Shown: positions 1-50,017 of the stretch, piece after piece
Numbering within the stretch: the stretch's first letter is position 1
Layout: each line of letters starts with the position of its first letter
Origin: Halanaerobium saccharolyticum
Lineage (GTDB): Bacteria; Bacillota; Halanaerobiia; Halanaerobiales; Halanaerobiaceae
NCBI RefSeq assembly: GCF_003259895.1
Contig: NZ_QLME01000024.1
Span: 1 to 50,017, forward strand
DNA length: 50,017 bases
Direction of reading: 5' to 3'
Position numbers and translations under genes: made by a program
The notes under the pieces: model-generated
What the model was told of the DNA's origin: nothing
Databases searched by the model: none
What the model saw: the letters and a program-made list of their open reading frames with translations, nothing else

Positions 1-45
1 AGCTACAGATTGACTCACAGAGAAACCATTTTTGGAAAATCTTAG

Positions 46-85
46 GTGTAAAATCTTATTTAACGAAAAGTGTAAAATCTTATTT
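46..85 (+). repeat. Two-copy 16-bp direct repeat upstream of the first sugar operon
   Basis: GTGTAAAATCTTATTT occurs at 46-61 and again at 70-85, exactly 24 bp apart. The second copy runs into the -35 box of the putative promoter (84-89). Tandem copies at this place are likely binding sites for a regulator of the operon. The match is seen directly; the regulator is not known. Confidence 0.55.
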
Positions 86-111
86 GACATTCACATCAGA
101 ACTTTTAATAC
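84..111 (+). promoter_or_regulatory. Putative sigma-A promoter of the first sugar operon
   Basis: TTGACA at 84-89 is followed after 16 bp by TAATAC at 106-111. It lies about 85 bp upstream of the binding-protein start codon and overlaps the end of a direct-repeat pair. The -35 box is consensus; the -10 box is one of several AT-rich possibilities. Confidence 0.5.
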
Positions 112-196
112 TAAATTATATTAATAATAGAAGGGGGGATATCAGCTATTAGATAAGACTGTAGGTTTTAATACCAAAACTCAAAGGAGGAAAAAA

Positions 197-1474
197 ATGT
201 TATTAAAAGAAAGAAAATTATTATTTGTCTCAATTTTTGCTTTATTGCTGCCGGTGATTTTTTTTGCTACTAATGTGAGTGCTCAAGAAGAAGTAGAATT
301 AAGGGTTATGACAGTATGGGGAGGAGAGCAGAAAGAATATTTAGATGATTTGTTTGCAAAGTATAGTGAAACTCATCCGAATATAACAGTAAAACATGAA
401 GTTTCTGCTGGTTCAGGTGCTGCAACATATCAAGAAGTTTTAAAAACTGGTTTGAATTCTGGGACAGGACCTGATGTGTTTTTTGAGTGGGCAGGTACTT
501 TATCTGGGACAATAATTGATTCTGGATATGCAGAACCGTTAGATAGATATTATGAAGAATATAATTGGGATGACCGTTTTATTGATTGGTCTGTTGGTTC
601 TTTAACAAGAGACAAAGTGACATATGGAGTTCCCTTAACTGCTCGTGGAATGACTTTCTGGTATAATGTAGAAGTTTGGGAAAGTTTAGATTTAGAGAAA
701 CCAGAATCATATGAGGATCTTGAAGCAATTGCTAAAAAAGCTAAAGAAAATGGAATATACCCAATTGCTTTAGGTGGTAAATTTAATTGGATGACGATGA
801 GACTGTTAGATTATCTAATTGAAGTAACTACTGGGCCAGAATTACATGACCAACTTAATAAATTAGAAACTAGCTGGGATCGACCTGAGGTAATTGAAGC
901 TTTTAGTTTATTTAAAAAATGGGTAGATAATCAATGGATAACTCCTGGATTTTTAAATGTTGCTCCTGCTGATTCACGTATTCCTTTCTGGAATGGCCAG
1001 GCGTTAATGATTTTTGAAGGTAATTGGATGCCACCAGAAACAGAAGCAGCTGGATACGATACTGCAAATCTCAATTTCTTCTTTGGGCCTACAGGCCATG
1101 AACCATTAAGAATTACTGGTTTTCCTGAACAATTCATGATTAATTCTGATAGTGAACATAAAGATGAAGCAGCAGAGTTTATAAACTGGTTTACAAGTAG
1201 AGAAGTACAGGAAGCTAATTATGGTACTGCTATTACTGGAACAGCTGTGGAGGGTGTTACAGCTGATCCAGAAGAAAGACCACGTTCTTATCAGTTCAAA
1301 GAAGAGCTGGTAAAATTAAAAGAAGTATTCCCACCAACAGATCAGGTTTTTAAATCTGAATTGTTACATGAATTCTTTCAAGTTCAAAATGGTCTTGTAA
1401 CTGGAGAGTTCACTCCAGAGTCTGGTGCAGAATATTTTCAAGAACAATCTGAAGAATGGAAAGAAAATAACTAA
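197..1474 (+). CDS. Periplasmic sugar-binding protein of ABC importer 1
   Basis: This 425-residue protein is an extracellular solute-binding protein of the carbohydrate-uptake type 1 (CUT1, MalE-like) class. It captures a sugar or oligosaccharide outside the inner membrane and delivers it to the two permeases encoded next. Residues 1-29 form a classical signal peptide (KERK, a hydrophobic core, then VSA before QEE). There is no lipobox cysteine, so the mature protein should be soluble rather than lipid-anchored. The start is ATG with AAAGGAGG at 183-190. It is the first gene of an apparent operon that continues through isomerase, glycosidase, transketolase and kinase genes, which suggests a ligand that is a plant-derived sugar or glycoside. 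The exact substrate cannot be read from the sequence. Confidence 0.93.
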   Translation: MLLKERKLLFVSIFALLLPVIFFATNVSAQEEVELRVMTVWGGEQKEYLDDLFAKYSETHPNITVKHEVSAGSGAATYQEVLKTGLNSGTGPDVFFEWAGTLSGTIIDSGYAEPLDRYYEEYNWDDRFIDWSVGSLTRDKVTYGVPLTARGMTFWYNVEVWESLDLEKPESYEDLEAIAKKAKENGIYPIALGGKFNWMTMRLLDYLIEVTTGPELHDQLNKLETSWDRPEVIEAFSLFKKWVDNQWITPGFLNVAPADSRIPFWNGQALMIFEGNWMPPETEAAGYDTANLNFFFGPTGHEPLRITGFPEQFMINSDSEHKDEAAEFINWFTSREVQEANYGTAITGTAVEGVTADPEERPRSYQFKEELVKLKEVFPPTDQVFKSELLHEFFQVQNGLVTGEFTPESGAEYFQEQSEEWKENN

Positions 1475-1485
1475 TTAATAATTAA

Positions 1486-1509
1486 AGAGGCCCTTTGAAA
1501 AGGGCCTCT
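1486..1509 (+). terminator. Stem-loop between binding-protein and permease genes
   Basis: AGAGGCCCTTT at 1486-1496 pairs perfectly with AAAGGGCCTCT at 1499-1509. The tail is short (TTACTAAA), so this is more likely a partial terminator or an RNA 3'-end stabiliser than a full stop. It lies 12 bp after the binding-protein stop codon and before the permease gene. In other ABC operons this arrangement yields excess binding-protein mRNA. Equivalent hairpins follow the other two binding-protein genes here. Confidence 0.8.
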
Positions 1510-1529
1510 TACTAAAAGGGGGTAGAAGT

Positions 1530-2411
1530 ATGGATTTTAAAAAAAGAAATATGAGCTTGAAAAGACTTTTATTTATTTTACCTGCATTACTAATTTATTT
1601 AGTATTTATGGTTTATCCAATGGTTAGGTCTTTAATAATTAGTTTACATAAATGGGATGGCTTGTCACCTGAAATGAACTTTATTGGAATAAAAAATTAT
1701 ATTGATTTTTTTAAAGATCCTGTTTCGTATACAGTATTAAAAAACAACTTATTATTAATGATAGTTTTATTGATAGTTCCTGTTATTTTAGGTCTTGTTC
1801 TAGCTGTTGCTTTAAATAAGAAATTACCTGGAAGAATAGTTTACAGGACAATATATTATTCTCCTTATGTTTTACCAATGGTAGCAGTAGGACTAATTTG
1901 GTCATGGATATATGATCCTATGTTTGGTGCACTTAACTCAATATTAAAAAGTGTTGGCTTAGGTCAGTACGTACAAGGATGGTTAGGACAACCCAGTACA
2001 GCTTTCCCGGCCATTCTAGTTACAATTATCTGGAGAAGTGTTGGTATGCCGATGCTCTTGTTTTTAGCAGGATTGCAGGATATCTCGCCACAACTTTATG
2101 AATCAGCAGAAATAGATGGAGCAAATAAATTTCAGCAGTTTATTTATATAACTATACCACAGTTAAAACAGTCATTTGCAATAGTAATTTCTTTATTGAT
2201 TGTTGGTTCCTTAAAACAGGCTTTTGGTATTGTGTATGCAATGACTTGGGGTGGGCCTGGGAGAAGCACTCAAATTCTATCTGTCTGGATGTATTTTAAT
2301 ACCTTTTTATATGAAAAAGCAGGATATGGTTCTGCAATTGCCTGGATAATGACTATTATAGCTATGTTAATTATTATTCCATATATTAGGATTATGACAA
2401 AAAACACTTAA
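1530..2411 (+). CDS. ABC sugar importer 1 permease, MalF-like
   Basis: This 293-residue integral membrane protein is a CUT1 transporter permease. It has about six hydrophobic segments, starting at residues 10-32 (LLFILPALLIYLVF). The cytoplasmic EAA loop, ESAEIDGANKFQQFIYITIP, docks the ATPase. Two conserved family signatures are visible: WDG followed by FIGIKNY near the N-terminus, and TWGGPGRST near the C-terminus. The start is ATG behind AAAGGGGG. It pairs with the next gene to form the membrane channel. No cognate ATPase is encoded nearby, so a shared MsmX/MalK-type ATPase encoded elsewhere is expected. Confidence 0.93.
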   Translation: MDFKKRNMSLKRLLFILPALLIYLVFMVYPMVRSLIISLHKWDGLSPEMNFIGIKNYIDFFKDPVSYTVLKNNLLLMIVLLIVPVILGLVLAVALNKKLPGRIVYRTIYYSPYVLPMVAVGLIWSWIYDPMFGALNSILKSVGLGQYVQGWLGQPSTAFPAILVTIIWRSVGMPMLLFLAGLQDISPQLYESAEIDGANKFQQFIYITIPQLKQSFAIVISLLIVGSLKQAFGIVYAMTWGGPGRSTQILSVWMYFNTFLYEKAGYGSAIAWIMTIIAMLIIIPYIRIMTKNT

Positions 2412-2428
2412 TTGAAAGGAGGATTGTA

Positions 2429-3256
2429 ATGAATAATGATAGATTAGAAAAAATATTATTATACATTTTTTTAACTGCTCTATTAATATTATGGATAGCA
2501 CCATTTTTTATTGTTATTTTAACAGCTTTAAGGACGCAAAATGATCTTTTAACAAATGGTGTTTTTTCAATTCCTGAAAATATTATTTTTGATAATATTT
2601 TAAATGCTTGGAATAAGGGTAATATGAGTACTTATTACAGAAATAGTATAGTTCTTACTTTATTAAAAGTTCCAACTGGAGTTATTATAGCTTCTTTAGT
2701 TGCATTTCCACTTGCAAAATGGAAATTTAAATTTAAAGAACCTTTATTTATACTATTTTTAATTGGTCTTGCTGTTCCAATCCATGTTACTTTATTACCA
2801 AATACAATAACTTTAAGCAAATTAAATCTATTAAATACTTTACCTGGGTTGTTTTTTCCTTATATTGCTTTTGGTTTACCAATGCAGATATTAATTTTAA
2901 GAGGATTTTTTAGCACCATACCAAATGCATTTTTAGAAGCAGCTTATATAGATGGGGCAAGTGAATTTATAGTATATAGAAGAATCATGTTACCTTTAGC
3001 AAAACCTGCAATAGCTGCACTTGTTATTATGGATTTTTTGGCAACCTGGAACGAATTTACAATGGCATTAATTTTTATCCATTCAGAACAATGGAAAACT
3101 GTTCCCTTAGGATTAATGGGATTACAGGGACAGTTTAGTTCGAATTATCCTACTGTTATGGCAGCAACACTGGTTGCTATAATTCCAGTAATATTGATTT
3201 ATATGTTACTACAAAGATTTTTCGTTACAGGTCTTGGTGGTGGTATAAAAGGATAA
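2429..3256 (+). CDS. ABC sugar importer 1 permease, MalG-like
   Basis: This 275-residue second permease of the importer begins 17 bp after the previous stop, behind GAAAGGAGG. It shows the usual MalG features: an N-terminal membrane segment (LLYIFLTALLILWIAPFF), the EAA loop EAAYIDGASEFIVYRRIMLP, a TWNEF motif, and a C-terminus ending FVTGLGGGIKG as is common in CUT1 permeases. It should form a heterodimer with the preceding permease. An 80-bp spacer separates it from the isomerase-like gene, and no terminator is visible there, so transcription probably continues. Confidence 0.93.
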   Translation: MNNDRLEKILLYIFLTALLILWIAPFFIVILTALRTQNDLLTNGVFSIPENIIFDNILNAWNKGNMSTYYRNSIVLTLLKVPTGVIIASLVAFPLAKWKFKFKEPLFILFLIGLAVPIHVTLLPNTITLSKLNLLNTLPGLFFPYIAFGLPMQILILRGFFSTIPNAFLEAAYIDGASEFIVYRRIMLPLAKPAIAALVIMDFLATWNEFTMALIFIHSEQWKTVPLGLMGLQGQFSSNYPTVMAATLVAIIPVILIYMLLQRFFVTGLGGGIKG

Positions 3257-3336
3257 AAACATTGATTTTGAGATTATTTAATTTAGAAATTATATAGTTG
3301 AAATTCATTTTAATAAATATATATGGAGGTTAAATT

Positions 3337-4761
3337 ATGACTGAAATGGCTATGGGAGTAATTATAGGGAATAGAGATTTTTTTGCAGATGAATTATGTG
3401 AGAAAGGGAGGAATGATCTGCTGCCAATCTTAAAGGAAATGGGTATCGAACCAATTCTTCTGGATGAAGATGAGGGTGTATACGGCAGCATCCAGGATAG
3501 AAATGATGCCAAAAAAAGTATTGAGTTATTTAAAAAGCAGAAAGACAAAATCAAAGGAATAATTGTCAGTCTACCTAATTTTGGTGATGAAAAAAGTATT
3601 GTAGAAACAATTAAAGAAAGCGATTTAGAGGTACCAGTTTTAGTTCATGCATTTCCGGATAGAATTGATGGACTTGATTATATTAACAGGCGGGACAGCT
3701 TTTGTGGGAAAATATCTGTCTGTAATAATTTAAAACAATTTGGAATTAATTTCAGTCTGACAGCAAGTCATACTTTAGCCCCAGATTCTAAAGAATTCAG
3801 GGCTGAGATAGATAAATTTATTGGTGTTTGTAATGTAATTGATAAATTAAAAGGAGCTCGAATTGGCTTAATAGGTATTAGACCTGCTGATTTTAACACC
3901 GTTCGTTTTAGTGAAAAGATTTTACAGAGAGATGATATTTCTGTGGAACCAATATCAATGCTTGATTTTGTAAATAAAGTCGAAAAATTAGATAAAGATA
4001 ATAAAGAAGTAGTAAGTTCATTAGAAGAATTAAAGTCTTATATGGATACTTCGAAAGTTCCAGAATCAGCTATGATCAAAATGGCTAAGCTGAATGTTAT
4101 ATATAATAGATGGGTTAACGAAAACGAAATTGATGCAGTTGCTTTTCAATGCTGGGATTCTCTTCAGAACTCACTGGGGATTAATCCCTGTACTGTAATG
4201 AGTATTTTTTCAAATAGGGGAATTCCTTCAGCCTGCGAAAGTGATGTAATGGGAGCATTAAGTATGCTTGCTTTACAGGCTGCTTCCGAAAAACCAAGTG
4301 GAATTGTTGACTGGAATAATAATTATGGTGATGATCCTGATAAAGCAATTATTTTTCACTGTGGTAATTTTGCTAAAGATATTTATAGTTGTAAGGGTAA
4401 TAGTTGTCCTCAGGTGAATTATCCAGAAATTTTAGGTTCAACTTTAGGACAGGAAAATACTTATGGTTCTATTGATGGTGAGATTAAACCAGATAGTATT
4501 ACTTTTGCCAGAGTTCACACCAATGATAATAAGGGGGAAATCGAGGCTTATTTAGCTGAGGGAGAAATTACTGATGATTTGTTGGATACTTTTGGTTCCA
4601 GGGGAGTTGCAGAAGTAGAAGGTCTCCAGGATTTAATGAATTATATTTGCCAAAATGGTTATGAACATCATGTAGCAATCAACCTTAGTCTTGTATCCGA
4701 TATCTTAGAAGAAGCAATGACAAATTATTTAGGGTGGAAAGTATATAATCACAAAAAATAA
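3337..4761 (+). CDS. L-fucose/L-arabinose isomerase-family protein
   Basis: This 474-residue cytosolic protein resembles the L-fucose isomerase/L-arabinose isomerase superfamily, which interconverts aldoses and ketoses with a divalent metal. Recognisable parts are an N-terminal alpha/beta domain, a central stretch (AFQCWDSLQNSLGINPC, then IPSACESDVMGALSML) that carries a probable metal-ligand glutamate, and a C-terminal part with FHCGNFAKDI and a late histidine pair in YEHHVAINLS. The start is ATG behind TGGAGG. No fuculokinase or fuculose-phosphate aldolase gene is nearby. The partners are a GH140-like glycosidase, an FGGY kinase and a split transketolase. The enzyme could therefore serve as the aldose-ketose isomerase for apiose or another pentose. 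The family is fairly clear; the substrate is inference. Confidence 0.82.
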   Translation: MTEMAMGVIIGNRDFFADELCEKGRNDLLPILKEMGIEPILLDEDEGVYGSIQDRNDAKKSIELFKKQKDKIKGIIVSLPNFGDEKSIVETIKESDLEVPVLVHAFPDRIDGLDYINRRDSFCGKISVCNNLKQFGINFSLTASHTLAPDSKEFRAEIDKFIGVCNVIDKLKGARIGLIGIRPADFNTVRFSEKILQRDDISVEPISMLDFVNKVEKLDKDNKEVVSSLEELKSYMDTSKVPESAMIKMAKLNVIYNRWVNENEIDAVAFQCWDSLQNSLGINPCTVMSIFSNRGIPSACESDVMGALSMLALQAASEKPSGIVDWNNNYGDDPDKAIIFHCGNFAKDIYSCKGNSCPQVNYPEILGSTLGQENTYGSIDGEIKPDSITFARVHTNDNKGEIEAYLAEGEITDDLLDTFGSRGVAEVEGLQDLMNYICQNGYEHHVAINLSLVSDILEEAMTNYLGWKVYNHKK

Positions 4762-4775
4762 TTTTGTAGTCTTAA

Positions 4776-4866
4776 AATCCCCTCTTGTTGATTTAGAAAT
4801 AAATTTTTGTTTAGAAACTAATATTCAGTTTAATATTAGTTTTTAAAGTTCTAAAATGAGGGGATT
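4776..4866 (+). other. Nested inverted repeats, possible structured leader
   Basis: AATCCCCTC at 4776-4784 is complementary to GAGGGGATT at 4858-4866. Inside it, a stem of 16 pairs (one G-U) joins 4810-4825 to 4832-4847 around the loop CAGTTT. The right arm of the outer stem contains the Shine-Dalgarno sequence of the LacI-like fragment at 4870, so folding could hide it. It may be an operator-rich region, an RNA switch-like leader, or a chance AT-rich fold. Confidence 0.5.
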
Positions 4867-4869
4867 ATT

Positions 4870-4974
4870 ATGTCGAAAATAAAATTAGATAATATAGCAA
4901 AATATACAGACGTCTCAAAAGTAACCGTCTCTAATGTTTTGAACAATAAAAGGAGTGTATTGAACTATGACTAA
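4870..4974 (+). pseudogene. LacI-family HTH stub (34 codons)
   Basis: An ATG behind GAGGGG opens a 34-codon frame that reads as a LacI helix-turn-helix: KLDNIAKYTDVSKVTVSNVL, then NNKRSV, then LNYD and a TAA stop. It strongly resembles the N-terminus of the complete LacI regulator at 9716 ([20 protein letters not shown]). The hinge and sugar-binding domain are missing. Its last 8 bp overlap the start of the GH140-like gene, whose ribosome-binding site (AGGAG) lies inside the stub. The best explanation is a deletion or recombination that fused a LacI 5' end to the GH140 gene. The stub keeps its own ribosome-binding site, so it might still be translated and coupled to the next gene. Confidence 0.75.
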
Positions 4975-6259
4975 ATTAAAAATTGCTGATAATAAAGAAT
5001 ATTTTTTAGATGAAAATGGAGATAAGTTTTTCTATCTAGCTGATACTGCCTGGTGTGCTTTTACCAATGCTAGTATAGAGGACTGGGAAGAATACTTAGA
5101 TTACAGAGCTCAACAGGGTTTTAATGTATTACAAATAAATATTTTAAGACAGTGGGATGCAAGTGGTTCCAATCTTGAGAGAGAACCTTTTGAAGTTAAA
5201 TCAGATGGAACATATGATTTTTATAATTATGATGAAAAATATTTTAATAATGCTAAGAAAATGCTTGATATGGCAAGAAACAAAGGCTTTATTCCTGCTC
5301 TTGTTGTTCTCTGGTGTGACTATGTTCCAGATACTTGGGCAGATAAAAGGGAAGTGATAGACAATCAGGTAATGCCAAAAGATGCAGTTGCTCCTTATGT
5401 TAGCTTTGCAGTTGAACAGTTTAAAGAGTTTAATCCAATTTATTTAGTTAGTGGAGATACTGATTTCCCATCAAAAAAAGCTAATGAGTATTATATGGAG
5501 GCATTTAAAGTTATAAAAGAAAAAACTCCTGAAGCTATTACAACACTTCATCTTGGAAGCAAGCCTCAAGATGTACATCAAGATTTTGTTGAATCTGATT
5601 ATCTTGATTTTTACATGTATCAATCAGGTCATGGATTTAAACATATTGATTTTGAAGGTAGTTTAAGTTATGGGTTAGCAAAAAAGTTCCTTAACAAACC
5701 AATAAAAAGGCCTATTTTAAATGGAGAACCCTGTTATGAAGGTATGGGTATTGATGGTAAAAGTGGTAGATTTGACGAATACAATGTTAGAAAAACTGTC
5801 TGGCAGAGTATTCTCTCGGGTGGAAAGGCTGGGGTAACATATGGTGCTCATGGTGTGTGGAGTTGGCATACAAAAGGACAGATTTTTGCTGCAAAAGATC
5901 ACTGGGGGGAACCATTTAATATAAAAGAAGCGTTTAGATTAGAGGGAAGCTGGGATGCAGCATTTGCTAAAAATATATTCGAAAAACATGATTTGTTTGA
6001 ACTTAGTCCAGCAAATGAATTATTGAAAAACAAGGATTCAGAAATTAGAATATCTGCTAATAAAACTAAATTTGCTATGTACCTGCCATACAGTGTTAAT
6101 ATTATATTAAATAAAAATTTGAATAACTTTGATTTAACAGTAATTGATTTGAAAAATAAAAAATATATAGAGCTTGATGTTAGTTGTGAAGCAGAAAGAT
6201 CTATTATTGAAATGTATCAAGCTAATAGAGATATTTTAATAATTGGAGAAGAAAACTAG
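4967..6259 (+). CDS. DUF4038/GH140-like glycosidase, putative apiosidase
   Basis: This 430-residue protein matches the apiosidase-like DUF4038 TIM barrel followed by a small C-terminal beta domain (about residues 350-430). The N-terminus shows the family pattern DENGDKFFYLADTAWCAF. Candidate catalytic acids are Asp164 in VSGDTDFP and Glu254 in LNGEPCYEGM. GH140 enzymes remove D-apiose from rhamnogalacturonan II side chains. There is no signal peptide, so this one would act in the cytosol on imported apiosides or short oligosaccharides. Its neighbours (importer, isomerase-like protein, kinase, split transketolase) fit a complete route for the released sugar. The start is ATG 4967, with AGGAG about 11 bp upstream inside a LacI stub. 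The family is fairly secure; substrate specificity is inferred. Confidence 0.82.
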   Translation: MTKLKIADNKEYFLDENGDKFFYLADTAWCAFTNASIEDWEEYLDYRAQQGFNVLQINILRQWDASGSNLEREPFEVKSDGTYDFYNYDEKYFNNAKKMLDMARNKGFIPALVVLWCDYVPDTWADKREVIDNQVMPKDAVAPYVSFAVEQFKEFNPIYLVSGDTDFPSKKANEYYMEAFKVIKEKTPEAITTLHLGSKPQDVHQDFVESDYLDFYMYQSGHGFKHIDFEGSLSYGLAKKFLNKPIKRPILNGEPCYEGMGIDGKSGRFDEYNVRKTVWQSILSGGKAGVTYGAHGVWSWHTKGQIFAAKDHWGEPFNIKEAFRLEGSWDAAFAKNIFEKHDLFELSPANELLKNKDSEIRISANKTKFAMYLPYSVNIILNKNLNNFDLTVIDLKNKKYIELDVSCEAERSIIEMYQANRDILIIGEEN

Positions 6260-6281
6260 TGCTAAAAGGGAGGTTAGTTAA

Positions 6282-7118
6282 ATGAATAAATTAGTTTTTT
6301 TAGAGGAAAAAGCGACACAAATCCGTAGAGACCTACTTAAAATGATTGTTAATGCAGGAACAGGGCACACAGCTGGATCACTATCAAATACAGATATAAT
6401 GACAGTTTTATTCTATGAAGTGATGGATATGAAAGTTGATGATCCAGACTGGGAAGATAGAGATAGATTTATTTTAAGTAAAGGCCACAGTGTAGAATCA
6501 TATTATACTATTTTAGCTGATAAAGGTTATTTTGATAAAGAAGAGTTAAACACATTTTGTCAGTATAAATCAAGACTGATTGGTCATCCAAATAATAAAG
6601 TTCCTGGGGTAGAAATGAATACAGGTGCCTTAGGTCACGGGCTGGCAATTGCGACAGGGATTGCTAAAGCGGCTAAAATGAGCAAAAAAGATTATAAAGT
6701 TTATACTTTGATGGGAGATGGAGAACAGGCAGAAGGATCTGTCTGGGAAGCTGCAATGGCTGCTTCTCATTTTAAATTAGATAATTTAGTTGGAATAGTT
6801 GATAGAAATAATCTCCAGATTACTGATAATACAGAAAGAGTAATGACTCTGGAACCACTAGCTGAAAAGTGGAAAAGTTTTGGCTGGGAAGTAATAGAGG
6901 TTGATGGACATAATTATCAGGAACTGATTGATGCTTTTTCAGAAAGTAAAAAAAATAATGGAAAACCTACTTTAGTTCTTGCTAATACAATAAAGGGTAA
7001 GGGAGTTTCATTTATGGAAAATAAAGTAGAATGGCATCATGGATTACCGTCAGCTGAAGAATTAGCTCAAGCTTTAGAAGAACTAAGTTCCCAAAAAGAG
7101 GTGAAACAAAATGTCTAA
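6282..7118 (+). CDS. Split transketolase, N-terminal (thiamine-diphosphate) subunit
   Basis: This 278-residue protein corresponds to the N-terminal, thiamine-diphosphate-binding half of transketolase. It carries SKGHSVE, the MNTGALGHGL signature and the cofactor and metal motif GDGEQAEGSVWEAAM...VDRNN. Together with the next gene product it would transfer two-carbon ketol units. Split transketolases occur both in general metabolism and in sugar-specific pathways, including apulose-4-phosphate transketolase (AptA/AptB). The kinase and isomerase next to it favour the specific role. The start is ATG behind GGGAGG, and the gene overlaps its partner by 8 bp, as expected for coupled synthesis of subunits. 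Confidence 0.92.
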   Translation: MNKLVFLEEKATQIRRDLLKMIVNAGTGHTAGSLSNTDIMTVLFYEVMDMKVDDPDWEDRDRFILSKGHSVESYYTILADKGYFDKEELNTFCQYKSRLIGHPNNKVPGVEMNTGALGHGLAIATGIAKAAKMSKKDYKVYTLMGDGEQAEGSVWEAAMAASHFKLDNLVGIVDRNNLQITDNTERVMTLEPLAEKWKSFGWEVIEVDGHNYQELIDAFSESKKNNGKPTLVLANTIKGKGVSFMENKVEWHHGLPSAEELAQALEELSSQKEVKQNV

Positions 7119-8043
7119 AACTGCTAATAAAAAAGTTGTTTGTCAGAAATTAATAGAATTTGCTGAAAAAGATAGTGATATTGTGGCTTTAACCAGTGAT
7201 TCAAGGGGCTCAGCTTCTATGACTGAGTTTGGTAATCAGTTACCAGATCAGCTGGTAGAGGTTGGGATTGCCGAGCAGAACATTGTGGGTATGGCAGCTG
7301 GCCTTGCTGCCGGGGGAAAGAAACCATTTATTACCTCCTATGCAGCTTTTGTTACAATGAGAGCAATTGAACAGGTTAAGGTAGATGTTGCTTATTCTAA
7401 TGTAAATGTAAAAATTATTGGAATTAGTGGAGGAGTAAGTTATGGCCCACTTGGTATGTCACACCATACTTTACATGATATCGCTGTTATGCGGGCGATT
7501 CCCAATATAAAAATGGTTATGCCAGCTGATAGATATGACACTGAAAAATTGATGGAAGAATTGGTTGATTATCAAGGTCCAGTTTATGTTAGAGTCGGCA
7601 GAAATCCTGTGGAGGATGTCCATAAATCAGCTGATTATGAATTTAAAATTGGTAAGGCAGATCAGTTAAGAGATGGTAGTGATTTAACTATAATAGCTAC
7701 TGGAGAACTTGTTTCTACAGCTTTAAAAGCTGCTAATTTATTAAAAAAAGATGATTTAAGCTGTAGGGTTATTAATATGCACACTTTAAAACCTCTGGAT
7801 GAAAAAGCCATTATCAAAGCAGCTGAAGATACTGGTAAAATTGTAACAGTTGAAGAACATAGTATTTATGGAGGTCTGGGGTCGGCAGTCAGTCAGGTTG
7901 TGGCCGAAAATCATCCAGTGCCTGTTAAAGTTTTTGGAATTCCAGATGAGCCGGCAGTAACCGGTTATCCAGAAGATATTTTTAACGAATATGGTTTAAC
8001 CCCTGCCAATATTGCGGAAAAAGCAAAAAGAATGTTCAATTAG
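7111..8043 (+). CDS. Split transketolase, C-terminal (pyrimidine/C-terminal domain) subunit
   Basis: This 310-residue protein supplies the pyrimidine-binding domain and C-terminal domain of transketolase. Landmarks are VEVGIAEQNIVGMAAGLAA, which contains the catalytic glutamate region, GVSYGPLGMSHHTLHDIAVM, the VYVRVGRNP segment, and a C-terminal domain with VEEHSIYGGLGSAV. It forms the active enzyme with the preceding subunit. In an apiose pathway the product would act on apulose 4-phosphate and glyceraldehyde 3-phosphate to give dihydroxyacetone phosphate and xylulose 5-phosphate. That substrate is inferred from context. Its ribosome-binding site (AAGAGGTG) lies in the end of the upstream gene. 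Confidence 0.92.
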   Translation: MSKTANKKVVCQKLIEFAEKDSDIVALTSDSRGSASMTEFGNQLPDQLVEVGIAEQNIVGMAAGLAAGGKKPFITSYAAFVTMRAIEQVKVDVAYSNVNVKIIGISGGVSYGPLGMSHHTLHDIAVMRAIPNIKMVMPADRYDTEKLMEELVDYQGPVYVRVGRNPVEDVHKSADYEFKIGKADQLRDGSDLTIIATGELVSTALKAANLLKKDDLSCRVINMHTLKPLDEKAIIKAAEDTGKIVTVEEHSIYGGLGSAVSQVVAENHPVPVKVFGIPDEPAVTGYPEDIFNEYGLTPANIAEKAKRMFN

Positions 8044-8064
8044 TTAATAAAAGGGGGAAAACTG

Positions 8065-9555
8065 ATGAGAAATAAAGAATATTTATTGGCCGTAGACCAG
8101 AGCACTTCTGGAACCAAAGCTTTAATCATAAATAAAAAAGGTAAAATTATCAAAAAAGATATGCTGGAACATCAACAATTCTATCCACAATCAGTTTGGG
8201 TGGAGCATGATCCGGAAGAAATATATCAAAATACAATTAAGGTAATAAAAAAAGTGATAAATGATTCTGAAATAGCTTCTGGACAGATAAAATCTCTTAG
8301 TATTACCAATCAGCGAGAAACAGCAGTTGTCTGGGATAAAGCCACTGGTAAACCAGTCTATAATGCGGTTGTCTGGCAGTGTCAGCGGGGCGAAAAAATC
8401 TGTAATGAATTAAAAGAAAAAGGTTATCAAAAATTATTTAGAGAAAAAACAGGACTTCTAATTGATCCTTACTTTTCTGCTACGGGAATTAAATGGATTT
8501 TAGATAATGTTAAGGGTGTTAGAGAAAAGGTAGAAAATGGGGAAGTGGTTTTTGGAACAATTGACAGCTGGTTAATTTATAAGCTGACAAATAAAAAAGT
8601 ACATGCTACTGATTTTTCAAATGCATCAAGAACTATGCTATACAATATCAAAGACCTTTGCTGGGACAAAGAAATAATGAAGATCCTGGATATTCCGGAG
8701 CAGATGGCACCTGAGGTAAAATATTCTGATGAAATATTTGCCTACACTACACTGAATGACTTTTTAGATCAGCCAATACCTATTGTAGGAGTGCTGGGTG
8801 ATTCTCATGCTGCTTTATTTGGTCAAAAATGTTTCGAAAAAGGAATGGCAAAAGTTACATATGGTACCGGGTCCTCGATAGCCATGAATATTGGTGATGA
8901 ATATAAAATTTCTGATAAAGGAATTGTAACTTCAATAGGTTGGGGGCTTAATAATAAAATTGAATATATATACGAAGGTAATATTCACTCTACAGGAGCC
9001 ACTATCAAGTGGATAGTAAAAAACTTGAAATTGATTTCAGATGAAAAAGATTCGGAAAAAATTGCTTTAGAACTTGAAAATAATGGTGGAGTGTATTTCA
9101 TCCCTGCATTTGTTGGGCTGGGAGCTCCCTACTGGAAGAATGATGTTAAGGCAGGGATTGTCGGTATCACCTTTGAGACCAGAAAAGAACATATTGTTAG
9201 AGCTGCCCTGGAATCGATAGCTTATCAGATCAAAGATGTTGTTGACCTGATGACAGAAGAAGCTGAAATTGAGATTAAGGAAATTAAAGTTGATGGGGGC
9301 CCAACTCAGAATAAATTTTTAATGCAGTTTCAGTCAGATATGCTTGGGGTACCAGTTTATAAAAGTGAATTTGAAGAGCTTTCTGCAATTGGAGCTGCTT
9401 ATTTAGGTGGATTAACAACAGGATTTTGGGAATCGCAGGCTGAACTTAGATTATTAAATGAAAATGCAACAGTTTATAAAAGTAATTTGAAAGACAAGCT
9501 AAAAAGCAAATATTATAAAGATTGGCAAGAAGCTTTAGCTAAATTAATTAACTAA
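8065..9555 (+). CDS. FGGY-family carbohydrate kinase, putative apulose kinase
   Basis: This 496-residue FGGY kinase phosphorylates a sugar or polyol in the cytosol with ATP. The N-terminal phosphate loop is AVDQSTSGTKALI, followed by SITNQRET, the substrate-site segment VVWQCQRG, and the second ATPase-domain motifs GDSHAALFGQ, TYGTGSSIAMN and DGGPTQNKFLMQFQSD. The overall layout is glycerol-kinase-like. However, the first loop differs from typical GlpK (DQGTTSSRA), and there are no glycerol genes around it. Its position directly after isomerase, GH140-like and split transketolase genes makes a ketopentose kinase, such as apulose kinase, the better guess. The start is ATG behind AAAGGGGG. Family is certain, substrate is not. 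Confidence 0.88.
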   Translation: MRNKEYLLAVDQSTSGTKALIINKKGKIIKKDMLEHQQFYPQSVWVEHDPEEIYQNTIKVIKKVINDSEIASGQIKSLSITNQRETAVVWDKATGKPVYNAVVWQCQRGEKICNELKEKGYQKLFREKTGLLIDPYFSATGIKWILDNVKGVREKVENGEVVFGTIDSWLIYKLTNKKVHATDFSNASRTMLYNIKDLCWDKEIMKILDIPEQMAPEVKYSDEIFAYTTLNDFLDQPIPIVGVLGDSHAALFGQKCFEKGMAKVTYGTGSSIAMNIGDEYKISDKGIVTSIGWGLNNKIEYIYEGNIHSTGATIKWIVKNLKLISDEKDSEKIALELENNGGVYFIPAFVGLGAPYWKNDVKAGIVGITFETRKEHIVRAALESIAYQIKDVVDLMTEEAEIEIKEIKVDGGPTQNKFLMQFQSDMLGVPVYKSEFEELSAIGAAYLGGLTTGFWESQAELRLLNENATVYKSNLKDKLKSKYYKDWQEALAKLIN

Positions 9556-9606
9556 CTGTAATAGGGTTGGGCTTATATTTTATCTTGAATCTCTTTCTTT
9601 GATAAA

Positions 9607-9670
9607 ATTTACTAAATTTACTAAAATTTTAGCTTATTTAATTGATTAATTTAGTAAATGCAGATATAAT
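9607..9670 (+). promoter_or_regulatory. Promoter of lacI-type gene with operator-like repeats
   Basis: TTGATT at 9642-9647 and TATAAT at 9665-9670 are 17 bp apart. The spacer contains TTTAGTAAAT (9650-9659). Its reverse complement ATTTACTAAA occurs twice in tandem upstream (9607-9616 and 9616-9625). An inverted repeat inside the promoter spacer is a typical site for autorepression by the LacI-family protein encoded at 9716. The same sites could also act through looping. The binding protein is inferred. Confidence 0.6.
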
Positions 9671-9715
9671 TAAAGTAATAATATAATTGCCTAGTTCAGA
9701 AAGAGAGGGTTAATA

Positions 9716-10741
9716 ATGGGAAAAGTGAAATTAGATGATATTGCAGAAGTCGCTGGTGTTTCAAAAGCAACAGTATCAAATGCATTGAATAATAGAAAAG
9801 GTGTTGGAAAAGAAACTAAAGATAGAATTATAGAGATAGCTAATGAACTTGGATATAATAAGACAAATAGTTCTACATCAAAAGCTCCGAAATCTATCAG
9901 AATAATAATGTATAAAAAACATGGTTATGTTGTTTCGGATACACCATTCTTTTCTAATTTGCTAGAGGGTATACAAAAAGAATGCCGGGATGAAGGATAT
10001 GAAATGATGATTTCTCATTTATCTAGAAATGAAGAAAATTATAAAAAAATAATAAATGATATTAGTAATGATAGTTCTTCAGGGTATTTAATATTAGCAA
10101 CAGAAATGATAGAAGAAGATCTAAATGATTTTGATTTATTAAATAAACCTGTAGTATTACTTGATAGTTTCTTCAAAAATAGAGACTATGACCAGGTAGT
10201 GATTGATAATTATAGCGCTTCCTATAAAGGAACTCAAAGGCTTATAGAAAAAGGACATAAGAATATTGGTTATTTACACAGTTCTGTATATATAAATAAC
10301 TTTTATTATAGAAAATTAGGATTTGAAGATGCTATAAAGGAATCAGGGATTAAGATTAATGAAGATTATCAATTCAGGTTAGAGCCTACAATTGAGGGAT
10401 CATATCAACAGATGAGAGAAATTTTATTGACACAAAATCCTGAGCTGCCCACTTCTTTTTTTGCTGATAATGATATTATAGCTTTTGGTGCTGTAAAAGC
10501 ACTAAAAGAATATGGTGTTAAAATACCGGAAGAAGTCTCTGTGATAGGATTTGATGATATGCCATACTGCGAAATATGTGAACCTAAAATGTCTACAGTT
10601 AAGGTGCATAAACAGTATTTAGGAGAAGTAGCAGTAAAAAGATTAATTGAAAAGATAGAACTAGATGACTGGGTAAATCAGAAAATAGAAATAAGTACAG
10701 AACTTGTTGAAAGAAATAGTATAAAAAATATTAATACTTAA
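9716..10741 (+). CDS. LacI-family transcriptional regulator (region 1)
   Basis: This 341-residue regulator has an N-terminal helix-turn-helix ([20 protein letters not shown], about residues 5-24), the hinge region and a periplasmic-binding-protein-like effector domain (residues 60 to the end) with the family signature ISVIGFDDM-like [13 protein letters not shown] near residue 280. LacI proteins bind palindromic operators and release or tighten on sugar binding. It follows the sugar operon with its own promoter and operator-like repeats, so it probably represses that operon and itself. The ribosome-binding site is AGAGAGGG. It resembles the 34-codon LacI stub at 4870 closely, which suggests a duplication of the regulator N-terminus within the locus. 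Confidence 0.92.
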
Positions 10742-10762
10742 AAATAAATAAAGGTGGTTAAA

Positions 10763-10963
10763 TTGAATTATAGTATTCCAGATAAAAAGAAAGCAAGAGT
10801 AATTGTTAATACTGATGCCAAAAATGAAGTAGATGATCAAGATATGAATTATATACATACAGGTAAAAATCGGCCTATTAGAGTCTATGAAAACCTTGAC
10901 TCACATTTCATTTTAGGTGATTTTTATGCTAAACTGGCTCATTTTAATAAAAATCGGGGCTAG
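10763..10963 (+). pseudogene. Nucleoside-hydrolase-like remnant with internal deletion
   Basis: A TTG start behind AGGTGG gives a 66-residue frame. The first part (KARVIVNTDAKNEVDDQ) is the N-terminal active-site motif of nucleoside-hydrolase-like/DUF1593 proteins, where an Asp-rich loop binds calcium. The remainder (NRPIRVYENLDSHFILGDFY, then AKLAHF) looks like the C-terminal end of the same family. The several hundred residues normally between them are absent, so this is a gene collapsed by an in-frame internal deletion. A GTG at 10754 is an alternative start. It lies 21 bp after the LacI gene and before a strong terminator, so it was once the last gene of that unit. Confidence 0.7.
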
Positions 10964-10986
10964 GAGTACAATTTAATAGAAAGTTT

Positions 10987-11022
10987 AAAGCCGGGATCCT
11001 TCCACAGGATCCCGGCTTTTTT
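10987..11022 (+). terminator. Intrinsic terminator
   Basis: A perfect 14-bp stem (AAAGCCGGGATCCT at 10987-11000 with 11006-11019) and a 5-nt loop are followed by T residues to 11022. It ends the LacI/remnant unit. A closely similar hairpin occurs at 12201-12233, on the other side of the Rpn-like gene. Confidence 0.93.
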
Positions 11023-11190
11023 GAAACTATTAGAAAGATGGCTGGACTCAATAATCACTGCATTTCTGCTGCAAAAGTTATTAAGAAAGTAATTATATTG
11101 GTTATTCAAAACTATAATATCTAACTTTATTTCCAAATTATTCTATGATATACTTTATATAGTATAAATATTAGAAATGGAGGAAAATTA

Positions 11191-12090
11191 ATGCAGCATT
11201 TTGATGTGACGGCTCACAACTATGATTTTGTGTTTAAAGACTCTTTTAATCTCTTTAAAAATGATATTGCTGATTTTTTAAAGGTCGAGATGCCTGGAAT
11301 TGCTTCCTATCTGGAAACTGAGTTTACAGAAGTGGAAACAAATACAGAAAGGATGGATTTAAATTTCAAGCTGGAAGATGGGTCAATCCTGCATTTAGAA
11401 GAAGAAATTGAGGTTTCTGTTGACGATCTGATTCGTTTTGCTTCCTATGACTTAAAGTTGTATAATAGATATAGAGATAGGATTCGGACTATAATTTTAT
11501 GTATTAAGGGATATCCCGCTTCAGAGGCAGCTTTTAATGCCGGCAGTCTGGGATATAATACAACTGTTGTTAACATGTCTGATAAAGATGGTAAAGAAAA
11601 GCTGAAAGAATTAAAAGATAAAATAGAAAAGAAGGAAAAGATAAATTATCTTGACTTAATATTTCTTCCGCTGATGAAGAGTGACCAGAAGATGGTTAAG
11701 AGGGTTAAAGAAACTATTGAACTGGAAGATAAGCTGGATGCCGATCAAAAATTTAAGAATAATCTAGCTGCACTAACTATTGTTTTATGTGACAAATTTT
11801 TAAGCAGTGAAAATATGATAGAACTATGGAGGGATCGCAAAATGGTTAAATTTTTTAAATATGTAGAAGAGCAGGGCAAGAAAAAAGGAAAAGAAGAAGG
11901 CAAAATTGAAGGGAAACAGGAAGAAGCACGATTAATCCTGATGAGGCAAATCAAGGCTAAATTTGGTGATACAGATAATGAAATTATTAAGTTAATTAAT
12001 AGGGCTGAGCTGAGTAAAATTGAAGATTTAAGCGAGAAAATAATAACTTCAGATTCAACAGAAGATATAATAGACTTTTTGAAACATTAA
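11191..12090 (+). CDS. Rpn-family PD-(D/E)XK nuclease (recombination-promoting nuclease/putative transposase)
   Basis: This 299-residue protein matches the Rpn/PD-(D/E)XK nuclease 'transposase' family. The core shows Asp56 in the MDLNFKLEDG hairpin and an acidic strand LHLEEEIE (Glu70-Glu72), at the place where the family has its E-x-Q-type catalytic pair. The C-terminal third is charged and helical, with a Lys/Glu/Gly-rich linker (GKKKGKEEGKIEGKQEE, about 226-242) and a DUF4351-like end (LILMRQIKAKFGD). Rpn proteins are DNA endonucleases linked to RecA-independent recombination and often behave as selfish or defence genes. It stands alone, with similar terminators upstream and downstream. 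The start is ATG behind TGGAGG. Confidence 0.85.
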   Translation: MQHFDVTAHNYDFVFKDSFNLFKNDIADFLKVEMPGIASYLETEFTEVETNTERMDLNFKLEDGSILHLEEEIEVSVDDLIRFASYDLKLYNRYRDRIRTIILCIKGYPASEAAFNAGSLGYNTTVVNMSDKDGKEKLKELKDKIEKKEKINYLDLIFLPLMKSDQKMVKRVKETIELEDKLDADQKFKNNLAALTIVLCDKFLSSENMIELWRDRKMVKFFKYVEEQGKKKGKEEGKIEGKQEEARLILMRQIKAKFGDTDNEIIKLINRAELSKIEDLSEKIITSDSTEDIIDFLKH

Positions 12091-12105
12091 TAGAAGCAAG
12101 TAAAC

Positions 12106-12138
12106 AAACCGGCCGGGATTAAAACCTCAGCCGGTTTT
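12106..12138 (+). terminator. Intrinsic terminator after the Rpn-like gene
   Basis: AAACCGGC at 12106-12113 pairs with GCCGGTTT at 12130-12137 and leads into TTTTATTTAT. It lies 15 bp after the stop codon. Confidence 0.75.
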
Positions 12139-12200
12139 ATTTATAGAAAGTAATAGTTGAATTTTGAGAATTTTTAATAGAATACTGCAGAAATTTCAGG

Positions 12201-12233
12201 GCCAGGATCTTATCATAAGATCCCGGCTTTTTT
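12201..12233 (+). terminator. Second intrinsic terminator, similar to the one at 10987
   Basis: GCC, one mismatch, then GGATCTTAT pair with ATAAGATCC and GGC around a single-base centre, followed by a run of T to 12233. Its right half (GATCCCGGCTTTTTT) is shared with the hairpin at 10987-11022. No gene lies between it and the terminator at 12106, so it may be a relic of an insertion boundary. Confidence 0.8.
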
Positions 12234-12315
12234 AGGTTAATAAAATATTTTAGGAGATTTTAAAGAAATTAAATTAATATTTATAAAAATAAGTAAAAAT
12301 TTGCAATATTTTGAC

Positions 12316-12349
12316 TTGAAATAATATACTAATAATGGTATAATACCAT
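12316..12349 (+). promoter_or_regulatory. Promoter with overlapping palindrome before the phage replication module
   Basis: TTGAAA at 12316-12321 and TATAAT at 12339-12344 are 17 bp apart. The -10 box is the centre of the inverted repeat ATGGTA-TAA-TACCAT (12335-12349), a likely repressor site. The rest of the 347-bp spacer from 12091 holds two terminators and two Shine-Dalgarno-like sites. AAAGGAGG near 12390 has no obvious start codon; AGGAGG near 12427 serves the next gene. Confidence 0.6.
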
Positions 12350-12437
12350 AAATTAACATAGTAATAGTTTTTTAACAAATAAAGATTAGAAAGGAGGTTT
12401 ATTTTAGTCGACTGGCAAACCAAACAGGAGGTAGCAA

Positions 12438-13517
12438 ATGAAGTTTAATAAGGTAGATACGAGTTTCTGGATTGACGAGAAAGTAAGAGCCTGGGATGAT
12501 AAAACTAAATTTCTGGCACTATATATTTTAACTAATCAACATAGATATTCTGAAGGTTTATATAGATTACCAAAACATTATATTGCCGGAGATCTGTCAA
12601 TTTCGATTGAAGAAGTTGATCAACTGCTAAATAATTTGATTGGTAATGAATTTATAGCTTATGATGAAAAAAATTCAATAATTTTAATTAAAAGAGCTTT
12701 AAAATATTCTCCCCTCATAAACAAGAATCATCAAAAAGCTGCTCTAAAAAAATTAACTGAACTGCCTAAATCATATTTGTTTAACGAATTCTTAAAGCTG
12801 GCTGAAAAACATAATAATACTTTTGCAAAATACTTAAAGAAAGAACTGGCGGAGTATTTTATTGATCAAGATCCTGATGTGACGGGCGATTCCGATGCTA
12901 TCAGTAATGGTATTGCAGATGGCATTGATGATGCCGTTAATGATGGCATGGGTGATTCTCTAGAACTAGAACTAGCTCCAGCTCTAACTCCAACTCTAGA
13001 ACTAGCTCAATTTAATAAAACATTCGATTCGGATTCAGAAATGGAAATCATATTTATTGAAAATAATTTTGATGGAGATAATACTTCAAACTTGAATAAT
13101 GATTCAGCAGCTGCAGCAGAACAGACTAATTTTGAAGCAGAGAAACTTACCAAAAAATTAATAGACTTAATCTTATCCAATAATTCCAGAGCCAGGGTGC
13201 CGGAGAAGAACATAGAGAATAAACTTTTTAGAAAGTGGTTAGATTCTATTGAAAAACTAAATCGACTGGGTCCTGTAGGGGCTAAAGAAGAAGAAAATAA
13301 GGGTTACAGCTGGCAGGAAATTGATGAGATTATTGAATTTAGTCAGCAGAATGACTTCTGGAAAAGTAATATTTTAAGTGCACAAAAGTTACGAAAACAG
13401 GTGATAGTTCTGGAAAATCAGATGCAGAGAAATGGATATCAGGATCAGGCGGAAGCTAAAATGGATATGCTGGCAGAATTATATGCAGAGGCAAAAGGGG
13501 ATGATTTGGATGGATAA
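12438..13517 (+). CDS. Phage-type replisome organiser / DnaD-like replication protein
   Basis: This 359-residue protein has the layout of phage replication initiators of low-GC Gram-positives. An N-terminal winged-helix domain (about residues 1-110, starting FNKVDTSFWIDEKVRAWDD) should bind DNA. The middle is low-complexity and acidic, with repeated LELE/LTPTLELA segments (about 173-190). The C-terminal helical part ends with the typical FWKSNILSAQKLRKQV motif. Such proteins load the replicative helicase at an origin. The next gene overlaps it by 8 bp and looks like the helicase-loader partner, which supports the call. No capsid, terminase or integrase genes are nearby, so this is a stranded module. 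The start is ATG behind AGGAGG. Confidence 0.75.
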   Translation: MKFNKVDTSFWIDEKVRAWDDKTKFLALYILTNQHRYSEGLYRLPKHYIAGDLSISIEEVDQLLNNLIGNEFIAYDEKNSIILIKRALKYSPLINKNHQKAALKKLTELPKSYLFNEFLKLAEKHNNTFAKYLKKELAEYFIDQDPDVTGDSDAISNGIADGIDDAVNDGMGDSLELELAPALTPTLELAQFNKTFDSDSEMEIIFIENNFDGDNTSNLNNDSAAAAEQTNFEAEKLTKKLIDLILSNNSRARVPEKNIENKLFRKWLDSIEKLNRLGPVGAKEEENKGYSWQEIDEIIEFSQQNDFWKSNILSAQKLRKQVIVLENQMQRNGYQDQAEAKMDMLAELYAEAKGDDLDG

Positions 13518-14070
13518 AAAAGAAATTATTAAACTGCTTACTTATTTAAATCACTGTTATCCCGGGAAATTTAAATTTCCTAAAAAAGCAAAAAGAGAAA
13601 ATGAAATGCTGATCGAAGTCTGGTATGATCTGCTCAAATTTTATGATAATCAGTGTGTGATCACTGTTTTAAAAAAATTAATAATCAACAATGGGCACTG
13701 GCCGCCTTCGGTTGGAGAGATCGTAAAAGAAGTTGAAAGCTTAAAACTGCCGGCTGAAGCCAGAATTACTGCGGGTGAGGCCTGGAGTCTGGTTTTGAGG
13801 TCTGTCAGGAGATATGGTTATTATCGAGCGGGAGAGGCAATGAAGTCCTTACCGCCTAAAGTTAGAGAGACTGTGGAACATTTTGGTGGTTTTACAGCAA
13901 TCTGTCATAGTGACTGCAATAATAATTATGTACGCAGTCATTTTATGAAGCTTTATCAGGAAGTTAACCGCCACAATGAGGAATTAATGTATTTACCTGC
14001 TGCAGTTAGAGATGAGCTGCTTGAGGCAGCTTCTAAAAATGAAAATCAAAATAAGGAGTGGTTGCTGTGA
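13510..14070 (+). CDS. Phage replicative-helicase loader-like protein (G39P-like)
   Basis: The 186-residue protein beginning MDKKEIIKLLTYLNHCYPGK resembles phage proteins of the helicase loader/inhibitor type. Its N-terminal helical region (residues 1-70) contains LIEVWYDLLKFYDNQCVITV and the W-P-P-x-x-G-E-I pattern (GHWPPSVGEIVKEV). The C-terminal part has AWSLVLRSVRRYGYYR and LPPKVRETVEHFGG, as in many phage replication proteins. The start at ATG 13510 is preferred: it sits 9 bp after AGGGG and overlaps the upstream stop. The in-frame ATG at 13501 directly abuts the ribosome-binding site. It probably works with the preceding replisome organiser to place DnaB-type helicase. Confidence 0.7.
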   Translation: MDKKEIIKLLTYLNHCYPGKFKFPKKAKRENEMLIEVWYDLLKFYDNQCVITVLKKLIINNGHWPPSVGEIVKEVESLKLPAEARITAGEAWSLVLRSVRRYGYYRAGEAMKSLPPKVRETVEHFGGFTAICHSDCNNNYVRSHFMKLYQEVNRHNEELMYLPAAVRDELLEAASKNENQNKEWLL

Positions 14071-14387
14071 GACGTGAGGAATTGGTTAAACTATTTGAGG
14101 AAAAAGTCAAAACAGAAAGAAAAATTCCTACTGCCAGAGATATAGATCAAGATCAGAAATTTCCTTCTTATAGGAAATTCAAGAAAAGTTTCGGCAGCCA
14201 GAGAATCAGGCAGGCAGAAGAACTGAGGAAAATAGTTGAGCGTTATAAGTTAAAGTTTAAAATAGATGAGCTGTTCTGTGAGGACTGTAAATTCAACAAA
14301 TTTGAGTGTGGTAATAATATTGAAGACTGCAAAAGTAAGGGTGAATTATATATTAGAATCTTAAAACAAGAATTAAAAAGTCATTAA
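14067..14387 (+). CDS. Small HNAR-like, cysteine-containing phage protein
   Basis: This 106-residue protein starts at GTG 14067, overlapping the previous TGA as GTGA, with AAGGAG 8 bp upstream. An in-frame GTG at 14058 lies on the ribosome-binding site and is less likely. The segment RKIPTARDIDQDQKFPSYRK followed by FKKSFGS resembles the homing-endonuclease-associated repeat (HNAR). Four clustered cysteines follow (FCEDCKF, then ECG and DCKS), which may bind a metal ion. A nuclease catalytic domain is absent. It closes the phage replication module. Its function is unknown. Confidence 0.65.
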   Translation: MRREELVKLFEEKVKTERKIPTARDIDQDQKFPSYRKFKKSFGSQRIRQAEELRKIVERYKLKFKIDELFCEDCKFNKFECGNNIEDCKSKGELYIRILKQELKSH

Positions 14388-14395
14388 GCCGTCTC

Positions 14396-14428
14396 CGGTC
14401 TCTGTGTAAAAGCAGGGGCCGTTTTTTT
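14396..14428 (+). terminator. Intrinsic terminator of the phage module
   Basis: CGGTCTCTG (14396-14404) pairs with CAGGGGCCG (14413-14421), including two G-U pairs, and is followed by seven T residues (14422-14428). It touches the stop codon of the convergent YvrJ gene. Confidence 0.85.
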
Positions 14429-14582
14429 AGTGTTTAAAGTGTTGATCATTGTCGTTAAGCATGATCAAGGTGTCGATTGATTCCTTTAATTCTTTAATTA
14501 AAGGTTCAAACCTGACTAAAAGATAAATTGATAAAACCATTGGAAATCCATAAGAACTGATTAAGTTGAATATTTCTTTCAT
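14427..14582 (-). CDS. YvrJ family small membrane protein
   Basis: This 51-residue protein is encoded on the minus strand (MKEIFNLISSYGFPMVLSIY, then LLVRFEPLIKEL). It matches the YvrJ family: an NYGFP-like turn (SYGFP), one membrane helix of about 15 residues, and an amphipathic tail. The ribosome-binding site on that strand, AAGGGAGG, lies 6-7 bases before the ATG, and a TATAAT-like -10 box lies farther upstream (near 14620). YvrJ proteins are common in Firmicute prophages, though their function is not established. It is convergent with the replication module and shares the terminator region. Confidence 0.8.
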   Translation of the reverse strand: MKEIFNLISSYGFPMVLSIYLLVRFEPLIKELKESIDTLIMLNDNDQHFKH

Positions 14583-14893
14583 GAGAGCCTCCCTTCTAAG
14601 CTTTTCATCTAAACTAATTATATCATAAAAAGTGAGCAGCTGAGTTGGAATATGGCAGAATTTGTCGACTTGTGAATAAAGGAAAAACAGTATATTTCAA
14701 GAAGTATGTAGTTAGATGTAAAAAATTAATTTAAACAAATTATATATGGGGGAGATAATAAAACCTTTGATTATGGCAGGGGAAGACACCAAGATCTAGA
14801 ATAATATTTTAAGAAATCGTTAAGCTTTTAGGAAGGTGCTCTGTTTTTAACAGAAGACTAGGTAATTATTTTTTAATTCTGTGAGGTTATAAA
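14583..14893. other. Intergenic region between phage remnant and defence island
   Basis: These 311 bases carry the minus-strand leader of the YvrJ gene, then AT-rich sequence without a recognisable gene. A short hairpin (TCTGTT/AACAGA, near 14839-14855) lies before the large nuclease-NTPase gene. GGGGGAG near 14750 is a Shine-Dalgarno-like site with no gene behind it. No attachment site or tRNA was seen. Confidence 0.5.
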
Positions 14894-17800
14894 ATGATTG
14901 AAATAACTGGAAATGATATAAAAAAATTAAATGATACAGATCTCAGAACTTTAATTGGATTATTATGTGAAGAAGAATTAGAAAGAAGTAATATTTCACG
15001 TAAAGGTGTTACCTGGGGTGGACATCAGAATGCCAGAGATGGTGGTGTAGATGTTAGAGTTAAAGTAAGTTCTGAAATTAATCAAGATAGTTTTATACCA
15101 GCCGGAAACACTATCTTTCAAGTTAAAGCTACTGATATGCCTGCTAAAGAAATAATAAAGGAAATGTGTCCTAAAGGTAGATTACGAAAAACTATCAAAA
15201 AATTATCAGATGACAATGGTGCTTATGTAATTGTCAGCAGCAAAGGCTCAGTAGCAGAACCTGCTCTTGAAAATAGACGTGAAGCTATTAATAGTGTTTT
15301 ATTAGATTTCAAGAAAGGTCATAATATTAAATATGATTTTTATGATAGAAACCGAATTGCAAGTTGGGTTAGAAGTTATCCCGCTTTGATTTTTTGGCTT
15401 AGAGATAAAATTTCAGCCCCAGTGAATGGATGGCAGGGGTACGAAGGCTGGATAAATTTGTCTGGTAATAAATATATTGTTGATGAGAAAGTTCGTTTGT
15501 TTAATAATACTAAATCAAGTTCAGACAGACTTCCAATAGTTGATGGGATTAATCTTATAAGAGAAAAGATGCAGCAAAATGGTCTTGCAATTAGATTAGT
15601 TGGGCTTTCCGGAGTAGGGAAAACGAGTTTAGTTCAGGCTCTATTTAATGAAAAAATAGGGAAAAATCTTCTAGAAAAAACTAAAGTAATTTATACTGAT
15701 TATAGTGACAAACCAGAACCACCACCTAAAATATTTGCTCAGCAATTAATTGCCTTAAATGAAAAAGTTTATTTAATTATAGATAATTGCCCCCCTGATA
15801 TTCATAGAAAATTAACAGAAATTTGCTCAAACAGTTTAATAAGTCTTTTAACTGTTGAATATGATGTTAAAGAAGATCTTCCTGAAGAAACTGAAGTCTT
15901 TTATTTAGAACCTGCTTCAGATGAATTAATAGAGAAAGTAATTCTGAATCAATATAAAGAGTTTAGAAGACTAGATGCCAGAAGAATTGCTGAATTTTCT
16001 GGTGGAAATAGCCGGATTGCTAAAGCATTAGCTAATGCTTTAAATAAAGATGAAAATATTAGTGAGTTAAAAGATGAAGTTTTATTTAATAGATTGTTTA
16101 GGCAGCGAAACGAAAAAAATAATAACTTACTTGAAGCAGCCGAAATATTGGCTTTAGTTTATTCATTTAGTATAAAAAATATGGAACGAAAAGATAGTGA
16201 ACTAAAGATTTTATCATCTTTATCAGAATTTAGTTCTGTAAAATTATGTAGATATGCTAATCAGCTCCAAAAAAGAGGTTTAATTCAGGAACGTGGTCAA
16301 TGGCGAGCTGTCTTACCACGTGCCATTGCAAATAGATTAGCAAAAAGAGCATTAGAATATCTACCTAAAAATATTATTTATAATAAGCTCAGTAAATCAA
16401 ATCGATTATTAAGATCATTTTCCCGGAGACTATCTTATTTAAATAATACCAGAGGAGCAAAGCAGATAGCTAATTTTTGGCTGGCAAAAGGTGGTATATT
16501 GGCTGATTTAACAAGTTTAGATAAAATTGAGGTAGAGATTTTAAAAAATATTAGTCTTATAATTCCAGAGAACATTTTATTAAAATTTGAAGAGTTGTAT
16601 TTTTCAGAACAAAAAAATAAATTTTTCAACAGCGAAAATGATTATGCTTATGAATATGCTCAAATTTTAATCTATATTTCTTATAAAGCAGAATATTTTA
16701 ATAGAGCAGTTAAAATTTTAATATTATTTACTTTAAATGAAAAGCCAAATAAAAATTATAAATCAGTACGAAAATTATTATTTTGTCTTTTTCATATTCA
16801 ATTATCAGGTACACATGCTTCACCTGAGCAAAGATTATCAGTAATTAAAGATTTAATAGAGTCTAAGTCAGATAATAAAGTTAGTTTGGGTCTTGATTTA
16901 TTTAAGGAAGCTCTTAAAACCAATAATTTTATGTACTTATTTAATTTTAGTCCTTTTATAGGAAATAGAGATTATGGCTATTATCCTAAAACAAAAAAAG
17001 AAGTTGAACAGTGGTATAAAAGTCTCTTGAAGTATGCGGTTAAAATCATAAATTCCAATGACAGTCTATCTAGAAAAATTGAAGAAATTTTAGGAGATAG
17101 CTTTAGAAATCTTTGGGGAAATATCTGTTTATATGATGAATTAGAGTCTTTAACACAGGAAATTAGAAAAAATAATTTTTGGCGAAGTGGGCTAAATGGT
17201 ATAAATCGGACTCTGAAATATGATCAAGAAAGAATGGATGATACTGCTATAGAAAGATTAAAAAAATTAAAAAGTTTGCTTGAACCTGATACTCTAGAAG
17301 AAGAAGTAGAACTTTTTCTGTTTTCTAGACATGGTATCGATTTATATGGAGCAGACAATGGTTTAGAAATCGCAGATAGAAGAAAGTTAGTAAATAAAAA
17401 AGCTAAAAGCCTCGGAGTGCGAACCGCCGGTAATATTGAGCTTTTAAAATCCTTGCTTTCTAAATTATTATTTGAAAGATCTATTAATGCAAATAGTTTT
17501 GGTCAGGGATTAGCTTTAGGTGCAGATGATCCCGAATTTTTATGGGCAGTTTTTAAATCTGAAATAAAAAAAGGGGAAGTTTTGAAGTGTAAGCTTCAAT
17601 TGTTAAAAGGGTTTTTAAATGAACTTGCAGATATTAATTATAAATTAACTAATGAAATACTAAATAATTCTTTAGAGGATGAGGTTTTAGCAGAGATATT
17701 TCCAAATTTACAGATGAGTTATATTTTTGATAAAAAAGGAGTAACTAGATTAAAAAAATCACTGAGTTTAAGTATGGCACCAATTGAAGAGTATCAGAGT

Positions 17801-18673
17801 TTAACTTACAATATTGGCATTTTTAATGATAAAGATCTAGCAGAAATTATTCAAATGATCTTAAATAAAGCTGAAAATGTGCAAATTCCTATTGAGATAT
17901 TTCATAGTAGATTATCTGTGCCTAATAAAAATGCTGAAATTAGTGATAATTTAATTAATACTGCTCATCAAATTCTCTTAAATTATTCTTTTGAAAATAG
18001 AAATGATCATGGATTAGACTTTCAAATTTCAGATATAATCAAGAGAGCTTTAAATAATGAATCTAGTAAAACGGTGGCTAAAATAATATGTGAAAAATTA
18101 AAGGTTAATTCTATTAATTTTAAAATTGGATTATCTGATTATAATAATGTTATTACTGCTTTAGCACAAGTACAACCCCAAACTTTTTTAAATCAGTTTA
18201 TTGGAGATAGTGAAGATGAAAATCGAATAAATTATGGCTGGAGAAACTTATTATCTTTTCAAGCTAATCCTTTAGATCAAATTGATAACCAGTTAATAAT
18301 TAGTTGGTGTGAAGAAAATAAAAAAGATAGATATCTAAATATCATTGGATTCATTGATTTATTTGAAAAAGATAAGGAAGATGATTCGCTGCGATTATCT
18401 GATTTAGCAAATTTAATTATCAATAATGTTCAAGATAAAATTGAAATTTTAGAAAAAATAAGCAAAAATATTATGCCAGCCACTTGGACTTGGAGTGGTT
18501 CAGAATATGTAGTTATAGAAAAGAGAATTAAGGCAATTGGTGAATTAAAATGTCATCAAAATCAGGAGATAGCAATCTGGGCTAAAAGAAAAGAAATAGA
18601 ACTTACTCAGATTATAGAAAAAGAAAAGCAAAAGGAACGTGAACAAGATTTGTTGTATCCCGCTTTTGAATAA
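14894..18673 (+). CDS. Mrr-like nuclease fused to STAND-like NTPase (Avs-like defence protein)
   Basis: This 1259-residue protein begins with a restriction-endonuclease-like (Mrr-type PD-(D/E)XK) domain. RDGGVDVRV gives Asp53 and FQVKA gives Gln76-x-Lys78, in a fold with YVIVSSKG following. A P-loop NTPase comes next: Walker A GLSGVGKTS (Lys243) and Walker B VYLIIDN (Asp297). Residues about 400-1259 are helical and rich in Leu, Lys and Asn, with no clear repeat, which suits a sensor domain. The architecture (nuclease, NTPase, long C-terminal sensor) is that of Avs/AVAST antiphage proteins, in which phage-protein recognition triggers DNA cleavage. Assignment to a specific Avs type is not possible by eye. 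The start is ATG behind GAGGT. It is very AT-rich and stands at the left edge of the island. Confidence 0.78.
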   Translation: MIEITGNDIKKLNDTDLRTLIGLLCEEELERSNISRKGVTWGGHQNARDGGVDVRVKVSSEINQDSFIPAGNTIFQVKATDMPAKEIIKEMCPKGRLRKTIKKLSDDNGAYVIVSSKGSVAEPALENRREAINSVLLDFKKGHNIKYDFYDRNRIASWVRSYPALIFWLRDKISAPVNGWQGYEGWINLSGNKYIVDEKVRLFNNTKSSSDRLPIVDGINLIREKMQQNGLAIRLVGLSGVGKTSLVQALFNEKIGKNLLEKTKVIYTDYSDKPEPPPKIFAQQLIALNEKVYLIIDNCPPDIHRKLTEICSNSLISLLTVEYDVKEDLPEETEVFYLEPASDELIEKVILNQYKEFRRLDARRIAEFSGGNSRIAKALANALNKDENISELKDEVLFNRLFRQRNEKNNNLLEAAEILALVYSFSIKNMERKDSELKILSSLSEFSSVKLCRYANQLQKRGLIQERGQWRAVLPRAIANRLAKRALEYLPKNIIYNKLSKSNRLLRSFSRRLSYLNNTRGAKQIANFWLAKGGILADLTSLDKIEVEILKNISLIIPENILLKFEELYFSEQKNKFFNSENDYAYEYAQILIYISYKAEYFNRAVKILILFTLNEKPNKNYKSVRKLLFCLFHIQLSGTHASPEQRLSVIKDLIESKSDNKVSLGLDLFKEALKTNNFMYLFNFSPFIGNRDYGYYPKTKKEVEQWYKSLLKYAVKIINSNDSLSRKIEEILGDSFRNLWGNICLYDELESLTQEIRKNNFWRSGLNGINRTLKYDQERMDDTAIERLKKLKSLLEPDTLEEEVELFLFSRHGIDLYGADNGLEIADRRKLVNKKAKSLGVRTAGNIELLKSLLSKLLFERSINANSFGQGLALGADDPEFLWAVFKSEIKKGEVLKCKLQLLKGFLNELADINYKLTNEILNNSLEDEVLAEIFPNLQMSYIFDKKGVTRLKKSLSLSMAPIEEYQSLTYNIGIFNDKDLAEIIQMILNKAENVQIPIEIFHSRLSVPNKNAEISDNLINTAHQILLNYSFENRNDHGLDFQISDIIKRALNNESSKTVAKIICEKLKVNSINFKIGLSDYNNVITALAQVQPQTFLNQFIGDSEDENRINYGWRNLLSFQANPLDQIDNQLIISWCEENKKDRYLNIIGFIDLFEKDKEDDSLRLSDLANLIINNVQDKIEILEKISKNIMPATWTWSGSEYVVIEKRIKAIGELKCHQNQEIAIWAKRKEIELTQIIEKEKQKEREQDLLYPAFE

Positions 18674-18737
18674 AAAATATTTTGGTATTTTATTTTAAAT
18701 AAAATAATTTTAGAGAAATCAAAGGAGTATTAGACTC

Positions 18738-21700
18738 ATGATGACTAAAAATTTTAAATATATAAACTTGGGTCCGCGAGATAATATTGAAAATATTGAA
18801 TGTTTTAAAGCTATTAAATATGGGATTAATAATAAAGAAATATCTAACATAGCATTAACAGGTCCCTATGGTTCTGGTAAAAGTAGTATTTTGAAAACTT
18901 TTATAAGTGAAAATAAAAAAATAAACTTTTTGAACATATCATTAGCATCTTTTAATGAATCTGACCAAAATGATAGTAATCTAAGTAATCTGCTACAAGA
19001 AAGCATATTGAAGCAAATATTCTATCAAGTTCAATCTAAAAAAATACCATTTTCAAGATTTGAAATGATTGATAATAAAAGTTCTAAAAGTTTTATTATC
19101 GATGTATTTTTATTTTCATTATGGATTATTTCTTTTATTATTTTATTTAAACCAGAATTGGTCATTTCTGAAATAAACACTTTTTTTACCTCAGCTTTTT
19201 TAAACAAAAATATAACAAAATATTTTTTTAATATATCATTTTTTGGTTTGTCGTTTTTTTTCTTATATAAACTTTATTTCTTAATATACTCAAAAATTAA
19301 ATTTATTAGAATAAAATTTTTGGATGCAGAGTTAGAATTGAATAACATGGATGATACCTCTGTTCTTAGTAGAAATTCTAATGAATTATTATACTTATTT
19401 GAGGCAACTGATTATGAAGTAGTAATAATTGAAGATTTAGATCGATTTAATAATATTGATGTGTTTACTAAATTGAGAGAACTCAATGAAATGATTAATA
19501 ATTCTGCTAATATAGAGAGGAATATAAATTTTATTTATGCTTTAAGGGATGATTTATTTAATAGATTTGATGATCGCTTAAAATTCTTTGATTTAATTAT
19601 TCCAGTTGTTCCAATTGTTAATTCAACTAATTCTGCAAATCAAATAAATTCAATAATTGAAAAATATGATATTGAATTAGCTAATTCTTTTATTAATAAA
19701 ATTTCCTCATATATAGGTGATATGAGATTAATAAAGAATATTATGAATGAATTTAACATTTATTCAAAAAATTTAGACTCAGATTTAAATAAAGAAAAGT
19801 TATTCAGTGTGATAACTTATAAAAATAAATTTCCCAAAGATTTTTCTTCTTCTCTTAAAGGAGAAGGTCTAATTTATAACGCTTTCGATAGAAAAGAAAG
19901 ACTTAGTCGAGAAGAAATTAAATCTATTAATAAAAGAATTGAATTAAAAAACAGTAAACTTAACAAGGTCAAAGATGAATCGCTAGCTAATATTAAAGAG
20001 TTAAGAATTCTTTGTGGGAATCTCATATTATCTAAAAATAATGGCAATAGAATTAATTTTAACAATACCAACAAACAGAACTCTGAATATGTACTAAATC
20101 AGTTTCAAGAAAATGCAGTATTCAAACAATTTTTAGAATCAGATCATATTTATTCTTATTCTCGTACGGGAAGAAATATTAGCTCAAAAACCAAAATTAA
20201 TACTAAAGATGTACTAGATAAAATAAATTATTATGAACGCAAGGAAATAATTGAATTAAAATTAAAAGAAAAGCAGGAAGCTCTAAAAAAAGAAATATCA
20301 GTATTAAAAGCAGATAAAAAATATATTGCGGACTGTTCCTTTGTTGAATTTTATAATCAATTTTCTTCTTCAGAGTTTTTTGATGAAGATAAAATTAATA
20401 AATATAATGATTTATTAAAGTTTCTTTTAATAAATGGCTATATAAAAGAAAATACTTATGAAAATTATATTTCTTATCTTGATTCAAGTAATATGACAAT
20501 TAAGGATAATAAATTTATTATGAAAGTTCTGTCAGGTCAAAGTTTGGATTTTAATTATAAATTAACCAAAGTAGATAAAATAGTTGAAAAATTAAATAGT
20601 GATCTTTTCCCCAAAAAAGAAATTTTAAATTATGATTTGCTCAATTACTTGATTAAAAATAAGAGTATAAATGATAGTTATAATAATTATTTTGATTTGA
20701 TACTAAAGCAGCTGGGGGATGGAAGTGAAGTTTCTATAAATTTTATTGAAGGATTTATTAGTTATTCTAAAGAAAATATACTTAGGATTTTTATAAATAA
20801 ATTGGCGCAGACCTGGGGAAATTACTGGTATTATATTATAAAAGAATCTAACTATACTTCTGAAGAAATAAATGATCACTTGGTTTGGACTGTTAAATAT
20901 GTAGAAATGAATGACATAATAAATTTAAATAAAGACAATGTATTAAAAAAATATTTTGAAAAACAAAGTGATATTATTAATATTACAGTTGAAAATTCTA
21001 TTATGGATAAAACAAAAGAAATTATGAATAAATTGAAGATTAAATTTGATTATATTGATTTGAACTTAACTAAAGAAAATGATAATAATAAAATCGAGTT
21101 ATTCAAATATATATACAAAAATAATTTTTATAAAATTAATATTCCTATGATAACTAAAATTATTAAAAATATAACTCATGAAGAAAGTATTACAGCGGAA
21201 ATCAAAACAAAAAACTATACTACTATAATAGAGTATAAATTAAAAGCTCTAAATAAATATTTAGAAAGTAACATAAATAAATATATTGAAAATGTCTTTT
21301 TGAAATTAGAAAATAATAAAGATGAGAGTCCAATAATATTAATTACATTATTAAATAATGAAGACCTTAAATTAGAAAACAAAAAGAAAATTTTAGATTT
21401 GTCAAGTAACAAAATAATTAATTTAGATGAAGTTGAGTATAGAGAAATATTTGATTGTTTACTTAAAAGTAATATGGTTGAATCAAATTGGTTGAATATT
21501 TTAGTTTATTATAAGAATATAGGGAAAGAATTAAATAATATTATTGTTAATTTTATTAACAATAATTATCAAACCTTAACTAAACTAGATCTAAAGTATA
21601 AAAAATTAAATGATCTGTTAGGGGCGGGTGAAGTGAAATTATTTATTAGAAAGTTATTTGAAAAAAATAACATTTCAATAAATGCTGTTCAAAAAATCAC

Positions 21701-22301
21701 AAAAAATATTAATTGGTCTTATGAAGAACTTACATTTGAGAAGATAGATGGAGAAAAATTGAAATTGTTGATAGAAGAAAATGTATTGATTTTGTCACCA
21801 GCTAATTATAGTCAAATTAAATCAGTTATCAATTTAAATGATTTACATATTTTGCTTTTAGAATATAATGAAAAAGAATTTCTAAATAATATTCTAGATT
21901 ATAGTTTTGAACAGGAAGATATAATTAAAATATTAAATTCAAGTGATCTGAATTTAGAAACAAAAAAGAAATTTATAAATACAATTGACTTTAATATTTT
22001 ACTTAATATTAAAAATTTAAATTCAGATAATTTAGAGCAGATATTGAATTTGTTAAATGATTTGGTGCTTAAAATAAAAATATTAACTGAAAACGTCCTA
22101 GATCTTAGTTTTGATGAGATAACAAAAATGTTAAGAACTATTGGGGAAGATTATTCTGCATTGACTTTTTTAAGAAAAAGACCAGCATTAAACAATAGTA
22201 ATTATAATGCAGGATTATTAAGTATCTTAGAAGAAAGAGGGTATATTTCATCATATTATAAAAGAAAGGAAAGGTTTGATGTTATTAATAGATACAAATA
22301 A
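18738..22301 (+). CDS. YobI/KAP-type membrane P-loop NTPase
   Basis: This 1187-residue protein starts with a region matching the YobI family: YINLGPRDNIENIE, then Walker A TGPYGSGKSS (Lys48). Two membrane helices lie inside the NTPase domain (about residues 119-139 and 162-184). Walker B is VVIIEDLDRF (residues 228-237), the EDLDR signature of KAP-like NTPases. The remaining 800 residues are Asn/Lys/Ile-rich helical repeats without a recognised domain. KAP NTPases are membrane-tethered and occur in defence contexts. Here the gene follows the Mrr-STAND gene by 64 bp with no terminator visible, so the two may be co-transcribed. Its GC content is among the lowest in the window, a sign of transfer. 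Start: ATG 18738, or ATG 18741 directly after it. Confidence 0.78.
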   Translation: MMTKNFKYINLGPRDNIENIECFKAIKYGINNKEISNIALTGPYGSGKSSILKTFISENKKINFLNISLASFNESDQNDSNLSNLLQESILKQIFYQVQSKKIPFSRFEMIDNKSSKSFIIDVFLFSLWIISFIILFKPELVISEINTFFTSAFLNKNITKYFFNISFFGLSFFFLYKLYFLIYSKIKFIRIKFLDAELELNNMDDTSVLSRNSNELLYLFEATDYEVVIIEDLDRFNNIDVFTKLRELNEMINNSANIERNINFIYALRDDLFNRFDDRLKFFDLIIPVVPIVNSTNSANQINSIIEKYDIELANSFINKISSYIGDMRLIKNIMNEFNIYSKNLDSDLNKEKLFSVITYKNKFPKDFSSSLKGEGLIYNAFDRKERLSREEIKSINKRIELKNSKLNKVKDESLANIKELRILCGNLILSKNNGNRINFNNTNKQNSEYVLNQFQENAVFKQFLESDHIYSYSRTGRNISSKTKINTKDVLDKINYYERKEIIELKLKEKQEALKKEISVLKADKKYIADCSFVEFYNQFSSSEFFDEDKINKYNDLLKFLLINGYIKENTYENYISYLDSSNMTIKDNKFIMKVLSGQSLDFNYKLTKVDKIVEKLNSDLFPKKEILNYDLLNYLIKNKSINDSYNNYFDLILKQLGDGSEVSINFIEGFISYSKENILRIFINKLAQTWGNYWYYIIKESNYTSEEINDHLVWTVKYVEMNDIINLNKDNVLKKYFEKQSDIINITVENSIMDKTKEIMNKLKIKFDYIDLNLTKENDNNKIELFKYIYKNNFYKINIPMITKIIKNITHEESITAEIKTKNYTTIIEYKLKALNKYLESNINKYIENVFLKLENNKDESPIILITLLNNEDLKLENKKKILDLSSNKIINLDEVEYREIFDCLLKSNMVESNWLNILVYYKNIGKELNNIIVNFINNNYQTLTKLDLKYKKLNDLLGAGEVKLFIRKLFEKNNISINAVQKITKNINWSYEELTFEKIDGEKLKLLIEENVLILSPANYSQIKSVINLNDLHILLLEYNEKEFLNNILDYSFEQEDIIKILNSSDLNLETKKKFINTIDFNILLNIKNLNSDNLEQILNLLNDLVLKIKILTENVLDLSFDEITKMLRTIGEDYSALTFLRKRPALNNSNYNAGLLSILEERGYISSYYKRKERFDVINRYK

Positions 22302-22397
22302 ATTTTAGACTAGGTGTATAATTTTATAGGGGAATCTAATAATAATTTAGACAATGATTTGAACTCATAATTTAATTATCAGATTGGAGTTAAGAAA

Positions 22398-22730
22398 ATG
22401 AACAACAAACTATTAAAAAAAATCTTTAAATTTCGAGATGACCGTAACTGGTCTCAATTTCACAACCCAAAAGATTTAGCTATCTCTATTTCATTAGAAG
22501 CAGCTGAATTATTAGAGCTATTCCAGTGGAACAATTCTAAGGAGACAGTAGAAAATAATTATCAAGAACTACAGGATGAATTAGCAGATATATTGATTTA
22601 TTGTACTTTAATGGCTGATAAATTAGATATTGATCTAGATGAAGCTGTAAAAAAGAAATTAGAAAAGAATGAAAAGAAATATCCTGTAGAAAAATCATAT
22701 AACTCAAAAGAGAAATATGATCAATTATAA
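22398..22730 (+). CDS. MazG-like nucleotide pyrophosphohydrolase
   Basis: This 110-residue all-alpha protein is of the MazG/dCTPase type, cleaving a nucleoside triphosphate to monophosphate and pyrophosphate. The metal site is visible as ISLEAAELLELF (E-x-x-E) followed by DELADILIYC (E-x-x-D), and the N-terminus has the FRDDRNWSQFHNPKDLA pattern. It lies 26 bp upstream of the EVE-McrB gene. Small MazG-like enzymes often accompany McrBC and EVE genes in defence islands, perhaps to adjust pools of modified nucleotides; that role is inference. The start is ATG behind TTGGAG. Confidence 0.88.
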   Translation: MNNKLLKKIFKFRDDRNWSQFHNPKDLAISISLEAAELLELFQWNNSKETVENNYQELQDELADILIYCTLMADKLDIDLDEAVKKKLEKNEKKYPVEKSYNSKEKYDQL

Positions 22731-22756
22731 TAAGCTTATAATTAAGGAGCATAAAA

Positions 22757-25360
22757 ATGGCTGATAATGATAAAAGAATATATCTAATAATTGGAGAAAA
22801 AACAAATTTCAATAGAACTATCAAAAGCTCAGTTGATATCAATGAATTATATGAGAAAAATATGATTTCAGAAGCTATATATAATGATTTAATCTCGATT
22901 TATCCTGATGCTAAAATGAAATGCTGGGGATTTCCAGATAACAAGAATAAAGATAATGTCTGGGCCAGGATGAACGAAGAAGATCTTTGTCTAATGTACA
23001 ATGATGACCAGATTGTAATGTCAGGTATCTTTAAATATCGTTTTCATAATCAAGAAGTAGCAAAGTATATTTGGGAGAGTGATGGAACCCCTTTTGAATA
23101 TATCTTTTGTTTAGATGATGTTCACATTTTAGAAATTCCTTCAGAAAAAATATTAATAGATGAATTTGGATATAAAAAATCTTTTATCATGGGTGCCAAT
23201 CCTTTGGCAAATAGCAGACTAGAAAAAGTATTAGATAAATATGGTTCAATAGATAATTTTAGAAGAGAAATAGAAAAAGACAATAGAAATAATATATTAT
23301 ATTCTTCTAACTCCTGGAGAATACTTGCAGAAGATGTTTTTCTTAAAATTATTGATAAATCAGTACTACATAATAATGGAACTGGAATCCCAAGGGATAT
23401 AATTAAATATTTTGAAATAGAAGATATTGCAGAAGGCGGCAATAGAGAAATTATATTTAATTATAATGATGAAGAGTATTATGCTAGATTTGAACATATA
23501 AGCTTAGACCGCTATCGAATCATGTGGAGACAGGACTTTGCTAATATTTTAAAAGACAAACTATCTTTCTGGCATCAAAAATTTGAAGAAGATAGTAGTT
23601 ATGGAAGTGATCAGGAAAGACCAAAACTTAAATTTCTAAAAAAAAGTAGTAATGAATATGAAATCGAATTAATTAAAGGTGAAGAGACTGATATTACATA
23701 TGATAAATTTGATCCAAATGTCTGGTGGGTCAATCAAGGTCAAACTATGGAAGCGGAAAAGAATGAAGGAATACTTTGGGCCCCAATAAAAAGCAAAGGT
23801 GGTACTACTCAGTATCATTGGGAGACAATGACCGAAGTTAAGTCAGGAGATATTATTCTTCATTATGCCAATGGTTCCTTAAGGTATGTAAGTCAAGTGA
23901 AAGAAAAAGCGGTTAAATCAGAAAAACCGGCAAGTATGGAAGCAGATGACTGGAATCGAGAAGGTAGATTAATCAAAACAGATTATTATAAACTTGAACC
24001 GGAAGTTAATTTAGACCAATTCAATCAAGAAATAGTAGAATTAGAGATTGAAAAAGGACCAATTAATAAATTAGGTGGAGTTAATCAAGGCTATTTATTT
24101 TATTTTAACAAAAAAGCATTAGCAATTATTCAAAATAAAGCTAAAGAAACTAATTGGCCTGAATTTGCTCTTTTAGAGGAGGAAAAAATGCTTCCAGAAA
24201 CAGATTCGTTAACTGCTAAACAAAAATTATCTCAAATCAAAAATTACATCAAAGCTCAGGGCTATACTTATCCTGATAACTTAATAAAAAACTTTTATCT
24301 TTCTTTAAAAACAAAACCCTTTGTCCTGCTGGCAGGTATCTCAGGCACAGGGAAGACCAAGTTAGTAGAACTTTTTGCTAGAGCAATTGGTTGCACATCA
24401 GATAATGATCGTTTTAAGCTGATTTCAGTTAAGCCGGACTGGAATGACAGTGCAGATCTCTTAGGTTACAGCAATATTAGAGGAGACTTTCAGCCTGGCC
24501 CGACTTTAGAAACAATTAAAAAAGCTGCTGCAGATCCAGCTAACCCCTATTTAGTCTGTCTTGATGAAATGAATCTGGCCCGGGTTGAATATTATTTTAG
24601 TGACTTTTTATCAAAAATGGAGACCCGGCACTATGATGGTGATCAGATTAAAACAGATAGATTGCTAAATGAGAATGACTTTGATCCAAATGATAAAAAC
24701 AATTCTAAATCTAAATATTCTAATCTGCAGATACCGGACAACCTGTATCTTATTGGAACGGTTAATATGGATGAAACAACTCATCCGTTTAGCAAAAAGG
24801 TATTAGATAGAGCAAATACAATTGAATTTAATCAGATTGACTTAACAGCCTTTTTGAATGAAGATTATTCAGTGCAGGTTCGGAAATTAAAGGTGAATAA
24901 TCAATTTCTTAAAACTGAATATCTGAATTTAAAAGATCTGCTGCCTGATAAAAAAGATGAAGTTAGAAGAATAACTGAAGAACTGGAAAGACTAAATCAG
25001 ATACTTAAAAAGGGAAATCTGCAGGTCGGATACAGAATCAGAGATGAGATCAACTTCTATGTTGTTGAAGCGCTGGATAAAGAACTGCTGGCTGAGAATA
25101 CTGCTTTCGATAAAGAAATATTGCAGAAGGTATTACCCAGAATTCAGGGTAGTTCAGCTGTTATTAAGGAAATTTTGCTGGAACTATTTGATTTCTTTAG
25201 TGGAGCTAATTTCAGCAAAGAAAATGGGCAGCTGTCTGCAAAAATCTGGAACTATTATCAGGCAGAGAAAGAGGATTTTAAATATCCGGAATCTGCAGAA
25301 AAAATAACCTATATGCTGAGGAAATTTGAAGAAGATGGTTTTACTTCTTACTGGTTATAG
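22757..25360 (+). CDS. mcrB: McrB-type GTPase with N-terminal EVE-like domains
   Basis: This 867-residue motor and recognition subunit belongs to a type IV (modification-dependent) restriction system. The first 140 residues look like a PUA/EVE-type module (MKCWGFPDN...EEDLCLMYNDDQIVMSG). Residues about 320-466 form a clear EVE domain (VWWVNQGQTMEAE...GDIILHYANGSLRYV), a fold that reads modified bases. The McrB AAA+ domain follows: Walker A GISGTGKTK (Lys533), Walker B CLDEMNLA (Asp603-Glu604) and the McrB signature VNMDETTHPF (669-678). It should translocate DNA using GTP and activate the DUF2357 nuclease encoded next. Base composition changes near 24,320: the specificity half is more AT-rich than the motor half, which suggests a swapped recognition module. 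Start: ATG behind AAGGAG. Confidence 0.9.
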   Translation: MADNDKRIYLIIGEKTNFNRTIKSSVDINELYEKNMISEAIYNDLISIYPDAKMKCWGFPDNKNKDNVWARMNEEDLCLMYNDDQIVMSGIFKYRFHNQEVAKYIWESDGTPFEYIFCLDDVHILEIPSEKILIDEFGYKKSFIMGANPLANSRLEKVLDKYGSIDNFRREIEKDNRNNILYSSNSWRILAEDVFLKIIDKSVLHNNGTGIPRDIIKYFEIEDIAEGGNREIIFNYNDEEYYARFEHISLDRYRIMWRQDFANILKDKLSFWHQKFEEDSSYGSDQERPKLKFLKKSSNEYEIELIKGEETDITYDKFDPNVWWVNQGQTMEAEKNEGILWAPIKSKGGTTQYHWETMTEVKSGDIILHYANGSLRYVSQVKEKAVKSEKPASMEADDWNREGRLIKTDYYKLEPEVNLDQFNQEIVELEIEKGPINKLGGVNQGYLFYFNKKALAIIQNKAKETNWPEFALLEEEKMLPETDSLTAKQKLSQIKNYIKAQGYTYPDNLIKNFYLSLKTKPFVLLAGISGTGKTKLVELFARAIGCTSDNDRFKLISVKPDWNDSADLLGYSNIRGDFQPGPTLETIKKAAADPANPYLVCLDEMNLARVEYYFSDFLSKMETRHYDGDQIKTDRLLNENDFDPNDKNNSKSKYSNLQIPDNLYLIGTVNMDETTHPFSKKVLDRANTIEFNQIDLTAFLNEDYSVQVRKLKVNNQFLKTEYLNLKDLLPDKKDEVRRITEELERLNQILKKGNLQVGYRIRDEINFYVVEALDKELLAENTAFDKEILQKVLPRIQGSSAVIKEILLELFDFFSGANFSKENGQLSAKIWNYYQAEKEDFKYPESAEKITYMLRKFEEDGFTSYWL

Positions 25361-25446
25361 TTTGGACTGCAATACAGACAAGGAATTTAGATGAATTAAG
25401 GATATAAAAATATTGAATGAGGCAACAACTATATTAAGGTGATAAA

Positions 25447-27915
25447 ATGGCAGTTAAAAAGATAGATCTAATCACAATTAAAAATGATAAATTTTCTCTA
25501 AATATTAAGGGGAAGCCTCTTCATCCTGACCACGAAAAGAAATTCCCGGAGAGAAATAAGGCTCAGGCTTCTTACAGCTTTAGCTCAATTTTAGAAAAAG
25601 GATTGGATTTTAAATATTACGATCCGGAAATAGATCAGCTCAAATTGAGCCAGTTTAACTCTATAAAAAGCTACCCCCTCTTTTTTGAATATCAAAACTA
25701 TGATTTTCACATTGAAGCAGAAACGCCGATTGAGATCTACCATCCTAATCGGGAAATCAGAGAATCACTGTCACATCCAAATGACAAGCCCAATGTACTT
25801 TACGGCAGCATTAATTTTGGCAGTGATATCGGCTATTCTGAATTTGAGATTCGCAGTAATTCTCAGGTGATTTTAACCCTCAAACTGGAGGTTTTTCCCA
25901 GCAAGATTGACTACCAGCATGACTATAATAAGCTTTTAGAAGAGGTAAATAAGGAAGTATATAATTTAGCCTATGATTTTTTAAGAAAGACCTATCAGGA
26001 AATGAAGATATCTGAAAAGCAGAATATCACTGAAGCTGAGTTTTTTGCGATCATTGAAAATATCTTTGAAGATTTATTTAAAGCTCTAAAGAGAATAGAA
26101 GAGTCCCCTCATCATCAGATTATTAGAAAGAGAAATGTTCGACCTGCTTCCAGAGTCAAAAAAGTCGGCAGGCAGAGCCTTAAGTGGTTAAATAAAAACA
26201 GCCGTCATTATGATCAGGACCTTAAGCTGCCGGAAAAGATGCTGGCAGTAGAAAAGAAGCTGAGCTATGACAATTTTGAAAATAAATTTATCAAGTGGAG
26301 TTTTTCAGAACTGATTAAAAGGCTGAAACACTTTAAAGTAAATTACTCTAAATCCAAATCAAATCCGGATCAAAATTTTCTGGCTGAAATCGATAAAATG
26401 ATCAGAAAACTTAAATTAAAACTTAAACATTCATTTCTGGCTGAAGTTGGTGAACTGCAGAAAATAGATTCCATCTCTCTAGTGCTGCAGATGGCTCCTG
26501 GTTACAAGGAATTATATAAATATTACCTAATGCTTTTAAAAGGTCTTTCTCTCAATGGAGATATCTTTCGACTTTCAATTAAGCAGCTTTGGCAGCTCTA
26601 TGAATACTGGACATTTCTTAAGTTAAACAGACTGCTCCAGGATAAATATAAGTTGATTAAAAATAATATTATTGATTTAGATTACAGCGGCATCAATGTT
26701 ACCCTTTCTCAGGGAGCAGCGGCTGAAGTCGAATATCAGAATCCAATTACCGGTGAGAAATTCAAATTAAGCTACAATAGATCGAGTGGAGATGGAATCA
26801 CCACCAACCAGAAGCCGGATAATATTCTTTCACTTAGTAAAAATGATTCTGAGCATCAGTATAAATTCATTTTTGATGCTAAATATCGGCTCAACAACGC
26901 AGAAGAGGGAACTAGATATGGTGACAGATACGAAGGGATTCCCGGTCCGGAAGAATCAGATATCAACACCATGCACCGCTATCGAGATGCCGTAGCAGCT
27001 GAGATGGGAGAAAACTACCGGCGAACAATGGTTGGAGCTTATGTACTCTTTCCCTACCACGATCAGGAAAAATTTAAAAAGCACAAATTCTATAAGAGCA
27101 TCGAACAGGTCAATATTGGAGCTTTTCCATTTCTACCTGGCAGCACAGAACTTTTAGCCGAGTTTTTAGAAAATATTATTGACGAATCAGCTCAAAGTAA
27201 TTTTGACCGCAACCTGATGCCGGCTGCGGCTGATGAATTTAGACCACAGCCCGAATTTAAAGTTGATCTTCTGCTTGGATCTCTGCGCAGTAAAAAGCAG
27301 TTTGAGTATTTACTGGCCAATAATCTTTACTATTTACCTTTGCAGCAGTCAGTTTTAAATCATAATTTAGAATATGTGGCAATCTTTCAGAGTAAAGCAA
27401 AATTTGGAGAGCAGAGCGGTGTCCGCTATTACGGCAGAATTAAGAATAAAAAGATTGTTAAAAGAGAAGAAATAGATTTTCCTTCCAGCCGCAAAAATAT
27501 TGGTCAGAATTATCTGCTTTTCGATGTTGAAAGCTGGCAGCAGCTCGGTAAAAAGATTAAATCCGAAGGCTATGGAGTTAGCAGCAGCCATATTTATTCC
27601 AATCTAATGCTGCTTAAAAAGGCAGATACTCTGCCTGAGTTAAGTATTCGCTCTTTAAAAGAATGGCGGCTTTGGCTGGAATTAAAGCGGCTCAAGGAAG
27701 ATATAAAACTGCAATTAAAAAATAATAATCTGGATCAGATCCAAAAAATTGAAGGTTTCAGAGCTGGAAAAGCGAAAATCAAACTTAAAGAAGATATACT
27801 GCAGGTAGAACTGAAAGAAAATCAGCTCGAATTTTCTTATTCAGAGTTTATTCAGAATCCGAGATCTGTTTTAAATAAGATAATGGAACTTATTAATGAC
27901 AGCTCTCAGCACTAA
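25447..27915 (+). CDS. McrC-type nuclease subunit (DUF2357)
   Basis: This 822-residue protein is of the DUF2357/McrC class, the nuclease partner of McrB. The N-terminal beta-rich part (residues 1-160) includes YSEFEIRSN. A helical linker follows. The PD-(D/E)XK core is visible as KPDNILSL (Asp458) and FIFDAKYRL (Asp477-x-Lys479). The stretch after 600 is an extra domain, containing a probable beta-rich segment (ARYYGRIKNKKIV-like) and an acidic C-terminus, that makes it longer than classical McrC. It follows the McrB gene by 86 bp. The composition is more GC-rich than in the upstream defence genes, like the 3' half of mcrB, so the pair probably moved together. Start: ATG behind TAAGGTGA. Confidence 0.86.
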   Translation: MAVKKIDLITIKNDKFSLNIKGKPLHPDHEKKFPERNKAQASYSFSSILEKGLDFKYYDPEIDQLKLSQFNSIKSYPLFFEYQNYDFHIEAETPIEIYHPNREIRESLSHPNDKPNVLYGSINFGSDIGYSEFEIRSNSQVILTLKLEVFPSKIDYQHDYNKLLEEVNKEVYNLAYDFLRKTYQEMKISEKQNITEAEFFAIIENIFEDLFKALKRIEESPHHQIIRKRNVRPASRVKKVGRQSLKWLNKNSRHYDQDLKLPEKMLAVEKKLSYDNFENKFIKWSFSELIKRLKHFKVNYSKSKSNPDQNFLAEIDKMIRKLKLKLKHSFLAEVGELQKIDSISLVLQMAPGYKELYKYYLMLLKGLSLNGDIFRLSIKQLWQLYEYWTFLKLNRLLQDKYKLIKNNIIDLDYSGINVTLSQGAAAEVEYQNPITGEKFKLSYNRSSGDGITTNQKPDNILSLSKNDSEHQYKFIFDAKYRLNNAEEGTRYGDRYEGIPGPEESDINTMHRYRDAVAAEMGENYRRTMVGAYVLFPYHDQEKFKKHKFYKSIEQVNIGAFPFLPGSTELLAEFLENIIDESAQSNFDRNLMPAAADEFRPQPEFKVDLLLGSLRSKKQFEYLLANNLYYLPLQQSVLNHNLEYVAIFQSKAKFGEQSGVRYYGRIKNKKIVKREEIDFPSSRKNIGQNYLLFDVESWQQLGKKIKSEGYGVSSSHIYSNLMLLKKADTLPELSIRSLKEWRLWLELKRLKEDIKLQLKNNNLDQIQKIEGFRAGKAKIKLKEDILQVELKENQLEFSYSEFIQNPRSVLNKIMELINDSSQH

Positions 27916-28036
27916 TTTTGATTTAGATATAAATTTCAAGATAGTTGAGATTCGGCTGATGGTAGAATGTGCTAAACGCAAAATAAAACTTTTTGACTAC
28001 AAAAAGCTCGGTCAGAGGGAGCTGCTTGAAAAATAG
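27914..28036 (+). pseudogene. Gene fragment after the McrC gene
   Basis: An open frame without an initiation site runs past the McrC stop and reads ...EIRLMVECAKRKIKLFDYKK, then LGQRELLEK and a stop (from ATG 27959 this is 25 residues). The sequence looks like the C-terminal end of a folded protein, not random AT-rich DNA, but the family was not recognised. It is best read as the tail of a deleted gene. The following bases, 28037-28269, hold no recognisable gene and one weak hairpin near 28201-28223. Confidence 0.35.
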
Positions 28037-28269
28037 GATGACAAGACTTTATCTCGGGGAAATTAAAGGGTGAAATTTTTTGTGACCTATCAAATTGTAA
28101 TCTAGTAGTAGATGATTGATATCTTGCATAATAATTTATAATTAGAACTTACCTTTTCTAAATTAATCTGATAAAATATTAGCAGAATATTTAGGTTTTT
28201 GTCAGATGTAAATCATCTGTGACTTTAAAATACTTGATGAAAAATATTCTAGTCTATCTATATTTATAA

Positions 28270-28476
28270 AATACAGATTCTGATATTACTGATCACTTAA
28301 AAGAACATATTTGCTACAATAATCTAACTATAATTATTGCGTTAACTGAAATTGTCGTTGAGAATCTTAATAATGTACTAGAACAAATATATAAAAACAA
28401 GAAAGAATTAGATGTGAGGTCCCCCATTAAATTAGAGATAGTTTATTTAATCCATAACACTAAAAAGAGAGAGTGA
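28270..28476 (+). pseudogene. Possible truncated ORF coupled to the Sll1717-type gene
   Basis: A 68-codon open frame (NTDSDITDHLKEHICYNNLT, then ALTEIVVENLNNVLEQIYKN and onward) ends with TGA at 28474-28476. That stop overlaps a GTG at 28473, giving a GTGA junction typical of translational coupling. There is no ATG, GTG or TTG near its beginning, so it is probably the 3' remnant of a gene that once preceded the ATPase. Its composition is like that of the neighbouring defence genes. Family unknown. Confidence 0.35.
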
Positions 28477-28481
28477 TAACA

Positions 28482-30074
28482 GTGGAGCAATCTTTTTATA
28501 ATAATCTAGGTTTTTATACTAATCCTTTTAAAACTACTAATGCCTATTACGAAGAAAATCTTGATAAATATTTTGTTTACCCACCTTTTTTTCAATCTGT
28601 TTTAGGAACGCCATCTTCTCCTAGAAGTAATATAATATTTGCCCCCCGTGGTGGAGGTAAGTCTGCTCAAAAAATAATGATAGAAAAAGAAAGCCATAAA
28701 AGAGATATTTTATGTATATCACATGATGATTTTAATAATATATTAGACTCAGGTGTAAAAAATGTTACTTTAAATGATCATTTACAAGTAATTATAAGGA
28801 AGACAATTATAGGAATACTTATTGCTTTTAATGAAAAGGAAGGGGCACAAATTGATAAATCAGACAAGGAAATATTATATTTATTGTCTAAAAAATATCT
28901 TAGTAATTTGTCTCGTTTAGAACTGAAAGAAAATATTTCTTCAATAAAAAATTTTTCTACCCAAGTTAAGGAAGTTTGGACAGGATGTTCTAACTTTGTT
29001 AATCAAATTTTTAACGAGTTAATGAAAAAGAAAGTTGATGATTGGAATGGAATTGATTTAAATAAAATAAGTTTGAAAGAAACAAATTTTAATAATAATA
29101 AACCAAAAGAAGAATTAAGATTTCTTGGCCAAATTGCTAAAAAAATTGGATTTGAGTCGATATACATATTAATAGATAAGATTGAAGAATATCCTTCCAC
29201 AAACACTCCCGAAAAGGCTTATGAATTAATAAGTGAGTTGTTGGAAAATCTGGTTATATTAGAAACAGGAAACTTCGCTTTTAAATTTTTTCTTTGGGAT
29301 AAGATCGAACAGTTATGTATAGATAATAAAATTAGATTTGATAGAATCCTTGATTATAAATTAAAATGGAGCAAAAAGAGATTGAAGGAGTTATTAATTA
29401 AAAGAATTAAATACTATAGTAAAGGAAAACACAATAGTTTTGAAGATATTATTGACAGCCAGTTGAAAGATAAGATTAAAACGACTTTTGAAGATAATGA
29501 ATTGGTTAATAATATAGATGATTTATTGGCAATTTTTGCAATGAATTCTCCTAGAAATTTAATTAGAATATGTGGTACGATTTTAAATAAACAACTAGAT
29601 TTAAATTCAAACTTATCTACGGTCTCTTATATTAGTTTTGTTAATGGGATAGAAGAAATAAGTAAAAAGATTTCTAGACAATTAATGGATAGTTCTATGA
29701 TTAACCAAATAATGAAAGTGGGTAAAGTTAGTTTCACTATACCATATATTTCAAATAAAATTTTTAAAATCACTACTCAAGGTGGTGGCAATAAAATTAA
29801 ACAATGGAGAGATACTGGTCTTGTTATGAAAGTCCCTACTAAATTTAGAGGTAAAACAAATAAGCCTGTATATTTATATGCAATAAATAATTTGATTTTT
29901 GCTAAGCAATTATATAAAGATTTAAACATATTCGAGTTTTTTGAAGAGAAAGTAAGGGTTTGTTCCACTTGCAATGAATTTTTATTAAGAGAATGGGACG
30001 AAAAACCAGAAGAACCATATGTTTGCCATAAATGCAATAGTGAATTAGATTCTAACCGATTGAAATTATTTTGA
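28482..30074 (+). CDS. Sll1717-type P-loop ATPase with C-terminal zinc ribbon
   Basis: This roughly 530-residue protein opens with the pattern of the Sll1717/ORC-CDC6-like ATPases: NPFKTTNAYYEENLDKYFVY, PPFF, then Walker A FAPRGGGKSAQ (lysine at about residue 60). The middle part is helical. YILIDKIEEYP may be the Walker B region (Asp), and MNSPRNLIRICG is a typical sensor-2/lid region. The last 45 residues hold CSTC...CHKC, a zinc ribbon. The start is placed at GTG 28482. GTG 28473 is in frame, but it adjoins the GAGAG ribosome-binding site. The family is often found alone in variable genome regions. A defence or DNA-binding role is inferred from island context and the zinc ribbon; no partner has been demonstrated. 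Confidence 0.75.
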   Translation: MEQSFYNNLGFYTNPFKTTNAYYEENLDKYFVYPPFFQSVLGTPSSPRSNIIFAPRGGGKSAQKIMIEKESHKRDILCISHDDFNNILDSGVKNVTLNDHLQVIIRKTIIGILIAFNEKEGAQIDKSDKEILYLLSKKYLSNLSRLELKENISSIKNFSTQVKEVWTGCSNFVNQIFNELMKKKVDDWNGIDLNKISLKETNFNNNKPKEELRFLGQIAKKIGFESIYILIDKIEEYPSTNTPEKAYELISELLENLVILETGNFAFKFFLWDKIEQLCIDNKIRFDRILDYKLKWSKKRLKELLIKRIKYYSKGKHNSFEDIIDSQLKDKIKTTFEDNELVNNIDDLLAIFAMNSPRNLIRICGTILNKQLDLNSNLSTVSYISFVNGIEEISKKISRQLMDSSMINQIMKVGKVSFTIPYISNKIFKITTQGGGNKIKQWRDTGLVMKVPTKFRGKTNKPVYLYAINNLIFAKQLYKDLNIFEFFEEKVRVCSTCNEFLLREWDEKPEEPYVCHKCNSELDSNRLKLF

Positions 30075-30143
30075 TAGGCTATAATAGGTATTTTTTAAAA
30101 GTTTTTCAAAAAACTTTATATAGAAATAAAGGAGGTGAGATTT

Positions 30144-30293
30144 TTGGCTGTTAAACATATAGATACTGGAGTAGTACACAAGGGTAGAAAAGGTGGAAAG
30201 ACTGGTTGTGGAGTTGATACTAGAAAAAAACCAAGTCATTGGGCAAGTACAAGCTCAAGAGTAACATGCAAGAAAGATGGATGTAAAAACTAG
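30144..30293 (+). CDS. Small Cys/His-rich protein (49 residues, TTG start)
   Basis: A perfect AAAGGAGGTGA lies 5-6 bp before TTG 30144, which opens a 49-codon frame: MAVKHIDTGVVHKGRKGGKT, then GCGVDTRKKPSHWAST, then a tail with TCKKDGCKN. It is basic, with three cysteines and three histidines and a final C-x4-C, so metal binding is plausible. It follows the zinc-ribbon ATPase by 69 bp and precedes a terminator, so both probably form one unit. The excellent ribosome-binding site, the sequence content and the terminator support a real gene that length cut-offs would miss. Family unknown to me. Confidence 0.7.
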   Translation: MAVKHIDTGVVHKGRKGGKTGCGVDTRKKPSHWASTSSRVTCKKDGCKN

Positions 30294-30304
30294 TTTTTAT
30301 GAGG

Positions 30305-30350
30305 CCAGGTAATGGAAGATATTTTTTGAACAAAACTGTTACCTGGTTTT
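30305..30350 (+). terminator. Intrinsic terminator after the ATPase/small-protein unit
   Basis: CCAGGTAA at 30305-30312 pairs with TTACCTGG at 30339-30346, followed by TTTTAT. It separates this unit from the AAA/subtilase pair. Confidence 0.75.
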
Positions 30351-30449
30351 ATAAAACATTTTCAGATCAGAGTAAGTTTATTTTGGAAAATAATTTAATA
30401 GATTTTGAAATGTTTAGAAAATCATTCTTAATTTGCAGGACAAAAATAT

Positions 30450-30477
30450 TTGCCATAGAAGTAATATAATATATAAT
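30450..30477 (+). promoter_or_regulatory. Putative promoter of the AAA-ATPase/subtilase pair
   Basis: TTGCCA at 30450-30455 and TATAAT at 30472-30477 are 16 bp apart, 45 bp before the ATPase start codon and after a terminator. A second TATAAT-like hexamer at 30464-30469 is an alternative. Confidence 0.5.
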
Positions 30478-30521
30478 GAATATAAGTCTATAAAATTATA
30501 ACTTTCAGGAGGTGTTATAAG

Positions 30522-31490
30522 ATGGCTAGAGGTGATTTAGTTTTAAAATTAGTTCAGGCTGGAATGTCTGGAGATAAAAGCCTATTTGAAAGAACTACTA
30601 GAGCTATTATTTCGGAAGAAAAAGCGAAAGATCATCATATTCTGGCTTCAAGGATCGAAGAAAAGTTCAAAAATGAGAATAAGAGCACTTCTAATAACAA
30701 AAATAATACCTATTATCTTAAAAATAAAAATGCTAAAAATAAGGCTTTGATAGAAAGAATTCCTCGATTTACTTTTGAAGATTTAATATTAGATAACAAA
30801 ATATTAAATACTTGTGATGAACTGATTGAGGAGCAGCAGAAAGCTAATATACTAAGAACCAACAACGTGGAACCACGACATAGAGTACTTCTGGTAGGCC
30901 CACCAGGAAACGGAAAAACTTCTTTAGCAGAAGCAATTGCCGAGGAATTAATGGTTCCCTTATTTATAGTTTCTTATGAACAGCTTATAAGCAGTTATTT
31001 GGGAGAGACAGCCAGGAAAATTGATGAATTATTTGAATTTGTCAGCAAAAGAAATTGTGTATTGTTTTTTGATGAGTTTGATGTGCTGGGTAAAGAAAGA
31101 GGAGATTCTAGAGAATCGGGAGAAATTAAAAGAGTAGTCAGTTCTTTATTAATGCAGGTCGATGATTTACCAAGTAATGTAGTTGTTGTGACTGCGACAA
31201 ACCATCCAGAATTATTAGATAGAGCTGTCTGGCGCCGATTTCAAATTAAACTTGAGTTAGATTATCCTGCCAGAGAAGACATTATTAAATGGTTTAATAA
31301 ATTTGAAAAAAGTATCAATACCAATTTGAAAACTGATAAAGAAATTCTGGCGGATAAATTATTGGGGTTGAGTTTTGCAGAGATAGAACAATTTGGCCTT
31401 GATGTTTATCGAAGATTAATCTTAAGTGATAAGTCTCTTAAAAGTATAATAGAAGAGAGGCTAAAGCAAAGGAGTAATCAGCTGAATTAA
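30522..31490 (+). CDS. ietA: AAA ATPase, IetA-like
   Basis: This 322-residue AAA ATPase has a short N-terminal helical domain (residues 1-80) and one AAA module. Walker A is GPPGNGKTS (Lys132), Walker B is LFFDEFD (Asp184-Glu185), the sensor-1 strand is VVVTATNHPELL and the arginine finger region is DRAVWRRFQ. The next gene encodes a large subtilisin-like protease and lies a few bases downstream. An AAA ATPase paired with an S8 protease is the composition of IetAS, first known from plasmid stability and incompatibility in Agrobacterium and later shown to be antiphage. The ATPase probably controls or feeds the protease. The start is ATG behind TTCAGGAGG. Confidence 0.82.
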   Translation: MARGDLVLKLVQAGMSGDKSLFERTTRAIISEEKAKDHHILASRIEEKFKNENKSTSNNKNNTYYLKNKNAKNKALIERIPRFTFEDLILDNKILNTCDELIEEQQKANILRTNNVEPRHRVLLVGPPGNGKTSLAEAIAEELMVPLFIVSYEQLISSYLGETARKIDELFEFVSKRNCVLFFDEFDVLGKERGDSRESGEIKRVVSSLLMQVDDLPSNVVVVTATNHPELLDRAVWRRFQIKLELDYPAREDIIKWFNKFEKSINTNLKTDKEILADKLLGLSFAEIEQFGLDVYRRLILSDKSLKSIIEERLKQRSNQLN

Positions 31491-31512
31491 TACATGATTG
31501 GAGGAAACCGAC

Positions 31513-34089
31513 TTGCCCCAGAAAAAGTATATTCCTTTTCCTAATTATACAATCAATGGTCGTGAAAGTTTAACTGGAGGAAGATCTAAGATAAAGAGTC
31601 CTTCTCGTGAAAAACAAAAAGATAAATTTGATGGTCCTATGAGAGAGTTGACGCGTACAATGGAGTCAAGACTTGCTAAAATAAAAGATGAGACTACTGG
31701 CTTAGATCCGGATATGGTTCTGGTATTAGAAACTGTGGGTAGCGTCAGTAATTTTTATACAGCAGTAAAAAATACTCAAGGGTTTAGCTGGTTGGTAGAT
31801 TCTATTTCAGAGGGTATTGAAGAAAATGAAGAATTTTATAAAAATAGTGCTCCTTCAGGTAAGGAATTAAAATGCAGATTATATATGCTCTTAACAAATA
31901 AAACTGCGCTTGACCAGCTGCTTCAATTGTGGGATAAATTTAAGAGAGAAGAAGATCTTCCCCGAGGTAAAAAAGGTTGGAGAGAGATCTTTAGTCATTT
32001 AAAGGATATCAGAACCTGGGGTGTAGAGGATAGGCTTGAAGATACTGGTCTGTTAGAAAGATGGAAAGAAGATTTAGAATATCAAGATTCAGTTAAGTTC
32101 GAAATAGAATTTTGGTTTAATGATGATCAGCACAAACAGAAATTAATTGAATCTGATTTTAAAAGAAAAATTGAAGAATTTGAAGGTGAGGTTATAGATT
32201 CGGCTTTAATTGAAGAGATTAAATATCATGCTTTTTTAGCGAAAATCCCTGCTGTTTCAGCTGAAAAATTAGTTGCTGACTTTAGACAAAATAATGAAAA
32301 TAAAGTTTTAAAGTCCGAATCTGTAATGTTTTTTAATCCTCTTCCACAGGCAGATTATAAATTTCAGATTGAAGAATTGGAAGAATTAGCTACCGACAAT
32401 ATTGGTACTGCAGAACAAATCGGTATGGAGCCAGTGGTTGCTTTATTTGATGGTTTGCCTTTGCAAAATCATCAATCTATCAAAAATAAATTAATTATTG
32501 ATGATCCTGAAGATTTTGAGAGTAATTATCTGGCTAAATATAGACTGCATGGTACAAGTATGGCGTCCTTGATTTTAAATGGAGATTTAAATAATTCTTT
32601 TCTTAAACATGAAAGGCCTATTTATGTTAGACCAATATTAAAGCCTGACTTAGAAAATAATTTTGATGGTCAAATAAGAGAAACTATTCCTGGAGATAAA
32701 TTATTTATAAAAAGGATTTATCAGGCTGTAAAAAGATTATTCGAGGAAGGAAATGACGGGGTAGCTTCTGAAATAAAGATCATTAATTTTTCCATTGGTG
32801 ATAAATATCGTCCATATTTAGATAAGATGAGTTCTCTGGCCCGGCTATTAGATTGGCTTTCCTGGAAATATAAAATTCTTTTTATGGTTAGTGCTGGTAA
32901 TAAAGTTGAGAATTTTGATTTTGCAGAAGGAGAATCTGCAAAGGATAACTTATTAAAAAATATAAATAAAAATCTAAGAAACAGTAAAATTTTATCACCT
33001 GCAGAGTCAATAAATTCAATTACTGTTGGAGCTCAGCATAAAGATTATAGTGAGTTTTCTTTAAATAGTCATATTCACACTGATTTTTTTGAAGATTATA
33101 ATAATTTACCCAGTCCTATTTCACGCTTTGGCTTAGGTTATAATAGAACAGTTAAACCTGATATTTTATTGCCAGGGGGCAGACAGATATATAATAAGAA
33201 TTACTTGCCCGGGGGAGATTATAGATTTACTCCTAACTTGTCCACCCGCAAACCCCCAGGCTTAAAAGTTGCTTTTCCCGGATCAAGTCCAGGGTTAAAT
33301 AATTTTGCCTATACTGCAGGTACAAGTAATGCCAATGCCTTAGCAACTCATAAAGCAGCTGAATTATATGAAATATTAAAAACCAATGAAGAGTTTATTA
33401 ATATACCAGATGATGAGATTACATCATTAATAAAATGTCTGTTAGTTCATTATGCAGACTGGAATAATGGATATAAGTTATTGGAAGAAACATTGTCTCA
33501 AGAAGTAGATATTAATTCTTTTAGAAAACACGTACAAAAATTTTTAGGTTATGGTTTTATTAATCTAGAGCAAATATATGGCTGTACTGAAAGACAGGTG
33601 ACTTTATTTGCTACATCACAAATCAAGGCTGAGGAGGGGCACCAATATATTTTCCCCTTACCTGAAAGTCTGGAAAGTAAAGCTATTCCAAGAAATCTAA
33701 TTATTACTCTGGCCTGGTTTAGTCCAATTAGATCTCAGTTTGAAAATTATCGATTAGCTAAGTTATATTTTAAGCCTCCACAAGATGAACTATTATTAGG
33801 AAGAAGCCAGGCAGATTGGCGGGCTGTAATGAGAGGGACACTTCAGCATGAAATTTTAACAGGTGATAAAGCCAGTGTTTATTATGAAAGTGATAATATA
33901 AAAGTCAGTGTTAACTGCTATGATAAAACAAATGAACTAAATAATAATAATCTTGAGATCCCTTACGCACTTGCAGTTACACTAAAAATTGAAGAAGATA
34001 TTAATATTTATAATGAAATAGAAGAAAAGGTAAGAATAATTAATAAGCAGAAAGAACAGATTAGACTTAAAAATACAGTGTTTATATGA
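31513..34089 (+). CDS. ietS: Subtilisin-like serine protease, IetS-like
   Basis: This S8-family protease is about 858 residues long. The start at TTG 31513 has GGAGG 8 bp upstream; TTG 31498 is in frame but lacks a ribosome-binding site. The first 300 residues form an uncharacterised, mostly helical domain. The catalytic triad is intact: Asp313 in VVALFDGLP, His346 in HGTSMASLI and Ser605 in AGTSNANA, with the oxyanion Asn463 in VSAGN. About 200 residues follow the protease core. There is no signal peptide, so it acts in the cytosol. Together with the AAA ATPase upstream it matches the IetAS two-gene system; the cleaved target is unknown. Confidence 0.83.
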   Translation: MPQKKYIPFPNYTINGRESLTGGRSKIKSPSREKQKDKFDGPMRELTRTMESRLAKIKDETTGLDPDMVLVLETVGSVSNFYTAVKNTQGFSWLVDSISEGIEENEEFYKNSAPSGKELKCRLYMLLTNKTALDQLLQLWDKFKREEDLPRGKKGWREIFSHLKDIRTWGVEDRLEDTGLLERWKEDLEYQDSVKFEIEFWFNDDQHKQKLIESDFKRKIEEFEGEVIDSALIEEIKYHAFLAKIPAVSAEKLVADFRQNNENKVLKSESVMFFNPLPQADYKFQIEELEELATDNIGTAEQIGMEPVVALFDGLPLQNHQSIKNKLIIDDPEDFESNYLAKYRLHGTSMASLILNGDLNNSFLKHERPIYVRPILKPDLENNFDGQIRETIPGDKLFIKRIYQAVKRLFEEGNDGVASEIKIINFSIGDKYRPYLDKMSSLARLLDWLSWKYKILFMVSAGNKVENFDFAEGESAKDNLLKNINKNLRNSKILSPAESINSITVGAQHKDYSEFSLNSHIHTDFFEDYNNLPSPISRFGLGYNRTVKPDILLPGGRQIYNKNYLPGGDYRFTPNLSTRKPPGLKVAFPGSSPGLNNFAYTAGTSNANALATHKAAELYEILKTNEEFINIPDDEITSLIKCLLVHYADWNNGYKLLEETLSQEVDINSFRKHVQKFLGYGFINLEQIYGCTERQVTLFATSQIKAEEGHQYIFPLPESLESKAIPRNLIITLAWFSPIRSQFENYRLAKLYFKPPQDELLLGRSQADWRAVMRGTLQHEILTGDKASVYYESDNIKVSVNCYDKTNELNNNNLEIPYALAVTLKIEEDINIYNEIEEKVRIINKQKEQIRLKNTVFI

Positions 34090-34152
34090 TATGTGATTAG
34101 AGTTAAAAATAATCAGTTTTCGATTTTAAAGACATGGGGGCGAGGTGATCCA

Positions 34153-35091
34153 ATGATTATTAGTGCCAGCCGCCGGACTGATATTCCGGCTTTTTACAGC
34201 AAATGGTTTATCAACCGCATCAGGGAAGGATTTTTCTTTCAGGTTAACCCCTATAACCAGCAGCAAAAGGGGATCAGTCTGGCTCCAGAAGCAGTAGAGG
34301 CCTTTGTTTTCTGGAGCAAATATCCCCGACCCCTGCTGAAATATCTACCTGAACTTGACCACAGGGGTTATAACTACTATTTTCAATTTACTCTCAATAA
34401 TTATCCTGAGCTTCTGGAAAGCAGACTGCCATCTCTGGAAGCGAGAATTTCAGCTTTTAAAGAGCTGAGCCAGTCTCTGGGCAAAGAGAGAGTTATCTGG
34501 CGCTATGATCCGATAATCATCAGCAGTTTGACACCTCCGGCCTATCATCTGCAGCAGTTCAGCCAGCTTGCTGCAGAACTTAAGGACAGCAGCAGTCGGG
34601 TGGTAATCAGCTTTCTCGATTTTTACGGTAAAACTAAGTCGAGGCTCAAAAAATTGGAGCAGGAAAATGGAATCAGCTTCCGGGATCTGGTCAAAGCGGA
34701 AGCAGAGCTGCTTTCCTTCTGCCGCAGCTTAAAAGAAATAGCAGAGGCTAACGATTTTGAGATCCAGAGCTGTGGAGAAATGAATAATGACTCTGCCCGG
34801 ATTATCCCGCCTGGAAAGTGTATCGATGATCAGCTGCTTAATCAGCTCTTTGATCTAAAGCTGCCTTCACTTAAAGATCCGGGCCAGCGGCAGAGCTGTC
34901 TCTGTATCAAAGCGGCCGAAATGGGAGTCTATAACAGCTGTCAATTTGACTGTGTTTACTGTTATGCCAGCCGGGGTCCGGATAAAATTAGAGAAAGAAT
35001 AGATCAGCACAATCCTGAGAGCCCGGTCTTAATCGGAGAAGCTCAGCAGGAATTTAAACAGCAGCTTTCGCTTTTTAATAAAAAGTTTTAA
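34153..35091 (+). CDS. DUF1848 family protein with C-terminal cysteine cluster
   Basis: This 312-residue protein starts at ATG 34153 behind GAGGTGA. It matches DUF1848: the N-terminus ISASRRTDIPAFYSKWFINR, the EAFVFWSKYPRPLL segment, WRYDPI, and a C-terminal cluster CLCIKAAEMGVYNSCQFDC followed by VYCYA. The cysteines suggest an iron-sulfur or other metal site, and the family is distantly related to TIM-barrel radical-SAM-type proteins; its reaction is unknown. It is clearly more GC-rich than the defence genes to its left, so it probably marks the return to host-like sequence. An upstream ATG-less extension to 34093 is in frame but has no ribosome-binding site. Confidence 0.82.
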   Translation: MIISASRRTDIPAFYSKWFINRIREGFFFQVNPYNQQQKGISLAPEAVEAFVFWSKYPRPLLKYLPELDHRGYNYYFQFTLNNYPELLESRLPSLEARISAFKELSQSLGKERVIWRYDPIIISSLTPPAYHLQQFSQLAAELKDSSSRVVISFLDFYGKTKSRLKKLEQENGISFRDLVKAEAELLSFCRSLKEIAEANDFEIQSCGEMNNDSARIIPPGKCIDDQLLNQLFDLKLPSLKDPGQRQSCLCIKAAEMGVYNSCQFDCVYCYASRGPDKIRERIDQHNPESPVLIGEAQQEFKQQLSLFNKKF

Positions 35092-35217
35092 GAGTAGGAG
35101 AGGAGCATTTGATTCTGGACAATCATTTTACTGATAATATTTTTAAAAGATTACTGATATAAATTCTTGATTCTGGTGCTGGTCAGTTATTTATAAATTT
35201 ATAATAAAAAAAATTAT

Positions 35218-35327
35218 TTGACAATTAAAAATTATTTCTGTATAATATCTCTATAGTAAACGTTTAGATTGATATAACAATAGTAAACGTTTAGATTACT
35301 TATATTATAGTAGTAAACGTTTAGATT
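35218..35327 (+). promoter_or_regulatory. Consensus promoter with three identical LacI-type operators
   Basis: TTGACA (35218-35223) and TATAAT (35241-35246) are separated by exactly 17 bp. TAGTAAACGTTTAGATT occurs three times, at 35254-35270, 35281-35297 and 35311-35327. Each copy contains the palindrome TAAACGTTTA with the central CG typical of LacI-family operators. The first copy covers the transcription start region. Spacings are 27 and 30 bp, near whole helical turns. Strong autorepression by the LacI protein encoded at 35345 is expected. Confidence 0.88.
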
Positions 35328-35344
35328 AATGAGGGGTTATAAAG

Positions 35345-36349
35345 ATGGTTACGATAAAAGACGTTGCAAATGAAGCGGGAGTTTCCATTGCCACCGTCTC
35401 AGCTGTTGTTAATGACAGCCGACCGGTAGCAAAGAGCACGAGAAAAAAAGTTATGAAAATTATTGAGGAAATGGGCTATAATCCAAATCCTGTTGCCAGA
35501 GCCTTAAAAAAAGGTAAAACAAAGAGAATTTTATATATGGTTCCTTCAATTAAGAATCTGGTTTTCGCACAGTTTATTGATAAGGTGCAGCAGGCTCTGA
35601 TTGAAAAAGGTTATGATCTAATTTTGCTTAATAATGAAGCCAGATCTGATTTAACAAAATCTTATTTAAGCATTATTCATCCTTCCAATATAGATGGAGT
35701 AATTATGACCCAGACCAGAACCTGTGGTGAGATCATTAAAAAAACCTGTAAAAATAAATCAATTCCTTTAGTTGTTCTCTTTGAACCAGATATTTTTAAT
35801 GATGTAAGTATGGTAACCAGTGAAGAACAGACTGGTATCGAAAAGGCCGTTGATCATTTATTAGCTAAAAAACATAAAAAGATAGGATTTTTAAAAGTTG
35901 AAGACAGCAGAAATCAGATGAAAAGATACCAATCTTTTATTAATAAGTTAGAGAAAGAAAAAGTTGATTTTGATGATAAATGGTTAATTGAATGTGATGA
36001 CCATGATGAACAGGCCTCATATAAGGCTGTCCACAGTTATCTGGAAACAGAAGAGCTAGAATTTACAGCTTTACTGGCCTGTAATGACTTTTTGAGTCTG
36101 GGTGCTATCAGGGCCCTTAGAGATTCCGGATTCAGGGTCCCGGAAGACATTTCGATCATTGGCTATGATGATTCAATTGCAGAATACCTTCATCCAACTT
36201 TAACATCTATCAAACTGCCCAAAGAAAATCTGGCAAATAAAGCGGTGGAATTATTATTAAACCAGATTGAACAGGAAGACTCTGCTGTGCAGACTGCAAA
36301 ATATGAGCAGGATTTAGTGGTCAGGGAAAGTGTAATTAGCAATGATTAA
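35345..36349 (+). CDS. LacI-family transcriptional regulator (GH172 locus)
   Basis: This 334-residue regulator has an N-terminal helix-turn-helix (TIKDVANEAGVSIATVSAVV, residues 3-22), a hinge helix and a sugar-binding-protein-like domain that includes ISIIGYDDSIAEYLHP. It should repress its own gene through the three upstream operators. It should also control the ABC importer and GH172 operon downstream through the palindrome at 36398-36419, which has the same TAAACGTTTA core. The inducer is unknown but is likely the sugar taken up by that importer. Start: ATG behind GAGGGG. Confidence 0.93.
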   Translation: MVTIKDVANEAGVSIATVSAVVNDSRPVAKSTRKKVMKIIEEMGYNPNPVARALKKGKTKRILYMVPSIKNLVFAQFIDKVQQALIEKGYDLILLNNEARSDLTKSYLSIIHPSNIDGVIMTQTRTCGEIIKKTCKNKSIPLVVLFEPDIFNDVSMVTSEEQTGIEKAVDHLLAKKHKKIGFLKVEDSRNQMKRYQSFINKLEKEKVDFDDKWLIECDDHDEQASYKAVHSYLETEELEFTALLACNDFLSLGAIRALRDSGFRVPEDISIIGYDDSIAEYLHPTLTSIKLPKENLANKAVELLLNQIEQEDSAVQTAKYEQDLVVRESVISND

Positions 36350-36377
36350 TTAAATGATTAATTAAGTGAAAATTAAA

Positions 36378-36419
36378 GTAAATGTTTATAATTATTTTTA
36401 TAGTAAACGTTTACTATAA
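36378..36419 (+). promoter_or_regulatory. Operator palindrome before importer 2
   Basis: A perfect 22-bp palindrome lies at 36398-36419, with the core AGTAAACGTTTACT. It shares TAAACGTTTA with the three operators before the LacI gene. A weaker site, GTAAATGTTTAT, is centred 25 bp upstream (36378-36389). Together they are likely operator sites through which the LacI protein controls the importer operon. Confidence 0.82.
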
Positions 36420-36492
36420 TTTATTTTAGAGCAGGAGGTGAGATTTTAAACTTTATTTTAAGCGGAGTAAAATTATAGAGGAGGAAAAAAAT

Positions 36493-37707
36493 ATGAGGAG
36501 CAATTTATTTTTAGTTATTTTACTGGCCGGACTGATTTTAGCTTTAGTAAATCCAGGGGTTATGGCACAGGAATATGATTTAACTCTGTACAGCATAATG
36601 ACCACTGATCAGGATTTTGATGACTGGCTGGCTGATTTAGAAAAAGAAACGGGTCTCAAAGTCAATGTAATTGCAGCCCCGACTAATTCTGATACCCGTC
36701 AGCAGAAGGTAACTACTGTTTTGTCATCAGGTGACAGCAGTATAGATATTTTAGAAATTAATGATGAAATGTCTTCATCGTTTAAAAATACCGGCTGGTT
36801 AGAACCACTTCAGGCTAAAGTACTAACAGATGAAATTATTGACTATTTTCCGGAAGGGTATATGGAAGATATGATTACATCTAGAAGTGGAGATATTGTT
36901 GGAGTTCCGGGTTATAGTGGATATCTTGCTTTCTGGGTTGATCAGGAGAAGCTGGATAAGTACGGTTTTGAGACAATAGATACTAAAGAAGATTTTATTG
37001 CTTTTGCTAAAGCAGCAAGTGAGGATGGTAATTTTGGCTATGGTGGTTCCTGGGAAAGAACATATGTCTTTAATGAAATAGCCACTTTTGTTAATTTGTT
37101 TGGTGGAGATTATTTTGACTGGACTAACTCTGCTAACAGAGAAGCTATTCAGTTTATGTATGATATGGTTCACAAGTGGGAAGTGACTCCGATTGAACAA
37201 ATAGGAGATAAATATGAACAGATGAATCAAAAGTTTATTGATGGTAAATATGCAATGATATTTATGTGGGGTACAGGAACTGAATATCGAAATGCCGGGC
37301 GATATGGGGAAGATCAGATTCACATAGCTATGGTACCGGAGTTTGAAACCAGAAGTATCTTTACAGATTCCTGGAGCTATGTTTTAAACTCAGCCTCTGA
37401 AAATAAAGAAGCTGCTTATAAATTTCTTCAATATGTCGCCAGTGAACAGGGGATGCTGAGTGCCTGGGAAAACTTTGATAGATATCCAGCCCGTTCAGAT
37501 GTGGCAAAAAAACTCCCCGATAATGAAATAACAGAAATGTATAATAGATATAGTGAGGAAGCTGTTGTCCGGGGCAGACCTATGGTACCCCAGACAATGG
37601 AATTTATAACTCAAATGGGAACAATTTTTCAGCAGGTAATGCAGAATCAGATTACAATTGATGAGTTTTTAGTTAAAGCTCAGGGCTTTGTTGAAGAATA
37701 CAAGTAG
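36493..37707 (+). CDS. Periplasmic sugar-binding protein of ABC importer 2
   Basis: This 404-residue CUT1-class solute-binding protein has a signal peptide (residues 1-25, hydrophobic core LFLVILLAGLILALV, cleavage probably after VMA). It has no lipobox cysteine. The mature protein starts QEYDLTLYSIM and includes the usual GVPGYSGYLAFWVDQEKL region. The start is ATG behind GAGGAGG. It is the first gene of an operon with two permeases and a GH172 enzyme. The ligand may therefore be a furanoside oligosaccharide containing D-fructofuranose or arabinofuranose; this is inference from the GH172 partner. Confidence 0.92.
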   Translation: MRSNLFLVILLAGLILALVNPGVMAQEYDLTLYSIMTTDQDFDDWLADLEKETGLKVNVIAAPTNSDTRQQKVTTVLSSGDSSIDILEINDEMSSSFKNTGWLEPLQAKVLTDEIIDYFPEGYMEDMITSRSGDIVGVPGYSGYLAFWVDQEKLDKYGFETIDTKEDFIAFAKAASEDGNFGYGGSWERTYVFNEIATFVNLFGGDYFDWTNSANREAIQFMYDMVHKWEVTPIEQIGDKYEQMNQKFIDGKYAMIFMWGTGTEYRNAGRYGEDQIHIAMVPEFETRSIFTDSWSYVLNSASENKEAAYKFLQYVASEQGMLSAWENFDRYPARSDVAKKLPDNEITEMYNRYSEEAVVRGRPMVPQTMEFITQMGTIFQQVMQNQITIDEFLVKAQGFVEEYK

Positions 37708-37717
37708 GAAACTAAAA

Positions 37718-37747
37718 ATAAAGGCAGGATCCAGCTCCTGCCTTTAT
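37718..37747 (+). terminator. Stem-loop between binding-protein and permease genes
   Basis: A perfect 12-bp stem (ATAAAGGCAGGA with its complement at 37736-37747) closes a 6-nt loop, 11 bp after the binding-protein stop. The downstream tail is AT-rich but not a clean T run. It is the counterpart of the hairpins at 1486 and 45678, and likely stabilises the binding-protein mRNA or terminates part of the transcription. Confidence 0.8.
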
Positions 37748-37775
37748 AAAATTTATTATTTTAAGAGGGGATTTT

Positions 37776-38651
37776 ATGTTTGTACAAAAAGCTAAAAGTA
37801 AATTATGGATTGCCTGGATTTTAGTTTTGCCTGTATTAATTATTAGAGGTTTTACTGTTATTTATCCTATTTTTGAAACTATTAGAATAAGTTTTTATGA
37901 TGTCAGATTATTAAGAGGACTGAATCAATTTGTTGGACTGCAGAACTATTTTAAAGTTTTTACTGATCCCAAAGTATTAGAAACAATTGAGTTTACACTG
38001 ATTTTTGTTATCTCTTCAATGACTTTACATATTCTTCTTGGAGTTCTGCTGGCTCTGATTCTGAATATGAAGTTTAAAGCCAAAAAATTTCTGAGAACTA
38101 TAGTTTTAATTCCCTGGGCAATGCCGATGGTTGTTATCGGAATGGCCGCCAAATGGGGATTTAATAATGAGTATGGGCTGGTTAATGATTTTATCAGAAG
38201 ATTTGTGCCGAATTTTGAATTAAGCTGGCTAATTCATTCTGATACTGCCAGAGCCGCTGTTATAGCAATGGATATCTGGAAAAACCTGCCGTTCTTTGCT
38301 ATTTTAATATTAGCTGGTTTGCAGTTTATTCCAACCGAACTTTATGAAGCAGCTATGGTAGATGGAGCAACAAAAGTTCAGGCTTTTTTTAAGATTACTC
38401 TGCCCTTAATTGTTAAAAATATAATGGTTCTATCTATTCCTTTTACAATGTGGCGTCTGGCATCTTTTGATATTGTTTATTCAATGACCTCTGGCGGTCC
38501 TGGTTCTTCGACAGAATTAATTGCCTATCGAATCACAACCGAGGTTTTTACAAATCTCAATTTAGGCTATGGTGCTACCCTGGCAGTTTTATTATTTATA
38601 GTAATGGTAGTTTTTAGTACTACCAACTTATATTTCATTAATAAAAAATAG
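37776..38651 (+). CDS. ABC sugar importer 2 permease, MalF-like
   Basis: This 291-residue membrane protein has about six hydrophobic helices and the EAA loop EAAMVDGATKVQAFFKITLP. It also has the family signatures FVGLQNYFKVF near the N-terminus and TSGGPGSSTELIAY near the C-terminus. It forms the channel with the next gene product. The start is ATG behind AGAGGGG. No ATPase gene accompanies it. Confidence 0.93.
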   Translation: MFVQKAKSKLWIAWILVLPVLIIRGFTVIYPIFETIRISFYDVRLLRGLNQFVGLQNYFKVFTDPKVLETIEFTLIFVISSMTLHILLGVLLALILNMKFKAKKFLRTIVLIPWAMPMVVIGMAAKWGFNNEYGLVNDFIRRFVPNFELSWLIHSDTARAAVIAMDIWKNLPFFAILILAGLQFIPTELYEAAMVDGATKVQAFFKITLPLIVKNIMVLSIPFTMWRLASFDIVYSMTSGGPGSSTELIAYRITTEVFTNLNLGYGATLAVLLFIVMVVFSTTNLYFINKK

Positions 38652-38670
38652 GAGAAGAGAGGTGAGAAAA

Positions 38671-39507
38671 ATGATTACTAGATTTAAGTTAGAAAATATA
38701 TTTAAATGGATAATTGCCTTAACCGTTTCATTTATAATTTTATTTCCGCTGTACTGGATATTTATCTCTTCAATTACTCCTGCGGGAGAATTATTTCAGA
38801 GACCGATAAAATATATTCCGGAGAACCCAACTCTATCTAATTATATTTACTTAATCAAGAATACAGGTCTTTATGATAAAATTATCAGTACCTTTATAAT
38901 TATTACCACTACCCTATTAATAAGCACCATAATCTGTGTTATGGCAGCCTATAGTTTTGCCAGATATGACAGTATTGGCTTAAAGATTGCATTTTTATTT
39001 ATTTTATTTTCAATGTTAATCCCGAATGTGGTTACAGCAAGGCCGTTATATGATTTTATGAGAAAGGTAGGCTTATATGATACTTACACCGGTCTAATCA
39101 TCCTGTATATCAGCAGAGTAATTCCTTTTACAGTCTTAATTCTCAGAAATTTTGTGAGCAATATACCAATTACCATCGAGGAAGCAGCTGCAATCGATGG
39201 AGCTGATTTTTCCCAGACGATTTTTCATATTATCTTACCGCTGATGAAACCCGCAATTGCAACAGTTTCAATTACCAATTTTATTATGTGTTTAAATGAG
39301 TTTTTTATTCCTTTATTTTATGCCAACAATATTCAGGTATTATCGACGGCAATCACACAGCTGCCCCTGCAGGATAATATGTACTCAGTGCCCTGGGATT
39401 TAGTCAGCTCCATGGGCTGGATAATAATTTTACCAATAATAATCTTTGTTTCTGTATTCGAAAAACAGATAATGGAAGGAATCATGGCCGGAGGAGTTAA
39501 GGCCTAG
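38671..39507 (+). CDS. ABC sugar importer 2 permease, MalG-like
   Basis: This 278-residue permease starts at ATG 38671, 6 bp after AGAGAGGTGA. The in-frame GTG at 38662 is part of that ribosome-binding site, so a GTG start there is unlikely. Features are an N-terminal membrane helix (FKWIIALTVSFIILFPLYWI), the EAA loop EAAAIDGADFSQTIFHIILP, an N-E-F motif (CLNEFFIPLFY) and the C-terminus MEGIMAGGVKA. It pairs with the preceding permease and is followed within 24 bp by the GH172 gene. Confidence 0.92.
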   Translation: MITRFKLENIFKWIIALTVSFIILFPLYWIFISSITPAGELFQRPIKYIPENPTLSNYIYLIKNTGLYDKIISTFIIITTTLLISTIICVMAAYSFARYDSIGLKIAFLFILFSMLIPNVVTARPLYDFMRKVGLYDTYTGLIILYISRVIPFTVLILRNFVSNIPITIEEAAAIDGADFSQTIFHIILPLMKPAIATVSITNFIMCLNEFFIPLFYANNIQVLSTAITQLPLQDNMYSVPWDLVSSMGWIIILPIIIFVSVFEKQIMEGIMAGGVKA

Positions 39508-39530
39508 AATTTGAGAGGAGATATAGATAA

Positions 39531-40640
39531 ATGATTAATAGTTCATTATTTAATAACCTGGGAACATTACCCCTGGTTAACAATTCAAAAACCAGATCAA
39601 TTACCGCAGAAAATCCGGAAGGAAAAAAGGGAAGTGGGGGAACTGCTGTCGGCAAACTGGGCAGGTCAAGAAAGGGTTCTCCCTGTATTAAAGGCTTAAA
39701 ATCAGGTGCCGAAAAAACATTGGCAGAAATAGAGGGTCCGGGAATTATTCAGCATATCTGGATCACAGTTACTAATCAGACTGAAGCGGGCGAATTTGTC
39801 CTCAGAGATCTGGTTCTGAAGATGTTCTGGGATGAAGAAGAATTCCCCTCAGTTGAGGTTCCTTTAGGTGATTTTTTCTGCAATGGATTTGCCAGAGGCT
39901 GTCTGGTAAATTCTGTCCCCATAGTGGTTAATCCTAAACGGGGAATGAATTCTTTTTTCCCCATGCCGTTTCAGAAAAAAGCTAAAATAGTAATTGAAAA
40001 TCAGCACCAGGCTGAAATTCCAGCATTTTTTTATCAGATTGACTATTCTCTAGAAGAAAGTTTACCAGAACAGACTGCCTATTTCCATGCCCAGTGGAGA
40101 AGAGAAAAAATTACTACTATCAAAGAAGATTATGTTGTTCTGGACAATGTAGAAGGCAAAGGCCATTATGTTGGTACCTATCTTGCGTTATCAGCTCTGG
40201 AAAGATACTGGTGGGGAGAAGGTGAACTGAAGATATTTCTAGATGGAGATCAGGAATATCCTACTATCTGCGGTACGGGTACTGAAGATTATTTTGGTGG
40301 TGCCTGGAGTTTTGCCAGAAGAGAAGCTGGGAGAACAGTAGAGCAGACTTACAACACCCCATTTATGGGCTATCCCTATTACTCCAGACACGACAGTGTA
40401 ATAGATAGCGATTATTTTAATGATGACTGTCCCCCGATGCGGGGTTTTTATAGATGGCATATTATGGATCCGATAAGATTCGAAAAAAATATCAAGGTTA
40501 CCCTCCAGCAGATTGGAGTCTGTGAAAGAGGTCTTTTTGAAAGAAGTGATGATGTCAGCACAGTTGCCTACTGGTATCAGAAAGAACCTCATAACAAATT
40601 TGACGAGTTAAAGGGCAGAGAAGATAGATGGCCCAGATAA
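39531..40640 (+). CDS. GH172 (DUF2961) glycoside hydrolase
   Basis: This 369-residue protein is of the DUF2961/GH172 family, which acts on alpha-D-fructofuranosides, D-arabinofuranosides or related furanosides. Visible family motifs are IEGPGIIQHIWIT, the VPLGDFFCNGF segment, YWWGEGELKIFLDGD (candidate acid Glu230 or Glu232) and CGTGTEDYFGGAW (candidate acid Glu252). The length equals one catalytic unit. There is no signal peptide, so it works in the cytosol on sugars delivered by the importer encoded just upstream. Regulation by the LacI protein at 35345 is likely. The start is ATG behind GAGAGGAG. Exact linkage and sugar are unknown. Confidence 0.88.
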   Translation: MINSSLFNNLGTLPLVNNSKTRSITAENPEGKKGSGGTAVGKLGRSRKGSPCIKGLKSGAEKTLAEIEGPGIIQHIWITVTNQTEAGEFVLRDLVLKMFWDEEEFPSVEVPLGDFFCNGFARGCLVNSVPIVVNPKRGMNSFFPMPFQKKAKIVIENQHQAEIPAFFYQIDYSLEESLPEQTAYFHAQWRREKITTIKEDYVVLDNVEGKGHYVGTYLALSALERYWWGEGELKIFLDGDQEYPTICGTGTEDYFGGAWSFARREAGRTVEQTYNTPFMGYPYYSRHDSVIDSDYFNDDCPPMRGFYRWHIMDPIRFEKNIKVTLQQIGVCERGLFERSDDVSTVAYWYQKEPHNKFDELKGREDRWPR

Positions 40641-40781
40641 ATGGTCCAGATAGATAAACTGGCTGCTTTAATTTCGGCAGCTTCTGAATCCCGGATTAAT
40701 TTGATAGATAACAATTTGGCTTCAGAAATATTTAGCAGCAGCAATGTTTTCTGGAGCTCTAAAAAGTTGATTATAGTTTAA
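40641..40781 (+). CDS. Possible 46-residue ORF after GH172
   Basis: An ATG directly follows the GH172 stop codon and opens a 46-codon frame (MVQIDKLAALISAASESRIN, then LIDNNLASEIFSS). No separate ribosome-binding site is visible, but termination-reinitiation could allow translation. Its composition resembles host coding DNA, so it may be the start of a truncated gene. No family recognised. Confidence 0.25.
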   Translation: MVQIDKLAALISAASESRINLIDNNLASEIFSSSNVFWSSKKLIIV

Positions 40782-40807
40782 ATGATGTTTTGTAAAAATA
40801 TTAATAT

Positions 40808-40869
40808 AATCCCCTTATGATAGAAAGATTAGATAATCAAAATCTGCTCTATCAAAAAGGGGATTTTTT
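40808..40869 (+). terminator. Long nested hairpin with T run (terminator or small RNA)
   Basis: AATCCCCTT (40808-40816) pairs with AAGGGGATT (40857-40865). Inside it, TGATAGA (40818-40824) pairs with TCTATCA (40848-40854), and AGATT (40826-40830) pairs with AATCT (40841-40845). Six T residues end the structure. It could simply terminate the GH172 operon. The three-tier stem is longer than needed and could be a small RNA or a leader. The remaining bases from 40870 to 41104 hold only a 28-bp palindrome. Confidence 0.65.
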
Positions 40870-41005
40870 ATGTTTAGAAAAAGCAAATATCCAGCTGAAA
40901 AAACTTAAAATATTAAGATAATATAAAATAACAGCGATTATGCTAAAACAGCTGTCAAACATGAAGTTTCAGCTTAAGTCCTTTAGAGTTTAGAGGCTTA
41001 GCCGC

Positions 41006-41033
41006 CTTAATAATTTTATATAAAATTATTAAG
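41006..41033. repeat. Perfect 28-bp AT-rich palindrome between convergent genes
   Basis: CTTAATAATTTTAT at 41006-41019 is followed directly by its reverse complement at 41020-41033. It lies between the GH172 operon and the convergent LacI gene and may act as an extruding hairpin or a bidirectional end structure. Confidence 0.6.
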
Positions 41034-41104
41034 CTAATAGATATAAAAAAATAATAAAGTAAAAATCAGGAAATGTTATCTTAATTTAATAAATTCATAA
41101 ATAA

Positions 41105-42127
41105 TTAAGTGCTTTTTCTAATTGTAGTCTCAACAGAAACAACTAGCTTAATAGCTTTTTCATTTCTCCCCTTTATTAGTTCATGTAATCTTTTGCCAGC
41201 AAGTGCTCCCATTTCTTTCTTAAAAATAGTTACTGTAGATAAAGGCGGGAGAGTATGCTGGCTCATTTCAATATCATCAAATCCTGCTACTGCAGCATCG
41301 TCAGGTATTTTTAAATTTAATTTTCTTAAAGCTCTCAAAGCTCCAATAGCAAGCATATCATTGGCAGCAAAAATTGCTGTTGGTTTTTTAATATTATTAT
41401 TAAACAGTTTAATTATTTCATTATATCCATCCTGAATATCAAAAGAAGGATGACAGATAGTAATTAATTTGTTATTTATATTTATATTATTTTCTGTTAG
41501 CGCTCTTTTGTATCCTTCAAAACGATTATTTAAAGAAGTATGGCTCAAAGGACCACCTAAAAAAGCAATTTTCCTATGACCTTTATCAATTAAATGGTTT
41601 ACAATTTTTCTTGCTCCTGATAAGTTATCATTTATTACACAATCAACATTTTCATCCCATAAATCATTATCCACTAAAATAACTGGAATTCCGGTGTTTT
41701 TTAAATTTAAAATTATTTTTTTATCAATATTATAGCCCACAAACATTAAACCAGCTAGATTATTATCTTTAATTAGTTCATCAATAATTTCTTTATCATT
41801 TGAGTATTCTCCAGAAATTGTTTTAAAAAAAAGCTGATAATTATAATCTCTAAAACTTTCTTCAATTCCTTTAATAACCTGCCCATAAAATGGATCAATT
41901 ATTAAACTGCTTAAAAGTTTATTACTAAAAATGATTCCAATATTACCTTTAACGGTTTTGTCATTTTTTTTATTATATTTTCTGGGAGTATAATTTAGTT
42001 CTTCAGCAGCTTTTAATACTTTTTTTCTCGTTTGTTCAGTAATATTTCTTTTATTATTAAATACTCTTGATACAGTTGAAGTGGAAACTTCAGCTTTATC
42101 TGCGACATCCTGTATTGTTGTTTTCAT
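41105..42127 (-). CDS. LacI-family transcriptional regulator (GH130 locus, divergent)
   Basis: This 340-residue regulator has the N-terminal helix-turn-helix TTIQDVADKAEVSTSTVSRV, with the classical minor-groove hinge residues following, and an effector domain ending with AAVAGFDDIEMSQHTLPPLS. It is transcribed away from the GH130/DUF1861/ABC operon across a 283-bp shared control region that contains repeated TTTCANAAA motifs. The standard interpretation is a local repressor of that operon. The ribosome-binding site on the minus strand is AAAGGCAGG. Confidence 0.92.
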   Translation of the reverse strand: MKTTIQDVADKAEVSTSTVSRVFNNKRNITEQTRKKVLKAAEELNYTPRKYNKKNDKTVKGNIGIIFSNKLLSSLIIDPFYGQVIKGIEESFRDYNYQLFFKTISGEYSNDKEIIDELIKDNNLAGLMFVGYNIDKKIILNLKNTGIPVILVDNDLWDENVDCVINDNLSGARKIVNHLIDKGHRKIAFLGGPLSHTSLNNRFEGYKRALTENNININNKLITICHPSFDIQDGYNEIIKLFNNNIKKPTAIFAANDMLAIGALRALRKLNLKIPDDAAVAGFDDIEMSQHTLPPLSTVTIFKKEMGALAGKRLHELIKGRNEKAIKLVVSVETTIRKST

Positions 42128-42186
42128 ATAAATTGACCTGCCTTTCGTTTTTAAGTACTATTAATATTATTCTTGGTTAAATAAAA

Positions 42187-42367
42187 AATCCCTTTTTTTC
42201 AGAAACAATTAGAGATTTTTTTCGTGATAAATTACTTTATTTTAAATAATAATCCTGATTTGGGGGAGTTTGTATCGGTTTTTAGTTAAATTTATAAAGT
42301 GCAAAGCAAAAGTTTCATAAATAAATTTCATAAAAATATAAAAAAGTTTCAGAAAAAAGAAGGGATT
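42187..42367. promoter_or_regulatory. Divergent control region with inverted repeat ends and TTTCANAAA motifs
   Basis: AATCCCTTTTTTTCAGAAAC at 42187-42206 is nearly complementary to 42346-42367 (a 2-base indel and one mismatch). The motif A(G/A)TTTCA(T/G)AAA recurs at 42311-42321, 42324-42334 and 42345-42355, and TTTCAGAAAC at 42197-42206. These are candidate sites for the divergently encoded LacI-type protein. The outer inverted repeat could allow looping between sites, or could be the ends of a small inserted element. Confidence 0.5.
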
Positions 42368-42410
42368 ATTTAAAATGTATTGAATATATAAAATAGACTA
42401 AAATTAAGAG

Positions 42411-43337
42411 GTGATAAAAATTATAAAACTAAAAAGATTAAAAGACGATCCGATTTTAAAGCCAATTGAAGAAAATGAATGGGAAAGTAAGGCGGTGTTT
42501 AATACTGCTGCTGTTTATAAAGATGATTTATATTATTTGTTATATAGATCTTCAGACAATGATTTTGAATTGAATAGTAATAAACCAGAGGCATCAGAAA
42601 AATTTACTTCTTACATTGGTTATGCAGTTAGCAAAGATGGGATAAATTTTAATAGGTTAATTAATCCTGTTTTTGAAGGGGAAACTCCCCAGGAAGATTG
42701 GGGAGTAGAGGACCCCAGAATTACAAAACTTAATGATAAGTATTATATGCTTTATACAGCTTTTGGTGGTAGAGACTGGGATGACTTTAGAATTTCAATG
42801 GCCAGTTCCAAAAATTTAATTGACTGGAAACGCCATGGTGTTGTTTTAGACGAACCGAATAAAGATGCAGCTCTTTTTCCAAAGAAAATTAATGATAAAT
42901 ATTTTTTATTACATAGAAGAGTTCCAGATATTTGGCTAGGAGAGTCAGCTGATTTAGATTCATGGAACAATCATCAGGTAATTATGAAAACCAGAGAAAA
43001 TAGTTGGGAAGAAAAGAAAATTGGAATAGCAGGACCTCCTATTGAAACAAAAAAAGGATGGATTTTAATTTATCATGGTGTAGATAATGATCATGTTTAT
43101 CGTCTGGGTATTGCGGTTTTAGATTTAAATAATCCAGAAAAAGTAATTTATAGACAGCAGGAGCCAATATTAGAACCAGAAATGGAATGGGAAACTGCAG
43201 GTTTAGTTCCAAATGTTGTTTTCAGCTGTGGTGCAGTAGAAAAGGAGAATGAGATTATAGTTTATTATGGAGGAGCAGATACAGTTATTGGTGCAGCCAG
43301 CTTTAATAAACAAGATCTTTTCAATCTTCTAAAATAA
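42411..43337 (+). CDS. GH130-family glycoside phosphorylase/hydrolase
   Basis: This roughly 305-residue five-bladed beta-propeller protein belongs to glycoside hydrolase family 130, mostly beta-mannoside phosphorylases. Family motifs are FNTAAVYKDDLYYLLYRSS, GVEDPRITKL (with the general acid Asp), DWKRHGVVLDEPNKDAALFP, LLHRRVPDIWL and GWILIYHGVD. With phosphate it would release a sugar 1-phosphate from a mannoside. The sequence gives no direct substrate. GTG 42411 is inside the apparent Shine-Dalgarno AAGAGGTGA. The true start may be the in-frame ATT at 42420, 5-6 bp after it. Its neighbours are a DUF1861 gene and an ABC importer. Confidence 0.88.
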   Translation: MIKIIKLKRLKDDPILKPIEENEWESKAVFNTAAVYKDDLYYLLYRSSDNDFELNSNKPEASEKFTSYIGYAVSKDGINFNRLINPVFEGETPQEDWGVEDPRITKLNDKYYMLYTAFGGRDWDDFRISMASSKNLIDWKRHGVVLDEPNKDAALFPKKINDKYFLLHRRVPDIWLGESADLDSWNNHQVIMKTRENSWEEKKIGIAGPPIETKKGWILIYHGVDNDHVYRLGIAVLDLNNPEKVIYRQQEPILEPEMEWETAGLVPNVVFSCGAVEKENEIIVYYGGADTVIGAASFNKQDLFNLLK

Positions 43338-43354
43338 TAAAGGAGCTAATTAAG

Positions 43355-44293
43355 ATGACTAAAAAAAGCTGCAAAAAATTATTAAAAGAATACAAATTAA
43401 AAAATAATCAAATAAAAGCTGAAAAAATAAATTTCAGAGGTGTAAATAATTATGATGTTTATAATATAACTGCTCCCTTTATTAATAATAAAGAAGAAGT
43501 AATTGCAGGAAGAGTTGAGAAAAGAGACTCTGAGGATGCAAAAGTTTTATTTTTTAAAAAGACAAAAAACGACTGGGAATATGACAGAACTTTAAAAGAA
43601 TTTCAATTACAAGATCCTTTTATAACCCAGATTAACTCAGAACTAATTTTCGGTGGGGTTAAAATTATAAAGGACAGAGAAGCCCAGAATATTATTAGTT
43701 GGAAAACTAAATTTTATCGCGGCAGTTCAATTAATGAGCTAAAATTATTTGCTGAAGGTCCAGAGGGAATGAAAGATATTCGCTTAATTGAATTACCTGA
43801 TAAAAGAATTGGAGTTTTTACCCGACCACAGGGAGAAATTGGAGGCAGGGGAACCATAGGTTTTACTATAATTAATAATCTTAATGAATTAAATAAAGAA
43901 ATCATCAATAATGCTGCTTTATTGGATAATCAATTTTTGAAAGAGGAATGGGGCGGAGTAAATGAAGTTCATGTTCTTAAAAATGATCAACTAGGAGTTT
44001 TGGGACATATTGCTTCCTTTGATCAGGATGGTAATCGTCATTATTATCCGATCACTTTTGCTTTTGATTATAAAGATAAAAAATCCTCAGATGTTAAAAT
44101 AATTGCAAAGAGATCTGAACTTCCTGAAGGACCAGCTAAAAGAGATGATTTAAAAGATGTTTTATTTAGTGGTGGTATAATTAGAAAAAATTATAATAAA
44201 GCAGAGCTATATTTAGGTGTTAGTGATGCTGAAGCCTATAAATTAGAGATTGCAGATCCTTTTATTGAGTATGAAAATAGTAATCTTTTTTAA
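43355..44293 (+). CDS. DUF1861 family beta-propeller protein
   Basis: This 312-residue protein matches DUF1861, a predicted five-bladed propeller related in fold to GH130/GH43-type proteins. Recognisable segments are YNITAPFINNKEEVIAGRVE, LQDPFITQI, RIGVFTRPQGEIGGRGTIGF, WGGVNEVHVL and DVLFSGGI. DUF1861 genes commonly accompany GH130 genes and sugar importers, as here (17 bp after the GH130 gene). It may be a glycosidase, phosphorylase partner or sugar-binding protein; no activity can be read from the sequence. The start is ATG behind AAAGGAG. Confidence 0.82.
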   Translation: MTKKSCKKLLKEYKLKNNQIKAEKINFRGVNNYDVYNITAPFINNKEEVIAGRVEKRDSEDAKVLFFKKTKNDWEYDRTLKEFQLQDPFITQINSELIFGGVKIIKDREAQNIISWKTKFYRGSSINELKLFAEGPEGMKDIRLIELPDKRIGVFTRPQGEIGGRGTIGFTIINNLNELNKEIINNAALLDNQFLKEEWGGVNEVHVLKNDQLGVLGHIASFDQDGNRHYYPITFAFDYKDKKSSDVKIIAKRSELPEGPAKRDDLKDVLFSGGIIRKNYNKAELYLGVSDAEAYKLEIADPFIEYENSNLF

Positions 44294-44407
44294 TTTAATT
44301 TTTAAAATTAAAATTTTGTTAATAATTTTGTTAATAATTAATAGGAGGTGAATTTTTTAAACAATTTTTTAGATTAATAGTTAATAAAATCAAGGGAGGA
44401 CATTAAA

Positions 44408-45667
44408 GTGAAGAAAATTAAAATATTTGCTTTAACAATAATGATGGTAATATTGGTCGGGACAATGGCACAGGCAGTTACAGTTAATTTCTGGACAGCT
44501 CCTAATAGTCAGCAGGAGTCTTTTTGGAGTGATGTTGTTGCGAACTGGAATCAAGAGAATCCAGAAAAACAAATTAATTGGAAGGTTATTCCTGCCGGGA
44601 ACTCTTCAGAAGAGGTTATATTGACTGCACTGGCAACAGGAACCGGCCCGGATTTTACAACAAATATTTTTACCGGTTTTGCAGCTCAACTGATTAATAA
44701 TGACTATTTAGTACCGTTTAATAAGTTTGATGGTTTTGAAAAATTATTAGAAAATAGATCCATGGAAAATATAGTTAAAGAAGGATGGGGCTATAATGAT
44801 AACTATTATGTCCTTCCTCTTTATACTAATCCAATTGCATATTGGTGGAATGAGGATGCCCTGAATAAATTAGGAGTTGAGGTTCCAAGAACATATCAAG
44901 ATGTAATTGAAATTGCAGAGCAATATAATAACCCTGCTGAAAACAAATATACTTTACTTACTCGCTATAAACCAAATTGGTGGGATAGATGGTATGACTT
45001 TGGTTTGAGCTATTATGCGGCAGCTCAGGGAAAACCATACTGGAATTTGGAAGAGGTTTTATTTAATGATGAATATAGTTTAAAATATATGGAGTTTATT
45101 GATACTATGGTAGAAAATAATTATTCTCCATTAGAAAATTATCAAGACCCAGTCCAAAAAGGAATTGTATTGGGCAGTATTGAAGGTCCCTGGAATATAA
45201 AATATACAGAAAAAACTTATCCAGAATTTAATTATGTTATTGCTCCTCCATTAGTGCCAGATGATTATCCAGAAAATGAAGAAGTTTATACATTTGCTGA
45301 TACAAAGGGAATAGTAATGTTAACTAAGGATGAAGAAAAGCAGCAGCTTGTCTGGGAGTTTATTAATTGGTATTTCTCTGATATTGAGCACGATGTGAAA
45401 TGGTTAGAAGTAACTAATATGTTACCTGCAAGAGAAGATGTTTTAGAAAAAGAGCAGTTTGAATTTTATCTATCAGATAATCCTAAACTTGCAGAATATG
45501 CAAAATTATTACCTTATTCTATTCCACCTGCATTAAATAGCAAAACAATTGAACTTCAAACTGAACTAAATAGTGTTTTATGGGAACCAGTAATTTATGA
45601 TAAGAAAACTCCTCAAGAGGCACTTAATGATGCAGAAAAGGCGCTTAATGAAATTATCGATTCTTAA
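44408..45667 (+). CDS. Periplasmic sugar-binding protein of ABC importer 3
   Basis: This 419-residue CUT1-class binding protein has a short signal peptide (KKIKIFALTIMMVILVGTMA, cleavage after AQA). It has no lipobox cysteine. The mature protein begins VTVNFWTAPNSQQESFW, a common beginning for this class. The start is GTG 44408 with GGGAGG 8 bp upstream. An extra AGGAGGTGA about 55 bp upstream (44342-44350) has no matching start codon. It follows the GH130 and DUF1861 genes, so a mannoside or related oligosaccharide is a likely ligand. Confidence 0.92.
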   Translation: MKKIKIFALTIMMVILVGTMAQAVTVNFWTAPNSQQESFWSDVVANWNQENPEKQINWKVIPAGNSSEEVILTALATGTGPDFTTNIFTGFAAQLINNDYLVPFNKFDGFEKLLENRSMENIVKEGWGYNDNYYVLPLYTNPIAYWWNEDALNKLGVEVPRTYQDVIEIAEQYNNPAENKYTLLTRYKPNWWDRWYDFGLSYYAAAQGKPYWNLEEVLFNDEYSLKYMEFIDTMVENNYSPLENYQDPVQKGIVLGSIEGPWNIKYTEKTYPEFNYVIAPPLVPDDYPENEEVYTFADTKGIVMLTKDEEKQQLVWEFINWYFSDIEHDVKWLEVTNMLPAREDVLEKEQFEFYLSDNPKLAEYAKLLPYSIPPALNSKTIELQTELNSVLWEPVIYDKKTPQEALNDAEKALNEIIDS

Positions 45668-45677
45668 AATAGTAAAA

Positions 45678-45713
45678 AATAACATAGGGAGTTTTAAAAC
45701 TCCCTATGTTATT
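45678..45713 (+). terminator. Perfect 36-bp palindrome between binding-protein and permease genes
   Basis: An 18-bp arm beginning AATAACATAGGGAG at 45678 is followed without spacer by its full reverse complement. It lies 10 bp after the binding-protein stop and immediately before the next ribosome-binding site. No T run follows. It is the third hairpin of this kind in the window, and likely shields the binding-protein mRNA 3' end or attenuates permease expression. Confidence 0.82.
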
Positions 45714-45730
45714 AAATAGGAGGTGGATTT

Positions 45731-46606
45731 GTGAGAACTGAAAAGGCAAGGAAAAATATTATTGGCTATATTTTTAGTTCACCATTTTTAATATTTACAT
45801 TAGTAATGTGGTTATATCCTTTTATCTGGGGATTAATAATCTCATTTAAAAAATGGAATTTAATTTCTCCCAGTCAGCCCTGGGTAGGTTTACAAAATTA
45901 TATAAAAGTAATAAAAGATCCTATGCTGTGGATTATGATCAGAAACTCAGTATATTTTATGTTAGTTTTTATTTCTTTAACAACAGCAACCTCTCTTTTA
46001 GTTGCTCTATTGATAAAACAAATACCTAGATTTAAAGGTTTATTTATTACAGGTTTTTTATTGGCATATGTTTCTTCTGGAGTTGCTTATTCAATGGTAT
46101 TTAATCTCTTATTTTCTGGAGACGGAATGATAAATAACTTTCTGGCCAATTTTAATATTAAAATTGGGTGGTTTACTAATCCTAAAATTGCAATGGCTTC
46201 AATTGGTTTAATTGTATGTTGGAAGTTTACGGGTTATTATGCTTTGTTTTTTCTTTCAGGTTTAAATAACATATCAGAAAGCTTATATGAAGCAGCAAAG
46301 ATTGATGGAGCAAATGCCTGGCAAAGATTTATAAAGATAACAGTGCCAATGTTAAATCCAACATTTGTAATGATTACTGTTTTTGCTACTATCACATCAT
46401 TTAATTTATTTACTGAGCCTTTTATGATTACCGGTGGTGGACCGATGGATGCAACAAGAACAATGATGTTAGAAATATATAATAGGGTCTTTTCGTTACT
46501 TCAAGCTGGATATGGTTCAACACTGGCTATAGTTTCTGGAATTATAACCTTTATTTTTGTCTGGGTATTAAGGCAGATTATTGAGAGGGATGATATTTAT
46601 GAATAA
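45731..46606 (+). CDS. ABC sugar importer 3 permease, MalF-like
   Basis: This 291-residue permease starts at GTG 45731, 6 bp after AGGAGGTGG. It has six predicted membrane helices, the conserved WVGLQNYIKVI segment, the EAA loop EAAKIDGANAWQRFIKITVP and the TGGGPMDATRTM C-terminal signature. The last 8 bp overlap the next gene, so the two channel subunits should be translationally coupled. Confidence 0.93.
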   Translation: MRTEKARKNIIGYIFSSPFLIFTLVMWLYPFIWGLIISFKKWNLISPSQPWVGLQNYIKVIKDPMLWIMIRNSVYFMLVFISLTTATSLLVALLIKQIPRFKGLFITGFLLAYVSSGVAYSMVFNLLFSGDGMINNFLANFNIKIGWFTNPKIAMASIGLIVCWKFTGYYALFFLSGLNNISESLYEAAKIDGANAWQRFIKITVPMLNPTFVMITVFATITSFNLFTEPFMITGGGPMDATRTMMLEIYNRVFSLLQAGYGSTLAIVSGIITFIFVWVLRQIIERDDIYE

Positions 46607-47435
46607 ACTTAAAAAATATAAATTACCAATAATTTATTTCTTATTATTTGTAGGTTTATTATTTTCTCTTTTCCCATATATCTGGATGGTGCTTTCTTCC
46701 TTTAAGGTAAGTGAAGAAATATATACACAATTTATACCTACAAAATTAACTTTTGATAATTATAGTTTTTTATTTAGTGGAGGTAGTGGACAGCAGAGGA
46801 ATTTTCTTTATGGAATAGTTAATAGCCTGATAGTCTCAGTTATACCTACAATAAGTGTAATATTTTTTGGAGTTTTAACTGCTTACGCTTTTAGAAGGCT
46901 GAAAATAATGGGATATAAAATTTATGAAAATTTTATTATTTATCAGATGTTGTTTCCCGGAGTCTTATTTTTAGTTCCTTTATTTTTATTAATGAGAGAT
47001 TGGGGTGTAATTAATACATATACTGCTATGATTTTAAGATATTTAATAGATCCCTGGGCAATATTTATTTATACACAGTTTTTTAAAACTATTCCTGAAT
47101 CACTGTTAGAATCAGCAAGAATTGATGGAGCATCAGAGTTCCAGATAATATTTAAGATTATGCTTCCTTTATCTAAAACTACTACCGCAATTGTAGCTTT
47201 ATTTACCTTTATGGCCCGCTGGAGTGATTTTTTATGGCCGCTAATTGTAAATAAGGAATATGGGAAAATGCCTTTAAGTGTACTTTTAGCTCTGTTTACA
47301 AAAGGTGGATATCAACAATATCCTGGTGTACAAATGGCAGGAGCAACCCTTTTAACTCTACCCATAGTTATTTTATTTATTGTTTTTAGAAAATATTTTG
47401 CTAAAGGAATTAATTTTACTGGTCTGAAAGGGTAA
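46599..47435 (+). CDS. ABC sugar importer 3 permease, MalG-like
   Basis: This 278-residue permease starts at ATG 46599, preceded by GAGAGGG. A farther in-frame TTG at 46581 would overlap more and has no ribosome-binding site. Features are an N-terminal helix (PIIYFLLFVGLLFSLFPYIW), the EAA loop ESARIDGASEFQIIFKIMLP, the WSDFLWP motif and the C-terminus GINFTGLKG. It completes importer 3. No ATPase gene follows; the next 240 bp hold a hairpin and the diguanylate cyclase leader. Confidence 0.92.
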   Translation: MNKLKKYKLPIIYFLLFVGLLFSLFPYIWMVLSSFKVSEEIYTQFIPTKLTFDNYSFLFSGGSGQQRNFLYGIVNSLIVSVIPTISVIFFGVLTAYAFRRLKIMGYKIYENFIIYQMLFPGVLFLVPLFLLMRDWGVINTYTAMILRYLIDPWAIFIYTQFFKTIPESLLESARIDGASEFQIIFKIMLPLSKTTTAIVALFTFMARWSDFLWPLIVNKEYGKMPLSVLLALFTKGGYQQYPGVQMAGATLLTLPIVILFIVFRKYFAKGINFTGLKG

Positions 47436-47540
47436 AAAAATAATTGAGCTAGCAAATTTCTATTATCATAGATATTCTATTCTTTTTTAATAATAATAAT
47501 CCTTCAGGGCCGTTATATGATATAATTTAAATTATTTTTC

Positions 47541-47570
47541 AAAGGTCAATCCTTTAAGGGATTGGCCTTT
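47541..47570 (+). terminator. Stem-loop after importer 3 operon
   Basis: AAAGGTCAATCC (47541-47552) pairs with GGATTGGCCTTT (47559-47570), with one G-U pair and a 6-nt loop, followed only by a short AT-rich tail. A terminator for the operon is likely despite the weak T run. Confidence 0.65.
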
Positions 47571-47709
47571 AACTGTCTAAGAAAAGAATTGGACAGGATT
47601 TTACATATTTATCTAGAATATATATAGATAGCAAAAACTATTAAGAAATTGAGTTTCAGCATTAAAACGGAAGCAGACTGTGGGGTGGGCAATCGTGAAG
47701 GAAAGCAGC

Positions 47710-49728
47710 ATGATTATTGATATCATTGAAACACAAATCTGGTGTTTAAAAGATCCTGAGACTTATGGCAGAGTAAATAGAGCCCATGCTGATTTTCTGG
47801 GGCTTGCTAAATCGGAAATAGAAGCTGAGAAATTTGATAACTTTCTTTCTCCAGCAGCAGCCCGGATTTTTAAGCAGGGGAATAAAAAGATATTTAAGAC
47901 AGAGCAAAAAGTTTATACTGAAGAATGGTGGCAGAACAATCAGGGTGAGCGGAGACTGCTGGCAATAACCAGAAAAGCACAATTAGATCATAGTGGGGAA
48001 ATTGACTGTGTAGTCTGTACGGCTGAAGACATTACAGCCCAGCGGGAAAGAGAGTATATAGTTGAAGAGCTGCACAGAATAGCTGTAGATTTCAAAGAAT
48101 TAAAAAAGGAAAGAGAAGTCTGCCGGATGGCTGTCAAAGCAGCTGAAGGACTGCTCAACTTTGCTCTCTGCAATGTTATTCTGGTCAAAGGCGATCGATT
48201 TGTGCCTCTGGCCTCTTCCAGCAGATTTAAACAGGAAGAAATTTCAGTTTCTGAAAAAAGCATAGCCGCCAGAACTTATCGGGAAGGTAAAAGTTTTATA
48301 ATTGACGATATTCAAAATAGTTCTGAGACTATCTCTATCAAAAACATCTATAAATCGGGAATGAGTATTCCAATTGGCAGTTTCGGTGTTTTTCAGACAG
48401 CCGCTTCTAAAAAGAAGGCTTTTACAGAAAGCGATCTGGAGCTTGCAGAAATTTTAATCTCTCATGTCAGTGCCTCCCTGGGCAGAATCTATGCCCAGCA
48501 GAAGCTAAAAGAACAGAAAGACTTTTTATCAACTATTTTAGAGGTGCAGAGCAGCCTCGTTTTATTGATCAATCCGGAGGGAGAAATTATCAGCTTTAAC
48601 CACAGCTGTGAACAGCTGACAGGATACCAGGAAGCAGAAGTAAAAGGAAAAAAAGTCTGTGATTTGTTTATTAAAGAGTCGGAAAAAAAGGAAGTTATAA
48701 ATGTTTTTAAGCAGCTTAAAAACAATGATTATCCTGCCAGTCATGAAAACTACTGGCTTACCAGAAAGGGAGAGAAAAAATTAATTTTGTGGTCACATAA
48801 TCCTATTTTAGATGATGAAAATAATCTAAAATATGTGGTGGCAGCCGGAATGGATATCACCGAAAGAAAAATTCAGGAGGAAAAGATAAAAGAACAGAAA
48901 GCCTATTTTGAGCAGCTTTTTAATAATTCTACAGAAGCAATAGTTCTGCTGGATAATAAGCACTGTGTGCTGAAAGTAAACAAAAAATTTGAATCTTTAT
49001 TTGGCTTTAAACAGTCCGAACTGATCAACAAAAATATCGATGACTATATCCTTCCGGAACAGTGTCTAAAAACGGGGAAAAAATTTACTGAGAAAGTTAA
49101 AAACGGTGGCAAAGTTGAAGGGGAGAGTATCCGGAAGACTAAAAGCGGAGAGCAAATAAATGTCCACCTGCAGGGCTTTCCCATCAAATTAGAAAATGGG
49201 CAGATAGGTATTTACGCCTTATATCGAGATATAACTGAAAGAAAAAAGAAAGAAAAACAGATCGAGTATCTTTCGTTCCATGATGAGCTGACCGGGCTGT
49301 ATAACAGAAGGTATTTTGAAAACGAATTAAAAAGATTAAATTCTTCCCGCCAGCACCCAATAACGATTGTAATTGGTGATTTAGATGGCCTCAAGATTAT
49401 AAATGATACTTATGGCCACCAGAAGGGAGATCAATATATTGCCAGTACAGCAAATATTCTAAAAAAGACGGCCAGGATAGAGGATATAATTGCCCGGATT
49501 GGTGGTGACGAATTTGCCCTGATTTTACCACAGACTGCGGCAGAAGAAGCAGAAGGTTTCTGCCGGAGGTTAAAGCTGAATATTCAGGAGTTTAATCAGC
49601 AGCAGCAGCTGGAAAAGCCCCTCTCAATTTCTTTTGGATTTGATGTAATGCAGGATAACAGCAGTGACCTGGCCAGGATTTTTAATCAGGCAGATCAGAA
49701 TATGTATTTAAATAAAGGAAGAAAATGA
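47710..49728 (+). CDS. Diguanylate cyclase with PAS/GAF/PAS/PAS sensor modules
   Basis: This 672-residue protein, counted from ATG 47710 behind AAGGAA, makes cyclic di-GMP. In-frame GTG codons at 47680 and 47695 are alternative starts. An N-terminal PAS domain (about 1-120, DIIETQIWCLKDPETYGRVN) ends with EDITAQRE. A GAF domain follows (about 130-270), then two PAS domains (about 275-395 and 400-520), each closed by a DITERK motif. The GGDEF domain (about 525-672) has the intact GGDEF (598-602). An inhibitory RxxD site (RIED) lies five residues before it, so product feedback is expected. No membrane helix is present, so the sensor is cytosolic. It stands alone after a terminator and is not obviously linked to the sugar genes. 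Confidence 0.93.
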   Translation: MIIDIIETQIWCLKDPETYGRVNRAHADFLGLAKSEIEAEKFDNFLSPAAARIFKQGNKKIFKTEQKVYTEEWWQNNQGERRLLAITRKAQLDHSGEIDCVVCTAEDITAQREREYIVEELHRIAVDFKELKKEREVCRMAVKAAEGLLNFALCNVILVKGDRFVPLASSSRFKQEEISVSEKSIAARTYREGKSFIIDDIQNSSETISIKNIYKSGMSIPIGSFGVFQTAASKKKAFTESDLELAEILISHVSASLGRIYAQQKLKEQKDFLSTILEVQSSLVLLINPEGEIISFNHSCEQLTGYQEAEVKGKKVCDLFIKESEKKEVINVFKQLKNNDYPASHENYWLTRKGEKKLILWSHNPILDDENNLKYVVAAGMDITERKIQEEKIKEQKAYFEQLFNNSTEAIVLLDNKHCVLKVNKKFESLFGFKQSELINKNIDDYILPEQCLKTGKKFTEKVKNGGKVEGESIRKTKSGEQINVHLQGFPIKLENGQIGIYALYRDITERKKKEKQIEYLSFHDELTGLYNRRYFENELKRLNSSRQHPITIVIGDLDGLKIINDTYGHQKGDQYIASTANILKKTARIEDIIARIGGDEFALILPQTAAEEAEGFCRRLKLNIQEFNQQQQLEKPLSISFGFDVMQDNSSDLARIFNQADQNMYLNKGRK

Positions 49729-50017
49729 TTTTAAGAGGGCCTTAACAGCTTCCAGGCAGTTATTTTAAGAAGTGTTAGTTCTATTTATTAAAAGTTTAAG
49801 AATTTAGCACCTGCTGTTAAAATTAAGGAAGAAATTAAAACAGAAGCAGCAGGAGTTTTAAGCAGAGGCCCAGAATATAATTAATAAAGGGTAGTGATAA
49901 TTTAAATTTATATTTATAAATTATGGTTGTATAATTAATGTTGTGAAGAAAAAACTGTAAATCTAAAAAAATCTAAATAAAAAAGGCATTTGCCTGGCTC
50001 CGTTGAATTAATTAGTT

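Follow-up and report, generated by a model that had tools for sequence, protein, structure and literature searches.

A mosaic defence island of described module types behind a shared promoter-like leader in Halanaerobium

Results

Five defence modules on one strand

The window analysed here, that is, the whole stretch of 50,017 bases, is one complete contig (C24) of a 3.3-Mb Halanaerobium draft genome. As the initial annotation had described, five defence modules in one orientation, all on the + strand, fill positions 14894-34089 with little else. Its left boundary, however, has to be moved: the related block begins at about 12261, with phage-type replication genes, and not at 14894. Three such genes (12438-14387; a DnaD-like helicase loader/replisome organiser, a G39P-type helicase loader and a 109-aa ORF, recognised by PHROG and Pfam matches) are followed by a shared leader (14655-14718), which recurs in the genus ahead of unrelated cargo. 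These features, and all those described below up to the end of the last module, are also on the + strand. On the left, a gene for a DUF4351 protein (Rpn-type recombination-promoting nuclease) at 11191-12090 has many copies in the genus (80-89%). Directly behind the last gene, ietS, lies a gene for a DUF1848 protein (34093-35091), a domain listed by PADLOC as DRT-associated; no reverse transcriptase was found near it, and one relative in the same genus (42% identity) carries an in-frame stop.

The modules match described defence types

The first gene behind the leader (14894-18673) encodes a 1259-aa PD-Lambda-4_A-like protein, which matches the PADLOC profile of that name over residues 1-1252 of 1259 (862.5 bits, 1.3e-259) and comprises an Mrr-type nuclease motif (D..QVK), a STAND-like NTPase and a long C-terminal part. 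PD-Lambda-4 comes from Vassallo et al. 2022 (PMC9519451), and its domain table is given in PMC10952713. A B partner, which the PADLOC name would imply, was looked for, and PD-Lambda-4_B had no match among the ten proteins scanned. A Rhizobium beringeri plasmid (L228) carries a PD-Lambda-4-like gene adjoining an ATPase and S8 peptidase pair that resembles IetAS, the same two types as in the window.

After a gap of 64 bp follows the gene of a 1187-aa Tmn/YobI-type KAP-like NTPase (18738-22301), with matches to Pfam YobI-ATPase (348.6 bits, 7.4e-104) and, over residues 23-1013 (990 residues), to the PADLOC Tmn model (240 bits, 9e-72). Two hydrophobic stretches can be read from its translation between Walker A and Walker B. 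The Tmn protein described in PMC11846954, an NTPase of the KAP family, has two transmembrane segments and is inhibitory to several phages.

The third module opens with a gene for a MazG-like nucleotide pyrophosphohydrolase (22398-22730; Pfam MazG-like, 82.7 bits, 2.3e-23). The EVE-McrB protein encoded next (22757-25360) has an EVE-like modified-base sensor at aa 321-452 and an McrB AAA+ part at aa 483-867, and matches PDC-M26A (196.8 bits, PADLOC) as well as Pfam AAA_5. Its EVE-like region is similar, at 3.5e-15, to PDB entry 6yex, which is filed as an HNH endonuclease and which we take to be the EVE-HNH enzyme VcaM4I. The McrC-like protein (25447-27915) carries DUF2357 (231.7 bits, 1e-68) and a PD-(D/E)XK_7 nuclease (Pfam PDDEXK_7, 154.9 bits, 2.7e-45); a match to a protein kinase structure (E 0.0067) was dismissed as chance. 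The parts of a type IV McrBC system of the EVE type are thus all present, namely an McrB AAA+ protein with a modified-base sensor and an McrC nuclease. EVE-McrB has been described as the commonest defence architecture of EVE domains, and as abundant in Firmicutes (PMC7641849).

Between McrC and the fourth module lies a remnant of a transposon end (28081-28250), a sequence of about 170 bp that is multicopy in the genus (76-78% identical copies). Copies in relatives adjoin genes for a DDE-type transposase, an AAA ATPase and a zinc-binding protein (names read from translations), and the repeat, being a transposon end, was ruled out as a regulatory RNA. The Sll1717-family P-loop ATPase behind it (28473-30074) scores above the NCBIfam cut-offs for NF053860 (DS41_1; 378.2 bits, cut-off 370, 5.9e-113) and NF047389 (Sll1717 family; 111.5 bits, cut-off 75), and ends in zinc-ribbon-like CxxC pairs. 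DS-41 is one of the DefensePredictor systems, every named one of which lowered either the plating of phages or the size of their plaques in E. coli (PMC13092281). Sequence searches with the PD-Lambda-4, Tmn and Sll1717 proteins found no solved structures.

A Cys/His-rich protein of 52 aa is encoded at 30135-30293, with a stem-loop behind the gene. Comparison with the G004 copy gave 17 synonymous and 10 non-synonymous codon changes, with the differences concentrated at third positions; the mostly synonymous substitutions and a match to the phrog_38555 family indicate that it is a real protein. No copy was found in viral contigs and phage records, although PHROGs includes the family. The initial annotation had paired this protein with the Sll1717-type ATPase, a pairing that its distribution contradicts. 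In H. congolense, at a locus that lacks Sll1717, a 94%-identical copy stands between a type I restriction system and IetAS, directly 5' of the latter; in G004 the gene is a cassette between attC-like repeats of an integron-like array (L078); and plasmid relatives occur in Vibrio, Marinobacter and Enterococcus, in other gene contexts. An E. coli plasmid relative of Sll1717, in turn, has no such small gene annotated alongside. We therefore ruled out the two as a unit (the small gene occurs without Sll1717 in L021, L078 and plasmids, and the Sll1717 relative without the small gene) and assign the small gene to the region upstream of IetAS.

The last module is preceded by a 45-bp sequence (30428-30472), 93% identical copies of which are found ahead of a helicase-like gene behind hsdR in G009, and in G003. 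It consists of an IetA-like AAA+ ATPase (30522-31490; PADLOC, 459 bits, 2.3e-138) and an IetS-like subtilisin-family protease (31498-34089; PADLOC, 930 bits, 4.1e-280, with a Peptidase_S8 match too). Both score below the cut-offs of the NCBIfam equivalogs (237.6 against 510 for IteA, 93.1 against 900 for IteS), and on these scores we file the pair as IetAS-like, in a clade separate from the tested equivalogs. IetAS is said to go back to Gao et al. 2020.

In the PADLOC, Pfam and NCBIfam profile searches, all five modules match known types, at E-values that leave chance far behind, and by these matches we assign them to PD-Lambda-4, Tmn, MazG/EVE-McrB/McrC type IV restriction, DS-41 (Sll1717) and IetAS. 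The initial annotation had also put forward the YobI-type NTPase, and Sll1717 with the small protein, as good candidates for new antiphage systems, and their weak annotation in Pfam and their location in a defence island speak for that reading. The former, however, matches the model of Tmn, which has phage phenotypes (PMC11846954), and the Sll1717-type ATPase passes the cut-off of DS-41, which has been phage-tested as a system (PMC13092281). Together with the small protein that occurs without Sll1717, and the E. coli plasmid relative lacking an adjacent small gene, these matches make new systems very improbable here; the two supposedly new modules are, by their profiles, members of described types. 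The novelty of the island lies in the way known modules are arranged.

The island is accessory and mosaic

Several unrelated defence systems are clustered at this locus and are accessory in the species group. A counterpart in a related species, G001:C1, aligns to window positions 12261-14816, 14984-15242, 22355-28026 and 30479-34065; gene order is retained between the replication genes and IetAS, and identity is 91-93%. On this common backbone the cargo differs: PD-Lambda-4 is reduced to a 63-aa open remnant in the same place, Tmn is absent, and three other small genes replace Sll1717. The G001 island sits beside tRNA-Arg and tadA-SRP RNA-dnaX. At this site, G005 and G009 have restriction genes, G007 has the remnant of a restriction gene, and mostly ordinary genes are found in G004, G006, G008, G010 and G011. 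The window's own genome has tadA on another contig with other neighbours, and its island site differs from that of G001.

Conservation of the same order as core genome across the taxonomic order, which the initial annotation had named as the finding that would speak against a defence island, was not observed: a Sll1717 homologue was found in 0 of the 60 relatives searched, and gene content differs at comparable sites. Comparison of the locus in relatives instead revealed gains, losses and replacement of modules, in agreement with the module exchange that had been proposed. Exchange reaches into single genes as well. The AAA part of McrB is 75-90% identical to relatives (L113, L114, L115) whose N-terminal part, in place of EVE, is MrcB_N or missing, and since the AAA half is kept while the N-terminal halves differ, sensor parts are exchanged too. 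In L114 the McrB partner is a 1014-aa protein without a Pfam match. These comparisons indicate that the island is accessory and mosaic in Halanaerobium.

We considered whether the modules might instead form one cooperating, operon-like system, in which MazG might, for example, adjust the nucleotide pools on behalf of McrBC, or PD-Lambda-4 might work jointly with Tmn. The genes are codirectional, with short gaps between PD-Lambda-4 and Tmn and inside MazG-McrB-McrC; the MazG-like gene stays beside McrB in G001, where MazG-McrBC is kept as a unit; and the Rhizobium PD-Lambda-4-like gene adjoins an ATPase and S8 peptidase pair. Nevertheless, individual modules have been gained or lost independently from one species to the next, and we regard such cooperation as improbable.

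A leader shared by unrelated cargo

The leader, of about 55 bp, heads the array before PD-Lambda-4, and copies 82-91% identical to it are found in the genus. Including the window, there are nine such heads (eight elsewhere in the genus; a small sample, in which orthologous loci are not independent), each with a TGTYGA part and a AAGGAAAA-N14-GAARTAT part. The cargo behind them is diverse: PD-Lambda-4 in the window and its remnant in G001:C1, type I restriction in G005:C22, G007 and G004:C14, a KAP/PifA-like NTPase in G005:C37, an AbiO/Nhi-type protein in G000:C44, and gene sets unclassified by PADLOC in G005:C46 and G001:C14. A tenth, partial copy lies ahead of an sbcCD-like pair. The G004 ortholog of a LacI-type regulator in the left flank of the window (9716-10741) has the leader directly behind it, and then a type I restriction cassette.

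The clearest breakpoint is seen between G005:C46 and G001:C14, where 2,923 bp of upstream DNA are 95.6% identical, the identity ends about 75 bp past the leader start, and the cargo is then unrelated. Among the 36 pairs of heads, the 3 kb of downstream DNA are related in 3 and the 2 kb of upstream DNA in 6. One reading frame is open across the leader, and we asked if the sequence could be a C-terminal coding remnant; the heads have no upstream homology in common, and this reading was dropped for that reason. Nor was there an Rfam match at E 1 for the leader as a structured RNA, or anywhere in the window.

Some genes directly behind the leader are unclassified and are candidates for undescribed defence genes: those at 634-1431 (265 aa) and 89-469 (126 aa) in L158, and at 5968-7077 (369 aa) and 4883-5677 (264 aa) in L159. 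The 264-aa gene has a weak MauJ match, below cut-off.

In two other heads, the leader follows RecT/RadC-like mobile-element genes. This position bears on the possibility that the island is the cargo of a degenerate prophage, a phage satellite or an integrative element, with the replication genes at 12438-14387 moving along. The replication block matches phage families, and it is 93% identical in G001:C1, beside the same defence genes; block and island thus go together in two species whose sites differ. On the other hand, the window contains no recognisable structural module, integrase or terminal repeat, and relatives have IetAS and McrBC without the replication block. We see mobile-element cargo as a conceivable origin, albeit one we would not favour.

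The leader resembles a promoter

Within the leader we found a Spo0A-box-like TGTCGAC (14663-14669) and a sigma-H-like promoter, AAAGGAAAA-N14-GAAGTAT (14678-14708). The sigma-H promoter consensus of B. subtilis has AAAGGAAAA and nnnGAA elements; the leader -10 (GAARTATA) differs from the exact B. subtilis sigma-H GAAT. A sigma-H gene is present in 12 of 12 genomes, most of which have two (in G000, the two sigma-H-like genes are at C13:15331-15924 and C6:46662-47246, with 337 and 210 bits). The Spo0A box is TGTCGAA (PMC3485338). The full box occurs in two of the nine heads, and the window has six of its seven bases.

The spacing of the two promoter elements is fixed. A search of twelve genomes with TAAAGGAAAA-N(11-15)-GAARTATA gave 20 exact matches, all 20 with a spacing of N14, against 0 for the reversed pattern; with one mismatch allowed at N14, there were 53 matches against 8 for the control (all these counts come from pattern searches, in which orthologous matches are not independent). 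Judged from the loci opened, most of the 24 exact matches in the N14 search precede the type I restriction set of an hsdM operon, an integron-type integrase (seven genomes) or four of the heads, and the remainder precede glgC, LysM proteins and others. The hsdM operon has the promoter pattern in G000, G001, G004, G005 and G009. At these hsdM loci (L163, L164, L167, L168 and L176, from G005, G004, G000, G009 and G001, respectively), hsdM lies behind a gene for a 146-aa secreted protein, with a promoter of the same class as the leader and a different spacer sequence.

The leader thus looks like a sigma-H promoter combined with a Spo0A-like box, and we treat it as a putative promoter. Its elements point, with moderate strength, to growth-phase control. 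We infer that it would be read by a sigma-H-type polymerase, be influenced by Spo0A and drive transcription beyond the first gene. The leader is confined to the head module, with no copy between the window modules; the other modules may have promoters of their own.

The leader could alternatively be the attachment site of a tyrosine recombinase, at which modules were inserted as cassettes in an integron-like manner. Homology does stop at the leader on the cargo side, integron-like elements are present in the genus, and a 184-aa tyrosine recombinase is encoded at the far end of the G004 cassette (G004:C14, L020 10283-10834) and at the G007 hotspot (G007:C1, L100 4432-4986). However, there is one leader copy per array, no attC-like repeats were noticed in the intergenic gaps read, the leader alignment lacks a strong inverted repeat, and the two leader elements keep a promoter-like spacing that is also found ahead of genes such as glgC. 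An attachment site is, on balance, unlikely, and we prefer to read the leader as a promoter. The island as a whole was likewise rejected as an integron array, with no attC recognised on reading the sequence of the window gaps, and no adjacent integrase.

Two observations concern the recombinases themselves. The 184-aa enzyme near two defence cassettes is a possible hsdS switch or cassette mover. The integron-like element of Halanaerobium species consists of a 361-aa tyrosine recombinase gene followed by genes between attC-like repeats (CATAACATGGGATT...CCCAGTAACGTTAGA), and was seen in L078 (G004:C28) at 1461-10000, in G000:C28 near 33670, and in L170, L173, L175 and L180; a literature search on Halanaerobium integrons found no relevant paper.

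Discussion

The explanation we favour, and hold to be reasonably probable, is that modules of known types occupy an accessory, mosaic island, in which cargo is swapped by recombination behind a portable promoter-like leader. The leader of about 55 bp would stay in place while recombination between short stretches of common sequence swaps one defence cargo for another behind it, leaving scars like the PD-Lambda-4 fragment seen in G001. The island would lie in one orientation because all its modules are downstream of a single leader, probably a transition-phase promoter. Each module presumably defends the host: EVE-McrBC would act against modified DNA, and PD-Lambda-4, Tmn, DS-41 and IetAS would sense infection and stop phage or cell from growing. 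What may be new is the leader, together with the breakpoint where it ends.

More tentatively, the leader with its sigma-H/Spo0A-type elements might be a portable defence promoter, which marks where unrelated defence cargo is exchanged and puts that cargo under transition-phase control, with the integron integrase and the chromosomal type I restriction system using the same promoter class. Since these two would share a promoter class, the capture of genes and immunity would be switched in step. We think this possible, but less than even.

How swapped-in foreign defence genes come under host control is a question that has found few good answers. Should the leader be a fixed switch, it would explain one-direction islands and tie immunity to growth phase, and it would offer a way to find new defence genes, namely to look at what lies behind the leader (the genes of 265 aa in L158 and 369 aa in L159 being candidates). 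If it is a mere recombination relic, the finding shrinks to an ordinary defence island.

The comparison with known systems reveals likenesses and differences for each module. The window PD-Lambda-4 protein matches the A component over its full length, with nuclease motif, NTPase and long C-terminal part, whereas the described system is from a distant phylum and the window shows a single gene, with no B component recognised. Like Tmn, the second protein has a YobI-ATPase domain, with two hydrophobic segments inside the NTPase domain that may be transmembrane; its C-terminal ~170 residues, however, fall outside the Tmn model match, and its best plasmid relative (Sutcliffiella) is 30% identical. 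The third module shares the EVE-type sensor with EVE-McrB/McrC type IV restriction (PMC7641849) and the EVE-HNH enzyme VcaM4I (PMC7897488), and the McrB AAA+ and DUF2357/PD-(D/E)XK McrC with the former, but has a MazG-like gene attached, an extra N-terminal region of ~320 aa, and an AAA part held in common, at 75-90%, with relatives that have MrcB_N instead. The Sll1717 protein passes the DS-41 and family cut-offs, the former only barely (378.2 against 370), and its zinc-ribbon-like C-terminal end lies outside the model match. The AAA+ ATPase and subtilase pair matches the PADLOC IetAS profiles over the full length, yet is far below the cut-offs of the tested NCBIfam equivalogs. As for the array as a whole, it is like an integron in that variable, codirectional cargo follows a fixed promoter; it differs in having no adjacent integrase, no attC noticed between modules, and cargo that is multi-kb and multi-gene.
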